From the IMG/VR virus record IMGVR_UViG_3300027782_000125, positions 1 through 49,971 of that record: a stretch of 49,971 bases of DNA; one strand, 5' to 3'. Both the position numbers and the translations under genes were made by a program. Source of the DNA: a virus. The notes under the pieces were generated by a model that ran no database searches, had not been told where the DNA came from, and saw nothing but the letters and a program-made list of their open reading frames with translations. Positions 1 to 49,971 of the stretch are shown here, piece after piece; position 1 is the stretch's first letter, and every line of letters begins with the position of its first letter.

Positions 1-2
1 AT

Positions 3-161
3 ATTACACTGTATCATGATACGGCAATGGGTGCAAAATTGTATATGATTGGGAATGTTCTGGCACTTCCTTATATGATTCGGAACAAGTGTTGGGATGT
101 GGTTGCACTTCTGACTTTTTTGATTATTATGGGACTACCAAAAGTTATCGGAGCACACTAA
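3..161 (+). CDS. Hypothetical protein, C-terminal fragment (5' end outside window)
   Basis: The frame is open from the left edge and ends at TAA 159-161, overlapping the next start codon (TAATG). The visible 52 residues contain a hydrophobic stretch (VVALLTFLIIMGLPKVIG) near the C-terminus, so this may be the end of a small membrane protein. The tight stop/start overlap with the next gene is typical of cyanophage small-gene operons and is the main reason to call it coding. Family not recognised. Confidence 0.45.
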   Translation: MTLYHDTAMGAKLYMIGNVLALPYMIRNKCWDVVALLTFLIIMGLPKVIGAH

Positions 162-364
162 TGAACAACCACGATCTACAAGAATTTATTGAGGCATTTG
201 ATGATTTTATGAAACATTTTGAAGCGGAAGAACTTTACTACGAAGGTCGTATGGTTTATGGAAATCATCGTGCCGAAGCAAAGCGTATTCAAGAACAAGA
301 GATTGAGGCAAAGGCGGCAGAACTGGAAGTGACTGTTGATTATTACATGGCAGAGTTCATGTGA
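161..364 (+). CDS. Small acidic hypothetical protein (67 aa)
   Basis: I chose ATG 161 although the frame stays open to an ATG at 89: 161 overlaps the upstream stop as TAATG, and the 24 extra residues would lie entirely over the upstream reading frame. The protein is Glu/Lys-rich and probably helical. It ends in TGATG (362-366), so the next gene is translationally coupled. Family not recognised. Confidence 0.7.
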   Translation: MNNHDLQEFIEAFDDFMKHFEAEELYYEGRMVYGNHRAEAKRIQEQEIEAKAAELEVTVDYYMAEFM

Positions 365-540
365 TGAATCCTGAACAGCAACTCACTCTTTATGATGAAG
401 TGAATATGGACGGTAAAGATTGTGAGGTATGTGGTAAGGGAACATACCAAACCGCAGATGTGTGTGATGAAATTCATGGTACTCGTCACTGTAACAAATG
501 CGGGCACTGGGTTGAAGTATGGAGAGAGGTTTGGAAATGA
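364..540 (+). CDS. Zinc-ribbon-like small protein (58 aa)
   Basis: The ORF starts in the TGATG overlap with the previous gene and ends in ATGA with the next. It has two knuckles, CEVCGKG (around residue 20) and CNKCGHW (around residue 43), the usual spacing of a four-cysteine zinc ribbon. It probably binds DNA or protein, but its partner cannot be inferred. Confidence 0.7.
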   Translation: MNPEQQLTLYDEVNMDGKDCEVCGKGTYQTADVCDEIHGTRHCNKCGHWVEVWREVWK

Positions 541-707
541 ATCAAAGAACTAAAATCATTCTAGCACTCTCTCAGGTGGAAGGTATCATCAAACTGATGA
601 ATGGTAATGAGTATGAATCGTTTTTTACATCTCATCTCTCACCTGTAATCTATGAACTGCAACGACAGTTGACAAATCTCACACAATCAAGTAAAATTAA
701 GGAGTAA
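537..707 (+). CDS. Hypothetical protein (56 aa)
   Basis: Start taken at ATG 537, which overlaps the upstream TGA as ATGA. An in-frame ATG at 519 would add six residues inside the zinc-ribbon gene. The product is probably helical (LSQVEGIIKLMNG, VIYELQRQLTNL). It is the last member of a coupled four-gene run. Function unknown. Confidence 0.65.
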   Translation: MNQRTKIILALSQVEGIIKLMNGNEYESFFTSHLSPVIYELQRQLTNLTQSSKIKE

Positions 708-720
708 TTAAGCACAAGAA

Positions 721-957
721 ATGACCTATTTGTATATTGTTGATCACTACGTTCCCTTTCCTTCTTCCGAGTATGGTGGCATTTGGAATGTGATTGCACA
801 GACTGATGATGAATGTTTTGATCTTATCACTGATGATGATGACAGCAACTTCTATGAGCACCATTATTCACGTCTGAAAGAGAACATTCTAAATGCCCGA
901 AAGTTTGCTCTTGCAACTGATGAAACTTCCCGTATTGTTGACTCATTTACAACTTGA
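721..957 (+). CDS. Hypothetical acidic protein (78 aa)
   Basis: Complete ORF 13 bp after the previous stop, with GGAGTAATTAAGCAC upstream as a possible distant ribosome binding site. The N-terminus (TYLYIVDHYVPFPSSEYGG) is followed by an Asp-rich stretch (TDDDDSN). It looks like a single-domain soluble protein. Family not recognised. Confidence 0.65.
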   Translation: MTYLYIVDHYVPFPSSEYGGIWNVIAQTDDECFDLITDDDDSNFYEHHYSRLKENILNARKFALATDETSRIVDSFTT

Positions 958-996
958 TTTGTCCTTAAATAGAACAGGTATTCAAAAAGAGATTTT

Positions 997-1182
997 ATGA
1001 CTACGTTCTATTCGGGATTGAATGTTAAGTATAAAGATCATGTTGGTTTTGTTGATTTTATGTGTGAGAAGTACATTACGATCTGTTTAGGACAATCCGA
1101 ACATAGATCAAAAGATGTCTGCATATTAGTCTATCCCTCACAGTGGAAAGAAGTTCAATTACTTAAGCAATCAGAAAAATGA
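997..1182 (+). CDS. Hypothetical cyanophage-type protein (61 aa)
   Basis: Complete ORF whose stop region overlaps the start of the halogenase gene (ATGA, 1179-1182), so the two are probably co-translated. The segments SGLNVKYKDHVGFV and VCILVYPSQWKEV suggest a small beta-rich protein and resemble short proteins I recall from other cyanomyoviruses. No function is known to me. Confidence 0.7.
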   Translation: MTTFYSGLNVKYKDHVGFVDFMCEKYITICLGQSEHRSKDVCILVYPSQWKEVQLLKQSEK

Positions 1183-2618
1183 AAAAAGTTGATAGAATTA
1201 TAATTGTTGGTGGAGGAACATCAGGATGGTTTGCTGCTGCCCATTTTTGTAAAAAGTTTAATGTCGTTTTAATTGATAAAGAGACAAGCGAAAGGGTTGG
1301 AGTTGGTGAAGCAACTTTGGTCAACTTCGGAGAAATTATGCGTAGATGTGGGTTTTCAGTTTCAGAATGGATGCCAGAAGTTGATGGAGTTTATAAAGCA
1401 GGTATTTTATTTAAAAATTGGAATCGGGATGATCAAGACATTTGGTATCCATTTTTAGAGGGAAGATTTGGAGCAACTAATAGTAGTCAAGTTAATTTGT
1501 GGTCCAAATGCCAAGATTTGGATTTTAAAAAATATGGGTCTGCGCTATATGAATTGTCCTTGAATAAGGAAGTTAATCATAATTTTGGCGTTTATGGTTA
1601 TCATATAGATTGCAATCTTCTTGTTGAATTTTTTAAAAAGAAAATTGCAAAACCCAATTGTGTTGAGCACATCAAATCAGAAGTAAAGGAAATTATTAGA
1701 AACGATGATGATTCAATTCAAGAACTAATTCTTGAAAATGGAGAAAAGATTTCTGGTGATCTGTATTTGGACTGCACCGGATTTAAACGATTGTTGAGTT
1801 CCAATTCGGACATTGTTTGTTTGAAAGATAAATTGTTCTGCGATACTGCCGTTGCTGGACATGTTCAATATGATGCCGAAAAAACTGAATTAGATCCCTA
1901 TGTAACCTGCGAAACGGTTGAACATGGGTGGACTTGGAAAATACCAGTACAATCAAGATTAGGAACTGGTTTGGTTTTTAATCGTGATATTACTCCAATT
2001 GAAGAAGCTAAAGAATATTTTTGCAAATATTGGAATTCAAGAATCACTCCCGATCAATTGAAAGTTCTGGACTGGACTCCCAATTATAATAAAAATATTT
2101 GGAATAAAAATGTAGTTTGTATTGGACTATCCGCCGGATTTATTGAACCATTGGAAAGTACCGGAATTGCACTTATTACTGCAGGTATTCAATGTCTCTA
2201 TGAAAGCATTTCAGGTAGGTCTTATCATCCATCTATTATTGATGGATATAATAGTTTTATGAAGTTTCAGTTTGAAACCTGTGTTGACTTTTTAAATATG
2301 CATTATTATAATAGTCAAAAGAAAGGAAAATTTTGGGATTATGTAAGAAACAAACACGTAATTAACGAATCTCATCAGTTTTATGCAGATCAGATGACAT
2401 CGCGTGTTAATTTTCTTCCTTATGATGATTATAGCAATGATACCGGAAATTTTAACAATACTACACGTATTTTTAATATCGTTGCTTGGTATGGTTGGTT
2501 GATACAGTTGGGTTATCCGATTGCTCCAAAACATGATCAAATTTCTGAAGAAGATGCAAGAATTTACCTAGAAGAATTCTATCAAAAAACAAAACCAAAA
2601 TCTAACAATGAAACATAA
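1179..2618 (+). CDS. Flavin-dependent tryptophan halogenase family protein
   Basis: The 479-residue protein matches the FADH2-dependent tryptophan halogenase (PrnA/RebH) family in length and motifs. It has the N-terminal dinucleotide-binding GGGTSGW (residues 11-17), GVGEATL (41-47), and the halogenase signature WTWKIP (251-256). A lysine at 73 (VYKAGI) is placed like the catalytic lysine of PrnA, and IEPLEST (322-328) matches the conserved Glu/Ser segment near the substrate. The family uses FADH2, O2 and halide to make hypohalous acid, which reacts with an aromatic substrate. Whether free tryptophan, a peptide or another compound is the substrate cannot be read here. No flavin reductase gene is visible, so reduced flavin would come from the host. 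Such genes are known auxiliary genes of cyanomyoviruses. The start overlaps the upstream stop by 4 bp. Confidence 0.92.
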   Translation: MKKVDRIIIVGGGTSGWFAAAHFCKKFNVVLIDKETSERVGVGEATLVNFGEIMRRCGFSVSEWMPEVDGVYKAGILFKNWNRDDQDIWYPFLEGRFGATNSSQVNLWSKCQDLDFKKYGSALYELSLNKEVNHNFGVYGYHIDCNLLVEFFKKKIAKPNCVEHIKSEVKEIIRNDDDSIQELILENGEKISGDLYLDCTGFKRLLSSNSDIVCLKDKLFCDTAVAGHVQYDAEKTELDPYVTCETVEHGWTWKIPVQSRLGTGLVFNRDITPIEEAKEYFCKYWNSRITPDQLKVLDWTPNYNKNIWNKNVVCIGLSAGFIEPLESTGIALITAGIQCLYESISGRSYHPSIIDGYNSFMKFQFETCVDFLNMHYYNSQKKGKFWDYVRNKHVINESHQFYADQMTSRVNFLPYDDYSNDTGNFNNTTRIFNIVAWYGWLIQLGYPIAPKHDQISEEDARIYLEEFYQKTKPKSNNET

Positions 2619-2874
2619 GACAGCATGGAGATGGTGGTCAAAAGCATTGGGTGAGAAAGCATCCAAATGTGATCGTGAGTCTGATAAAATATCCATGATT
2701 CGCACCTTTATCTTTCTGACTTATCTAATCACTAACTGTTTCATCGTTGCTGGTGTTATAAAGCACTGGAACGATAATCAACCTATTGAAATCTACATTC
2801 ACAATGAAGTACCAGGTAACTTACCTCAAACCAAAAAAGAAAAAGTATTCAAGACAAGTGGTAACATTTTATAA
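2608..2874 (+). CDS. Small membrane protein (88 aa)
   Basis: Starts 11 bp inside the halogenase gene in another frame. The N-terminus is basic and Trp-rich (KTAWRWWSKALGEKASK), followed by one clear transmembrane helix (TFIFLTYLITNCFIVAGVI, about residues 31-49) and a polar tail. The last 24 codons overlap another small gene (2804-2959) in a different frame, so the true C-terminus may have been extended by loss of an earlier stop. Function unknown. Confidence 0.75.
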   Translation: MKHKTAWRWWSKALGEKASKCDRESDKISMIRTFIFLTYLITNCFIVAGVIKHWNDNQPIEIYIHNEVPGNLPQTKKEKVFKTSGNIL

Positions 2875-2959
2875 GATTGAAGATGCCGGACTCTGGGAGC
2901 AGATGGTAAAGACTCAAGGATGTAAAGAAATTCAAATTTTGCCAGTATTTAATTTGTAA
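2804..2959 (+). CDS. Small conserved cyanophage-type protein (51 aa)
   Basis: Reads MKYQVTYLKPKKKKY ... FYKIEDAGLWEQMV ... EIQILPVF and stops at TAA 2957-2959. The pattern (short beta strand, basic loop, strand VVTFY, helix EDAGLWEQMV, strand) is that of a compact alpha/beta protein, and it resembles a short protein I recall from cyanomyovirus genomes. It overlaps the end of the membrane-protein gene by 71 bp in another frame. A later GTG start at 2858 would remove most of the overlap, but the basic N-terminal strand looks genuine. Confidence 0.65.
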   Translation: MKYQVTYLKPKKKKYSRQVVTFYKIEDAGLWEQMVKTQGCKEIQILPVFNL

Positions 2960-2965
2960 AAAATT

Positions 2966-3586
2966 ATGTTACATCAAATATTCCCAACTTATTATCATCA
3001 AACTTCAATTGAAAAAAATGAAGATTTGAAGAAAATGTATATGAATGCAATTGTTGAATCTTATCGGAAGAATCATATTGGATCTCCTTCCGATTGGACA
3101 ACAAATAAAATGCACACATCATATTCAAATGATAAACTAAATCTTGAAGTTTTCAAAGATGGACTGCAATATTTAAAACAATTTTATTCTCCATATATTG
3201 ATCGGTTTATGAATAAATCATGGGCTGGTAATGTAGATTCTCCATGGTTTAATTGTTACATTGATGGTGATTATCAAGAACAACATTGCCATATTAGTCC
3301 CAGTTTAGTTAATCCCCATTTTTCGTGCATTCATTATCTGTCATTTGATGAGAAACGACATCATCCCGTTACTTTTGTAGATCCATCCTATCAAGTAAAG
3401 ATTCCTTCACCTCAAATAAATTCATTAAATTATAATGGTAGGCATAGACCAAATATAAAAGAAGGTGATTTTATTATGTTTCCAAGTTATTTGGATCATT
3501 TTGTGCAGGCATCACCAAAAACTGAAGATTATCCCAGAATTACGATTTCATTCAATCTTATTCTAACCGATTATGATAATGAGTGA
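2966..3586 (+). CDS. 2OG-Fe(II) oxygenase family protein
   Basis: The 206-residue protein follows the pattern of the putative 2OG-Fe(II) oxygenase family common in cyanophages. It has WFNCYIDGDYQEQHCH (metal ligand candidates H107/H109), HYLSFDE and FVDP strands, EGDFIMFPSYLDHFV with the distal histidine H178, and R191 in PRITISFNL as the likely 2-oxoglutarate-binding arginine. These enzymes hydroxylate or otherwise oxidise a substrate with O2 and 2-oxoglutarate. The substrate is unknown. It follows the halogenase and a membrane protein, so the block may modify a host metabolite or a virion component, but this is inference. It starts 6 bp after the upstream stop. Confidence 0.85.
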   Translation: MLHQIFPTYYHQTSIEKNEDLKKMYMNAIVESYRKNHIGSPSDWTTNKMHTSYSNDKLNLEVFKDGLQYLKQFYSPYIDRFMNKSWAGNVDSPWFNCYIDGDYQEQHCHISPSLVNPHFSCIHYLSFDEKRHHPVTFVDPSYQVKIPSPQINSLNYNGRHRPNIKEGDFIMFPSYLDHFVQASPKTEDYPRITISFNLILTDYDNE

Positions 3587-3604
3587 TTTTTTTATGATTA
3601 TAAT

Positions 3605-3612
3605 CTAAATAA
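3605..3612 (+). promoter_or_regulatory. Possible weak late-type promoter
   Basis: CTAAATAA, 22 bp before the tail-fibre gene, resembles the T4-type late sequence TATAAATA with mismatches. It sits in the 47-bp gap where transcription of a structural gene would be expected to start. Weak call. Confidence 0.3.
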
Positions 3613-3633
3613 TAAAAAAATAAGATTGTAATA

Positions 3634-5316
3634 ATGTCGGTTTCAATCACAAGTCCTTTTTATTTTACTAGTGGGCCAATTAAATTTAGTTCTTTAAGAG
3701 ATACTTTTAGACAAACTTCTGGAACAATCAGGGCATCTGATCTTTATAGGGACGAATCTATTGTCAGCACATCTCCGATTGTTCCAGACGCAACTGAAAA
3801 TCTTGCCATTCCACTATTACCGGTGGACGTAGAAACAGATTGGAGTGCCGAAGCTTTTCGTGGTTCGGTAAAATACTATGAGGCAACTCAAAGTGGAACA
3901 GATAATAATACGGCAAATACTGCACTACCTGGATTCAGAATGGGGTTGTATGATGCCGGAGATGGAACTGGTATTCAATGGAACGGAAATTTAAGTCGAA
4001 ATATTCCAAAAACAGTTAAAATTACTGGAACTTGTGGATCAAAAAGTACTTCTCAACCAGCGGCACAACTAGCACCAGGAGTACCATCATATAATGTCTT
4101 AATTGATGTGACTGGAGCAATTTATGGATATGGTGGTCTTGGTGGTACTCTTACTGCTCAAGGTGTGCCCATACGATCAGAAATTTCTGCACAGTTTTAT
4201 TATATTGGCGGACAACTTTATCTTGAATGTACTGGTGCAGGAACTGCAACGGTGAGAGTGTCTCTACAAGTTAGAGATGTTGGACGTTATGCTAGCAGCA
4301 ATGGATATCCATTTAGCAATATTACATTAAATTCTCAATCTGGTGCTACAGGTCACAATATTCAAATTCAAACTGTATCAGGTACAAGAATTAATCTAGG
4401 ATATTCACAGGCAAATTATGATGTTAATTTTGATTTACCAGTAGTTGCCGGAAATTATGCAATTTCAATTACTTCCATAAATTCCCTACGAAAAAGTGAT
4501 AATAGCACATTAAATAATGGGGAACGTGTATCAACCGTTAGAATGATTGATAATGGACCGACCACTACTGGATCTGGTAGACTTGCAGTTACAATACCAC
4601 AGGGTTATGCACTATTATATACGAATGGGATTACACAAAATCTTTATACTCCTGCTTCACAAACATCTGCAGAAATTGCCAGTGGCCAACCTGGTGGCAC
4701 TGCACTGAAGATTCAGACTACTAGTAAAGTTACCGTAAATGTTGGTGGCAGTGGAAAAATTTATGGTGGAGGAGGAGGTGGAGAATCTGGTGCAAATGGT
4801 GCATCCGGCACAGTTTCCGATGGTGCATGTACTCTTACATATGAAACAAGTAACTGCAGAGACAGAATTGGTTGTGATTATGGATTCAGTCAGACTGATT
4901 GGAATGGAGGATGTTGTTCTTATAGATGGGGTTGGCCTAAGGCTTTTTGTGATGGTACTCAACGAAATGCTCGGTGTAGTTATACTGGAAATGCCACATT
5001 CCCTACTGGTGGTGCTGGTAGTCCTGGTGGTAATGGGCAAGGATATGATCAGGCCAGAACAAATGGAGGAGGTTCAACAGAGGGAACTTGCCCAACGTGC
5101 CCAGTAATAAGTGGTCGCCAAACATCTCTTACTGGATATTATACTTGCGGTCAAAAAGGTGAAGCAGGTGGAAATGGTGGTGACTGGGGAGATCCTGGAG
5201 GAAATACTACCAGTGCCGGAACTGGTGGTAGTGCAGGTCCTGCAATTACTGGTACTTTTAGAACAACTGGCACGATAACTACTGATACAGTCAAAGGAGA
5301 ACTTGTTTCTTCTTGA
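3634..5316 (+). CDS. Glycine-rich tail fibre / adhesin-like structural protein (560 aa)
   Basis: The N-terminal region (SGPIKFSSLRDTFRQTSG ... LYRDESIV ... IVPDATEN) resembles the start of cyanophage tail-fibre-like proteins. A beta-rich middle contains IYGYGGLGG and YYIGGQLYLECTG. From about residue 368 the protein becomes glycine-rich (GGSGKIYGGGGGGESG) and ends in GGAGSPGG and GGNGGDWGDPGG segments, similar in style to the glycine-rich receptor-binding tips of T-even adhesins. About a dozen cysteines are concentrated between residues 400 and 510 (GACTL, NCRDRIGCDY, GGCCSY, GTCPTCP, YYTCGQ), which is unusual for a phage fibre. Role inferred: distal host contact. It is isolated from the baseplate operon by about 13 kb. 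Confidence 0.75.
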   Translation: MSVSITSPFYFTSGPIKFSSLRDTFRQTSGTIRASDLYRDESIVSTSPIVPDATENLAIPLLPVDVETDWSAEAFRGSVKYYEATQSGTDNNTANTALPGFRMGLYDAGDGTGIQWNGNLSRNIPKTVKITGTCGSKSTSQPAAQLAPGVPSYNVLIDVTGAIYGYGGLGGTLTAQGVPIRSEISAQFYYIGGQLYLECTGAGTATVRVSLQVRDVGRYASSNGYPFSNITLNSQSGATGHNIQIQTVSGTRINLGYSQANYDVNFDLPVVAGNYAISITSINSLRKSDNSTLNNGERVSTVRMIDNGPTTTGSGRLAVTIPQGYALLYTNGITQNLYTPASQTSAEIASGQPGGTALKIQTTSKVTVNVGGSGKIYGGGGGGESGANGASGTVSDGACTLTYETSNCRDRIGCDYGFSQTDWNGGCCSYRWGWPKAFCDGTQRNARCSYTGNATFPTGGAGSPGGNGQGYDQARTNGGGSTEGTCPTCPVISGRQTSLTGYYTCGQKGEAGGNGGDWGDPGGNTTSAGTGGSAGPAITGTFRTTGTITTDTVKGELVSS

Positions 5317-5363
5317 CTTATTTTTTAATTTGTATTATAATGAAGTTTTTCTAGGTATAAATT

Positions 5364-5660
5364 ATGATTGAAAAGAAAACATTCTATGATGCGGTTTGGG
5401 ATTTTCTAAATCTGCTTGTTCATGGTGATCCTGGTGCCATTGTACTCTGTGGTGATGAGGTAAAGGAAGAAAGAATGAAGATCTGCGGTGGATGTAAGTT
5501 CTATAAACCAGACGGGAATATCTGTGGGGAGTGTGGATGTGCTCTTACACAGAAAATTCAATACGTTGCCGAAAAATGCCCAATTGATAAGTGGGGATAT
5601 GATAAAACACAATGGGAAGAACGTATGGATCAGTTTCTAGAACAATATGAATCAAGATAA
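5364..5660 (+). CDS. Cys-rich zinc-binding-like protein, paralogue 1 of 3 (98 aa)
   Basis: First of three tandem paralogues. The C-terminal half has the shared core RMKICGGCKFY ... CGECGCAL ... KCPIDKWGY: two CxxC-type knuckles and a final CP.xKW motif that could bind one or two zinc ions. It is longer than its neighbours at both ends. The next gene starts 14 bp before its stop. Function unknown. The presence of three copies suggests different targets rather than simple dosage. Confidence 0.75.
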   Translation: MIEKKTFYDAVWDFLNLLVHGDPGAIVLCGDEVKEERMKICGGCKFYKPDGNICGECGCALTQKIQYVAEKCPIDKWGYDKTQWEERMDQFLEQYESR

Positions 5661-5889
5661 ATTTCCATCTGTATTTCAACAGGCAAGCAACTTAATTCAT
5701 ACAATTAAAGATGCTGTTGCCAGTGATGAAGATCTATTCATATCCGAACAGATACAAAATGAAAGAATGAGTATTTGTCAGTCGTGCGATTCATATAATT
5801 ATGTACAGAAGAGATGTAGAGAGTGTGGTTGCTTTCTAGAGCACAAAGTTAAATTAACAGTGGCAACATGCCCATTACAAAAGTGGTAA
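5647..5889 (+). CDS. Cys-rich zinc-binding-like protein, paralogue 2 of 3 (80 aa)
   Basis: Shares with the next gene the N-terminal pattern FPS.F.QA.NL...I and the core RMSICQSCDSY ... CRECGCFLEHK ... CPLQKW. It overlaps the first paralogue by 14 bp in another frame and ends 1 bp before the third, so the three are one transcription and translation unit. The order of Cys pairs predicts a small zinc fold. No enzyme motif is visible. Confidence 0.78.
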   Translation: MNQDKFPSVFQQASNLIHTIKDAVASDEDLFISEQIQNERMSICQSCDSYNYVQKRCRECGCFLEHKVKLTVATCPLQKW

Positions 5890-5890
5890 A

Positions 5891-6136
5891 ATGAGCGAAT
5901 TTCCTTCCTTTTCAGATCAGGCACAAAATCTGACAAAACTTATTCAAGATGTAATTATGGATGCAGTGAAGGGTAATCAAATCTTTGCATCTGATGAAGT
6001 TCAACAACAAAGAATGGACATATGTAAGGGATGTGAATACTATCACGAAGAACAGGTTAGATGTACAGAGTGTGGTTGTTTTCTAGAAGATAAGACATCT
6101 TATAGTGCTGCCGTATGTCCTGTGCGTAAGTGGTGA
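5891..6136 (+). CDS. Cys-rich zinc-binding-like protein, paralogue 3 of 3 (81 aa)
   Basis: Closest to the second paralogue: FPSFSDQAQNLTKLI at the N-terminus, then RMDICKGCEYY ... CTECGCFLEDK ... CPVRKW. It ends 1 bp before the stop codon of the convergent HNH endonuclease, leaving no space for a separate terminator. Function unknown. Confidence 0.78.
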   Translation: MSEFPSFSDQAQNLTKLIQDVIMDAVKGNQIFASDEVQQQRMDICKGCEYYHEEQVRCTECGCFLEDKTSYSAAVCPVRKW

Positions 6137-6137
6137 A

Positions 6138-6647
6138 TCATACCATCACCTTTCGTAGACCATATTGCATAATGTAAGAATCAATTGCATTCTCTACCAT
6201 CTGTGTGGTGAATGTATATGAATCACCGACTTTAATTCCTTTCTTCTGTGCTGCGATATGTACCTGCAATATCTTATCAACCAGTGATTCGTGTAGTATG
6301 TAATTGAGTGCTTGTTTCTTGTCTGGTTTATTCGCAATCCATTCTAGGTTATCTAAACAATTATCTGATCTGTTTCTATTCTTATGAGATACTCTACGGG
6401 AAGGATCATCACAAGGAAGGAATGCAAGAGCAACAAGTTTATGAATGTAGAGTGTTTTTGCCTTTCCATTATCATCACGTAATCTACAGGCCAGGTAACT
6501 ACATTCTCCCTGTCCAGTCCATACTGGTTTTCGTAGTTTAGGTTGTTTGTATTTGAGAGACCAAAGATTACCAGATACATCAATGGAATATCCACTAAAA
6601 TCTTCAAAATCCTCCAATTCACTGAGTATGCGGTAGCGGGAGTTCAT
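6138..6647 (-). CDS. HNH homing-type endonuclease with NUMOD4-like N-terminus
   Basis: This is the only confident minus-strand gene. The N-terminus has a NUMOD4-like segment (FEDFSGYSIDVSGNLWSLK, residues 14-32). The HNH core follows with IHKLVALAF (69-76) and VSHKNRNRSDN (86-96) ... NLEW (100-103), the arrangement of free-standing HNH-3 homing endonucleases. The C-terminal third (KGIKVGDSYTFTTQMV ... YIMQYGLRK) is probably DNA-binding. Such genes move between phage genomes by cutting unoccupied sites. The reverse orientation and the repeat-rich DNA behind it fit a recent insertion. No intron or split gene is seen around it. Confidence 0.88.
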   Translation of the reverse strand: MNSRYRILSELEDFEDFSGYSIDVSGNLWSLKYKQPKLRKPVWTGQGECSYLACRLRDDNGKAKTLYIHKLVALAFLPCDDPSRRVSHKNRNRSDNCLDNLEWIANKPDKKQALNYILHESLVDKILQVHIAAQKKGIKVGDSYTFTTQMVENAIDSYIMQYGLRKVMV

Positions 6648-6654
6648 AGTGCTG

Positions 6655-6691
6655 AATGTACTTATTACTAATTTATAATTATAAGTACATT
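6655..6691. repeat. Perfect 11-bp inverted repeat upstream of the HNH gene
   Basis: AATGTACTTAT (6655-6665) and ATAAGTACATT (6681-6691) are perfect inverted copies separated by 15 AT-rich bases. The element lies 8 bp upstream of the HNH start codon on the minus strand and could be an operator or leader hairpin. Partial copies (AATGTACTTG, GTACTTG) follow near 6708-6725. Confidence 0.7.
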
Positions 6692-6788
6692 AAGGTTATA
6701 TTTGGGTTAAATGTACTTGTACTTGTGTGAGTTAATTTTAATAGTGTGTTAATATTTGTTTATATTAGGTTAATTTCTTATAATGTTG

Positions 6789-6966
6789 ATTAATACCCCT
6801 TTAATACCTTATAATATCTTATAATACCTCTGGTTCTTGTGTTAATGCCCCTTTAATACATTATAATACCTCTGGTTCTTGTGTTAATGCCCCTTTAATA
6901 CATTATAATACCTCTGGTTCTTCTGTTAATGCCCCTTTAATACCTTATAATACCTCTGGTTCTTGT
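6789..6966. repeat. 42-bp tandem repeats, non-coding
   Basis: Three nearly identical 42-bp units start at 6841, 6883 and 6925, each reading GTTAATGCCCCTTTAATAC then MTTATAATACC and TCTGGTTCTT. A degenerate unit with a 10-bp insertion precedes them (from about 6789). Each unit contains TTATAATACC, which looks like a -10 hexamer, so the array could be a set of promoters, a replication-associated iteron block or a recombination scar. No ORF crosses it. It is not a CRISPR, as there are no unique spacers. Confidence 0.85.
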
Positions 6967-7035
6967 GGACTAAGCCTGCATAGCATAAAACGTGCAGTTT
7001 GTCAAGTTTTACCCCCCACGGCGCCACAAAACGTT

Positions 7036-7181
7036 ACGAGATCCACACGAGACTCATACGAGATCGCTACGAGACTCATAAGACATCATAATACAGTACA
7101 ATACTACGAGATCCGCACGAGATTCATAAGACATCATAATACTACGAGATCTTCATAAAACGGCATAAATCGTCACGAGAT
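7036..7181. repeat. ACGAGAT motif array (about 38-bp period)
   Basis: ACGAGA occurs at 7036, 7047, 7058, 7069, 7106, 7117, 7144 and 7175. The larger unit is ACGAGATC-NNC-ACGAGAYTC followed by ATAAGACATCATAATACT. Copies begin at 7036 (short), 7058 (with a 10-bp insertion), 7106 and 7144. More copies follow at 7207 and, as palindromes, around 7232. A second cluster of the same motif lies at 9407-9503. The motif is probably a binding site for a sequence-specific protein. Confidence 0.75.
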
Positions 7182-7227
7182 GCATATATACATACAACAA
7201 TCTCGCACGAGATCTCAGGTATCATAC

Positions 7228-7256
7228 TTGCATCTCGTCGAGATTTGTGCTATAAT
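7228..7256 (+). promoter_or_regulatory. Extended -10 promoter with a CGAGAT palindrome in its spacer
   Basis: TTGCAT (7228-7233), 17 bp, then TATAAT (7251-7256) preceded by TGC gives an extended -10. The spacer contains the perfect 13-bp palindrome ATCTCG-T-CGAGAT (7232-7244), built from the motif repeated upstream. A protein bound there would block RNA polymerase directly. It drives the gene at 7288. Confidence 0.7.
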
Positions 7257-7287
7257 CATACAGTACCTCACAGGACCCTTACGAGTT

Positions 7288-7428
7288 ATGTACGACGATT
7301 ACGATCTCGACTACACTTACAGCAACGATTATGGGCAGGATCTCGATGCATATGCACAGGATCTTGAAGAGGAATACACACGAGATGGGCAAGATTACGA
7401 AACGCTTGCATACAGGCATTATGCATGA
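7288..7428 (+). CDS. Tyr/Asp-rich acidic small protein (46 aa)
   Basis: Start taken at ATG 7288 because the -10 box lies at 7251-7256. An upstream in-frame ATG at 7180 would lie before the promoter. The protein begins MYDDYDLDYTYSNDYGQDL and is strongly acidic with about ten tyrosines, similar to small DNA-mimic or host-takeover proteins, but no family is recognised. Two CGAGAT/ATCTCG motifs occur inside the coding sequence. Confidence 0.55.
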   Translation: MYDDYDLDYTYSNDYGQDLDAYAQDLEEEYTRDGQDYETLAYRHYA

Positions 7429-7458
7429 TAGAATACTCACACATCGCACGAGACACTC

Positions 7459-7608
7459 ATGATCGCACAGAAACGCCTTGTACGTGTTACATTAGACATC
7501 ATGTGTTATGATGATCTAGATGTGGAAGATCTTGACTGGAAAGAGTTATTAGAACTTCAAGGTGATGAAGAAGTTCATTCTAGCATCAAAGATTATGCTC
7601 GTCTCTAG
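7459..7608 (+). CDS. Acidic small protein (49 aa)
   Basis: Reads MIAQKRLVRVTLDIMCYDDLDVEDLDWKELL and ends KDYARL at TAG 7606-7608. A basic amphipathic start is followed by an acidic helix. It lies 30 bp after the previous gene, and the gap contains another CGAGA motif. A 24-bp dyad follows 3 bp after the stop. Function unknown. Confidence 0.55.
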   Translation: MIAQKRLVRVTLDIMCYDDLDVEDLDWKELLELQGDEEVHSSIKDYARL

Positions 7609-7611
7609 TCT

Positions 7612-7635
7612 TGTGCCAGTTTAAAAATTGACACA
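7612..7635. promoter_or_regulatory. 24-bp dyad, copy 1
   Basis: TGTGCCA-N10-TGACACA, extended to an 11-bp near-palindrome (TTGTGCCAGTT / AATTGACACAA). It lies just after the stop of the 7459 gene. Another ten or so copies with the same length occur to 16.5 kb. At the usual distance (31 bp) lies TATATC (7666-7671), a possible -10. Confidence 0.65.
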
Positions 7636-7641
7636 AAGTTA

Positions 7642-7649
7642 TATAAATA
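7642..7649 (+). promoter_or_regulatory. Late-type promoter TATAAATA
   Basis: Exact match to the T4-type late consensus TATAAATA. No structural gene follows. The next features are an ORF-free stretch and a strong terminator, so any product would be a short RNA. Confidence 0.5.
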
Positions 7650-7664
7650 ATAGCACTTAGATCA

Positions 7665-7852
7665 TTATATCATAGAGCAGCTCTTGAATTCTCCTACGGG
7701 ACCAAGAATCAATCTGACAGATATAAGAACTGAGTGTTAGAGTTTAATAGGCTAACAGGGTTTAACTATAGGTTTCCCGATGTGCCGAATGCGGTCGGAA
7801 TAGAATATCACTAACTCGTGTTTTTGAAGTGTCAAAAATATGAGGGTTTTTT
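7665..7852 (+). ncRNA. Candidate non-coding RNA between a promoter and an intrinsic terminator
   Basis: About 170 bp lie between promoter-like sequences (late TATAAATA 7642-7649; dyad-linked TATATC 7666-7671) and a strong terminator at 7815-7852. The longest ATG-started reading frame I find in between is about seven codons. Local pairing is visible: AGAGC/GCTCT (around 7675-7685), TGTTAG/CTAACA (around 7733-7760), and TTC-CGA/TCG-GAA (around 7776-7802). No known RNA family is recognised and it does not fit a tRNA. The exact 5' end is uncertain. Confidence 0.4.
7815..7852 (+). terminator. Strong intrinsic terminator (13-bp stem, T6 tract)
   Basis: CTCGTGTTTTTGA (7815-7827), loop AGTG, then TCAAAAATATGAG (7832-7844) pair over all 13 positions with two G-U wobbles. 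GG and six T follow (7847-7852). Confidence 0.8.
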
Positions 7853-7870
7853 GGTGTCTGGATATAATGA

Positions 7871-7930
7871 TGTGCCAATTGCAGTAGTGGCACAGTGTTG
7901 CCTTGAAGTACCCCAAATCTGGTTTATGTT
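7871..7930 (+). promoter_or_regulatory. Class I promoter: 24-bp dyad, -35, -10 (for gene at 7955)
   Basis: Dyad TGTGCCA-N10-TGGCACA (7871-7894), -35 region CTTGAA/TTGAAG (7902-7908), -10 TATGTT (7925-7930), 31 bp after the dyad end. The start codon is 30 bp after the -10 start. Unlike most copies it does not overlap an upstream stop codon. Confidence 0.6.
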
Positions 7931-7954
7931 GGTTTCGTTCAACACAAACACCCC

Positions 7955-8164
7955 ATGGTTTTCCTCACTCTTCCTCACTACGGTTGTGTATTCACTCTTT
8001 GCCCTCCGCAAGAAGATGGGAATGAATTGTACCATGCTCCCATTTATGCTGATGGTAGTGTAAATCTAGAAGAGTTTGCTCCTGTAGATTTAGACTCTGC
8101 AGATATTGATGAGATGGAGTTAATTGACATTCGTAATCGCCTTGTGCAAATGTGCCAGGTGTGA
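7955..8164 (+). CDS. Hypothetical small protein (69 aa)
   Basis: Start ATG 7955 fits the class I promoter spacing. The protein ends with an acidic helix (SADIDEMELIDIRNRLVQM). The segment YHAPIYADGS aligns with MYAPLLPDGS of the next gene, so the two may be diverged relatives. The TGA stop lies within the central N10 of the next dyad. Function unknown. Confidence 0.65.
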   Translation: MVFLTLPHYGCVFTLCPPQEDGNELYHAPIYADGSVNLEEFAPVDLDSADIDEMELIDIRNRLVQMCQV

Positions 8165-8210
8165 AAGTGGCACACACCCCCTTGCGCTTTGATCCGTGAG
8201 GGGTTAAATT
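8151..8210 (+). promoter_or_regulatory. Class I promoter (for gene at 8233)
   Basis: Dyad TGTGCCA-N10-TGGCACA (8151-8174) spans the stop codon of the previous gene. -35 TTGCGC (8182-8187), 17-bp spacer, -10 TAAATT (8205-8210), 31 bp after the dyad end. The leader reads ACATTTGTTCCTGAGAGA before the ATG. Confidence 0.7.
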
Positions 8211-8232
8211 ACATTTGTTCCTGAGAGATCCA

Positions 8233-8445
8233 ATGGTTTTCGTTAAATCCACCAAGAACAACTGCACCTATAAACTGGATGCAAACAATCAGCGGGTTTT
8301 GATGTATGCTCCCCTGCTGCCCGATGGTTCATACGAAACCGCAGGATCTGCCTACGATTGGGTAGAATGGGATCGTCTGGATGGTGATATCCTAGAGGAG
8401 GCAGATCGAATTCACAAACTGCTGCTGGAGGATGTGGCAGTTTGA
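8233..8445 (+). CDS. Hypothetical small protein (70 aa)
   Basis: ATG 8233 is preferred over ATG 8215, which lies in the promoter leader (TTTGTTCCTGAG) shared with other genes. The N-terminal part is beta-like (MVFVKSTKNNCTYKLD ... VLMYAPLLPDGS). The C-terminus is an acidic helix (LEEADRIHKLLLEDVAV). Possibly related to the 7955 product. Function unknown. Confidence 0.68.
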   Translation: MVFVKSTKNNCTYKLDANNQRVLMYAPLLPDGSYETAGSAYDWVEWDRLDGDILEEADRIHKLLLEDVAV

Positions 8446-8492
8446 GAACTGACACAAGGGGGGTTGCGATCCTGCTGCTGCCCTGTTACATT
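8433..8492 (+). promoter_or_regulatory. Class I promoter (for gene at 8516)
   Basis: Dyad TGTGGCA-N10-TGACACA (8433-8456), nearly perfect over 10-bp arms, spans the upstream TGA. -35 TTGCGA (8464-8469), 17 bp, -10 TACATT (8487-8492), 31 bp after the dyad end. Confidence 0.72.
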
Positions 8493-8515
8493 ACCTTTGT
8501 TCCTGAGGGATTCCA

Positions 8516-8638
8516 ATGACCCCCAACTGGCAACACAACTCTGGTAAGCATAAGCGAACCAAGGGAATGTGTAAGGGGAAAATCAAATCCCGTAAGCAAG
8601 CACTCAAAGCACTCAAACTCAAACTCCAACCAAACTGA
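8516..8638 (+). CDS. Very basic 40-aa protein
   Basis: Reads MTPNWQHNSGKHKRTKGMC and continues with Lys/Leu repeats (KQALKALKLKLQPN) to TGA 8636-8638. About a third of the residues are Lys, Arg or His, so it may bind nucleic acid or ribosomes. CTGAGGGATTCC upstream offers a weak Shine-Dalgarno. The next gene begins 5 bp after its stop, so the pair shares the promoter. Confidence 0.55.
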   Translation: MTPNWQHNSGKHKRTKGMCKGKIKSRKQALKALKLKLQPN

Positions 8639-8643
8639 TCACC

Positions 8644-8856
8644 ATGAAGATTATCTACACCCGACAGAATGCCGATGGCAGTTATGATCAGTGTGGAATG
8701 AATAATCAGCGTTTGACTAGTCACTACAAGACAACTTCAGGGTTTCTTCGTTATGGTATCCCGAGCAACTTCTATGGTAACACTTTGAAGTTGGAAGTGT
8801 GGTATGGTGATAACATCTACCGCAACCCTGATAAAGTGATGTATGTGACAGTCTGA
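8644..8856 (+). CDS. Hypothetical small protein (70 aa)
   Basis: Second gene of a two-gene unit with the basic 40-aa protein. It reads MKIIYTRQNADGSYDQCGMN and ends NPDKVMYVTV. A beta-rich pattern with alternating hydrophobic residues and Tyr/Gly (FLRYGIPSNFYGNTLKLEVWYGD) suggests a small beta barrel or sandwich. Its stop lies in the middle of the next dyad. Family not recognised. Confidence 0.68.
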   Translation: MKIIYTRQNADGSYDQCGMNNQRLTSHYKTTSGFLRYGIPSNFYGNTLKLEVWYGDNIYRNPDKVMYVTV

Positions 8857-8903
8857 CTAGTGGCACAAGGGGGGTTGCAATGCCCCCCAATCCGTTCTAC
8901 ATT
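8844..8903 (+). promoter_or_regulatory. Class I promoter with hairpin around the -35 (for gene at 8928)
   Basis: Dyad TGTGACA-N10-TGGCACA (8844-8867) spans the upstream stop. GGGGGG (8869-8874) and CCCCCC (8883-8888) form a hairpin whose loop contains the -35 TTGCAA (8875-8880). -10 TACATT (8898-8903) follows 17 bp later, 31 bp after the dyad end. It combines the features of both promoter classes. Confidence 0.72.
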
Positions 8904-8927
8904 ACATTCGTACCTGAGAGACACCTC

Positions 8928-9398
8928 ATGCTGACTGGAAACGATCTGCTCACCCTGGTGAACGAGATGCAGGCACAAGAAACACCTGCTAAAATGTCTG
9001 AAATCGTTCGTGCCTGTGGGTATGAAATTGATGGCAAACTCAAGTATACTCAGTTCTACACTGAGTTGCTGGACGCAAAGGGACTTCTTGATAAGACACC
9101 CGAACCCGAAATCTCCGAGGAGTATCAAAAAACCTATGGTCGCCTTTGTGGTGATTATGGACAAGATGCCGTAGATACCTTCGTGGAAATCTACGGCGAA
9201 GAAAATCTTGACAACTTTGAAGATGCCTATCAGGGGCAATACGAATCGGAGCGTGATTTTGCCGAGCAATTCACAACTGATGTGTATGGTTTAGACATTC
9301 CTTCGTTTGTGATTGTTGATTGGCAGGCAACCTGGGATCAGGGACTTCGTTATGACTACGAGTTCCAAGATGGTTTCGTGTTCTCCAACAACTGGTAG
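8928..9398 (+). CDS. Possible cyAbrB-like N-terminal domain fused to an ArdA-like anti-restriction domain (156 aa)
   Basis: ATG 8928 is chosen because the promoter and leader lie directly before it. An in-frame ATG at 8880 would start inside the promoter. Residues 1-50 (MLTGNDLLTLVNEMQ ... SEIVRACGYEIDGKLKY ... FYTELLDAKGL) match the pattern of the N-terminal part of cyanobacterial AbrB regulators (LTG..LL..V ... CGY ... F..ALL.AKG). Residues 75-156 (YGEENLDNFEDAYQGQY, ESERDFAEQF, WQATWDQGLRYDYEF ... GFVFSNNW) match the C-terminal part of ArdA-type anti-restriction proteins, DNA mimics that inhibit type I restriction enzymes. Inferred role: protection of infecting phage DNA, perhaps tethered to a host regulator. 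The family assignments are from memory of motifs. Confidence 0.72.
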   Translation: MLTGNDLLTLVNEMQAQETPAKMSEIVRACGYEIDGKLKYTQFYTELLDAKGLLDKTPEPEISEEYQKTYGRLCGDYGQDAVDTFVEIYGEENLDNFEDAYQGQYESERDFAEQFTTDVYGLDIPSFVIVDWQATWDQGLRYDYEFQDGFVFSNNW

Positions 9399-9406
9399 GA
9401 TTGTTA

Positions 9407-9521
9407 CGAGATCGTGCGAGATGCATACGAGATGCACATGTATCTTATGTGCATCTTGCACGAGATCATATGACTGAGTGTATCATATTACAACGAGATG
9501 CACATAAGATACATGTGCATC
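9407..9521. repeat. Second CGAGAT cluster with two hairpin palindromes
   Basis: After the ArdA-like gene come ACGAGATC (9407), CGAGATG (9418), ACGAGATG (9428), ACGAGATC (9460) and ACGAGATG (9494). Two perfect 25-bp palindromes are embedded: GATGCACAT-GTATCTT-ATGTGCATC (9431-9455) and GATGCACAT-AAGATAC-ATGTGCATC (9497-9521). Their loops are reverse complements of each other, so the two elements can also pair into one long stem. Positions are read by eye. Confidence 0.75.
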
Positions 9522-9628
9522 TTGACGACATCATACATAACACGAGGAATGGGTTTGCCTCATCTATATCTAAAGTTACCCAGGTTGAGCAAAGATAATT
9601 CATAGGTGTTTTCATTGATTGGATGTTA

Positions 9629-9660
9629 AAGGCGGGGGGTGGTTCCCCTGCCTTTTTTCT
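9629..9660 (+). terminator. Intrinsic terminator
   Basis: AAGGCGGGGGGTGG, TT, then CCCCTGCC can form a GC-rich stem. A TTTTTT tract follows. It would end transcription from the ArdA-like gene and the repeat region. Confidence 0.75.
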
Positions 9661-9739
9661 TATCTTATGTGCAAGAATATGTGCTTCACCCCACTCACCC
9701 CTCCCCACACCATCTAGGTGTGCTTTGATATAATCAACT

Positions 9740-9768
9740 CATACCCCTTCGGGGTATGCCTTCGGCAT
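9740..9768 (+). terminator. Two adjacent UUCG-tetraloop hairpins
   Basis: ATACCCC-TTCG-GGGTAT (9741-9757) and ATGCC-TTCG-GGCAT (9756-9768) are two hairpins sharing AT at their junction, both with the very stable UUCG loop. TCTCTTTA follows. They probably act as a transcript end or a stabilising 3' structure. Confidence 0.6.
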
Positions 9769-9922
9769 CTCTTTAAAGTATAATATTAAAGCTTTATATT
9801 AATATCATCAAACCTAACAAAGGTATTATACTCAAGATTACAAGATGTGTCAAGCCCCTGAACCATTAGAGGTGCTGATGAGTCTGATAAGAACCTCTGA
9901 TGTTACGGAGTGTGACAATCCC

Positions 9923-9950
9923 TTGACCTGGGTGCCCGAGGCGCTATGAT
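9923..9950 (+). promoter_or_regulatory. Sigma-70-type promoter (for gene at 9999)
   Basis: TTGACC (9923-9928), 16-bp spacer, TATGAT (9945-9950). The start codon lies 49 bp downstream, and no dyad or G/C hairpin is attached. Confidence 0.65.
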
Positions 9951-9998
9951 GTACTCGTGGTTGAGACCTCTCTACATTCCCTCTCGCCACCAAAGAAA

Positions 9999-10373
9999 AT
10001 GACTTTTGCTATTCCTGCTTTGAATGCTATTGAAACTGCTGTGGAGTTGACTGAAACTGCCATTGCATACGGCACCAAGATCTATGCAATTGGTTCTGAA
10101 ATCTTCAGCATTACTGCTATTCTCTGGGTGCTGAACTTTCTGGGCAATGCTATTCAAAAGACCTACAATGCCGGGTTTGTTGTTGGTAAGTTCTACCGCA
10201 CTTATCTTCACAAGCATCTCAAGGTTGCTGCGATTCGTATCATTGCTGCCACGATCTTTGTGAGTATTCTTGCATACGAGGGTGCCGTGGTAGTGTACAA
10301 CAACCGCCACAAGATCGTGGCAGCAATCAACAACTTCCGCAACTTCCTTGGTTCTCAGTTTGCCTATGCATGA
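9999..10373 (+). CDS. Small membrane protein with two predicted helices (124 aa)
   Basis: ATG 9999 follows AAAGAAA. An in-frame start at 9957 would lie at the expected transcription start and is less likely. Two hydrophobic segments (IFSITAILWVLNFLGNAI, about residues 33-50; IIAATIFVSILAYEGAVVV, about 80-98) flank a basic loop (KFYRTYLHKHLKV). This suggests an inner-membrane or thylakoid-membrane protein. It is followed by its own strong terminator. Family not recognised. Candidate roles such as superinfection exclusion are speculation. Confidence 0.68.
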   Translation: MTFAIPALNAIETAVELTETAIAYGTKIYAIGSEIFSITAILWVLNFLGNAIQKTYNAGFVVGKFYRTYLHKHLKVAAIRIIAATIFVSILAYEGAVVVYNNRHKIVAAINNFRNFLGSQFAYA

Positions 10374-10386
10374 GTTGAATAGATCG

Positions 10387-10415
10387 GGGGGAGGCAAAGA
10401 TGCTTCCCCCTTTAT
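10387..10415 (+). terminator. Intrinsic terminator after the membrane-protein gene
   Basis: GGGGGAGGCA (10387-10396), loop AAGA, TGCTTCCCCC (10401-10410): a 10-bp stem with one G-U pair, followed by TTTAT. Confidence 0.8.
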
Positions 10416-10449
10416 ATACATAAACTGAATACATTTTTCACTTAAACTC

Positions 10450-10647
10450 ATGATCTACGAAGTTGTTGTTCCTTCTGCACCCCAAGAAAATGTCACAATT
10501 GAAGATGACAGATATGCTGCACAGTTGTTGTGTGGTACATTAGCAGGAACATATGGATATGCCGAAGTCTTTGAAGATGGTATCAAGATTATAACCGATG
10601 CTCGATCTATTAATGTGCCAGTTGAGGAAGTGGCACAAGACCCCTAG
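10450..10647 (+). CDS. Small protein, paralogue of the 14833 product (65 aa)
   Basis: Reads YEVVVPSAPQENVTIEDDR ... GYAEVFEDGIKI. This aligns along its length with YDVICSAAPWENTTIDEDR ... GYAEIRQDGMII of the protein at 14833, so both come from one family carried twice in this block. A short alpha/beta fold is likely. Its last codons lie inside a 24-bp dyad and its TAG stop is part of the next -35 (TAGACA). Function unknown. Confidence 0.7.
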   Translation: MIYEVVVPSAPQENVTIEDDRYAAQLLCGTLAGTYGYAEVFEDGIKIITDARSINVPVEEVAQDP

Positions 10648-10673
10648 ACACCTGCCTCGTTTCGTTCTACATT
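10614..10673 (+). promoter_or_regulatory. Class I promoter (for gene at 10696)
   Basis: Dyad TGTGCCA-N10-TGGCACA (10614-10637) lies inside the end of the upstream gene. -35 TAGACA (10645-10650) contains that gene's stop codon. 17 bp later comes -10 TACATT (10668-10673), 31 bp after the dyad end. Leader ACATTTGTTCCTGAGACACC. Confidence 0.72.
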
Positions 10674-10695
10674 ACATTTGTTCCTGAGACACCTC

Positions 10696-10881
10696 ATGAC
10701 TTCTGCTGATCTCTGCACCACGATTCAGAAGAACCCTGAACTTCTGAAGACAATTTGTGATCACTATGTTTCTGTTGCAAACATCATGCTAGGTTTCTCC
10801 GAAAAATGTGGAGAACTCGTGCAGGGCGATTGCGAACTCTATCAAGAGCAGATTGATCGCCACAAACTCTATGATGTGTGA
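10696..10881 (+). CDS. Hypothetical small protein (61 aa)
   Basis: ATG 10696 is at the usual distance from the class I promoter. An in-frame ATG at 10678 falls in the leader. Mostly helical, with three cysteines (DLCTTIQ, TICDHYV, KCGELVQGDCELY). The stop lies in the left arm of the next dyad. Function unknown. Confidence 0.65.
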   Translation: MTSADLCTTIQKNPELLKTICDHYVSVANIMLGFSEKCGELVQGDCELYQEQIDRHKLYDV

Positions 10882-10935
10882 CACCTTCTGAACTGGCACA
10901 TCGGGGCGCCGAGCGCCCCTCAACCCTGCTACATT
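10877..10935 (+). promoter_or_regulatory. Class I promoter with GC hairpin (for the 10961 operon)
   Basis: Dyad TGTGACA-N10-TGGCACA (10877-10900), then the hairpin GGGGCG-CCGAG-CGCCCC (10903-10919) and an extended -10 TGC-TACATT (10927-10935), 30 bp after the dyad end. There is no -35 match, so the dyad-bound factor or the extended -10 must compensate. It heads the only multi-gene operon of the block. Confidence 0.65.
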
Positions 10936-10960
10936 ATCTTTGTTCCTGAGACACCCCACC

Positions 10961-11083
10961 ATGTACGACGACCTCTGGATTGAGATTCAAGATGCCCCTG
11001 GTGAGATCTTTGACATCGACATTGATGAAGAAGAAGTGGAGCAATCCTTTGAATCTAAACTCAACTCCAAATACGACTTCTGA
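10961..11083 (+). CDS. Acidic 40-aa protein
   Basis: Reads MYDDLWIEIQDAPGEIFDI and a highly acidic core (DIDEEEVEQ), ending TGA 11081-11083. First gene of a seven-gene coupled operon to 12173. The start YDD resembles the N-terminus of the acidic protein at 7288. Function unknown. Confidence 0.6.
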   Translation: MYDDLWIEIQDAPGEIFDIDIDEEEVEQSFESKLNSKYDF

Positions 11084-11087
11084 AACT

Positions 11088-11234
11088 ATGGAAGTTCTAG
11101 AACTCAACCAAAAGGACATTCGTACCCTGCTGACACTCATTGAGTTCCACGATGATTGGGACGAAGTGAGTGAAATTGTGGGCACAGATGTTGCTCTACT
11201 CCATGCTAAAGTTGCCGCACTTCGTACCTATTGA
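11088..11234 (+). CDS. Acidic helical 48-aa protein
   Basis: ATG 11088 lies 4 bp after the upstream stop. An earlier in-frame ATG at 10980 would read through the first operon gene in another frame. Sequence begins MEVLELNQKDIRTLLTLI and ends with ALLHAKVAALRTY: probably a helical hairpin. Function unknown. Confidence 0.62.
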   Translation: MEVLELNQKDIRTLLTLIEFHDDWDEVSEIVGTDVALLHAKVAALRTY

Positions 11235-11236
11235 TT

Positions 11237-11362
11237 ATGCCTGACACTCTCAATTTCACTGGCGACACTGTGACAGTTCTCGGACTGGTCGGTGTCATCT
11301 CCACTGGCATCATCGTGGTGCTATGCTTCACTCGTTACTTCAATTCTCCTCTGAGGAAATGA
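11237..11362 (+). CDS. Single-span membrane peptide (41 aa)
   Basis: Reads MPDTLNFTGDTV followed by a hydrophobic stretch (TVLGLVGVISTGIIVVLCF, about residues 13-31) and a short basic tail (TRYFNSPLRK). The likely topology is N-out, C-in. Its TGA overlaps the next ATG (ATGA, 11359-11362), which supports it being a real operon member. Confidence 0.65.
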   Translation: MPDTLNFTGDTVTVLGLVGVISTGIIVVLCFTRYFNSPLRK

Positions 11363-11508
11363 CTTACCTCACTTCGGATGATCTCAACAATCTGATTCGT
11401 TTGGTTGAAGAAAACAACCAATACAACGATGATGATGACAAAGAGTTCTGGGACGATGTTATGATTCGTCTCAATCAAGAATACCGTCACTGTTTGGATG
11501 ATTTCTAA
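11359..11508 (+). CDS. Asp-rich 49-aa protein
   Basis: Start at 11359 inside the ATGA overlap. Sequence MTYLTSDDLNNLIRLVEE ... YNDDDDKEFWDDVMIRL. It ends TAATG with the next gene. Helical and acidic. Function unknown. Confidence 0.62.
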   Translation: MTYLTSDDLNNLIRLVEENNQYNDDDDKEFWDDVMIRLNQEYRHCLDDF

Positions 11509-11756
11509 TGAACCGCACACTTCAACAACTTAAAGAGAGCGTAGATCGTTTGATTGAGCAACAAGGTGCCAACGCATCTTGTGCTGCGTTCATCTTCACT
11601 AAGGAGGATGTATTTGAGATGAACGATGATGGTGAAGAGGTGTATTGTAGTGAGGAAATCACTAACAAAGTCCTCAACGATTTGGATGAAACTGATTATG
11701 TTTTAGAAAAGGCATTTGACTGCATTGAAGATTACATCAAGGAGCACACAAAATGA
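11508..11756 (+). CDS. Acidic helical protein (82 aa)
   Basis: Start 11508 overlaps the upstream stop (TAATG) and the end overlaps the next start (ATGA, 11753-11756). Two long helices are likely (TLQQLKESVDRLIEQQG; LDETDYVLEKAFDCIEDYI), separated by a short strand region (AAFIFTKEDVFEM). Function unknown. Confidence 0.68.
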   Translation: MNRTLQQLKESVDRLIEQQGANASCAAFIFTKEDVFEMNDDGEEVYCSEEITNKVLNDLDETDYVLEKAFDCIEDYIKEHTK

Positions 11757-11956
11757 CTTCAATTTCATTTACATCTGGTGAGTTGTATGATATTATATCT
11801 GCTCTTCAACTTGTAGAAGAAGGAGTGTATGATGATGGAGATCATCAAGGTGCTGCTTATTATCAAAATATGATTCAACAATTTGAACTCATTTTTGATA
11901 AGTTGCAAGAACGTGTAGGAGAGGATAAAGTAGCACAACTTGTGCTTGCTGCCTGA
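11753..11956 (+). CDS. Acidic helical protein (67 aa)
   Basis: Coupled to the upstream gene by ATGA. Sequence SGELYDIISALQLVEEGVYDDGDHQGAAY and a second helix (IQQFELIFDKLQERV), probably a helix-turn-helix hairpin of the coiled type. Function unknown. Confidence 0.65.
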   Translation: MTSISFTSGELYDIISALQLVEEGVYDDGDHQGAAYYQNMIQQFELIFDKLQERVGEDKVAQLVLAA

Positions 11957-11981
11957 CCCGTCACGTTCTTTCCTAAACAAA

Positions 11982-12173
11982 ATGACATTCGACCGCGATC
12001 AACTCATTGCTGATTATGCTCAGCAGATCCTAGATGGGATGGATTATAAAACAATGGAACGTTTTGTCTATGATAATTTGATTGAAAATCTGTCCACCTA
12101 TAGTGATCAAACTCTAATGGAACATATATCAGAATATAGTCCCGAACTGCTAGGCGATGTGCCAGTTGACTAG
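11982..12173 (+). CDS. Acidic helical protein (63 aa)
   Basis: ATG 11982 after AAACAAA. An in-frame ATG at 11940 lies inside the preceding gene. Helical (FDRDQLIADYAQQILDGM; MERFVYDNLIENL). Last gene of the operon. Its TAG stop lies in the centre of a 24-bp dyad. Function unknown. Confidence 0.65.
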   Translation: MTFDRDQLIADYAQQILDGMDYKTMERFVYDNLIENLSTYSDQTLMEHISEYSPELLGDVPVD

Positions 12174-12217
12174 GTGGCACAAGACCCCTAGGCACTGCCC
12201 CCAACCCGTGCCATAAT
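12158..12217 (+). promoter_or_regulatory. Class I promoter (for KTSC gene at 12288)
   Basis: Dyad TGTGCCA-N10-TGGCACA (12158-12181) spans the upstream stop. -35 TAGGCA (12189-12194), 17 bp, extended -10 TGC-CATAAT (12209-12217), 31 bp after the dyad end. The leader here is about 70 nt, far longer than the usual 20-25 nt. Confidence 0.7.
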
Positions 12218-12227
12218 ACATTCAACA

Positions 12228-12281
12228 AGCGGGGGTGAAGCATCCCGCTCAAAACACTTCACTCAAAACAACCCCCTTTTT
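12228..12281 (+). promoter_or_regulatory. Possible leader pseudoknot overlapping a terminator-like pairing
   Basis: AGCGGG (12228-12233) pairs with CCCGCT (12244-12249). GTGAAG in the loop (12235-12240) pairs with CTTCAC (12257-12262), which together make an H-type pseudoknot with an A-rich third loop. The same G run (12231-12235) can instead pair with CCCCC (12272-12276), directly followed by TTTTT. The two folds exclude each other. By-eye prediction only. Confidence 0.4.
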
Positions 12282-12287
12282 ATTATC

Positions 12288-12506
12288 ATGTTCCAATTCA
12301 CTTCTTCCGCCATCGAAAACATCTCCGATGTGCAAGATGGCAAGGTTACGATCACCTTCAACGGTGGGCGTGACTACACCTACGGTGTTGCCGATGTTGA
12401 GCAATTCGTTTCTCAACTCTCTGAGGTTATCACCCAGAGCGACTCTGTGGGGCGCTTCATCAACACCTCCATTCGCAGTGAGCAACTGACCCAAGTTGCC
12501 GCCTGA
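12288..12506 (+). CDS. KTSC domain protein (72 aa)
   Basis: Matches the KTSC pattern: FTSSAIENISDV (Ser pair at residues 5-6), KVTITFNGGRDYTYGV (strand, Gly-Gly, Y.Y.V), and SVGRFINTSIRS (S.G.F.N..I). KTSC is named after lysyl-tRNA synthetase and short C-terminal occurrences; small free-standing copies are common in phages and bacteria. The function of single-domain forms is not established. A longer divergent relative may lie at 15597. Confidence 0.75.
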   Translation: MFQFTSSAIENISDVQDGKVTITFNGGRDYTYGVADVEQFVSQLSEVITQSDSVGRFINTSIRSEQLTQVAA

Positions 12507-12553
12507 GCAACTGGCACACGGGTGCCTCACGGCACCCTCACCCGTGCCATACT
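12495..12553 (+). promoter_or_regulatory. Degenerate class I promoter with hairpin (for gene at 12580)
   Basis: Only the right arm TGGCACA (12512-12518) is well preserved. The hairpin GGGTGCC-TCAC-GGCACCC (12520-12537) follows, then TGC-CATACT (12545-12553), 30 bp after the dyad end. Leader CTTTGTTCCTGAGGGATTC as in the class I genes. Confidence 0.6.
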
Positions 12554-12579
12554 ACCTTTGTTCCTGAGGGATTCACCCC

Positions 12580-12732
12580 ATGACCGCTCTCTGCTTCACC
12601 GACAACCTCCAGATCGACGAACAGGAATCCTTCTGGGAAGACCTGGAGTGTGAGGAGCAATTCTTCGCCTGGGATGACGACCAGGCACTGGAGCAGTTCT
12701 CCCTAGAGTGCTGCTTCGGACCTGAGGAGTGA
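12580..12732 (+). CDS. Highly acidic, Phe/Trp-rich 50-aa protein
   Basis: Reads MTALCFTDNLQIDEQESFWE and ends SLECCFGPEE at TGA 12730-12732. About 30% Asp/Glu with many aromatics. Charge and size suit a DNA mimic or an inhibitor of a host protein, but this is inference. GAGGG upstream may act as Shine-Dalgarno. Confidence 0.6.
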   Translation: MTALCFTDNLQIDEQESFWEDLECEEQFFAWDDDQALEQFSLECCFGPEE

Positions 12733-12788
12733 CACTTGCGGGGGTGGCACACGCTGCCCCCACCTCACTCCTCCCGATCTGCTACACT
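12728..12788 (+). promoter_or_regulatory. Class I-like promoter (for gene at 12816)
   Basis: Dyad AGTGACA-N10-TGGCACA (12728-12751) spans the upstream stop. Extended -10 TGC-TACACT (12780-12788), 32 bp after the dyad end. The leader contains the short palindrome GAACAAGTTC at the expected transcript start, shared with the next gene. Confidence 0.58.
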
Positions 12789-12815
12789 GAACAAGTTCAA
12801 CCAACCAAACCGATC

Positions 12816-12992
12816 ATGACCCAGCAGCAACTCCTCCAGAACGCCCGCAACGTGATCATCGGCATGAGCGATGCCCAGCGCCAGTGCCTGAAGACCGCTG
12901 CCGTTGCCAAAGGGCGCACCGCCCAGCAGGTGAGCAAGGCAGGCACAATGCGCCTGGCGCTGTGGGTGAGCAAGGGGACCAGCGCCATCTGA
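12816..12992 (+). CDS. Basic helical 58-aa protein
   Basis: ATG 12816 after CCAAACCGATC. An earlier in-frame ATG at 12729 would read through the promoter. The sequence (QQQLLQNARNVIIGMSDAQRQCLKTAAVAKG ... QVSKAGTMRLALWVSKG) suggests a helical, possibly DNA-binding protein. Function unknown. Confidence 0.6.
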   Translation: MTQQQLLQNARNVIIGMSDAQRQCLKTAAVAKGRTAQQVSKAGTMRLALWVSKGTSAI

Positions 12993-12999
12993 TCCCCCT

Positions 13000-13034
13000 G
13001 GGGGGCGCCATCGCCCCCCTTCCCGTGCTACACT
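13000..13034 (+). promoter_or_regulatory. Hairpin plus extended -10 promoter (for gene at 13060)
   Basis: GGGGGGCG-CCAT-CGCCCCCC (13000-13019) has an 8-bp perfect stem but no T tract. TGC-TACACT (13026-13034) follows. ATG is 31 bp after the -10 start. Confidence 0.65.
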
Positions 13035-13059
13035 GAACAAGTTCAACACCCGAACCACA

Positions 13060-13323
13060 ATGGCAACCGCAACCCGCTTTCAGACCAACCTGCTGGACGA
13101 AACCTACAACGGTTGGACCAATTACAAGACCTGGAACGTTGCACTCTGGATTCAGAATGACGAATCTTTTCAAGATTACATCCAGGAGAATGACATCTGC
13201 TGCTACGAAGACCTCCTGGAGGCGATCTACGATTGCGGCAGCAAAGAGACCCCGGACGGTGTAAAGTGGAACGATCCTGAGATCAACCGGGTTGAACTCA
13301 ACAGCGACTTGTTTGATCTCTGA
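13060..13323 (+). CDS. Phage-type small protein with GWTNYKTWNVALWI motif (87 aa)
   Basis: The segment YNGWTNYKTWNVALWIQND (residues 17-35) is the signature of a family of uncharacterised small phage proteins (I recall it as DUF7249). The rest is acidic (FQDYIQENDICCYEDLLEAIYDCG). The function is not established in any member known to me. Monocistronic, with hairpins on both sides. Confidence 0.72.
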   Translation: MATATRFQTNLLDETYNGWTNYKTWNVALWIQNDESFQDYIQENDICCYEDLLEAIYDCGSKETPDGVKWNDPEINRVELNSDLFDL

Positions 13324-13330
13324 TCCCTAC

Positions 13331-13365
13331 GGGGGGCACAACCGCCCCCCTTCCCGTGCTACAAT
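13331..13365 (+). promoter_or_regulatory. Hairpin plus extended -10 promoter (for gene at 13389)
   Basis: GGGGGGC-ACAACC-GCCCCCC (13331-13350), then TGC-TACAAT (13357-13365). Leader TCTCTCAACCGCAACCCATCCCC, CA-rich without a Shine-Dalgarno. Confidence 0.68.
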
Positions 13366-13388
13366 TCTCTCAACCGCAACCCATCCCC

Positions 13389-13550
13389 ATGCGCTTCGAA
13401 GTTCGCTACCAGACCCCCTACAACCAGTGTGAGTGGCGCTCCCAGTGGTTCAAAGACCTGGAGGAGGCAGAGCGCATGGTAGAGTTCTACCGCTCCTGCG
13501 GATCGCCCTCCCACATCTGCCCCTCATCGCTGGCACAACTGGAGCGGTGA
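13389..13550 (+). CDS. Hypothetical small protein (53 aa)
   Basis: ATG 13389 lies 29 bp after the -10 start. Reads MRFEVRYQTPYNQCEWRSQ then a helix (DLEEAERMVEFYRSCG). The beta-beta-alpha order with an N-terminal strand and AERMVEFY helix resembles small single-domain proteins for signal or ligand binding, but no family is assigned. Confidence 0.6.
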   Translation: MRFEVRYQTPYNQCEWRSQWFKDLEEAERMVEFYRSCGSPSHICPSSLAQLER

Positions 13551-13585
13551 TGACAGGAACGGCAGCGCCTCAAAGACTGCCAACA

Positions 13586-13594
13586 AACTACAAT
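13586..13594 (+). promoter_or_regulatory. -10-only promoter (for gene at 13607)
   Basis: TACAAT at 13589-13594 as in the class II promoters, but without hairpin, dyad or extended TG. Only 18 bp separate the -10 start from the ATG, so the leader would be very short. Weak call. Confidence 0.4.
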
Positions 13595-13606
13595 CCCCCA
13601 ATTCTC

Positions 13607-13756
13607 ATGACCAAAGACCTTGCGATTTCTCTCCTCAAAGCTGGCAACAACGGCGACCAAATGCTCCAAATTCTTGACTCTATTGTTCTGGGCGATAGTG
13701 TTGACGAATCTGATGAGTTTGGCGCAGACGCTACACTTGATGCCATCGCCTTCTGA
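13607..13756 (+). CDS. Acidic 49-aa protein
   Basis: ATG 13607 is chosen because TACAAT lies just upstream; longer in-frame starts would overlap the preceding gene. Sequence MTKDLAISLLKAGNNGDQML ... and an acidic C-terminus (SVDESDEFGADATLDAIAF). This resembles the short acidic tail-helix proteins common in cyanophages. Function unknown. Confidence 0.58.
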   Translation: MTKDLAISLLKAGNNGDQMLQILDSIVLGDSVDESDEFGADATLDAIAF

Positions 13757-13762
13757 GCATAC

Positions 13763-13822
13763 TGTGCCAACCCGCTAGGTGGCACAGCGGAGGGCAATGC
13801 CCCTCCCCTTTGCCTCTATAGT
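13763..13822 (+). promoter_or_regulatory. Class I promoter (for gene at 13849)
   Basis: Dyad TGTGCCA-N10-TGGCACA (13763-13786) starts 6 bp after the upstream stop. The hairpin GAGGG...CCCCTC (about 13790-13805) follows. -10 TATAGT (13817-13822) is 31 bp after the dyad end. This is the last complete class I unit. Confidence 0.65.
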
Positions 13823-13848
13823 GATTTCAGTTCACCACCCGAACCACC

Positions 13849-14088
13849 ATGCGCCTCAAGCAAGTGACCATCACCAGCACCGAAGTGGAACTGGCAAACG
13901 GGACCTGCGTTCTGTTCTCCTACCAAACCCCCGTTGCCGCCCTGGTGCCTGGCAAAGGTTGGATCCGCACCGCGACGAAGTGGAGCGTGACCACCAGCAA
14001 GCACATCAACCGCTGGCTGGCAGAGAACTGCGGCGGCGACGTTGCCACCGTGCCCCAGTGGGAACTGGATCAACTGGTGGCGTTCTGA
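13849..14088 (+). CDS. Hypothetical small protein with YQTPVA...TTSKHINRWL motif (79 aa)
   Basis: The N-terminal strands (MRLKQVTITSTEVELANGT) lead to VLFSYQTPVAALVPGKG and SVTTSKHINRWLAEN. This pattern recurs in small uncharacterised phage proteins, but I cannot name the function. Ends with a helix (PQWELDQLVAF). The TGA is followed at once by the first class II hairpin. Confidence 0.68.
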   Translation: MRLKQVTITSTEVELANGTCVLFSYQTPVAALVPGKGWIRTATKWSVTTSKHINRWLAENCGGDVATVPQWELDQLVAF

Positions 14089-14095
14089 TCCCTAC

Positions 14096-14134
14096 GGGGG
14101 TGGGTTGACACCTGCCCCCTCTACCGACTACAAT
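14096..14134 (+). promoter_or_regulatory. Class II promoter: hairpin with the -35 as its exact loop (for gene at 14156)
   Basis: GGGGGTGGG (14096-14104) and CCTGCCCCC (14111-14119) form a 9-bp stem with two G-U pairs. The loop is exactly TTGACA (14105-14110), the consensus -35. After 18 bp comes TACAAT (14129-14134). The hairpin starts 7 bp after the upstream stop. Confidence 0.78.
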
Positions 14135-14155
14135 TCTCTCAACCGCAACGGACTG

Positions 14156-14341
14156 ATGACCGTGACCCTGACCCCCATCAGCAGCAAGGCGAAGAACCGC
14201 CTGGCAAACCAGATGGGAGGCAACCCCCTGGTGACCGTGGAGCAGCGTGATGGCAACGACCTGTTCTGCGTTTCCGCTGACGGCACCTGGTGCGCCTGGG
14301 TGAATTGCCTGACCGATCCGAACTGGGCAGTTCGCTTCTGA
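14156..14341 (+). CDS. Hypothetical small protein (61 aa)
   Basis: ATG 14156 is 27 bp after the -10 start. Sequence MTVTLTPISSKAKNRLANQM ... LFCVSADGTWCAWVNC. The strand-helix-strand pattern ends in a Trp/Cys-rich strand. It probably binds something through a small alpha/beta fold. Function unknown. Confidence 0.62.
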   Translation: MTVTLTPISSKAKNRLANQMGGNPLVTVEQRDGNDLFCVSADGTWCAWVNCLTDPNWAVRF

Positions 14342-14343
14342 TC

Positions 14344-14352
14344 TGCTACAAT
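14344..14352 (+). promoter_or_regulatory. Extended -10 promoter (for gene at 14378)
   Basis: TGC-TACAAT, beginning 3 bp after the upstream stop. Any -35 would lie inside the upstream gene (TGGGCA at 14324-14329). There is no hairpin. Confidence 0.55.
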
Positions 14353-14377
14353 ACCAAAGAACACCGCAACCGATCCG

Positions 14378-14557
14378 ATGACCACCACCTGGACCCCCCA
14401 AACCCTCACCAGCGTGACCCTGCCCGAAGGCACGTGGGGGACCATCCGCACTGCTCTGATCTGCCTTTCTGCTGATGCCCAGATCCAAGGTCACGACTCC
14501 GACGCTGCCCACTGGTTGGCAGCGTTCAACGCTCTGAAGGAAGCGATGGGGGACTGA
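14378..14557 (+). CDS. Hypothetical small protein (59 aa)
   Basis: Reads MTTTWTPQTLTSVTLPEGTW ... with a helix (IRTALICLSADAQIQG) and ends AAHWLAAFNALKEAMGD at TGA 14555-14557. Mostly helical. Family not recognised. Leader ACCAAAGAACACCGCAACCGATCCG is shared with neighbours. Confidence 0.6.
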   Translation: MTTTWTPQTLTSVTLPEGTWGTIRTALICLSADAQIQGHDSDAAHWLAAFNALKEAMGD

Positions 14558-14568
14558 CCCCCCATCCG

Positions 14569-14577
14569 TGCTACAAT
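14569..14577 (+). promoter_or_regulatory. Extended -10 promoter (for gene at 14605)
   Basis: TGC-TACAAT, 12 bp after the upstream stop. The gap has a C run but no clear hairpin or -35. Confidence 0.55.
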
Positions 14578-14604
14578 TCTCCCGAACCAACCGACACCGA
14601 TCCG

Positions 14605-14781
14605 ATGACCTCCAACCCCTACGTTGCCACCCTGATCGAAATGGGATACGACGAACAGGACTGCCGCAACGTTGCCGCCGCTGGTTTGGATGCCACCTAC
14701 CCCCGCACCATCCACGGGCGCACCTATGCCACCAAGGCAGAATACGATGAGGCACTCCACGACTTCCTCAACGGGATCTGA
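14605..14781 (+). CDS. Hypothetical small protein (58 aa)
   Basis: Reads MTSNPYVATLIEMGYDEQDC and ends YATKAEYDEALHDFLNGI at TGA 14779-14781. The middle (TYPRTIHGRTYATKAEYDEAL) has the look of small cyanobacterial and phage proteins with an 'xYxTxxEYxxALxDFLNG' end. Function unknown. Confidence 0.62.
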   Translation: MTSNPYVATLIEMGYDEQDCRNVAAAGLDATYPRTIHGRTYATKAEYDEALHDFLNGI

Positions 14782-14799
14782 GGGGTTCGCCCCTATCCG

Positions 14800-14808
14800 T
14801 GCTACAGT
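14800..14808 (+). promoter_or_regulatory. Extended -10 promoter (for gene at 14833)
   Basis: TGC-TACAGT, preceded by GGGG-TTCG-CCCC (14782-14793), a small hairpin with a UUCG loop. No -35. Confidence 0.55.
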
Positions 14809-14832
14809 ACCCCAGACAACCGCAACCGACTC

Positions 14833-15006
14833 ATGCAACGCTACGACGTGATCTGCTCCGCTGCTCCCTGGGAGAATACCACCATCGACGAAGACCGTGC
14901 CTGGGATCTGTGCCTGGATCTCTCAGAGGAGTTTGGGTACGCTGAGATCCGCCAGGATGGGATGATCATCGGATCCTACAAAAACGGATCTCCCCTCCTC
15001 TGGTGA
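14833..15006 (+). CDS. Small protein, paralogue of the 10450 product (57 aa)
   Basis: Aligns with the 10450 protein: YDVICSAAPWENTTIDEDR ... LSEEFGYAEIRQDGMII. The codons here are much richer in G/C than those of the 10450 gene, so the two copies have evolved in different base-composition settings or were acquired separately. Ends NGSPLLW at TGA 15004-15006. Function unknown. Confidence 0.68.
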   Translation: MQRYDVICSAAPWENTTIDEDRAWDLCLDLSEEFGYAEIRQDGMIIGSYKNGSPLLW

Positions 15007-15019
15007 GGGGCATCCCCCG

Positions 15020-15028
15020 TGCTACAAT
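15020..15028 (+). promoter_or_regulatory. Extended -10 promoter (for gene at 15054)
   Basis: TGC-TACAAT. GGGG-CAT-CCCC (15007-15017) lies between it and the upstream stop as a minimal hairpin. Confidence 0.58.
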
Positions 15029-15053
15029 TCACAAGCAAACCGCAACCGATCCG

Positions 15054-15287
15054 ATGGCACTCCTGAGCATGGCAACCGATCTCACCACCCGCCAGACGAT
15101 CTGGGTGGGCACCAACGTGGCAAAGGGGCGCCCTCAACTCAACTCCCACCGCCCAGACAATTATGGGCAGGCAATGGCGAAGGCAGGCATCGACGGGTAT
15201 GGTGCTGCTGAGTTGGCAGACCTGCACTTCGACGGCACTTCCCGCACCTGCCCAGTTTCTGGGTGGCGCTCTGCTCAATGGGGTTGA
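15054..15287 (+). CDS. Hypothetical small protein (77 aa)
   Basis: ATG 15054 is 31 bp after the -10 start. An earlier in-frame ATG (15003) overlaps the previous stop and the promoter. Sequence MATDLTTRQTIWVGTNVAKG ... FDGTSRTCPVSGWRSAQWG. The TGA stop is part of the next promoter's TTGACC. Function unknown. Confidence 0.6.
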   Translation: MALLSMATDLTTRQTIWVGTNVAKGRPQLNSHRPDNYGQAMAKAGIDGYGAAELADLHFDGTSRTCPVSGWRSAQWG

Positions 15288-15312
15288 CCCCCTGCCCCTG
15301 ATCGACTACAAT
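15280..15312 (+). promoter_or_regulatory. Class II promoter overlapping the upstream stop codon (for gene at 15338)
   Basis: GGGG (15280-15283) and CCCC (from 15288) flank TTGA. The -35 TTGACC (15284-15289) contains the TGA stop of the upstream gene (15285-15287). 17 bp later comes TACAAT (15307-15312). Coding end, hairpin and promoter are merged into 10 bp. Confidence 0.7.
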
Positions 15313-15337
15313 TCCAAAGACAACCGCACCGCACCCG

Positions 15338-15523
15338 ATGCCCACCCTGACCCCTGCCACCGACCTGAACGCTCTCTCCCTTGACGAACTGTTCTGCGAA
15401 CTGTTCTGGCTGGAGGAGCAGCCCCAGACCCGCCAGATCAACGACGCTCACCTGAAGTGCTGGAATGCCATCGCTGACCGTCAGGCACGGATCGCTGACT
15501 GGAACGACTTCCTGGCAGGTTGA
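15338..15523 (+). CDS. Acidic helical 61-aa protein
   Basis: Reads MPTLTPATDLNALSLDELFC and two helices (LFCELFWLEEQPQTRQIN; LKCWNAIADRQARIADWNDFLAG). Probably a helical hairpin. Function unknown. ATG is 31 bp after the -10 start. Confidence 0.6.
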   Translation: MPTLTPATDLNALSLDELFCELFWLEEQPQTRQINDAHLKCWNAIADRQARIADWNDFLAG

Positions 15524-15531
15524 CCCCCACC

Positions 15532-15572
15532 GGGGCAGGGGGTTGACTCCTGCCCCCTTCACCGACTACAAT
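15532..15572 (+). promoter_or_regulatory. Class II promoter with the -35 in the hairpin loop (for gene at 15597)
   Basis: GGGGCAGG (15532-15539) and CCTGCCCC (15549-15556) form a perfect 8-bp stem. The 9-base loop GGGTTGACT contains the -35 TTGACT (15543-15548). After 18 bp comes TACAAT (15567-15572). Confidence 0.78.
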
Positions 15573-15596
15573 TCCAAAGCAACCGACACCGATCCG

Positions 15597-15899
15597 ATGC
15601 CCGCCACCATCGCCACCGCCTTCACCCCCGACCAGATGCTGACCCTGGGGCACTCCGTGTTCAGCAGCGCCATGCGCTCCTGGGCACTGGTGGTGAACAA
15701 CGACAACGATGCCGAACTGCTGGTCCTGTTCAACAGCAGCGACACCGTGTACCGCTACGCCTTCCGCGATTGGAGCGCCGCCAGCGACTGGGATGCTATC
15801 CGCCAGGAGGACGACTACGAAGATGCAGAACCGATCTCCTGGGGGAGCTGCTTCCACCGCTTCCTGGCGGAAGGAGCGATCCTGCCCATCGCCGCCTGA
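15597..15899 (+). CDS. Possible divergent KTSC-like protein (100 aa)
   Basis: The order VFSSAMRSWALVV (Ser pair), ELLVLFNSSDTVYRYAF and SWGSCFHRFLAEG follows the KTSC plan SSAI ... F..G..Y.Y ... S.G..F......, with an acidic insertion (WDAIRQEDDYEDAE). If correct, it is the second KTSC-type protein of the block. A search is needed to confirm this. ATG is 30 bp after the -10 start. Confidence 0.55.
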   Translation: MPATIATAFTPDQMLTLGHSVFSSAMRSWALVVNNDNDAELLVLFNSSDTVYRYAFRDWSAASDWDAIRQEDDYEDAEPISWGSCFHRFLAEGAILPIAA

Positions 15900-15906
15900 C
15901 CCCTGC

Positions 15907-15944
15907 GGGGCACCTTGACGGGTGCCCCCTCCATCGACTACAAT
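15907..15944 (+). promoter_or_regulatory. Class II promoter: hairpin with the -35 as its exact loop (for gene at 15970)
   Basis: GGGGCACC (15907-15914) and GGTGCCCC (15921-15928) form a perfect 8-bp stem, and the loop is exactly TTGACG (15915-15920). After 18 bp comes TACAAT (15939-15944). The clearest example of the architecture. Confidence 0.82.
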
Positions 15945-15969
15945 TCCAAAGCAAACCGCAACGCACCCG

Positions 15970-16227
15970 ATGCTCACCTCCATCATCCGCACCGCCGTTC
16001 GCTCCGCTCTGATCAGCAAGGGACCGATGACCTGCTCCGATCTGGTGCGCTCCCTGGGTATGGACCCCCGCCGCCACAAAGGCACCATCCATGCCGTGAT
16101 GGTGGATATGGAGAACGACGGCATCATCGATGCCATCCGCCTGAGCAACGGCAAGCGTGACCAGTGGTTCATCTACCCCACCGCCATCCGCAAGCGGGAC
16201 CGTATGGTTGCCGCCCTGGTGGGTTGA
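15970..16227 (+). CDS. Winged-helix DNA-binding-like protein (85 aa)
   Basis: Residues 8-50 (AVRSALISKGPMTCSDLVRSLGMDPRRHKGTIHAVMVDMENDGII) follow the winged helix-turn-helix plan: helix 1, a TCSDLV helix, a turn (GMDPRRH), a recognition helix (GTIHAVMVDM) and then a strand with 'GII'. The C-terminus is basic (TAIRKRDRM). It is the only recognisable transcription-regulator fold between 12.5 and 16.5 kb and so a candidate controller of the array. The DNA target is unknown. Confidence 0.65.
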   Translation: MLTSIIRTAVRSALISKGPMTCSDLVRSLGMDPRRHKGTIHAVMVDMENDGIIDAIRLSNGKRDQWFIYPTAIRKRDRMVAALVG

Positions 16228-16235
16228 TCCAACGG

Positions 16236-16271
16236 GGGGGGGTTGACCTCCTCCCCATTACCGACTACAAT
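16236..16271 (+). promoter_or_regulatory. Class II promoter with the -35 in the hairpin loop (for gene at 16297)
   Basis: A run of nine G (16234-16242) pairs with CCTCCCC (16250-16256) around TTGACC (16243-16248). 17 bp later comes TACAAT (16266-16271). Confidence 0.72.
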
Positions 16272-16296
16272 TCCAAAGCAAACCGCAACCCAACCG

Positions 16297-16488
16297 ATGA
16301 CCACCACCACCATCAACGGCACCCAGTTCAGCATCACCCGCCTGCCCGTTGCCCACGGTGCCGCTGCCCTCCGCTGGGCAGATCGCATCAAGGGCGGCAG
16401 CACCCGCGTTCGCACCCACGGTGGAGCAGCAGGCAGCAGCGCCACCCGGATGAGCACCACCGCCAGCGCCCTGGGCGACGTGAAGTGA
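16297..16488 (+). CDS. Thr/Ala/Arg-rich 63-aa protein
   Basis: Last gene of the GC-rich array. Sequence MTTTTINGTQFSITRLPVAHG ... a basic, low-complexity C-terminal half (GGSTRVRTHGGAAGSSATRMS). The N-terminal strand could be structured and the tail may bind nucleic acid. Function unknown. ATG is 31 bp after the -10 start. Confidence 0.52.
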   Translation: MTTTTINGTQFSITRLPVAHGAAALRWADRIKGGSTRVRTHGGAAGSSATRMSTTASALGDVK

Positions 16489-16516
16489 CGGTTCGGGGGG
16501 TGGCACACCCACCCCC
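16484..16516 (+). terminator. Last 24-bp dyad (degenerate) and GC hairpin closing the array
   Basis: AGTGACG-N10-TGGCACA (16484-16507) has the standard dyad length and overlaps the stop. GGGGGTGG-CACAC-CCACCCCC (16496-16516) is an 8-bp perfect stem followed by TATTCGT, not a T tract. No gene or -10 follows at the usual place. GC content falls abruptly shortly after. Confidence 0.62.
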
Positions 16517-16740
16517 TATTCGTTCGTGGCAGGGGCAGTGTTATGGCGTTGCGTCCTTGTGGGGGGCGGGCGCCGTGGCTAAAACCCAATGGATCCCTCA
16601 AGCTATAAAGTGTTACCCAAGCTAGGTCTATATTACACAATAAACAAAAAAATTTTCAGTATAAAAAATTGCCCACCAGGTCTCACACAATATTAGTAAT
16701 TACTATATAATTTTGAAAGATAAAATTCATATAGTTCAAA

Positions 16741-16917
16741 ATGCAAAAAAATTCTGGGAAAAATATTCGCCCCATACAAGTCGATCCCATTACTGGTGAA
16801 TATTATGTTATAATTCCAGAGTGGATCGCCAACGATCTTTCTTGGTATGAAGATACTGAGATTAAATTTAATGTGGAAGGAAATGAAGTATTACTTTCAG
16901 AATACCAACACGATTAA
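16741..16917 (+). CDS. SpoVT/AbrB-like small protein (58 aa)
   Basis: Reads MQKNSGKNIRPIQVDPITGE, YYVIIPEWIANDLSWYEDTE and IKFNVEGNEVLL. The order 'strand, G.YYV.IP, helix, W..', 'F.V.G..V.L' fits the swapped-hairpin AbrB fold found in antitoxins and regulators, and resembles short cyanophage proteins. It may bind DNA as a dimer. First gene after the return to AT-rich sequence. Nothing else is seen between 16517 and 16740. Confidence 0.6.
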   Translation: MQKNSGKNIRPIQVDPITGEYYVIIPEWIANDLSWYEDTEIKFNVEGNEVLLSEYQHD

Positions 16918-16929
16918 AGATTCGCCCTA

Positions 16930-16958
16930 TTGACAACTCATACATAATATTGTATGAT
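16930..16958 (+). promoter_or_regulatory. Near-consensus sigma-70 promoter
   Basis: TTGACA (16930-16935), 17-bp spacer, TATGAT (16953-16958). It reads into the glycosyltransferase gene 22 bp downstream. Confidence 0.78.
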
Positions 16959-16980
16959 ATACGTGTAATTGTACTAACTT

Positions 16981-17736
16981 ATGGCTAAAGGATTTACGGT
17001 TAAAGCAAAGACTCCCACAGCAACACAAGAACCTGAATGGGATTATAATTTGGCAAAAGAAATGATACGTGGAAAATCCATCGTATTCTGCTTGCCTGGT
17101 AGAGGAGTTTCATATACTTACCTCAAGAGTTTTGTGCAACTCTGTTTTGATATTGTTCAGGCAGGGGCAAGCATTCAAATCTCACAGGACTATTCATCAA
17201 TGGTAAATTTCGCCCGTTGCAAATGCCTGGGCGCAAATGTTCTTCGTGGACCAGATCAATTACCATGGGACGGAAAACTTCCTTATGATTGGCAGTTGTG
17301 GATTGATTCTGATATTGTTTTCAATACAGAAAAATTCTTTCAACTTGTTCTTATGGAGAAGGACATTGCTGCTGGATGGTATTGTACCGAAGATGGTCAC
17401 ACCACATCAGTTGCACACTGGTTAGAGGAAGATGATTTCCGCAATAATGGTGGAGTCATGAATCACGAAACTCTGGATAGCATCTCTAAGCGCCGCAAAC
17501 CATTTACAGTTGATTATACTGGATTTGGATGGGTACTGATCAAGAATGGAGTTTTTGAACATTCTGAAATGAAGTATCCTTGGTTTGCACCGAAGATGCA
17601 AGTCTTTGATTCTGGTGATGTTCAGGACATGTGTGGAGAAGATGTATCGTTCTGTTTAGATGCGAAGGAAGCAGGATTTGAAATTTGGTGCGATCCTCGT
17701 GTTAGAGTCGGTCACGAAAAAACAAGAGTTATTTGA
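16981..17736 (+). CDS. GT-A type glycosyltransferase-like protein (251 aa)
   Basis: Residues 33-115 give a Rossmann-like start (SIVFCLPGRGVSYTYLKSF ... FARCKCLGANVLRG) leading to WIDSDIVF with the metal-binding DxD at D109-D111. A later GEDVSFCLDAKEAGFEIW segment and VRVGHEKT are typical of the acceptor and product side of GT-A enzymes. It probably transfers a sugar to a phage or host surface component; donor and acceptor are unknown. Proteins of this type occur in many cyanomyoviruses. It begins 22 bp after the -10. Confidence 0.75.
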   Translation: MAKGFTVKAKTPTATQEPEWDYNLAKEMIRGKSIVFCLPGRGVSYTYLKSFVQLCFDIVQAGASIQISQDYSSMVNFARCKCLGANVLRGPDQLPWDGKLPYDWQLWIDSDIVFNTEKFFQLVLMEKDIAAGWYCTEDGHTTSVAHWLEEDDFRNNGGVMNHETLDSISKRRKPFTVDYTGFGWVLIKNGVFEHSEMKYPWFAPKMQVFDSGDVQDMCGEDVSFCLDAKEAGFEIWCDPRVRVGHEKTRVI

Positions 17737-17739
17737 CGA

Positions 17740-17901
17740 ATGGCTAACAGATCTTACAATATTCTTTGTAAGGGTAGAAAGATATATTCAAATCTTACAG
17801 AGGAAGAATATTTCGATACTATGGAGGATCTGGCGGTAGAATTCTACCAGTCAGGTTCTCCAAAACCAGAAGATTTAGAAACTGAAATTATCGGAGATTA
17901 A
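17740..17901 (+). CDS. Small conserved hypothetical protein (53 aa)
   Basis: Reads MANRSYNILCKGRKIYSNLT then an acidic helix (EEEYFDTMEDLAVEFYQSG). Starts 3 bp after the glycosyltransferase stop and ends 2 bp before the next start. Function unknown. Confidence 0.7.
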   Translation: MANRSYNILCKGRKIYSNLTEEEYFDTMEDLAVEFYQSGSPKPEDLETEIIGD

Positions 17902-17903
17902 TT

Positions 17904-18047
17904 ATGGCAATTAAAAAATCATTGAGTGGCTCTAAGATTATTGAGTCTAATCCCAAAAATACTCGTCAAGGCTGCGGTTCTAATACAAAGTATGCGGCAT
18001 CGTCTCGTAATAAAGCGCGTAAGAAGTATAGAGGACAGGGCAAATAA
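17904..18047 (+). CDS. Very basic conserved cyanophage-type protein (47 aa)
   Basis: Reads MAIKKSLSGSKIIESNPKNT, RQGCGSNTKYAASSRNKARK and KYRGQGK. Rich in Lys, Arg, Ser and Asn, with single-domain length. I recall very similar proteins in many cyanomyoviruses, where no role is established. It probably binds nucleic acid. Confidence 0.75.
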   Translation: MAIKKSLSGSKIIESNPKNTRQGCGSNTKYAASSRNKARKKYRGQGK

Positions 18048-18050
18048 AAA

Positions 18051-18254
18051 ATGCTTCAGTTAAACCCCCAAATCCCAGTCGTTACTCCAAAAGGTAATGG
18101 TTGGGCATTTTTTTTAATTGACCGATCACAAGAACATGATCTTGAATGGATTGTGTTCTTGGATGATGGTGGCATATGTTGGACATTTAGAAATAAGGAC
18201 ATTAGAATTCAAAAAAATTCTACCTTTTCTCGTGAAAACATTTTAGATTTTTAA
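18051..18254 (+). CDS. Conserved cyanophage-type protein (67 aa)
   Basis: Reads MLQLNPQIPVVTPKGNGWAF, then EHDLEWIVFLDDGGICWTFRN. The strands surround a Trp-rich core (a small beta barrel is likely). This gene commonly accompanies the preceding basic protein in cyanomyoviruses as I remember them. Function unknown. Confidence 0.75.
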   Translation: MLQLNPQIPVVTPKGNGWAFFLIDRSQEHDLEWIVFLDDGGICWTFRNKDIRIQKNSTFSRENILDF

Positions 18255-18262
18255 AATAAATA
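18255..18262 (+). promoter_or_regulatory. Late-type promoter AATAAATA
   Basis: One mismatch to TATAAATA, 40 bp before the speD start, overlapping the previous stop region. Confidence 0.45.
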
Positions 18263-18301
18263 ATCTTTTAGTGTGATCTCCTTATCTTGGAACGTTTCTC
18301 G

Positions 18302-18628
18302 ATGGGCAAGCATCTCTTATTAGAGGTGTATAATGTCAAATACATCTTAATTAATGATGCAACTACTCTTGAAAAGGTGATGGTTACGGGAATTAACCGT
18401 GCCGGAATGACAATTTTAAACATCTTTCAACATTGTTTTGTACCTCAAGGATGTACGATTGTCATTTCACTTGCAGAAAGTCATGTTTCTTGTCATACTT
18501 GGCCAGAAGAAGGTTGTTTGGCAATAGACGTTTATACCTGTGGTGAAGGAAATCCTCGGTTAATTGCATTGGAACTTTTAAAGTATCTGGATTCTTATGA
18601 TTATTCAATTCGGGAAATTGATCGTTAA
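18302..18628 (+). CDS. speD: S-adenosylmethionine decarboxylase proenzyme
   Basis: A 108-residue SpeD of the short prokaryotic type. The self-cleaving site is AES-HVSCHTWPEEG, with Ser60 becoming the pyruvoyl group, and with His65 and Cys80 (VYTCG) at the spacings of the Thermotoga enzyme. It makes decarboxylated SAM, the aminopropyl donor for spermidine synthesis. This is a well-known cyanophage auxiliary gene. Spermidine could support DNA packaging or host translation during infection. ATG 18302 is preferred; an in-frame TTG at 18287 would add five residues. Confidence 0.92.
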   Translation: MGKHLLLEVYNVKYILINDATTLEKVMVTGINRAGMTILNIFQHCFVPQGCTIVISLAESHVSCHTWPEEGCLAIDVYTCGEGNPRLIALELLKYLDSYDYSIREIDR

Positions 18629-18669
18629 ATAGATGTAGGGGAGATAGCAACCTCCTTCAAAAAAAAGTT

Positions 18670-18690
18670 CTGTTTTTTACCAAAAAACAG
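18670..18690 (+). promoter_or_regulatory. Inverted repeat next to a Shine-Dalgarno sequence
   Basis: CTGTTTTTT-ACC-AAAAAACAG is a perfect 9-bp inverted repeat. It runs into GGAGC, the Shine-Dalgarno of the gene at 18699, so the hairpin overlaps the start of the ribosome binding site. It could also act as a terminator for speD on either strand. Confidence 0.6.
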
Positions 18691-18698
18691 GAGCTACA

Positions 18699-18932
18699 AT
18701 GTCAAATTTACCAGTCGATAGAGATTCTAATTACATGCACACAATGTGGGGAACCACAAAATTAGTGACGGATTATTCGGATAATAGGAAAGTGATTCAA
18801 GAAATTATGCACGATGAGATTCCAAAAAATAAATATAATCTCACCGAACAAATGCATCAAAAAATTCGCAATGATAATGACTATGATGATTGGGATTATG
18901 GAACTGAACCATCATATGGTCATTCCTGGTAG
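18699..18932 (+). CDS. Hypothetical protein (77 aa)
   Basis: A strong Shine-Dalgarno (CAGGAGC) precedes ATG. Sequence MSNLPVDRDSNYMHTMWGTT ... and an acidic/aromatic end (DYDDWDYGTEPSYGHSW). Located just before the baseplate operon. Function unknown. Confidence 0.7.
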   Translation: MSNLPVDRDSNYMHTMWGTTKLVTDYSDNRKVIQEIMHDEIPKNKYNLTEQMHQKIRNDNDYDDWDYGTEPSYGHSW

Positions 18933-18936
18933 TTCA

Positions 18937-18944
18937 TATAAATA
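18937..18944 (+). promoter_or_regulatory. Late promoter TATAAATA (baseplate operon)
   Basis: Exact late consensus, 23 bp before the gp25 start. It most likely drives gp25, gp6 and the gp7-position gene, which are spaced by only 1 bp. Confidence 0.75.
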
Positions 18945-18966
18945 AAAAAAATAGTTAAATTCTTTA

Positions 18967-19368
18967 ATGTCTGCAACGAGAATATCCAGAAAATTTAAGG
19001 ATATTAGTTTGTCTTTTGACATGCATCCAGTAACTAAGGATATTCTCGTTTTAACTGATGAGAATGCTATTAAAAGATCAATTCGCAATATTATACAAAC
19101 AGTTCCAAGTGAAAAATTTTTCAATTCTACATTTGGTTCTGATGTAAAAACAACTTTATTCGAATTTATTGATTTTGGTACTGCATCGTTACTTCAAAAA
19201 CAAGTTGAGATTGCAATTAATAATTATGAATCAAGAGTAAATAAAGTCAAGGTTGAAGTAGACCCAAGACCTGATGATAATGCTTTTGAAATAAACGTAT
19301 TTTTTAATATCATTGGGCAAGATTTTCCATCACAAACATTTAATTACATTTTAGAGGCAACAAGATAA
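18967..19368 (+). CDS. gp25: Baseplate wedge protein gp25
   Basis: The 133-residue length equals T4 gp25 (132). It has the GPW/gp25 pattern, with FDMHPVTKDILVLTDENAIKRSI near the N-terminus, FNSTFGSDV, LFEFIDFGTASLLQ, and a C-terminal beta region (VKVEVDPRPDDNAFEINVFF). gp25 forms the wedge core with gp6 and contacts the sheath, and it has a lysozyme-fold relative in other contractile machines. First gene of the baseplate operon. Confidence 0.93.
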   Translation: MSATRISRKFKDISLSFDMHPVTKDILVLTDENAIKRSIRNIIQTVPSEKFFNSTFGSDVKTTLFEFIDFGTASLLQKQVEIAINNYESRVNKVKVEVDPRPDDNAFEINVFFNIIGQDFPSQTFNYILEATR

Positions 19369-19369
19369 A

Positions 19370-21265
19370 ATGCCTTTTACAAAATTTGCTGATCTAGATT
19401 TTGATCAGATAAAAACATCAATTAAAACTTACTTAAGAGCAAATTCTAATTTTACGGATTTTGATTTCGAAGGTTCAAATTTTTCCGTCTTAATAGACAC
19501 TCTCGCATATAATACTTACATTACTGCGTTCAATTCGAATATGATAGTTAATGAATCCTTTTTGGATTCTGCAACTATTAGAGATAATGTAATATCACTT
19601 GCAAGAAACGTTGGATATGTTCCAAGATCAAAAACATGTGCGAAGGCAAATATATCATTTAACGTTAATCTTCCAGTTGCAGCATCTTCACCAAGTCAAA
19701 TTATTCTTAAAGCAGGACTTGTTTGTGTAGGATCGGTAGAAAATACATCCTACACATTTTCAATTCCGGAGGACATTGCAACAGTTGTTGATACAAATAG
19801 TAAAATAGCAGCATTTAATAATCTAGAGATTTGTCAGGGAGTATTCTTAACGAAAGAATTTGTAGTTAATAATTCAATCAGTCAAAAATTTATTTTAGAT
19901 AATCCAAATATTGATACGAGTACAATTATTGTTAAAGTAATTCATTCTGGAAATGAAGTTGAGTATAAAAAAGTAGATAATATTCTTAAGATTGATAAAA
20001 CATCTGAAATTTTTCTAATTCAAGAAATTGAAGATGAAAAATATGAAATATTATTTGGTGATGGAATCCTTGGTAAAAAATTGGAGAACGGAGTTACTGT
20101 AAAGATAAGTTATATTATAACTGATGGTATTGATGGTAATGGACCTTCAGTATTTTCTTATTCTGGATCTATAACTAATTCATTAGGAATATCACAAGAA
20201 CCAGTAGGAACTGTATCTATCTTAACAAACTTTGGGGCATCTGGAGGAGGCGACATTGAATCAATTGATTCAATTAAGTACTTTGCCCCTAGAGTTTATT
20301 CTTCACAGTACAGGGCGGTTACAGCAAAGGACTATGAGGCAATAATTCAGTCAGTATATCCAAATACAGAATCTGTTTCCGTTGTTGGTGGAGAAGAATT
20401 GGTTCCACCACAATATGGAAATGTTTTTATCAGCATAAAACCTAAAAATGCATATACAATTTCTGATTTTACAAAGTTTAATATTCTTTCAAAATTGAAG
20501 CAATATAGTATTATTGGAATAAATCAAAAAATTATTGATTTAAAACTATTATATGTTGAGATTGATTCATCTGTTTATTATGATTCTTCCAAAATTTCAA
20601 ACGTTAGTGATTTGCAGTCCAAAATAATATCAAATCTTGATGTTTATTCAAAATCTACAGATTTAAATAAATTTGGAGGAAGATTTAAATATAGTAAAAT
20701 TGTACAAATTATCGACAATTCTGACACCAATATTACTTCAAATATCACCAAGGTTAAAATTAGAAGGAACTTAAATTGTGTAATATCACCAAATACATTT
20801 TCACAATATGAATTGTGCTTTGGAAATAAATTTCACAAAGAAATTGGGAAATATAATATTAAAAGTACCGGATTTACTATTTCTGATGTTATAGGAACTG
20901 CTTTCTTTGTTGATGTTCCGGTTGCGGATAGTAATATTGGATCGTTGGCAATTGTTAGGAGAAACGATTCTACTAATTTACTTGAAGTAGTTAAAAAATC
21001 AATAGGAACAGTTAATTATGATACTGGAGAAATTTTAGTTAATACTATAAAAATTACAGGAACTTCATTACCAAATAATATTGTCGAAATTCAAGCATAT
21101 CCAGATTCAAATGATGTTATTGGGTTAAAAGATTTATATGTTGTTTTTGATGTTACAAAAAGTTCAATAAATATGGTAAAAGATACAATTTCTTCTGGGG
21201 AGCAAATTTCTGGAGTTAATTTCCCATCAACTTCAAGCTACTCAAACGGAAATTTAACGAGGTAA
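19370..21265 (+). CDS. gp6: Baseplate wedge protein gp6
   Basis: At 631 residues it is close to T4 gp6 (660). The N-terminal FADLDFDQIKTSIKTYLRAN and FDFEGSNFSVLIDTLAYNTY lead to VGYVPRSKTCAKANISFNV, the baseplate J/gp6 type. The middle (FAPRVYSSQYRAVTAKDYEAII) is the typical baseplate-J-like motif. gp6 dimers form the iris ring of the baseplate that opens during contraction. Position 1 bp after gp25 and 1 bp before the gp7-position gene. Confidence 0.92.
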   Translation: MPFTKFADLDFDQIKTSIKTYLRANSNFTDFDFEGSNFSVLIDTLAYNTYITAFNSNMIVNESFLDSATIRDNVISLARNVGYVPRSKTCAKANISFNVNLPVAASSPSQIILKAGLVCVGSVENTSYTFSIPEDIATVVDTNSKIAAFNNLEICQGVFLTKEFVVNNSISQKFILDNPNIDTSTIIVKVIHSGNEVEYKKVDNILKIDKTSEIFLIQEIEDEKYEILFGDGILGKKLENGVTVKISYIITDGIDGNGPSVFSYSGSITNSLGISQEPVGTVSILTNFGASGGGDIESIDSIKYFAPRVYSSQYRAVTAKDYEAIIQSVYPNTESVSVVGGEELVPPQYGNVFISIKPKNAYTISDFTKFNILSKLKQYSIIGINQKIIDLKLLYVEIDSSVYYDSSKISNVSDLQSKIISNLDVYSKSTDLNKFGGRFKYSKIVQIIDNSDTNITSNITKVKIRRNLNCVISPNTFSQYELCFGNKFHKEIGKYNIKSTGFTISDVIGTAFFVDVPVADSNIGSLAIVRRNDSTNLLEVVKKSIGTVNYDTGEILVNTIKITGTSLPNNIVEIQAYPDSNDVIGLKDLYVVFDVTKSSINMVKDTISSGEQISGVNFPSTSSYSNGNLTR

Positions 21266-21266
21266 T

Positions 21267-24200
21267 ATGATAAGTACAGGTTTCGAGCAAAGAGTAAAAA
21301 TACAACAAATTATCGTTAATCAACTTCCTGAGTTTATTTTGGATGAGAATCCAAAATTTTCAGAATTTTTGAAGCAATATTATATTTCTCAAGAATATCC
21401 TGGAGGTCCAGTTGATATTGCAGAAAATTTGGATCAATATTTAAAGTTTGACAACTTAACTCCAGAAGTTATTGCTGGTAATATTGGTCTTACTACAAAT
21501 ATTACCTCTACTGTTGGAATCATTACAGTAACAAGTACTAAAGGATTTCCATCTCAATATGGATTGCTGAAGATCGATGATGAAATTATAACCTATACTG
21601 GAATTACTACAAACACTTTTACGGGATGTATTCGTGGATTTTGTGGTATTGTAGATTACCACCAACCCATTAACCCAGAAGAACTTGAGTTCTCTACATC
21701 AAAAGCATCTTCACATAATGTACATTCTCCTGTCACCAATTTAAGCTCATTATTTTTAAAAGAATTTTATAAAAAATTAAAATATTCATTTGCTCCAGGA
21801 TTTGATGGTGTTGAGTTCAGTCCCAATTTAAAAGTTGATAATTTTCTAAAAAGAGTAAGAGATTTTTATGCTTCTAAAGGTACAAATGAATCGTTTAAAA
21901 TTTTATTCAATGTTCTTTATAATACCGATCCAAAAATTTTAAATACTGAAGATTTTTTACTAAAACCCTCCGAAAGTGAATATATCCGTAGAGAAGTTTT
22001 AATTGCAGAATTAATTACGCCAGAATCAAATCCATATAATCTTGTTGGAGAAGAAATAAGAAGTGATGATGGAAGTGCATCTGGACCAGTATCAAAGGTT
22101 GATATTATAACAAGAAATGATAAAATTTTATATAAAATTGAACTATTTTCTGGATATGATGAAAACACTTTAATTTTTGGAAAATTTGCAATTACTCCAA
22201 AAACTAAAATATCGGACAATATTTCTATAGGATCATCTGTCATAACAGTTGATTCTACTGTTGGTTTTGATGTTAGTGGATCATTTATTTGTAATGATAG
22301 AGTTATAACTTATAGTGATAAGTCTATTAATCAATTTTATGGGTGTACTAATGTACTAGAAAATATTTTAGCAGGATCCGACATACGGTCCGAAAAAATT
22401 ATATATGGATATGAAAATGGCGATTTAACTAAAAAAATAGAATTAATAGTACAAGCATCTCTTTCAAATTTAGAAAATGTTGATAATTTAAACTATGCAA
22501 ATGTTAATGATAATATTTTATTTGAAAATTTTGGTGATAATATTTTAAATTCTGGAAATTCATTTAAAGAAATATTATTTAATTCATGGATCTATAATAT
22601 TAGATCCAGATATGAAATATCCGAAGTTTCTAATATTGCTGAAAATACTGCCGGAATAACCTTATATGAAATTCCAGATAAATCATCATTAAAAGTAAAT
22701 GATCGTATTGATATTTTTAAAAAAGATTCTGTAGATACGGTTTTAGAAAATGTTCCCATAACTTCAATTGATGGTAATAAAGTATTTTTAGATAAAAAAA
22801 TACCCGGAGTAAGTTCTGACCAAAAATTAAGTATTATTAGAAGATATGATTATGCATCAACTTCAAATAATTCTGTAGTATTAAAATATCCAAATATTCT
22901 TTCAAATGTACAGAATACTTATAATGAAAACGAAGAATATATTTACGTTGCATCAAATTCTTTACCATCAAATACTATAGAAAAATCTATAAAAATTGCA
23001 TCTAGAGATATAAATTCTAATGATGATGTTGACAATTTTATCTCTGAGCAAAATAATCAAACTTTTAAATATTCAGTTTTAGTTTTTCAATTTGAAAATG
23101 ATGTCCCATTTATTACAGGAGACTCTGTAATTTACACCCATACTACAAATAAACCAATCATTGGACTAACAAATAATACAGAATATTTTGTTGAAGTTTT
23201 GTCTAGTAAAAATAGAATAAGATTATATTCATCAAGATCATTTATTGTAACTGAAGAATTTATAGAAATTGATAAAATTTATGAATTAGGAAACCATAAA
23301 TTTACACTATCTTCCGAATTTGGAAAAATTTTGGCACCAAAAAAATCTTTGACCAAGTTTCCTATAAAACAAAATTTTAATTTTAATAGTCAAACTCCAA
23401 CAGAACCAGGATCTCTTGGAACACTTATTAATGGTGTTGATATCATTAATTATAAATCTAATGATAAGATTTTTTATGGTCCATTAAAAAATTTAAGAAT
23501 TATTAATAGTGGAATTGATTATGATGTCATAAGCCCACCAAAAATAATAATTTCTAATTCTAGTGTTGGGTTGGGAACAACTGCATTAGCAAATGTTGTT
23601 GTTAGTGGATCAGTTAAAAACGTAATTGTAGATCCACAAAAAGTTTCCATCAAGAGAATTATATCTGCCAAAATATCTGGTGGAAATGGATCTGGAGCAA
23701 TTTTGGAACCAATATTGTCATCACAATATAGAGAAATTGAATTTAACGCACTCCAAAGTACAAGGGGTGGAGGAGTTAATATATCTGATGAGTCCATTGT
23801 TTTTTCAGATTTTCACAAATTAAAAAATGGTCAAAAAATAGTTTACAATTCCAATGGAAATCCCCAACTTGGTATTGGAACTTTCAATGGTTCAAATACT
23901 TCTCAGGAAAAATATTTGCAAAACGGATCAGTATATTATCCAAAAATTTTGAATACAAAAGCAATACAACTTTATTATTCTCAATCAGATTTAAACAGTG
24001 GAATTAATACAGTTGGATTTACTACAGAAAACACTGGCGGAATTCATAAATTTAGAGAATATGATGAAATTAAAGTATTATCTAAACTAAATGTTCTTGA
24101 TGGTGGATCTGGATACACTAACAGGTCTTTATATGTAAAATCTTCCGGAATTTCAACAATATCAAATACGATTAACTATATTAATCACGGATTTAATGAT

Positions 24201-27200
24201 GGGGAAATAATCAATTATTCGCACGAATCCTTAGATTCTATTTTAGGTCTTTCAACTTCTAAACAATATTATATTTTAAAAAATACCAATGATAGTTTTC
24301 AACTTTCAGATGCTGGATATATAAACGTTGGAATATCTAAAACGGATTATAATAGAAGAAAACCAATTAAGTTTGAGACAAATCCAACAGGATATCATAT
24401 TTTTTCTTATCCAAAAATTTCTGTAGATTTGGAAGTTGAATATTCTGGATTTATTGGCACAATAACAGCAACTCCCGTAGTTAGGGGTGAAATTATAGAT
24501 GCTTATCTGTATGAATCTGGAACTAACTATGGATCAAATGTTCTAAATTTTCACAAAAAACCTACAGTAACGATAAAAAATGGAAGTGGTGCTCAGTTAA
24601 AACCAATTATAATTAATGGTAGAATTGTTGCAGTTGAAATTCAACTTGGAGGATCTTTTTACCCATCCAGCATCAATTTAGATATTTTTGGATCTGGATT
24701 GGGGGCAGAATTGAGAGCCAATATTGTAAAAGGAAGAATAAATTCTATAGTTGTTATTAATGGTGGAATTGGGTATGATGAAAATACTCAAATTAAAGTA
24801 AGTGTTCCTGGTAAAAATTTAAAGTTAGATGTCTCTGTTAGAGAATTAACTATTAATAATGTAGAGAGATTTTCTGACCAAATTTTAACTGATTATAATG
24901 GTGATTTGGCATATGGTGTATGTGGATATTTGCCAGAAAGAGAAGGAATCTTATTTGCCGATCCGGATACAAATACTGGTCATTCCAAGATTATTGGGTG
25001 GTGCCGAGACGGCAATCCAATTTATGGACCATATGGACATAGTGATCCAAGAAATTTTAATTCGGAAATTATTAAATTGCAGTCTGGATATTCCTTAAAT
25101 ATAGAAAATGTAGATAATAGGCCTTTAATATCTGATTTTTCGGAAGGATTTTTTGTTGAGGACTATACTTTTGAAGATTCTGGACAATTGGATAAGAGTA
25201 ATGGTAGATTTGAAAAAACTCCAGAATTTCCACAAGGTGTGTATGCATATCATGTTGGAATAAAAATTGATCCAAATAGTGGAAATTTTATTCCAGAATT
25301 TCCTTATTTTGTGGGAGAATTTTATAGATCTAATATTGAAGATAACTCTTATATAGATCAAAATATTGATTTTAATGATTCAATATTAGTTAGAAATACA
25401 TTTCCATATAGAGTAAATAATGATTATTCTGCAAATGATTTTTTACCAAAAGTAAATAAAAAATTAAGACAAATATCCAAAATAAAATCTATTACATCTG
25501 GAAAAATTGATTCGATAGATATTATTGAACCTGGTGAAGATTATTCTGTTGGAGATTCAATAAGTTTTGATAATACTGGAACGGATGGTAGTGGATGTTA
25601 TGTAGAGGTTTCTAAAATTTATGGAAAAGAAATTAATAAAATAGAAACTTCTTTTAAAAATTACGAAAATGTAATATTTACTTGGAAAAATAATAATACA
25701 ATTTCTGCACATATATCTCCATATCATGAATTAATAGATGGTGATATTGTTCAAATAACTGGTATTTCAACTTACATTTTGGGATTATCAAATAATCACA
25801 AAACATCGATAAATCGGTCAAATACAAGATTGACAAAAGCAATGACATCTAGTGGAATAGTAACTGATATATATGTTACAAATATTCCAGATATTGTAAG
25901 TATTGGCAGTTCTATTGTTATTGAGAATGAGACTTGTTCAGTTCTTAATATATTTAACGAACAAAATGTTATTAGAATTGATAGAGGATCCGTTGGGACT
26001 TCACATACATCTTCAACAATAGTTAATGTATATTCAAATTATTTTGATATTAATTTAAGTACTGATTATTTCGATTCTTCATTAAATGATATAGTTTATT
26101 TCAATCCAACAATTTCTATTGGAGTTGGTATTGATACCGGATCTTCTATTAGTCGTGAGTATTATATTGGAGATTATAAAAAAGATATATCAATTCCAAC
26201 ACAGAGCATTTATTTACCAAATCACCCGTTTAAAACGAACCAGAGGGTTTTATTTTCCGGAAGTTCTGGGGGATCTAGTATTAATGTCTCTAATATTTCT
26301 GGACCATCCCAATTTTCTTTGGGAATAGGAACTCATGTTTATATAATCAATAAATCCAAAGATTTTATCGGAATAGTAACTCAAGTAGGTTTGACTACAC
26401 AAACTAATGGTTTATTTTTTATAACAAGTGGTAATAATAAGTATGATTATAGTTTTTCTAGCGTATCCAACCAAATATTAGGTTCAGTTAAAAAAATTGA
26501 CGCAACAATAACAACATCTGAAAACCACGATTTATTGGATTCTGATTATATTAATCTCACTATTAAACCAAATCTTTCTGTTGGTATTGGAACTTCTACT
26601 TCTATAAGAGTAAGGTATGAACAAAATTATAACAAACTTTTGATTAATCCTGTAGGATTTAATTCTAGTTCTGTTAATGTTACTAGTAATATTATAACTC
26701 TACCTTCCCACAATTTTAAAACTGGTCAAAAAATATTTTATAAAGCAATTGGAACTAAAATAAGTGGTTTAACTACTAGTGAATATTATGTGTATAGGAA
26801 TACTAGTAATAATATTCAACTTTGTGAGACATACATAGATTCAATATCAAATCCACCAACAATTATTTCTATTGGAAGTAGTGGTGGAAATAATCAAGAA
26901 ATATCACAAATTAATCCAAGAATATTATCAATTAAGAATAATAATTTAGTTTTTAATCTTTCAGATTCTTCATTGTTAGGATATAAATTTGAATTTTTCT
27001 ATGACAAACAATTTAATAAGAACTTTGTTTCAATAGCAAATACTTCCAATTTTACTGTTAGTAATAAGATCAATAATGCCGGAATTGTAACAGAATCAAC
27101 TATTAATTTTAGCGAAAATTTGCCAGAGAATCTATATTACAGTCTAAGTAAAAATGGAATTCCGGTATTTAATAATGATAAAGATGAAGATTATCAAATT

Positions 27201-30200
27201 TCTTTTGTTGATGAGTTATACAATCAAGAATATAAAATTTCTGGAGTTGGGAGTACAACTTTTCACATCTCATTAAATGATATTCCACAAAAATTATCAT
27301 ATGTTCAAAGTGAATGTTCATATTTAAAATATGAAACTATCTCCAAATCTGCAAAGGGTGGAATATCAAATATAAAAATTTTAAACTCCGGTTATGGTTA
27401 CAAAAAACTTCCAAAAATTTTAGAAATTGTATCCAAAAGTTTTGGAAAAAATTCCATTCTTCAACTAAATTCAAAGTCTATAGGAAAAATTGGAAAAATT
27501 GAAATTAATAATGATGGATATGATTATCCATCGGATAAATCATTAAGAGCACATGCTCGGATTGATACTATTGCCATTATAAGTGATAATGAGAAAATTG
27601 AAAATGTTAAAGTTCTAAGTGGTGGAAAGAATATTGTATCTAAACCAGAATTACATTTGGTAAATTTGGTTTCTAGAAAAAAAGTACTTAATGGATTATT
27701 TGAGGTGCAGTTGGGTAAAAATAATATTAGTCAAGTCAATATTATACAAAAACCAACAGGTTTGGAATCAGTAAATCATCAAATTTTTACTATTAATAAC
27801 AGCAATGGAATTTCGATAGAACAAATTACTAGTGCAACTAATGGAATTGTCGAATGTATTATAAGAACTCCACCAATCACTGGATATACTATTCCACCAT
27901 TTGAAGTTGGTGATTTAGTATTTGTTGAGGGAATAGTAAAACCTTCAAAAACAGATGAATTTGGAGTTGTAACTTATCCTGGAGATGGATTTAATTCCAT
28001 TGATCATGGATATAATTTCTTCAAAGTTGTTGAATTTATCAATACAGACCCAGCAATTTTAAAATATGATATCAGCGAATATACTTTGACTCCAGGAAAA
28101 ATTCCCGCCGAATTTTCAGCATTTTCCCCATCACAATTTACTGCAATTACAAACATTAAAAATTACCCCATATTCCAACTAACTCAAATAATAGATAATT
28201 TTGTTGATAATGAAAATATAATTATAAATGGTAACGTATCAAATGCTTTAGTTAAAAAATCTTCAAGTAATTCATTAAATATTTTTGATCCCAATAATAG
28301 TCTCAAAAATTACGATATTATTCGGGGTGTATCATCCGGTGCAATTGCAAAAATTTCTAGAGTATTTAATTATGATAATGTAAGGTATACAATAGATTCT
28401 ACAAACAAAAAAGAACTTGGGTGGAAAACTGATATTGGAAAATTAAATACTGACCTTCAAGTCACAGCAGATAATGATTATTATCAAACATTAGCATACT
28501 CTGTCCAAAGTCCAATAGAATATATAAATTTTGTAGATTATGTAAATAATCTTGTTCACCCTATCGGTACTAAAAATTTTGCTGATGTTGGAATTACTTC
28601 TGCTGCAAGAAGTTCCATAGGATCTAGTGAAACTTTGCTAACAACATTGGACTTTGTACAAGAAAAGAGGATTGATACTATTGATAATTTTGATCTAGTT
28701 GTTGATTATAATACAGTTGGCGATTCTTCAACATTGATAAAATTTAAAAATAAAAAACTTTCCGATTTTATTGAATGTTTAAGTAATAGGGTTCTTCAAG
28801 TAGATGATATTAGTAATTCTTTCTCCAGTTCAGAATTTAATAAGGATACATTTTTGGAAGCTTATGAATATCCACTAACTGATTTTTATTCTAAATTTTT
28901 AGTTCAAGTTTGCGACACTGAACAAGAAAGTTATCAACTTAGTGAAATTATTGTAATAAATGATTATAATACAACATATACAATGAATAAATTAGATTTA
29001 TATAATAATGAAAGTCTTGGATCATTTAGTGGAGAAATTGGTCCAGTTGGAGATCCTATTTTAAGATTCAATCCATCGGATCCATATAATAAGGGATATG
29101 AATTAAAAATATATAGAGAGTCATTTGATCCTGGCACAAAAAATGTTGGAGTGGGATTCACCGATTATGGATTTGTTAGATTGAGTGGAAAAACGGAAAA
29201 GTTGGACCCAGGAGTTGGAATTTCAACTACAATGTTTAGGGGTCTATTAAATCAATTTAATACAATTTTTTCCAGTTCTCTAATTATTGATACTGATAAT
29301 AATAAACTAAATTATTATGAAGTAATAGGTTATCATGATGGAGTAACTCCCAATATAGCCGAATTTTATTTTGATTCTGAACAATCAATTAGTGGATTAT
29401 CTGGAAGTTATATTGGAACTTTTGGACTAAATGTTTCTGGTGGCATATTAAATTTATCCTTTTTTAGTAATAAAAATAACAATATCGTAGTAAAAACAAA
29501 AACTGTTGGATTTGGAACTACTGCTGGTGGAATTGGCACTTATAGATATTTGGTTGATGATCAAATTCCAGGAACTGAACAAACAACAAGATTGGAATCG
29601 GATTATAAAGTTATAACAGGAATAACAACAATTAAAACTTTTGACAGTTCTGTCGAATCCTCATTAAAGTCCTTAATAAGAGTTGGTATTGGATCAACTG
29701 TTGCATTGCACCAAGTTTCTGTTATAGCAAATCAAGTATCAAATAATATTCAACATTATCCCTTTATATCTATAGGGTCTACTTCAGGAATTGGTACATT
29801 TTCAACTGAAGTTCAAGGTCTAAATGTTTCGGTAAAATTTCATCCAGACAGTCAGTTTCAAAACAGTCAAATATTAGTTCAAAGTTTTGATCAATTCATA
29901 TATTCATCTCTTGATGAGTTTAATATTCCAGATGAATTACTTTATGGAACATCTAAAGAAAAATTTTCAATTAATAAATATGGGTCCATAAACAATTTTG
30001 GTAAAGATAGATTAAATTTTGATTTAAATTATGATAGAATTCCAATTTTTCAGAAAACATTTAATCCAACAAGTTTGAGTACATTAAATAAAGCAACTGG
30101 AATATTTACAATCAATAATCATTTTTTCCAAAATAATGAGGAATTAATATACACTCCAGATTCAACCTTAATTGGAATTGCCGCATCTTCAGTAGGAATT

Positions 30201-33200
30201 GGTACTACTATTGTTGGTGGAAATTCTATTGAAGGTGACTTTATTGTTGGGTTTTCCACAATAACTGGTATAAGCAACATTGATGGTATTGTGGTAGGAA
30301 ATCAAATTTCTGGAAAAAGTATTACAAACAATACTACTATTGTAAGTATTGGTCAAACTTATTCATATTTTATTGGAAACGTTTCTTCCGGATCATCTGT
30401 TATTACAGGAATTGCAAATACTACAATATTATCTGTTGGTGCAGGAATATTTTCTGGGAATAATAACTCTTTAGGAACAATTTTCAGTATTGGAATAAAT
30501 TCTATTACTGCATCAGCACCAATTGCTGCTGGGGGGTCAAATAGAATTTATTATACAAATACACTTAAATCTTCACTAACATTATCCAATGTTTCTGTGG
30601 CATCTACATTTAGGGAGATTTATACTGTTGGAATTTCAACAAATATATGTCCATCTAAAGTTTATGCTATAAAAATAGATGAAAATAATTTTAAACTGAA
30701 AGGAGTTTCTGGACCAAGTGGAATTGGATTTACATTTACTTCAATAGGATCTGGAAATTATCATAGACTTGAAATGAAGAAAAAAAATGAAAAGTCATTA
30801 ATTACAGTTAATGGGGTAAATCAATATCCATTAAGTTATACACCTTTGGTAGGGATATTAACAGGAAATATTGGAAATTTGGTAAGTATTGGAGCATCAT
30901 TTATTAGATTGTCTGGAATATCTTCAATAATGTCAGATGACATTATTAAAGTAGAAGATGAATACATGACCATTTCAAATGTTGGGTTTGGTACGACTAC
31001 TACTGGTCCAATTACTGGGATTGGGACAATTCCTATAATTCAAGTTGAACGTGGTAAACTTGGATCAACAGAATCCGATCATTATGATGGATCAAATTTC
31101 AGAATTTATAAAGGATCATATAATATTGTTGGCAACGAAATTTGGTTTGCAGATGCTCCAGATGGTAAGGCAAATAATGATAGACTTTTAAGTACTTATT
31201 TACTATCACCAAAATCAACTTTTAATGGTAGAATTTATTTGAGAAAAGATTATACAAACAATCAAATATATGATGATATTTCCAACAATTTTACTGGAAT
31301 AGCAAGAACATTTACCTTATATAAAGAAGGAAATACAGTTTCAAATGCAATATCTGGAAATAATTTAGTTTTTATCAATGATATATTCCAAACACCTGAT
31401 ACTGTAAATAATGAGGGAAATAATTATGAGATTTTAAATTCTGGAATATCTAGTGTATCATTTACTTCCACAAAAGGACTTCTAGAAAACCCGAATACAA
31501 TTTTAATTGTTGAAACTGATGTGAATCAAAATCTAGTTCCAAGAGGAGGATTAATAGTTTCCTTGGCATCAACTGGGGGAATTGGATATGCACCTTTAGT
31601 TGGAGTTTCATCAGTAATGTTGGATGTTAAGATAGGTGCTGGAGGATCAATTTCTTATATTGGATTCACATCTTCAATTGTAGTTGGAATTGCAACAACA
31701 GGGATAATTGGAATGGCAACAGATAGGATAACTGGAATTACAACTCGCAATGTTCGTGTCAATCAAAAAATTACTGACATATTATCTACACAAAGGTCTG
31801 GAGATATTATTCCAAATATTACTAAAATACTACCATTTGATACTAGAGTATCCTCTATTGGAATTGGTACAGTTTTTTTAAACAAATCATCAACAAATGC
31901 AAGTTCAATCTCAACTTCGTTTGGATTTGATATGGGTCCAATATATGGTTCTGGATATAATAAATCTACAATTTCAATCGGAATTACGGATTCAAATCAC
32001 ACTGGAACTCGGGCAATAATATCCGCAACTATTGGTGCTGGAGGATCTATTACTTCATTCAATATTAATAATGGTGGGACGGGATATACAAATCCTCTAG
32101 TTTCAATATCTGACCCATCTTACGAAAATTTATCAATTCAACCTATAAGTAGAATTGGCACAAATAATCCAAATACATTGGGAGTTGGATTATCAATAAC
32201 AGTAAATGTTGGTCCAAATTCCAAAAATGTTGGAATTGGAACAAGCTATTTTGCAATAACATCATTTGAAATTAAAAAACCAGGTTATGGATTTCAATTG
32301 GGAGATACTTTTTCACTAGTTGGACTAGTAACAGATTCCAGACTTTCTTCACCGGTAGAAAAATTAATTTTTACTGTTGATGATGTAAAAACTGACAGTT
32401 TTGCATCTTGGCAACTTGGAGAATTTGATTTTATTGACAGTACTAAAGATTTGCAAAATTCTGTTAGAAAAAGATTTCCTTTGTTTAAAAATGGATCATT
32501 ACTAAGTTTTGAAAAAAATATTGGCAATAATGAGTCTCGAAAGATTGACTATGATGCACTATTGTTAATTTATATAAATGGTGTTATGCAAGAACCAAGT
32601 ATTTCATACCAATTTAATGGGGGAACTTCATTTACATTTACTGAAGCACCAAGATATGAAGATAATATTGCAATTTTCTTCTATAGAGGTACTGCAGGAG
32701 TTGACAGTAAAGAAACTGATATAATTCCAACAATCAAACCTGGAGATACTGTACAAATTGAAAGAAATCCACAAATTATAACGACAATTTCTCAAAGTCC
32801 TAGAATAGCATCATATATTGTATCTTCTGATATTCTTGAAACGGGTATATACCTTGAGGAAGGTATTGATGAAATTAATTTTAAACCAATATCTTGGTCT
32901 AAGCAAAAAACCGATTTAATCATTAATGATGTTATCCAGTATAAGGAAAGAGATTCTTTAGAGTCTTTAATATTTCCTACTGCAAAAATTATTAAATCAA
33001 TAGATTCTTCTAGTACAGATATTTTTGTAGATAATGCACAATTTTTCAATTATGAAGAGAATTCTGGTGGAGGATCAATTAATGAATTTGATGCTTTGGT
33101 TATTTTGGGTAATGAACCAACATTTGCAGATATAACCACAAATGTTTCTGTCGGAGGAACTACAATTTCATCATTAACAATCAATAATGGTGGAAGTGGT

Positions 33201-33947
33201 TATAATTATGTCGGAGCAGGAAGTAGTGTTCAACTTAAATTGAGATCTATTGTTGGTTTGGGTGGCAGTGATGCCATCATTTATGCTCCAATTTCAACCG
33301 CAGGAACAATAACCACACCAATCAATATAGTAAGTTCTGGATATGGATATACATCTTCAAATGTACCTGAAGTTATTGCACCAACTCCGAGTCCTAGCAA
33401 AGAATTAATTAGTAATATTACTTTTGTTCAAGGATTTTCTGGAATAATAACTGGAATTACCACATCTGCAGGAATAGGAACCGATCTTGCAATTCAATTT
33501 TATGTTAAATATGACCAGAATGATGCAGGATCAGTATCTGATTTACTTAGTGATAGTCAATATCCAATATTAGTTTTTGATTCTAAAGTTGGTAAAGGTA
33601 CAACTTCTATTGATAAACTTGATAATGTTGTTGTTGGTGTTGGGACCACATTTGTAGATAATATCTATTATGTACATTCAGTTTATTTAAATAATTTGGT
33701 GGGAATTATCACCTGCAATATACATTCAAAAACGGATTGCGTTGGTATAGGTAGCACTTTTGGTTCTCAAATTTGTGGTAGATTTTCTTGGGGAAGATTA
33801 AGTTCATTTGCCAGATTATCATCTTCACCATTATCAATAAATCTTAGTAGTTATAATACAAATTCTGGTCTTACATCATATCCAACTATACAAAGAAGAA
33901 ATTATGGATTGAGAAATACTGGTGCTATTGTAAAAGATATTAATTAA
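21267..33947 (+). CDS. gp7: Giant baseplate wedge protein at the gp7 position (4226 aa), with YHYH domain
   Basis: The N-terminus (STGFEQRVKIQQIIVNQLPE, EFLKQYYISQEY, FYASKGTNESFKILF) resembles the baseplate protein that follows gp6 in cyanomyoviruses, annotated as gp7 (wedge initiator). T4 gp7 has 1032 residues, so this one is about four times longer. Residues 1208-1355 form a YHYH-like domain (CRDGNPIYGPYGHSD ... SNGRFEKTPEFPQGVYAYHV ... PYFVGEFYRS). Many short repeats are spread along it: 'N.G.GY...P.I.I' units (for example near residues 750, 950, 1080, 1160, 2040, 3600, 3970) and 'K.DDEIITY ... RGFCG' units (near 85-130, 320-355, 1535-1590, 3210-3275). It probably builds a large extended part of the baseplate or its fringe. 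The whole 12.7-kb frame is open without interruption. Confidence 0.82.
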   Translation: MISTGFEQRVKIQQIIVNQLPEFILDENPKFSEFLKQYYISQEYPGGPVDIAENLDQYLKFDNLTPEVIAGNIGLTTNITSTVGIITVTSTKGFPSQYGLLKIDDEIITYTGITTNTFTGCIRGFCGIVDYHQPINPEELEFSTSKASSHNVHSPVTNLSSLFLKEFYKKLKYSFAPGFDGVEFSPNLKVDNFLKRVRDFYASKGTNESFKILFNVLYNTDPKILNTEDFLLKPSESEYIRREVLIAELITPESNPYNLVGEEIRSDDGSASGPVSKVDIITRNDKILYKIELFSGYDENTLIFGKFAITPKTKISDNISIGSSVITVDSTVGFDVSGSFICNDRVITYSDKSINQFYGCTNVLENILAGSDIRSEKIIYGYENGDLTKKIELIVQASLSNLENVDNLNYANVNDNILFENFGDNILNSGNSFKEILFNSWIYNIRSRYEISEVSNIAENTAGITLYEIPDKSSLKVNDRIDIFKKDSVDTVLENVPITSIDGNKVFLDKKIPGVSSDQKLSIIRRYDYASTSNNSVVLKYPNILSNVQNTYNENEEYIYVASNSLPSNTIEKSIKIASRDINSNDDVDNFISEQNNQTFKYSVLVFQFENDVPFITGDSVIYTHTTNKPIIGLTNNTEYFVEVLSSKNRIRLYSSRSFIVTEEFIEIDKIYELGNHKFTLSSEFGKILAPKKSLTKFPIKQNFNFNSQTPTEPGSLGTLINGVDIINYKSNDKIFYGPLKNLRIINSGIDYDVISPPKIIISNSSVGLGTTALANVVVSGSVKNVIVDPQKVSIKRIISAKISGGNGSGAILEPILSSQYREIEFNALQSTRGGGVNISDESIVFSDFHKLKNGQKIVYNSNGNPQLGIGTFNGSNTSQEKYLQNGSVYYPKILNTKAIQLYYSQSDLNSGINTVGFTTENTGGIHKFREYDEIKVLSKLNVLDGGSGYTNRSLYVKSSGISTISNTINYINHGFNDGEIINYSHESLDSILGLSTSKQYYILKNTNDSFQLSDAGYINVGISKTDYNRRKPIKFETNPTGYHIFSYPKISVDLEVEYSGFIGTITATPVVRGEIIDAYLYESGTNYGSNVLNFHKKPTVTIKNGSGAQLKPIIINGRIVAVEIQLGGSFYPSSINLDIFGSGLGAELRANIVKGRINSIVVINGGIGYDENTQIKVSVPGKNLKLDVSVRELTINNVERFSDQILTDYNGDLAYGVCGYLPEREGILFADPDTNTGHSKIIGWCRDGNPIYGPYGHSDPRNFNSEIIKLQSGYSLNIENVDNRPLISDFSEGFFVEDYTFEDSGQLDKSNGRFEKTPEFPQGVYAYHVGIKIDPNSGNFIPEFPYFVGEFYRSNIEDNSYIDQNIDFNDSILVRNTFPYRVNNDYSANDFLPKVNKKLRQISKIKSITSGKIDSIDIIEPGEDYSVGDSISFDNTGTDGSGCYVEVSKIYGKEINKIETSFKNYENVIFTWKNNNTISAHISPYHELIDGDIVQITGISTYILGLSNNHKTSINRSNTRLTKAMTSSGIVTDIYVTNIPDIVSIGSSIVIENETCSVLNIFNEQNVIRIDRGSVGTSHTSSTIVNVYSNYFDINLSTDYFDSSLNDIVYFNPTISIGVGIDTGSSISREYYIGDYKKDISIPTQSIYLPNHPFKTNQRVLFSGSSGGSSINVSNISGPSQFSLGIGTHVYIINKSKDFIGIVTQVGLTTQTNGLFFITSGNNKYDYSFSSVSNQILGSVKKIDATITTSENHDLLDSDYINLTIKPNLSVGIGTSTSIRVRYEQNYNKLLINPVGFNSSSVNVTSNIITLPSHNFKTGQKIFYKAIGTKISGLTTSEYYVYRNTSNNIQLCETYIDSISNPPTIISIGSSGGNNQEISQINPRILSIKNNNLVFNLSDSSLLGYKFEFFYDKQFNKNFVSIANTSNFTVSNKINNAGIVTESTINFSENLPENLYYSLSKNGIPVFNNDKDEDYQISFVDELYNQEYKISGVGSTTFHISLNDIPQKLSYVQSECSYLKYETISKSAKGGISNIKILNSGYGYKKLPKILEIVSKSFGKNSILQLNSKSIGKIGKIEINNDGYDYPSDKSLRAHARIDTIAIISDNEKIENVKVLSGGKNIVSKPELHLVNLVSRKKVLNGLFEVQLGKNNISQVNIIQKPTGLESVNHQIFTINNSNGISIEQITSATNGIVECIIRTPPITGYTIPPFEVGDLVFVEGIVKPSKTDEFGVVTYPGDGFNSIDHGYNFFKVVEFINTDPAILKYDISEYTLTPGKIPAEFSAFSPSQFTAITNIKNYPIFQLTQIIDNFVDNENIIINGNVSNALVKKSSSNSLNIFDPNNSLKNYDIIRGVSSGAIAKISRVFNYDNVRYTIDSTNKKELGWKTDIGKLNTDLQVTADNDYYQTLAYSVQSPIEYINFVDYVNNLVHPIGTKNFADVGITSAARSSIGSSETLLTTLDFVQEKRIDTIDNFDLVVDYNTVGDSSTLIKFKNKKLSDFIECLSNRVLQVDDISNSFSSSEFNKDTFLEAYEYPLTDFYSKFLVQVCDTEQESYQLSEIIVINDYNTTYTMNKLDLYNNESLGSFSGEIGPVGDPILRFNPSDPYNKGYELKIYRESFDPGTKNVGVGFTDYGFVRLSGKTEKLDPGVGISTTMFRGLLNQFNTIFSSSLIIDTDNNKLNYYEVIGYHDGVTPNIAEFYFDSEQSISGLSGSYIGTFGLNVSGGILNLSFFSNKNNNIVVKTKTVGFGTTAGGIGTYRYLVDDQIPGTEQTTRLESDYKVITGITTIKTFDSSVESSLKSLIRVGIGSTVALHQVSVIANQVSNNIQHYPFISIGSTSGIGTFSTEVQGLNVSVKFHPDSQFQNSQILVQSFDQFIYSSLDEFNIPDELLYGTSKEKFSINKYGSINNFGKDRLNFDLNYDRIPIFQKTFNPTSLSTLNKATGIFTINNHFFQNNEELIYTPDSTLIGIAASSVGIGTTIVGGNSIEGDFIVGFSTITGISNIDGIVVGNQISGKSITNNTTIVSIGQTYSYFIGNVSSGSSVITGIANTTILSVGAGIFSGNNNSLGTIFSIGINSITASAPIAAGGSNRIYYTNTLKSSLTLSNVSVASTFREIYTVGISTNICPSKVYAIKIDENNFKLKGVSGPSGIGFTFTSIGSGNYHRLEMKKKNEKSLITVNGVNQYPLSYTPLVGILTGNIGNLVSIGASFIRLSGISSIMSDDIIKVEDEYMTISNVGFGTTTTGPITGIGTIPIIQVERGKLGSTESDHYDGSNFRIYKGSYNIVGNEIWFADAPDGKANNDRLLSTYLLSPKSTFNGRIYLRKDYTNNQIYDDISNNFTGIARTFTLYKEGNTVSNAISGNNLVFINDIFQTPDTVNNEGNNYEILNSGISSVSFTSTKGLLENPNTILIVETDVNQNLVPRGGLIVSLASTGGIGYAPLVGVSSVMLDVKIGAGGSISYIGFTSSIVVGIATTGIIGMATDRITGITTRNVRVNQKITDILSTQRSGDIIPNITKILPFDTRVSSIGIGTVFLNKSSTNASSISTSFGFDMGPIYGSGYNKSTISIGITDSNHTGTRAIISATIGAGGSITSFNINNGGTGYTNPLVSISDPSYENLSIQPISRIGTNNPNTLGVGLSITVNVGPNSKNVGIGTSYFAITSFEIKKPGYGFQLGDTFSLVGLVTDSRLSSPVEKLIFTVDDVKTDSFASWQLGEFDFIDSTKDLQNSVRKRFPLFKNGSLLSFEKNIGNNESRKIDYDALLLIYINGVMQEPSISYQFNGGTSFTFTEAPRYEDNIAIFFYRGTAGVDSKETDIIPTIKPGDTVQIERNPQIITTISQSPRIASYIVSSDILETGIYLEEGIDEINFKPISWSKQKTDLIINDVIQYKERDSLESLIFPTAKIIKSIDSSSTDIFVDNAQFFNYEENSGGGSINEFDALVILGNEPTFADITTNVSVGGTTISSLTINNGGSGYNYVGAGSSVQLKLRSIVGLGGSDAIIYAPISTAGTITTPINIVSSGYGYTSSNVPEVIAPTPSPSKELISNITFVQGFSGIITGITTSAGIGTDLAIQFYVKYDQNDAGSVSDLLSDSQYPILVFDSKVGKGTTSIDKLDNVVVGVGTTFVDNIYYVHSVYLNNLVGIITCNIHSKTDCVGIGSTFGSQICGRFSWGRLSSFARLSSSPLSINLSSYNTNSGLTSYPTIQRRNYGLRNTGAIVKDIN

Positions 33948-33953
33948 GTATAA

Positions 33954-33961
33954 TATAAATA
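33954..33961 (+). promoter_or_regulatory. Late promoter TATAAATA (gp8)
   Basis: Exact late consensus in the 32-bp gap between the gp7-position gene and gp8, 19 bp before the start codon. Confidence 0.72.
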
Positions 33962-33979
33962 TAGAAAAAAGAGATAATA

Positions 33980-35527
33980 ATGTCTGCGATTGTTACCGAT
34001 CAATTTAGAGTACTAAATTCTAAAAATTTTGTGGATTCTGTTCAAGATCCGAACAATTCCTATTATGTATTTCTAAGTCTCCCCAATCCATCTATTGTTG
34101 GATTTGGTAGAACTGAGCAATGGGATTCCAATACTCCACCACCAATAGATAACCTCAATTATTTAAATCATGTAAAGGATACTATTATTTTTGGTAGGAA
34201 AATTACACCAAATAATATTAGAAGATTGATTAGAAGGGTTAATTGGACTGCCAATACCGTTTATGAATTATACAGACATGACTATAGTGTATCAAATCCA
34301 TCCCAAAGAACAAGTTCTTATAGGTTATATGATGCAGAATATTATGTTATTAATAGTGATTATAGAGTTTATATTTGTATCGACAATGGATCGTCTCCAG
34401 TTTATCCTTTGGGAAGACCATCACAAGATGAACCAAAGTTTGTCGATTTGGAACCATCAAGAGCCGGAGAAAGTAATGATGGTTATGTTTGGAAATATTT
34501 ATTTACAGTAAATCCCAGTGACATCATTAAATTTGATTCTATAGAATACATCCCCATACCAAATAATTGGGAAACTAGTGATAATTCAGAAATAGTTGCA
34601 ATTAGAGATTCTGCAGATTCTTCAGTAAATTACAATCAAATTAAAAAAGTTTTTATTCAAAGTTCTGGAAATGGATATAACGTAACAGATAGTCAATTGG
34701 ATATAATTGGTGATGGTGAAGATGGTAGAGTAATAGTTGATGTTGTTGGTGGAAAAATAAATGATGTCGTAGTTTCTAGTGGTGGTAGGGGATACACTTA
34801 TGGTAGAGTAGATTTATCTACTATAAATCAAGGAGCAACTTCTTTTGCACATTTAATACCAATCATTCCACCATCTCTTGGACATGGGTATGATATTTAC
34901 ACAGAACTTGGGTCCGATAAATGTTTAATTTACGCAAGATTTGATGATTCGACAAAAGATTTTCCCATAGATACTAGATTTTCACAAATTGGAATTATAA
35001 AAAATCCAACAATTGTTGGGTCTTCAAGTTCAATATTTACTGAAAATACATTTTCAGGTGTAACTGGATTAAAATTAACTGGAGTAACAAATCCGGAAGA
35101 TGCAATTCCAGGAACTACAATATATCAAACAATTGGTCTTAGCACAGCAATTGGATATATTGCATCATATGACAACGAAACAAAAGTTTTAAAATATTTT
35201 ACGGATAGATCTTTATTTTATAATAAAATTTATAATAATCAGATAGATAGTAAATCTGTTGGATCAGAATCAATTAAAATAGGATTTTCAACTGCTGGAG
35301 GTACTATTGAAGGAAATAGTTTTTCTGCATCTATTCAAAATTTTAGTGGAATTACAACATCAATTTCTCCAACAAAAACAATTAGATTGGATTCAACTTT
35401 TACAAATGGTATCTCTCTTCCTGAAATAAATAAAGCATCAGGAGAAATTGTATATCTTGATAATCGTCCTCTTGTAACTAGAAATCCAAGGCAAAAGGAA
35501 GATATTAAAATCGTACTAGAATTCTAA
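33980..35527 (+). CDS. gp8: Baseplate wedge protein gp8
   Basis: The 515-residue protein starts MSAIVTDQFRVLNSKNFVDS, FVDSVQDPNNSYYVFLSLPN and LIRRVNWTANTVYELYRHDY, the pattern of cyanophage gp8. T4 gp8 has 334 residues, so there is an extra C-terminal part. It contains 'SSGNGYNVTDSQLDI' and 'SSGGRGYTYGRVDLS' units like those of the preceding protein. gp8 links gp7 and gp10 in the T4 wedge, which fits its position here. Confidence 0.88.
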   Translation: MSAIVTDQFRVLNSKNFVDSVQDPNNSYYVFLSLPNPSIVGFGRTEQWDSNTPPPIDNLNYLNHVKDTIIFGRKITPNNIRRLIRRVNWTANTVYELYRHDYSVSNPSQRTSSYRLYDAEYYVINSDYRVYICIDNGSSPVYPLGRPSQDEPKFVDLEPSRAGESNDGYVWKYLFTVNPSDIIKFDSIEYIPIPNNWETSDNSEIVAIRDSADSSVNYNQIKKVFIQSSGNGYNVTDSQLDIIGDGEDGRVIVDVVGGKINDVVVSSGGRGYTYGRVDLSTINQGATSFAHLIPIIPPSLGHGYDIYTELGSDKCLIYARFDDSTKDFPIDTRFSQIGIIKNPTIVGSSSSIFTENTFSGVTGLKLTGVTNPEDAIPGTTIYQTIGLSTAIGYIASYDNETKVLKYFTDRSLFYNKIYNNQIDSKSVGSESIKIGFSTAGGTIEGNSFSASIQNFSGITTSISPTKTIRLDSTFTNGISLPEINKASGEIVYLDNRPLVTRNPRQKEDIKIVLEF

Positions 35528-35531
35528 AAAA

Positions 35532-38500
35532 ATGGCACAAAAAATAAACTTAAATGTTTCTCCATATTATGATGATTTTGATGCTGAAAAAAATTTTTAT
35601 AAGGTTCTTTTTAAACCTGGAACTCCAGTACAAGCACGTGAATTAACAACTCTCCAAACAATTTTACAAAATCAAATTCAATCTTTTGGAAGCAACATAT
35701 TTAAAGATGGGTCTGTAGTTGTTCCCGGAAATATAACTTATGATCCAGATTATTATGCAGTAAAAATAAATTTGTTTCATCTGGGATTGGATGTTGAATT
35801 TTATGTTGAAAATTTAATAGGAAAAAAAATAATTGGTCAAACATCAAAAATTTCTGCAATAGTTCAGAATGTAATAAAAAGAACAGATTCTTCATTATCA
35901 ACAACTACTCTCTATGTAAAATATCTTAGTTCAGATTCCAATTTCCAAACATCTAAGTTTATAGACGGAGAAACATTAATAACTCAAGATACATTTAGTT
36001 ATGGAAACACTACCATAACTTCAGGAAGTACTATTGCATCTTTAATTGAATCAAATTCAACATCTACTGCTTCCTCAGTTTCAATTGCACCAGGAATTTA
36101 CTTCATTAGAGGATTTTTTGTTAATGTATCTCAAGATACATTAATTTTGGATCAATATACCAATACCCCATCTTACAGAATTGGTTTAGAAGTTATTGAA
36201 GATCTCACAACTTCTTATGAAGATTCTTCTTTATATGATAATGCAAAAGGTTTTACCAATTATGCTGCTCCAGGTTCCGATAGACTGAAAATAAGTACAA
36301 AATTATCTAAAAAATCTTTAACAGATTTTAATGATCAAAATTTTATTGAAATTTTAAGAATTACTGACGGACAAGTTAAAAAAATAAAAGATACGAGCGA
36401 CTATTCTTTAATAAAAGATTATCTAGCAAAAAGAACGTATGAGGAATCTGGAAATTATTCTTTAGCACCATTTGAAATTGACGTTGTAGATTCATTAAAT
36501 AATTTATCGGATTCTAATGGATTATTTTTGGCAAGTGAAAAAACTGAACAATTAAACACGCCGTCAGAAGATTTGTTATCTATAAAGGTTTCTTCGGGAA
36601 AGGCGTATGTTGGTGGATTTGATATTGAAAAATCCGGAGCAACTGTTTTAGACGTTATAAAAACTAGAGAAGTTGAAACTGTAGCATCAACATCTATCCC
36701 ATTCGAAATGGGAAATTTAATTGTAGTTAATAATGTTTCCGGAGCTCCAGTCATTGGAATTAATAATGATTATACTGTAGAGTTATATAATCAAAGAAAA
36801 ATTGGAAATTCTAGTGCTTCCGGAACAAAAATTGGAGAAGCAAGAGTATATTCCTTTTCAGTAAGTGATGCTCCATATGAAAATAAAAAAACTAATTGGA
36901 ATTTATACTTATATGATGTACAAACATATACAGTATTAACTCTTAATTCAAACATATCTTCCCAAGATTGTCCACCAACATCATACATAAAAGGATCTAG
37001 TAGTGGTGCTTCTGGATATGTTGTTGGATCTCCAAGTGGGGGTGATATTACTTTGTCCCAAACTTCCGGATCTTTTATTTCGGGAGAGCAAATTATAGTC
37101 AATGGTGATAATTCAATATCAAGATCTATAAAATCTTTAAGAGCATATGCTGTAGATGATATAAAATCATTATATCAAGATTCATCTTCAATGGGACTAC
37201 CGAGTGATTTTTCTGCAGATACATTTTTAGAGAAAAAAACACCATCAAATTTTAGAGTAAGTGATAGAATTATCATTACTGCCAGAAGTGGTGGAATAAG
37301 TACTGTTACTTCGCCAGGAAATAATTTTATTGGAATCAAGAGCGATACTATTATTAGATATCAAGTAGCAGGATTATCAACTGAAACATATAATAGAATT
37401 AGTTCCGTTTCTGCTGACGGTCTATCTATGATATGTGTTGGAGTTGGAACAACAGTTGCTGGAGTTTGTATTAGTGACCTTCCAACTTCAGAAACTACTA
37501 CGTCCTTTACTTTGGGAATTCCATCAATTAAAAATACCCAAAAATCCTCATTATATTCAAATCTATCCAATACAAATATTTCGGAAGTTAATTTATCAAA
37601 TTCACAATTAACATTTAAAAAACAAATAACTGGCAAATCTACATCATCATCAGGAACACTTTCACTCACAACATCAGATGTTGGAGTTGCTAATTGTTCA
37701 TTTGAACCATTCAATACTCAAAGGTATTCAATTTTTTATTCGGATGGAACTATTGAACCTTTGTCATATGATAAAGTTTTAGTAGAAAATAATGGTCAAA
37801 ATATATCATTTAGTGGTATATCAGCATCAAAATCGGCAACAATAGATGTAACAGTTACCAAAAATATTATTAAAAATAAGAAAAAATTATCTACAAGAAG
37901 TCAAAAAATCCAAATATCTAAAACTGCTGAAACTAGAAATAAAAATGTTAGCGGTTTATCAACAAATCAATACTATGGTCTTAGAGTTGAAGATGAAGAA
38001 ATATCTCTTAGTGTTCCAGACGTATATAAAGTTATAGCAATATACGAATCTTTGGATTCATCATCACCAATTTTGGATAAACTTACATTTTCTTCAGGAT
38101 TAAATTTAGATACAAATTCAATCTTGGGAGAAAAAATAATTGGATCCACTAGTGGAGCAGTTGGGCAAATTGTTACTAGGAGTTCCTCAACACAAATTGA
38201 GTTTGTGTATTTGAACAAAAATAAATTTCAATCTGGAGAAACTGTAAAATTTGACGAATCTAAAATTTCTTCTTCTTTAGTCTCCATAGATGTTGGTTCA
38301 TATATTGACAGAACAGAAAATTACGATTTGGATAAGGGACAAAAGGATCAATACTATGATTATTCCAGAATAATTAGGAAAAATGGAAGAATCCCATCCA
38401 AAAATCTTCTAGTAATTTATGATTGCTATATTGTTCCATCTAATGATATTGGTGATTTATATACTGCAAATAGTTATGATTCTGAAAGATTTAAATTTGA

Positions 38501-41500
38501 CATTCCACTACTAAAAAATCACTTAAGAGCATCTGATACTTTTGATCTCAGACCAAGAGTATCACAATTTACTTCAATTTCAAAATCACCTTTTGCATTT
38601 TCTAGTAGGAACTTTTCGGAATCTGGTGTTAATCCACCATTAGTTGTAGCACCAAATGAAAGTTCTTCTGTTGGTTATTCGTATTATGTACCCAGAATTG
38701 ATAAACTTATTCTAGATAAATCTGGAGATTTTAAACTAATTAAAGGGATAGCAACATCAAATCCTAAGGAACCAGAATCTTCACAAGATTCTATGGATAT
38801 TGCCACAATTAAAATACCAGCATATGTTTATAATGTAGATGATATTTCAATTTCATTGATTGAAAATAAACGATATACTATGAAAGATATTGGGAAATTG
38901 GATGATAGAATTAAAAATTTAGAGAATTTAACATCACTAAGTTTAATAGAATTGGATACAAAATCTTTACAAATTACTGATGCAGATGGTTTATTAAAAT
39001 TTAAATCTGGATTTTTTGCAGATAATTTTAGAGATAATAAATTTATAGATATTGCCAATCAAGATTCTAATAGTACTGTGAATACATCATTAGAAGAATT
39101 GACTTCAGATATTTCCATATATTCACTAAAATCTAAAATTTATCCTAATGAAACAGTTAATTCTGAATCGGAAGATTTTTCGGCAAATATAAGTTTATTG
39201 GATCCAAATATTAAAAAAACTGGAGACTTATTAACACTCAATTATTCTGAAGTGGAGTGGGGAGATGTATCTCAGTTATTTGCAACTAAAAAAGAATCTA
39301 TAAATTTATCCGGTCTTACTGATTATAATGGATATGTAAAATTAAGACCATCTTCAGATGCATGGGTAAGAACTATTAATACGGATGGAAAAGTAATTAT
39401 TAAATCTCAAAGTGAATGGAAAGATTCATTTATTTCAAATTTAATTTCTAGCAGCAAATTTAACAATAAAATAAGATCGAGAAATGTAGAATTTACTGTA
39501 GGTAATCTTTACCCAAACACTCAGTATTACTCTTCATTGGACAGTAGAAATGATGTTGATATAATTCCTAAACTTTTGCAAGTTTCGATGATAACTGGAG
39601 TTTTCCAGTCAGATGAAATTGTCGAAGGTTATGTTGGATCGGAAAAACTGGCATGTTTCCGTCTTTCAAATACCAATCACAAATTTGGTCGGTATAATTT
39701 ACCAGATGAAATATATTCAGAAAATCCATATTCACCATCCAATATATTAAATTCATATTCACAATCTTCTTCAATTTTAAATATAGATACTTATTCTTTA
39801 TCAGATAATTCTGATGGAAGATTTTATGGGTATGTGCCATTTGGAATGATTTTGGTTGGAAAAACTAGTAAAGCTCAGGCAACAGTATCAAATCAATCTT
39901 TAATTTCCGACAGTGTTGGAGATTTAATTGGATGCTTCTTTATTAGAGATCCATTATCAAATCCAACTCCACAAACAACATTTAATGTTGGAACCAAAAT
40001 ATTTAGAATATCACAAACATCAGCATTTAATTCAACATCAACAGTAAATTACTGCGAAACAAATTTTTACACTAATGGATCTCCACAATCTTATACCAAT
40101 AATTTTATTATTAGGAGACCAGTTTTATCAAAATCTTTTAAAAATATAACAAAAGATCCGCTTACTCAAACATTTAGAACTGATAATTCTGGAGGATTTT
40201 TAACATCGTTAGATTTATTTTTTGCTGAAAAAGATAACTCTGAGAAATTAACTATTGAAATTAAAGAAGTGGATCTTGGAGGTTCTCCTACCAATAATGT
40301 TGTTCAAGATTTTTCCAGGGTTCAAATTTCTCCAAGTAAAATTATAATTTCTGCAGATGGAGAAACTCCAACAAATATTAAATTGCCGTCACCACTTTAT
40401 TTGGAACCAAATAAACAATATGCAATTTCGTTAAATTCACCATCTTCCCAAAATTATAAAGTCTGGATTGCCGAATCAAATAAACCTACTGTTGCAACAC
40501 AAAATTATCCCGATACCTTGCAAGTAACATATTCAAATCAATATGTTGGTGGAAATCTTTATAAACCACAAAATGGGACAACACCAATTTCAAGTCCATT
40601 TGAAGACTTAAAATTTAGGTTATATAAAGCAAAATTCTCAAGTAAATCTGGAACTGCATATTTTATGAATCCAGATCTTTCTGGAAGTGGGGATGATTAT
40701 GACTTTAATATTCAAAAATTAACAAACAACCCAATAACAATGTACCCAAGAAAATTAATTGTGGGTATTTTGACAAGCACAAATTTGAGCAATATTTTAA
40801 CTGTTGGCACAAAAGTTGCTGAGGGGGCAAAGTATGGGTATATTGAAAAAGTTGGAGGTAACATATCAGGAATTTCAACTTCAAATGTTGGATCTGGATA
40901 TTCTTCCGGAGCATATACTTCCGTACCATTATATACTATAACTGGATATGGGAGCAGTGCTACCGCAAACATCACTTTTGCTTCTAACGGAACAGTTTCT
41001 GTAGTTTCAATAGCAAATACTGGAAATGGGTATGCGGTCGGTGATTTATTGGGAATTACGACAAGTTCAGTTTCTAAGGGTAGAGGAGCAACTATATCAG
41101 TTTCTTCTATAAGCACCATAGATACTTTACGATTAACAAACGTTAAGGGTCAGTCATTTACTACAAATAATTCTATATCATATTATGATGGGAATACTTT
41201 GGTTTCTTTATCTGGGACAACAGTAAAAAGTACTTCTCTTGCAAATGATTTGTATAGGGGAGATGTTATTAGAGTAAATCAATACAATCATGGAATGCAT
41301 TCTTTAAGTAATAGGGTTATAATAAGTGGAGTATTTCCAGATACTGTACCAGAAAAACTAACAGTTGCAATAGTACCATCATCTCTAACAATAGGTGTAG
41401 CAAATACTGCAACATTCACGACATTTGAAGGAAGCGTTGGAGTTAATACTGGATATATTTTGATTAACAATGAAATTATATCATATGATAGCGTTGGTTC

Positions 41501-42578
41501 TGGAGTTTTAAACATATCCACAAACGGTCGAGGAATTAATGGATCTACCACAAGAAATCATTCAATCAATGATTTAGTTTATAAGTATGAATTAAATGGT
41601 ATGTCATTGGTAAGAATCAATACTACGCACGAAATTCCAGATGATTCTTCACTATTAACGTCTTTAGGTGATATTGATAATTATTATTTAAAATTATTTG
41701 GTGGATCAAATACCATAAACTTTACTGAAGAAAAAACATCAGGATCTTCAAATTGTAAAGCAACTCAAAACTTCCAATATAATTCAATAATACCCCAATT
41801 CAATACACTATCTCCTCAGAATACATCAATAAATGCATCTTTAAGATCAATTACAGGAACAAGTGCTGGTGGATCTGAAATTTCATTCTTGGATAATGGA
41901 TATGAATCAGTTTCATTAAATAACAATAACGAATTAAATTCTCCAAGAATGATCTGCTCAAAAATCAATGAGACTACCAATCTTACATTCATGCCAAGAT
42001 CAAAATCTTTGATTTTAAATATCAGTATGGATACAACAGATGAAAATGTTTCTCCAGTAATTGATATAACAGAGTCTGGAACATTTATTTTGAGTAGAAA
42101 TAGAATTAATAATCCAATATCTAATTATGTATCAGATTCTAGATCTAATAACCTGATAGGAGATCCACATTCTTCGGTTTATGTTTCAAATAGAATTGAT
42201 TTATTGCAACCAGCAACTTCACTAAAAGTTATAACAAATGCATGTAGAAATTCTTCTAGTGATTTTAGGGTTTTGTATAGATTATTTAAATCGGATTCTA
42301 GTGAAATTGAACAATCATATCAATTATTCCCAGGATATAATAATCTCAAAGATCTAAATGGTGATGGTGTTGGTGATATTATTATTGACCAATCTTTAAA
42401 TGATGGATCTTCTGATATTTTTGTTTCATCTGATGAAAATAATAATTTTTCAGAATATCAATTTAGTGCTGATAATTTGGAAGAATTTAATGGATTTGCA
42501 ATTAAAATCGTTATGAGTGGTACGAATGAAGCATATCCACTAAGATTCAGAGATATTAGAGTAGTTGCACTGGCATAA
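35532..42578 (+). CDS. Large DUF4815-type baseplate/tail structural protein (2348 aa)
   Basis: Residues 1-60 (INLNVSPYYDDFDAEKNFYK, VLFKPGTPVQARELTTLQTI) are the DUF4815 start found in large cyanophage virion proteins. It takes the place of T4 gp9 and gp10, so a wedge-periphery or fibre-attachment role is likely. The C-terminal third carries 'VGSGYSSGAYTSVPL' and 'NTGNGYAVGDLLGI' units (around residues 1785-1840) and an 'ILINNEIISY ... GRGINGSTTRNH' unit (around 1975-2015), both related to repeats in the gp7-position protein. The end (CRNSSSDFRVLYRLF ... FAIKIVMSGTNEAYPLRFRDIRVVAL) is a beta-rich module I also recall from cyanophage baseplate proteins. Confidence 0.8.
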   Translation: MAQKINLNVSPYYDDFDAEKNFYKVLFKPGTPVQARELTTLQTILQNQIQSFGSNIFKDGSVVVPGNITYDPDYYAVKINLFHLGLDVEFYVENLIGKKIIGQTSKISAIVQNVIKRTDSSLSTTTLYVKYLSSDSNFQTSKFIDGETLITQDTFSYGNTTITSGSTIASLIESNSTSTASSVSIAPGIYFIRGFFVNVSQDTLILDQYTNTPSYRIGLEVIEDLTTSYEDSSLYDNAKGFTNYAAPGSDRLKISTKLSKKSLTDFNDQNFIEILRITDGQVKKIKDTSDYSLIKDYLAKRTYEESGNYSLAPFEIDVVDSLNNLSDSNGLFLASEKTEQLNTPSEDLLSIKVSSGKAYVGGFDIEKSGATVLDVIKTREVETVASTSIPFEMGNLIVVNNVSGAPVIGINNDYTVELYNQRKIGNSSASGTKIGEARVYSFSVSDAPYENKKTNWNLYLYDVQTYTVLTLNSNISSQDCPPTSYIKGSSSGASGYVVGSPSGGDITLSQTSGSFISGEQIIVNGDNSISRSIKSLRAYAVDDIKSLYQDSSSMGLPSDFSADTFLEKKTPSNFRVSDRIIITARSGGISTVTSPGNNFIGIKSDTIIRYQVAGLSTETYNRISSVSADGLSMICVGVGTTVAGVCISDLPTSETTTSFTLGIPSIKNTQKSSLYSNLSNTNISEVNLSNSQLTFKKQITGKSTSSSGTLSLTTSDVGVANCSFEPFNTQRYSIFYSDGTIEPLSYDKVLVENNGQNISFSGISASKSATIDVTVTKNIIKNKKKLSTRSQKIQISKTAETRNKNVSGLSTNQYYGLRVEDEEISLSVPDVYKVIAIYESLDSSSPILDKLTFSSGLNLDTNSILGEKIIGSTSGAVGQIVTRSSSTQIEFVYLNKNKFQSGETVKFDESKISSSLVSIDVGSYIDRTENYDLDKGQKDQYYDYSRIIRKNGRIPSKNLLVIYDCYIVPSNDIGDLYTANSYDSERFKFDIPLLKNHLRASDTFDLRPRVSQFTSISKSPFAFSSRNFSESGVNPPLVVAPNESSSVGYSYYVPRIDKLILDKSGDFKLIKGIATSNPKEPESSQDSMDIATIKIPAYVYNVDDISISLIENKRYTMKDIGKLDDRIKNLENLTSLSLIELDTKSLQITDADGLLKFKSGFFADNFRDNKFIDIANQDSNSTVNTSLEELTSDISIYSLKSKIYPNETVNSESEDFSANISLLDPNIKKTGDLLTLNYSEVEWGDVSQLFATKKESINLSGLTDYNGYVKLRPSSDAWVRTINTDGKVIIKSQSEWKDSFISNLISSSKFNNKIRSRNVEFTVGNLYPNTQYYSSLDSRNDVDIIPKLLQVSMITGVFQSDEIVEGYVGSEKLACFRLSNTNHKFGRYNLPDEIYSENPYSPSNILNSYSQSSSILNIDTYSLSDNSDGRFYGYVPFGMILVGKTSKAQATVSNQSLISDSVGDLIGCFFIRDPLSNPTPQTTFNVGTKIFRISQTSAFNSTSTVNYCETNFYTNGSPQSYTNNFIIRRPVLSKSFKNITKDPLTQTFRTDNSGGFLTSLDLFFAEKDNSEKLTIEIKEVDLGGSPTNNVVQDFSRVQISPSKIIISADGETPTNIKLPSPLYLEPNKQYAISLNSPSSQNYKVWIAESNKPTVATQNYPDTLQVTYSNQYVGGNLYKPQNGTTPISSPFEDLKFRLYKAKFSSKSGTAYFMNPDLSGSGDDYDFNIQKLTNNPITMYPRKLIVGILTSTNLSNILTVGTKVAEGAKYGYIEKVGGNISGISTSNVGSGYSSGAYTSVPLYTITGYGSSATANITFASNGTVSVVSIANTGNGYAVGDLLGITTSSVSKGRGATISVSSISTIDTLRLTNVKGQSFTTNNSISYYDGNTLVSLSGTTVKSTSLANDLYRGDVIRVNQYNHGMHSLSNRVIISGVFPDTVPEKLTVAIVPSSLTIGVANTATFTTFEGSVGVNTGYILINNEIISYDSVGSGVLNISTNGRGINGSTTRNHSINDLVYKYELNGMSLVRINTTHEIPDDSSLLTSLGDIDNYYLKLFGGSNTINFTEEKTSGSSNCKATQNFQYNSIIPQFNTLSPQNTSINASLRSITGTSAGGSEISFLDNGYESVSLNNNNELNSPRMICSKINETTNLTFMPRSKSLILNISMDTTDENVSPVIDITESGTFILSRNRINNPISNYVSDSRSNNLIGDPHSSVYVSNRIDLLQPATSLKVITNACRNSSSDFRVLYRLFKSDSSEIEQSYQLFPGYNNLKDLNGDGVGDIIIDQSLNDGSSDIFVSSDENNNFSEYQFSADNLEEFNGFAIKIVMSGTNEAYPLRFRDIRVVALA

Positions 42579-42583
42579 GAATA

Positions 42584-42781
42584 ATGATACCAATTAATGA
42601 CCATAAAAATTTATTTCGGGATGAAAATTCTGGAGCAATTGTAAATGGTGATACATATGAATATTTACAATATGTTAAAATTAAAAATCAAAAGAAAAAA
42701 CAAAAAAATGAAATAGATGATATTAAAAAAGAATTGGATGAAATTAAATCTTTATTAAAGGAGTTATTAAATGGAACCTGA
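42584..42781 (+). CDS. Small coiled-coil protein (65 aa)
   Basis: Reads MIPINDHKNLFRDENSGAIV then NGDTYEYLQYVKIKN and a C-terminal coiled coil (IDDIKKELDEIKSLLKELL). Conserved in size and position in cyanomyoviruses as I remember them, between the large baseplate protein and the neck genes. Possibly a small assembly factor. Overlaps the next gene by 11 bp. Confidence 0.75.
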   Translation: MIPINDHKNLFRDENSGAIVNGDTYEYLQYVKIKNQKKKQKNEIDDIKKELDEIKSLLKELLNGT

Positions 42782-42941
42782 AGATATTCAACTAGATTCT
42801 ATGGATAAATTATTTGAATATGAAAAACATTGCAGAATTATTGATAATTTAAATAATGTTGAATTGAAAAAATTTTCAAAATTGTATTGTAAATTGTATT
42901 TAAAACAGCAAGAGACTATTGTCAATCTTGGCAAAGTGTAA
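42771..42941 (+). CDS. Hypothetical protein (56 aa)
   Basis: Preceded by a strong Shine-Dalgarno (AAAGGAG, 42758-42764) inside the upstream gene. Reads MEPEDIQLDSMDKLFEYEKH and LKKFSKLYCKLYLKQQ, ending at TAA 42939-42941. Helical. Function unknown. The stop precedes a late promoter by 1 bp. Confidence 0.7.
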   Translation: MEPEDIQLDSMDKLFEYEKHCRIIDNLNNVELKKFSKLYCKLYLKQQETIVNLGKV

Positions 42942-42942
42942 A

Positions 42943-42950
42943 TATAAATA
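42943..42950 (+). promoter_or_regulatory. Late promoter TATAAATA (neck operon)
   Basis: Exact late consensus, 25 bp before the start at 42975. It probably drives 42975 to gp16, genes separated by 6 bp at most or overlapping. Confidence 0.75.
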
Positions 42951-42974
42951 TACTGTAGAATATGTTCTCTAATA

Positions 42975-43319
42975 ATGGCGTCCGTATATGTAAATAATGT
43001 TGTTATTAACTGTGGAGCAACTTTTACACAAGAATATTTTCTTGAGAATAGTTCTACTAATTCTGCTTTAATCTTATCAAATTCGACAGTAAATTCTCAA
43101 ATGAGAAAATGGGCAGGAAGCGTTGGAGTGACAACATTTACAACTACGATAGTAAATCCATCTGCCGGACAAATTAGAATTGGATTGGGATCAAGTGCAA
43201 CTTCAAATTTAAAACCTGGAAGATATATTTACGATATATTGATCACTGATAATGGTACAAATGTTGTAAGTAGAGTTGTTGAAGGTATGGTGTTAGTTAG
43301 AGAAGGAGTTACACGATAA
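42975..43319 (+). CDS. Small beta-sandwich structural protein (114 aa)
   Basis: Sequence ASVYVNNVVINCGATFTQEY ... GRYIYDILITDNGTNV, alternating strands of an Ig-like fold as in small phage tail or fibre-attachment modules. Conserved upstream of gp13 in cyanomyoviruses as I remember them. Precise location in the virion unknown. Its stop overlaps gp13 (TAATG). Confidence 0.72.
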   Translation: MASVYVNNVVINCGATFTQEYFLENSSTNSALILSNSTVNSQMRKWAGSVGVTTFTTTIVNPSAGQIRIGLGSSATSNLKPGRYIYDILITDNGTNVVSRVVEGMVLVREGVTR

Positions 43320-44164
43320 TGTCCAAACCAGCAAGCAAACAGCAATTGGTAGATTACTGCCTTAGAAGACTGGGAGCTCCAGTTTTAGAAATTAATGTCG
43401 ACGAAGATCAAATAGATGACCTTGTTGATGATGCATTACAATATTTTCATGAGAGACATTTTGATGGTGTTGAAAGAATGTTTCTCAAATATCAAATTAC
43501 GCAAGAAGATATTGATAGGGGAAGTGCAAGTGCAAAAAGTCCTAGAGGATCTGGGATAACTACAACAACAGGATCATCAACAATTAATGGAGTTTCTAAA
43601 ACATTTAATTTTTACGAATCTTCTAATTATATACAAATTCCAGATTCTGTGATTGGAGTTGAAAAGATTTTTAAATTTAATTCTAGTACTATTTCCTCTG
43701 GAATGTTTAGTATTAAATATCAATTATTTTTAAATGATTTATATTATTTTAATTCCATTCAATTATTGCAATATTCTATGGTTAAATCATATCTTGAGGA
43801 TATTGATTTTCTTTTAACAACAGATAAGCAAATAAGATTCAATAAAAGGCAGAATAGATTGTATTTGGACTTTAATTGGGAGGGAAATAATCCAGGAGAT
43901 TTCCTTGTCATAGATTGTTATAGAATTTTGGATCCAAATGATTTTACTAAAGTATGGAATGATAGTTTTTTAAAGAAATATCTAACTAGTCTGATTAAAA
44001 AACAATGGGGTCAAAATCTTATTAAGTTTAGGGGAGTTAAACTTCCTGGTGGAATTGAACTTAATGGAAGAGAAATTTATGAGGATGCCGAAAGAGAATT
44101 GTCAGAAATTAGAGACAGAATGACTACAGATTATGAATTACCACCTTACGATTTTATTGGATAA
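43319..44164 (+). CDS. gp13: Neck protein gp13
   Basis: 281 residues (T4: 309). N-terminus SKQQLVDYCLRRLGAPVLEI, then VDEDQIDDLVDDALQYFHER and FLKYQITQEDID, the usual gp13 start in cyanophages. gp13 and gp14 form the neck that seals the packaged head and accepts the tail. Overlaps both neighbours by 1 bp. Confidence 0.9.
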   Translation: MSKPASKQQLVDYCLRRLGAPVLEINVDEDQIDDLVDDALQYFHERHFDGVERMFLKYQITQEDIDRGSASAKSPRGSGITTTTGSSTINGVSKTFNFYESSNYIQIPDSVIGVEKIFKFNSSTISSGMFSIKYQLFLNDLYYFNSIQLLQYSMVKSYLEDIDFLLTTDKQIRFNKRQNRLYLDFNWEGNNPGDFLVIDCYRILDPNDFTKVWNDSFLKKYLTSLIKKQWGQNLIKFRGVKLPGGIELNGREIYEDAERELSEIRDRMTTDYELPPYDFIG

Positions 44165-45564
44165 TGGCACTCAATCCTTTCTTTTTACAGGGATCTCCTG
44201 GAGAACAACGTCTTGTACAAGACTTAATTAATGAGCAACTTAAAATATATGGGGTTGAAGTTTCATATATTCCAAGAAAATTTGTAAGAAAAAATACAAT
44301 TTTGAGAGAAGTTACTTCTTCTAAATTTGATGATAATTTTTCAATAGAAGCATATGTAGCAAACTATGATGGATATAGTGGATCTGGAGATATTTTAACC
44401 AAATTTGGAATGAGTCTAAGGGATGAGGTTACTTTAATTATATCTAGAGAAAGATTTGAAGATTTTATATCCCCATTTTTGGAGGGTATGGATGATGATG
44501 AAATAATTTTATCAACCCGCCCAAGAGAGGGTGACATAGTTTATTTTCCTTTGGGTAAAAGATTATTTGAAGTTAAATTTGTAGAGCACGAGCAACCTTT
44601 TTACCAATTAGGTAAAACTTATGTTTATGAGTTGAAGTGTGAATTATTTGAATATGAGGACGAAGTTGGTGGAGACAATGATTCAAATACTACTATTGAA
44701 GAAATAGATTCAGTATTGCAAACTCAAGGTTATATGACATCTTTAAAATTATTTGCAACTGGACAACGAGCAACTGCTTCAGCAGGAATTTCAAGTGGAT
44801 ATGTTAGAAAAGTTATTTTGTCCAATGATGGATATGATTATGTTGGAATTCCAACCGTTTCATTTACTCCAGCACCTACGGGTGGTATAACAGCATCTGC
44901 AGTTGCAATAACTACGTGTAAAGGTGGAGTTTGTTCTATCAAAGAGATATTATTAGTTAATCCAGGATCTGGATATACAGCAACTCCAACTGTGACAATA
45001 TATGCCAATGGAAGTGGTTCTGGGGCAGATGCTACCTGCGATTTAGTCAAAGGTTCGTATGGTGTTGGTATAGTCGGAATACAAACGTATGGTCAGGGGT
45101 ACGCAACAGCGCCAGTCATAACGTTTAGTCCTCCTCCAGTAGGAACTGGCGTAACTGCACGGGGAAGGGTTGTTGTAGGGGCAGCAGGAAGCATTACACA
45201 GGTTCTTATTTTAGATGCTGGAATAGGATATACTTCATCCCCATCTATAACTATAGATCTTCCACCTCTCATAACTGGTATTGGTACTTATACATTCAAT
45301 GAGATTGTTACTGGATCCATTTCTGGTACAAAATCTAGAGTTAAATCTTGGGATAAAGATACTAATATTCTTCAAGTCGGAGTAATTGATGGTGCATTTA
45401 TTCCAGGAGAAATTATAGTTGGATCCGGATCTTCGGCAACATATACCTTACAACTCACATCTCAAAGTGAATTTGCAGATAAATATGAACAAAACGATGA
45501 AATCGAAGAGGCAGCAGATCTAATTTTAGATTTCTCAGAATCAAATCCATTTGGTAACTACTAA
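44164..45564 (+). CDS. gp14: Neck protein gp14 with a repeat insertion (466 aa)
   Basis: The N-terminal half (LNPFFLQGSPGEQRLVQDLI, QLKIYGVEVSYIPRKFV, GMSLRDEVTLIISRERFEDF) is typical gp14. T4 gp14 has 256 residues. The excess is mainly residues 209-370, four repeats of about 35-45 residues (SNDGYDYVGIPTVSF, NPGSGYTATPTVTIY, TYGQGYATAPVITF, DAGIGYTSSPSITI). The extreme C-terminus (FADKYEQNDEIEEAADLILDF) returns to the normal gp14 end. The repeats probably protrude as decorations of the neck. This unit also occurs in three baseplate proteins of the window. Confidence 0.88.
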   Translation: MALNPFFLQGSPGEQRLVQDLINEQLKIYGVEVSYIPRKFVRKNTILREVTSSKFDDNFSIEAYVANYDGYSGSGDILTKFGMSLRDEVTLIISRERFEDFISPFLEGMDDDEIILSTRPREGDIVYFPLGKRLFEVKFVEHEQPFYQLGKTYVYELKCELFEYEDEVGGDNDSNTTIEEIDSVLQTQGYMTSLKLFATGQRATASAGISSGYVRKVILSNDGYDYVGIPTVSFTPAPTGGITASAVAITTCKGGVCSIKEILLVNPGSGYTATPTVTIYANGSGSGADATCDLVKGSYGVGIVGIQTYGQGYATAPVITFSPPPVGTGVTARGRVVVGAAGSITQVLILDAGIGYTSSPSITIDLPPLITGIGTYTFNEIVTGSISGTKSRVKSWDKDTNILQVGVIDGAFIPGEIIVGSGSSATYTLQLTSQSEFADKYEQNDEIEEAADLILDFSESNPFGNY

Positions 45565-46361
45565 TGCTTGGAACATATTACTATCACGAAATAATCAGGA
45601 AAACTATCATTTCTTTTGGAACACTTTTCAATCAAATATACATTAAGCATAAAGATGCTAATGATGCTGATTATAGTGAAATGAGAGTTCCCTTAGCATA
45701 TGGACCAACTCAAAAGTTTTTAGCAAGACTTGAGCAGCAGGCAGATTTAAATAAACCAGTTCAAATAACATTACCAAGAATGTCATTTGAAATGATTTCA
45801 ATCCAATATGATCCATCTAGAAAATCTGGTGTAACCCAAACATTTAAAGTTTTGGATGGACAAAACTTAAAAAAAGTTTTTATGCCTGTTCCATATAATA
45901 TTGGATTTGAACTTAATGTACTAACAAAATTAAATGATGATGCGCTACAAATTGTTGAACAAATTCTTCCATATTTTCAACCAGCATTTACTTTAACGGT
46001 TGATTTAGTAGATTCTATTGGAGAAAAAAGAGATATTCCCGTTGTTTTGGAAAATGTTTCCTTTCAAGATGATTATGAAGGAGATTTTTCAACTAGAAGA
46101 TCTTTAATTTATACGTTCCAATTTACTGCTAAGACATACTTGTTTGGACCAATTGCAGCATCAACCGATGGTCTCATTCGTAAAGTTCAAGTCGATACTT
46201 ATACATCTACAGATGTTATATCTGCTAAGAGAGAAATGAGATACACGGTTGAACCAGATCCTATTGATGCGACACCGGATGATGATTTTGGATTTAATGA
46301 GAATTGGGATTTCTTCCAAGATTCCAAAACATATAGTCCAACACAGCAAATTGATATTTAA
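45564..46361 (+). CDS. gp15: Tail sheath stabiliser gp15
   Basis: 265 residues (T4: 272). Starts MLGTYYYHEIIRKTIISFGT and includes PLAYGPTQKFLARLEQQADL and TLPRMSFEMISIQYDPSRK, strong gp15 signatures. gp15 forms a hexameric ring that caps the tail tube and sheath and joins the tail to the neck. Overlaps gp14 by 1 bp. Confidence 0.92.
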   Translation: MLGTYYYHEIIRKTIISFGTLFNQIYIKHKDANDADYSEMRVPLAYGPTQKFLARLEQQADLNKPVQITLPRMSFEMISIQYDPSRKSGVTQTFKVLDGQNLKKVFMPVPYNIGFELNVLTKLNDDALQIVEQILPYFQPAFTLTVDLVDSIGEKRDIPVVLENVSFQDDYEGDFSTRRSLIYTFQFTAKTYLFGPIAASTDGLIRKVQVDTYTSTDVISAKREMRYTVEPDPIDATPDDDFGFNENWDFFQDSKTYSPTQQIDI

Positions 46362-46367
46362 TAAATT

Positions 46368-46793
46368 ATGACGAATAGTTATGGTGGATTGGATAAGGCA
46401 CTTAATATAGAAAGTGATATTGTTGACGTTAAGGCATCCTCCAAAGAAATTAATATTCTTCCAAAAGAAAGTAGTGATATTAAAAAGGATTATGAATATA
46501 CTAGAGCAAATCTATATTCATTAATTGAAAAGGGGCAGGAAGCAATTAATGGAATTATGGAACTTGCTGGTGAAGGTGGTAGTCCTAGAGCATATGAAGT
46601 TGCAGGTCAATTAATTAAAAGTGTTGCTGATACAACGGATAAATTAATTGATCTTCAAAAGAAACTTAAAGATGTTGAAGAAGATGCACCAAAAACTACC
46701 AATAATGTCACGAATAATGCATTATTCGTTGGATCTACATCAGAATTGTCAAAAATACTTAAACAAGGTTTTCTAAATAACAATAAGGAATAA
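46368..46793 (+). CDS. gp16: Terminase small subunit gp16
   Basis: 141 residues (T4: 164). Core DYEYTRANLYSLIEKGQEAI, NGIMELAGEGGSPRAYEVAG and VADTTDKLIDLQKKLKDVEE match the helical, coiled-coil central domain of gp16, which forms rings and regulates the large terminase gp17. No gp17 follows directly; two other genes intervene before the window ends. Confidence 0.88.
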   Translation: MTNSYGGLDKALNIESDIVDVKASSKEINILPKESSDIKKDYEYTRANLYSLIEKGQEAINGIMELAGEGGSPRAYEVAGQLIKSVADTTDKLIDLQKKLKDVEEDAPKTTNNVTNNALFVGSTSELSKILKQGFLNNNKE

Positions 46794-46804
46794 TTTTTTT
46801 TATT

Positions 46805-48799
46805 GTGCAGAAATTAAAATCTCATAAATCAGTTGAACAAATTGCAAGAAAACACCGTATGGATGTTTCCGATATTCAAAAACAATTGGATATGGGAGAA
46901 CCAATTGAGCACGAGCATACTAAGAATCATAAACTTGCTATGGACATTGCTCTTCAACATCTGGACGAGTTTCCAGACTACTATACAAGACTTAAAAAAA
47001 TGGAAGCATCTGCGAAGAAGGAGCACAAAAAGTTCAAAGATGTGAAAGAAGCAACTGATGGAATTAAAGCAAAGGATTATAAAGGCAGGTTAGATAAGTG
47101 GTTTGATGATGGTGGATGGGTCCAAACTGGTGGAAAGTATGATGGAAAACCTTGTGCCAAACAACCAGGACAAACAACAAAACCTTATTGTAGAGATCCT
47201 GATGATCGTGCCGCAATGGATGAAGATGAAAGAAATAAGAGATCTGCTAAAAAACGTAAAGAAGACCCAAATCCAAATAGAACAGGTGAAGCAAAAATGG
47301 TAACTCAAGAATCTGCTGGTGAAAAAGATGCTTGCTATAAAAAAGTAAAATCAAGATATAAAGTTTGGCCAAGTGCATATGCTTCTGGAGCACTTGTCAA
47401 ATGCCGCAAAGTTGGTGCCGATAGTTGGGGAACAAAAACTGAGGAAATTCAAATGGTAAGATATTGTCCAAAATGTGAAAAAGAAGAAACTAGAGATGAG
47501 TGTAAATATGGACCTAAGTATTGGGATATGTTTTCAACCCCAGTTGCTTTGGCATCAAATTCGTATGATCCCAACAAACCACATCCAGCAAATGAAGAAA
47601 AGGATCACGAGTATTCAATGGCTCGTTCAGAACTTTCAACTATTATTTCGGCAGTAAAAAGACTAAAGAAAAAAATGGGTAAGGGTGAGGGAAATGTAGA
47701 GGCGTGGGTCCAATCAAAAATTACAAAGGCGGCAGATTATATTGATACTGCAGCAGATTATGTTGATAGTGGTGAGATGAAATCCGAGAGTGTAAGTTTT
47801 AATATTGGATCGGATCATACAAACAGAAGAACTACAAATGCTTCTAAAAAACTTCAAAAAATGACAACTGCACAACAAGGACAGTTGCCATCACAGAAAG
47901 TAAAACAAGTTTTAGGAACAGATATTCCAAGATTTAACAAAGAAGAAACATCGGTAGATGAAGAATATAGAAATATTGCTCGCAAAGCGGGTGCGATGAC
48001 TCAACAGGCAGCAAAATCTGGTGTTACTGCTGGTGGCGCTCGAATGGGTGCAAGAGCACTTAGAACTGGTGGTGTTAGAAACGCCATTCGTCAAAAATTT
48101 GGTCTTTCTCCAAAACAAAGAAATCATCCTGGTGCTGATGAGTTAGACACAATAGCGAAAGAGGCAAGAAGGAGAGCAGCAACAATTACTGCTGTTCAAG
48201 CATCCCATAAACCAGGGGTAGCACAAGATCAAGAAGCAATCAATAGAAAAAGGGGTGTAGAAAAAAATAGAGAAAAAATCAAAAACGCATATAATCAAAG
48301 TGAAAGTGTAACCATTGAAGATGCCAACGGAAATCATTATGCAGAATTTATTGATATAATTAAACCAGAACCATTAAAACCTTCAAAGGGAATTGGTAGT
48401 GATATGCTTGATGAGGCAGGAAAAAAATGTTGGCCAGGATATAAAAAGAAAGGAACACAAAAACTTTTTGGAAAAACTTATAATCGTTGTGTAAAAGAAG
48501 GAAAAACTTTTAGTTCTTTTATTGATGAAGCAAAGAAATCTGAGATGAAGTGCAACTCCCCAAAGGCCGAACCCGTGGGTGATTCGCTCACGGGAAAATC
48601 TCACGTAGTTAAAGCGTGTGCAGGTGGAAAAGAAAAACTCATTCGTTTCGGTCAAAGAGGTGTAAAAGGTTCTCCAAAGAAAAAAGGTGAATCAAAGGCA
48701 TATGCAAGTCGTCGTAATAGATTTCAAACTAGACACGCAAAGAATATTGCTAAAGGACCGATGTCTGCAGCCTTTTGGTCGAATAAAGTGAAATGGTAA
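46805..48799 (+). CDS. Multi-domain basic protein of concatenated small phage domains (664 aa)
   Basis: Start codon is GTG at 46805. Several short modules usually seen singly in phage proteins are joined. They are residues 8-66 (QIARKHRMDVSDIQKQLDMG ... HLDEFPDYYTRL, DUF5661-like), 90-165 (GGWVQTGGKYDGKPCAKQPG ... PYCRDPDDRAAM), 174-210 (ACYKKVKSRYKVWPSAYASG, DUF5872-like), a CPKCEK knuckle near 221, a helical region (about 268-325, STIISAVKRLKKKMG ... SKITKAADYIDTAADYVD), 536-565 (KKCWPGYKKKGTQKLFGKTY), and a C-terminal module (GKSHVVKACAGGKEKLIRFG ... RFQTRHAKN). Very lysine-rich. It sits where gp17 usually follows gp16. An internal head, DNA-binding or host-takeover role is possible. The DUF numbers are from memory. 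Confidence 0.7.
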   Translation: MQKLKSHKSVEQIARKHRMDVSDIQKQLDMGEPIEHEHTKNHKLAMDIALQHLDEFPDYYTRLKKMEASAKKEHKKFKDVKEATDGIKAKDYKGRLDKWFDDGGWVQTGGKYDGKPCAKQPGQTTKPYCRDPDDRAAMDEDERNKRSAKKRKEDPNPNRTGEAKMVTQESAGEKDACYKKVKSRYKVWPSAYASGALVKCRKVGADSWGTKTEEIQMVRYCPKCEKEETRDECKYGPKYWDMFSTPVALASNSYDPNKPHPANEEKDHEYSMARSELSTIISAVKRLKKKMGKGEGNVEAWVQSKITKAADYIDTAADYVDSGEMKSESVSFNIGSDHTNRRTTNASKKLQKMTTAQQGQLPSQKVKQVLGTDIPRFNKEETSVDEEYRNIARKAGAMTQQAAKSGVTAGGARMGARALRTGGVRNAIRQKFGLSPKQRNHPGADELDTIAKEARRRAATITAVQASHKPGVAQDQEAINRKRGVEKNREKIKNAYNQSESVTIEDANGNHYAEFIDIIKPEPLKPSKGIGSDMLDEAGKKCWPGYKKKGTQKLFGKTYNRCVKEGKTFSSFIDEAKKSEMKCNSPKAEPVGDSLTGKSHVVKACAGGKEKLIRFGQRGVKGSPKKKGESKAYASRRNRFQTRHAKNIAKGPMSAAFWSNKVKW

Positions 48800-48802
48800 A
48801 TT

Positions 48803-49795
48803 ATGAATGAACTATCAGAACTTTTTAAGTTAGTAGCAGAAGATAAGAAAAAGAAAAAAGAAGAATTTGATTCTGTAGTCGGAGACTTGGGATTGGATTC
48901 ACTTTTTAATGAATTTGCTACACTTAAGAAAAAAGAGAAAGAGAAGAAAGTAGAAGAAGAGAAGAAAGAAGAATCTATTGTTGGTGAAATCAGTTTAGAT
49001 TCTGTTTTTGAGAAAGTTGCTAATCTAAAGAAAGAAACTAAAAAGAAAAAGGTACAAGAACAAAAAACAGTCAAGGCATTTGAGAAATGGTTGTATTCTG
49101 AGACACCTAAAGAACAAGAACAAATTATTGAGGATGTAATTGAAGAATCTTTGGATGAAGTTCTTGAAGTATTGATGGATCATAAAGAAGAACCTAAAAC
49201 AGAACTGATTGAAAGATCATTAGGTCTTCTTGCAGAACCTTCAAATGTTAAGCAAAATAATGATCCATTAACTCCTCTGAACCAAAAGTTCGCAACACTT
49301 GATGATTTACAAAAACATTACAGTACTTTTCTTTCTCGTATTCAACAACAACTTTCTACATTAGGTGGAGGTGGAGAAACCAGATTAAGATACTTAGATG
49401 ATATTGTAGGTATTGCAACGAATTCTGGTGCTTATAATAATAAATTTTTACAATGGAATTCTACAACGAATAAAGCAGAGTTTGTTGACCCAAATGATGT
49501 TGGTGGAACAACAATCGTCAATATTAGTGGAACTACTAACTACTATCAGGCATCAAATGCTGATGATTATATTGGAGTGAGTGCTGATGTTCCTGTAACG
49601 ATTGTATTGCCACAAATTCCTTCTTATGGTAAGAAGTTGATTGTAAAAGACGAAGGTAATAAGATTGCTACATACAATATAACAGTCCAGGCAGGTGCTG
49701 GAACAAGTGTGGAGAATGATAGTTCAGTTATTATGACTATCAATCATCAATCACTAACATATTTTTATAACGGTTCAAATTGGTTCTTAATCTAA
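48803..49795 (+). CDS. Fibre-like structural protein with charged coiled-coil start (330 aa)
   Basis: Residues 1-90 contain two related blocks (SVVGDLGLDSLFNEFATLKK and SIVGEISLDSVFEKVANLKK), each followed by a Lys/Glu-rich stretch likely to form a coiled coil. Residues 160-185 (LDDLQKHYSTFLSRIQQQL) are another helix. The C-terminal part (IVNISGTTNYYQASNADDYI ... GKKLIVKDEGNKIATYNITV ... TYFYNGSNWFLI) is a beta module frequent at the ends of cyanophage fibre-like proteins. Role inferred: virion fibre or connector. Confidence 0.7.
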   Translation: MNELSELFKLVAEDKKKKKEEFDSVVGDLGLDSLFNEFATLKKKEKEKKVEEEKKEESIVGEISLDSVFEKVANLKKETKKKKVQEQKTVKAFEKWLYSETPKEQEQIIEDVIEESLDEVLEVLMDHKEEPKTELIERSLGLLAEPSNVKQNNDPLTPLNQKFATLDDLQKHYSTFLSRIQQQLSTLGGGGETRLRYLDDIVGIATNSGAYNNKFLQWNSTTNKAEFVDPNDVGGTTIVNISGTTNYYQASNADDYIGVSADVPVTIVLPQIPSYGKKLIVKDEGNKIATYNITVQAGAGTSVENDSSVIMTINHQSLTYFYNGSNWFLI

Positions 49796-49796
49796 T

Positions 49797-49971
49797 ATGT
49801 CTTATAATCCACTTCCGCAACCATCACAATCAGTAGTTTTTACTGGTGCAGGAAATACAGTAGTAAGTTTTTCCAATCCATTTCCAGTATCATTAGGTTC
49901 TTCTAATATTACGATTACTGGTGATGTAAATGTAGGAACAACAGTATCAGTCACAAGCACTCCACAAGACC
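49797..49971 (+). CDS. Structural protein, N-terminal fragment (3' end outside window)
   Basis: ATG 49797 one base after the previous stop. The visible residues start MSYNPLPQPSQSVVFTGAGN and continue in Thr/Val/Ser-rich strands (SNITITGDVNVGTTVSVTST), as in phage tail-fibre or decoration proteins. Incomplete, so no firm identification. Confidence 0.6.
   Translation, partial: MSYNPLPQPSQSVVFTGAGNTVVSFSNPFPVSLGSSNITITGDVNVGTTVSVTSTPQD

Follow-up and report, generated by a model that had tools for sequence, protein, structure and literature searches.

A 24-bp palindrome with the consensus TGTG(C/A)CA(G/C)TT-N4-AA(C/G)TG(G/T)CACA lies at a nearly constant distance upstream of σ70-type promoters in phages of cyanobacteria, and on balance it is probably the DNA operator of a dimeric regulator, most likely one that activates early promoters. 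The operator reading is preferred because the geometry is constant, the arms of the dyad do not covary, core genes retain the site, and the dyads of phage Mic1 coincide with its early class. The same observations support the original prediction of a phage regulon under the control of an activator or a repressor, which was made from a single window (the whole 49,971-nt stretch of viral DNA analysed, IMG/VR record IMGVR_UViG_3300027782_000125).

Dyads in the window

The original prediction listed ten main dyads and two degenerate copies, and all were found where it had placed them, each 24 bp long. A weight matrix built solely from the sites of other viruses picked out 10 sites scoring at least 16 in the window, compared to a mean of 0.0 in 20 Markov-resampled sequences. 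Thirty bases separated the dyad end from the first −10 base at seven sites, all on the + strand: 7871–7894 (−10 TATGTT at 7925–7930, gene start 7955), 8151–8174 (TAAATT, 8205–8210, gene start 8233), 8433–8456 (TACATT, 8487–8492, gene start 8516), 8844–8867 (TACATT, 8898–8903, gene start 8928), 10614–10637 (TACATT, 10668–10673, gene start 10696), 12158–12181 (CATAAT, 12212–12217) and 13763–13786 (TATAGT, 13817–13822, gene start 13849). These are the same seven cases for which a distance of "31 bp" had been claimed, a figure equal to 30 intervening bases. The spacing was 29 bases at the + strand dyads 10877–10900 (TACATT, 10930–10935, gene start 10961) and 12495–12518 (degenerate, with a poor left half; CATACT, 12548–12553, gene start 12580), and 31 bases at 12728–12751 (+ strand, one mismatch; TACACT, 12783–12788, gene start 12816). 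At nearly all window sites the start codon followed 59–65 bp past the dyad end. A downstream promoter at the matching position was looked for and not seen at two dyads with no assigned strand, 7612–7635 (TGTGCCAGTTTAAAAATTGACACA), where an early-type promoter at the usual distance is absent, and the degenerate 16484–16507, which lies past the last small gene of the block.

At eight or nine window sites (at least seven had been predicted) the preceding open frame ends with its stop codon inside the dyad, including those at 8151, 8433, 8844, 10877 and 12158; the 10614 dyad lies at the 3′ end of the preceding gene. At the −35 position, 7 bp past the dyad, TTGCGC, TTGCGA and TTGCAA were present at 8151, 8433 and 8844, respectively, the last within a GGGGGG/CCCCCC hairpin, and TAGACA or TAGGCA at 10614 and 12158 (TAGACA at 10614); the other window dyads showed nothing resembling a −35 element. 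Spacer hairpins were also present at 10877 (GGGGCGC/GCGCCCC) and 12495 (GGGTGCC/GGCACCC). The same small-gene block contains five near-consensus TTGAC/TACAAT promoters (14105–16271, + strand) of neighbouring small genes, none of which carries a dyad.

Promoter geometry and conserved targets

Across hundreds of independent sites, −10 hexamers clustered 28–31 bp past the dyad end. Among 232 unique sites, taken from multi-copy viral-contig stretches out of 323 sites in total, the maximum was 77 at 29 bp, and sites chosen on dyad score alone gave the same peak. TTG[AC] occurred exactly 7 bp past the dyad end in 90 of these unique sites and in at most 14 at any other offset. With the transcription start assumed 7 bp past the −10, the dyad covers about −66 to −43 with its centre near −54, directly upstream of the −35 position, and its promoter-proximal half is the more conserved (10.3 versus 8.8 bits). 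Two results count against the activating operator. TTG is present at the −35 in about a quarter of the sites, so not all of them need help; and dyad score correlated weakly and positively with −35 quality over all sites (rho 0.20), whereas a compensating relation would be expected of an operator that merely takes the place of the −35.

The dyad was located upstream of cobS in 75 of 79 phage contigs and of the cobT-like gene in 72 of 73, and at these orthologous sites the −10 lay at 28–31 bp in 75/79 and 72/73 cases, respectively. Scores of at least 8 were reached upstream of cobS in 64/79 and of the cobT-like gene in 67/73, compared to only 5/158 and 4/146 in within-gene control stretches. Many of these sites have no −35. 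The site is retained at the core genes cobS, cobT-like and gp32 although the spacers of the contigs have wholly diverged. An assignment of the conserved targets as ribonucleotide reductase genes was ruled out, the annotation being cobS and a cobT-like "peptidase".

By its sequence, a genuine terminator hairpin is often present between the dyad and the −10. Spacers folded at −10.2 kcal/mol (cobS) and −12.1 kcal/mol (cobT-like), compared to −3.2 and −4.2 kcal/mol after shuffling, and contained a T-run at 58/72 cobS and 44/69 cobT-like sites; the signal was weaker when all sites were pooled.

Distribution in phages and hosts

As the original prediction had proposed to check by scanning other cyanomyoviruses, the palindrome was present in every T4-like member examined, including Syn9, and it was also found in the unrelated Microcystis siphophage Mic1. 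The Syn9 copies include dyads at 48558, 52996, 127492 and 148742. Sites were concentrated in variable small-gene regions. In HTVC008M, a T4-like relative with a non-cyanobacterial host, the palindrome occurred only at chance level, and reversed-pattern controls gave 0 matches in all phage records.

All 49 Mic1 dyads fell within the published early block, and a dyad 40–110 bp upstream was present for 13 of 23 early genes versus 0 of 75 others. Mic1 promoters formed two classes, one with the −10 at 29–30 bp and weak −35 elements (TAGACA, TGGACA) and another with the −10 at 39 bp and a mostly perfect TTGACA, placing the two spacings one helical turn apart. Dyads also formed arrays at 56–64-bp intervals. 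Transcripts of the Mic1 E1 genes are on or peak at 0.5 h and are lowest by 4 h (published Mic1 expression classes).

A host cyanobacterial regulon was rejected, as the site does not recur as a set in host genomes. Among 251 genomes of the host family Cyanobiaceae, 23 exact-core matches were found (~0.04 per Mb; 3 with the reversed-pattern control), which is chance level; the strict pattern gave 13 matches across 84,980 genomes, and a relaxed pattern in 41 genomes gave 17 versus 11 in the control. Two single cyanobacterial matches (L206 and L207) proved to be ordinary host DNA, and another (L209) was a mis-binned cyanophage contig. In one host genome, dyads adjoin a tRNA-Ser and an integrase.

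Comparison with known systems

The PeSL cassettes of T4-type phages, reportedly described by Arbiol et al. 2010 and Comeau et al. 2014, are said to have been proposed as recombination cassettes between variable regions. The dyad sites resemble them in a terminator stem-loop followed by a σ70-type early promoter, repeated among small genes in variable regions. The stem-loop would qualify as an intrinsic terminator at the cobS and cobT-like spacers, judged from the letters alone, and a σ70-type early promoter lies directly downstream (−10 at 28–31 bp; Mic1 early class). Unlike in PeSLs, a distinct conserved 24-bp palindrome, itself no hairpin, is placed at a fixed distance before the stem-loop. 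Cyanophage S-PM2 has few PeSLs (PMC4503421). A text search of the literature for the half-site together with cyanobacteria returned nothing relevant.

Doron et al. 2016 (ISME J) reportedly found a novel early-gene regulatory element in Syn9 and P-TIM40, said to be conserved and abundant. That element and the dyad share an association with early genes of T4-like cyanophages, with Syn9 common to both; the two may be identical, which makes the undescribed status of the dyad uncertain. If so, the Kyanoviridae part would already be known, and the additions would be the occurrence in the Mic1 lineage, the link to a terminator and the test for covariation.

The Ogr protein of P2 and Delta of P4 activate phage promoters with poor −35 boxes from a dyad near −55. 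The present dyad likewise lies near −55 before a weak −35, with the start assumed as above, whereas Ogr and Delta act on late genes through a different sequence. An Ogr_Delta zinc-finger homologue (PF04606) was searched for in 13 dyad-bearing phage records and nothing exceeded the cut-off (best E 0.001); four weak matches were seen, two of them interrupted by stops. The T4 MotA box of middle promoters is also a phage-specific element at a fixed distance from a σ70 −10, but, unlike the dyad, it is short and, near −30, takes the place of the −35 itself. Cyanomyoviruses are without motA and asiA (PMC2984593).

Proposed mechanism and alternatives

A symmetric (dimeric) sequence-specific protein would bind the palindrome at early promoters and most probably touch RNA polymerase at the α C-terminal domain or σ region 4, and this contact would activate σ70-type promoters with a good −10 and a poor or absent −35. 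In many copies an intrinsic terminator would stand in place of the −35 and end the upstream transcript, giving a putative three-part cassette of operator, terminator and promoter, in effect a PeSL-like terminator–promoter fused to an operator. The protein could be carried in by the virion, made from an early phage gene or come from the cyanobacterial host. Gene clusters present in at least seven of eight dyad-bearing cyanomyoviruses numbered 64, only ten of which had no match in HTVC008M; two of these ten, of unknown function, occurred in all eight, phrog_507 (PSSM2_052) and DUF7717/phrog_818 (PSSM2_072). Neither received a DNA-binding domain call, and comparison of Mic1 early genes with cyanomyovirus proteins gave no informative match, making both weak regulator candidates. 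That neither conservation across the eight cyanomyoviruses nor the PF04606 search identified the binding protein counts against the activating operator.

The original prediction had offered a terminator or processing hairpin as its alternative, and an RNA element of this kind (or an attenuator) at the preceding gene's 3′ end is now most improbable, even with many copies overlapping the upstream stop codon and some capable of weak folding. Over 798 sites the dyad arms showed no covariation, with observed pairing approximately as expected, and pair 8/17 anti-covaried (266 Watson-Crick pairs versus 360 expected), so that a conserved RNA hairpin for the dyad itself was rejected; the terminator hairpin is instead often immediately downstream. 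The dyad folds at a mean of only −2.2 to −2.4 kcal/mol, compared to −10 to −12 for the adjacent spacer, its length is fixed, flanking pairs do not extend the stem, no T-run follows it, its distance to the downstream promoter is constant, and an Rfam search gave no match. A recombination cassette that chiefly shuffles small genes, with regulation secondary, would account for the clustering in variable regions and for the PeSL-like terminator and promoter; we consider it very unlikely, as core genes keep the site despite fully diverged spacers and the conserved feature is the spacing to the −10 rather than the surrounding sequence.

The Mic1 E1 time course also fits a repressor shutting early genes off and to that extent counts against activation. 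A phage-made repressor that binds the dyads and turns early genes off once it has accumulated would moreover suit genes that have to fire at entry, when phage proteins are not yet made, and the Mic1 arrays resemble cooperative repression. We nevertheless regard this explanation as rather unlikely: the dyads lie upstream of the −35 and not across the core promoter, the −10 distance is kept within ~4 bp or one helical turn off, neither of which repression needs, and the −35 has been lost at many sites. It is possible, if doubtful, that at least two unrelated cyanophage lineages (T4-like cyanomyoviruses and Mic1-like siphophages) took up one and the same operator, read by a conserved protein of the cyanobacteria or of the virion, as their early switch, and that the hosts do not use it as a regulatory site. 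In that case the dyad arrays in the non-coding DNA of Mic1 would be stacked promoters or decoys.

Significance

An operator with known spacing makes it possible to test how gene expression is ordered in T4-like cyanophages, which do without MotA and AsiA; the dyad occurs in phages that are in culture along with their hosts (Syn9, S-PM2, P-SSM2 and Mic1). It also provides a sequence rule for recognising the early genes of uncultured cyanophages, most of whose small genes are otherwise without annotation. The 24-bp palindrome appears to be a docking site for a protein that sets the timing of the first viral genes to be expressed.

Dyad geometry

The complete 49,971-base IMG/VR record represents a T4-like cyanomyovirus related to the freshwater Synechococcus phage S-SRM01, and its dyads are located in a block of small genes at 7.6–16.5 kb. 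All ten predicted dyads and both degenerate copies were found, each 24 bp long, and a weight matrix trained without the window recovered 10 sites scoring at least 16, compared with none in resampled sequence. The predicted constancy of the dyad-to-−10 distance held, with the seven main cases corrected from 31 to 30 intervening bases and the others from 30–32 to 29–31. The dyads at 7612 and 16484 had no promoter at the usual 29–31-bp distance, and five TTGAC/TACAAT promoters further along the block had no dyad.

For 323 unique sites, of which 232 came from stretches holding three or more copies, −10-like hexamers were located 28, 29, 30 and 31 bp from the dyad in 17, 77, 37 and 10 cases, respectively, and TTG[AC] occurred 90 times at 7 bp, compared with at most 14 times at any other offset. 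Selecting sites in named cyanomyoviruses on the dyad alone left the −10 peak unchanged, with 48 hexamers lying 29 bp and 27 lying 30 bp from the dyad. The iterated model gave the consensus TGTG(C/A)CA(G/C)TT-N4-AA(C/G)TG(G/T)CACA, in which the half nearer the promoter is the better conserved. Assuming a transcription start 7 bp downstream of the −10, the dyad would occupy about −66 to −43.

Several small-gene promoters at 12996–16480 of the window carry near-consensus TTGAC boxes within GC-rich hairpins adjoining the upstream stop codon, so that terminator and −35 use the same bases. A leader downstream of the −10 (TACATTACATTTGTTCCTGAG) is almost repeated at 8205–8230, 8487–8512, 8898–8925, 10668–10693, 10930–10958 and 12548–12578, with similar leaders in the freshwater contigs L009, L094 and L107; it may be a common element of the 5′ untranslated region or stem from recent copying of a cassette. 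Some dyads (S-SRM01 88175; viral contigs L094:5995 and L112:4286) lie within CTCGACGAGA/TCTCGTCGAG repeats, which form a second class of small palindromes in these phages, and CGAGAT repeats resembling them occur at 7201–7260 and 9410–9540 of the window.

Distribution and target genes

Scanning viral contigs for TGTGCCA-N10-TGGCACA revealed several copies in many stretches, up to 14 per stretch among the matches listed. The dyad recurs in other cyanomyoviruses, where the original prediction had proposed to look; named carriers are P-SSM2, S-PM2, Syn9, S-SKS1, B23, S-SRM01, DSL-LC02, DSL-LC03 and S-SCSM1, and S-CBWM1 had 7 weak matches. A reversed-pattern control gave 0 matches in all of these phages. 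The dyad was not found in Ma-LMM01, two T7-like cyanophages, siphovirus PSS2, Nostoc phage A1 or Planktothrix phage PaV-LD. It was all but missing in HTVC008M, a T4-like relative with a Pelagibacter host.

Across different phages, orthologous genes follow the dyads: cobS, a cobT-like gene (annotated ‘peptidase’), a helicase, gp32 and several small genes. The dyad-spacer-TATAAT arrangement was present at 75 of 79 cobS and 72 of 73 cobT-like loci from viral contigs, yet their spacer sequences had diverged.

Host genomes do not use the dyad, since 251 Cyanobiaceae genomes yielded 23 exact-core matches, close to chance for a 12-base pattern; the relaxed pattern reached about 2 to 50 per 100 kb in dyad-carrying phages. 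One Cyanobiaceae genome contains a dyad between tRNA-Ser and a tyrosine-integrase-like gene (L419:7553–9523) and, 14 kb off, a second with −35 and −10 geometry (L420:2295), which may point to an integrated island or a phage satellite employing the phage element. Dyad-like palindromes TGTGCCACTAATCAAACTGACACA and TGTGCCAGAAAACAAACTGCCACA recur without promoter geometry in Cyanobiaceae genomes (L246, L247 and L248), two of which carry them at a distance of 1.27 kb, and may be an unrelated repeat or mobile element.

Early genes of Microcystis phage Mic1

Two contigs dense in dyad arrays (L068 and L062) are relatives of Mic1, whose 49 dyads all lie within 56,813–72,102. The published transcriptome assigns gp49–gp73, minus gp61 and gp67, to the early genes (PMC11237433). 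A dyad was located 40–110 bp upstream of 13/23 early genes and 0/75 others (Fisher 2e-10, which overstates the evidence because the early genes lie together in a single block and are not independent). The 13 promoters fell into two classes, one with the −10 at 29–30 bp and a TAGACA/TGGACA-like −35, the other with the −10 at 39 bp and TTGACA in 4/5. This one-helical-turn offset is expected from a protein on one face of the helix.

Mic1 also contains dyad arrays at 67.4–69.5 kb and 71.9–72.1 kb, with dyads at intervals of 56–64 bp, many of them followed by TTGACA after 7 bp. Between gp69 and gp70 the arrays take up about 2 kb of non-coding sequence, and they are possibly stacked promoters or decoy sites.

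RNA-hairpin alternative and predicted spacer terminator

The alternative that the dyad is a processing or terminator hairpin was rejected: among 798 unique sites the arms did not covary, Watson-Crick pairs in paired columns not exceeding the expectation under independence. At position 8/17 pairs were clearly fewer (266 versus 360 expected), the half-sites tending to differ (one G, one C), which leaves fewer pairable combinations; the reason is perhaps that cruciforms are selected against or that the complex is asymmetric. At core genes the dyad-to-−10 spacer folded at −10.2 and −12.1 kcal/mol, compared with −3.2 and −4.2 when shuffled, and usually ended in a T-run, together a predicted intrinsic terminator. 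Since folding over all sites was weaker (mean −6.3 versus −3.6), the terminator appeared frequent, not universal.

Discussion

The original prediction knew of no described element with this geometry. Doron et al. in 2016 reportedly described a ‘novel regulatory element’ of the early genes in Syn9 and P-TIM40, which may be the same motif. We know of no earlier description of the terminator link, of the dyad in the Mic1 lineage, of the two helical-turn classes or of the covariation test. The terminator-promoter part resembles the PeSLs (promoter-early stem-loops) of T4-type phages. The P2 Ogr/P4 Delta sites, likewise dyads centred near −55, are alike in predicted action, and Ogr was searched for in dyad-bearing phages and not found. 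Cyanomyoviruses also lack motA and asiA (PMC2984593). Expression at entry and the occurrence in unrelated cyanophages suggest that the factor is a protein of the host or of the virion, and the lack of sites in host genomes suggests that it is made by the phage. Of the genes universal in cyanomyoviruses, only two with unknown function have no match in dyad-free HTVC008M.

The predicted activator- or repressor-controlled regulon is borne out as far as an early-promoter operator, by the spacing and the Mic1 early block. A repressor of early genes would explain why Mic1 E1 genes are down by 4 h, and over all sites dyad and −35 strength showed no trade-off, which counts against activation. Because the −35 is often missing and the dyad lies upstream of the core promoter at a fixed distance, activation, which the original prediction saw as fitting the weak −35 boxes, is nevertheless favoured over repression. 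The best-supported reading of the dyad is a candidate operator, on which a dimeric factor, bound upstream of the core promoter, would probably activate early promoters whose −35 is often missing.
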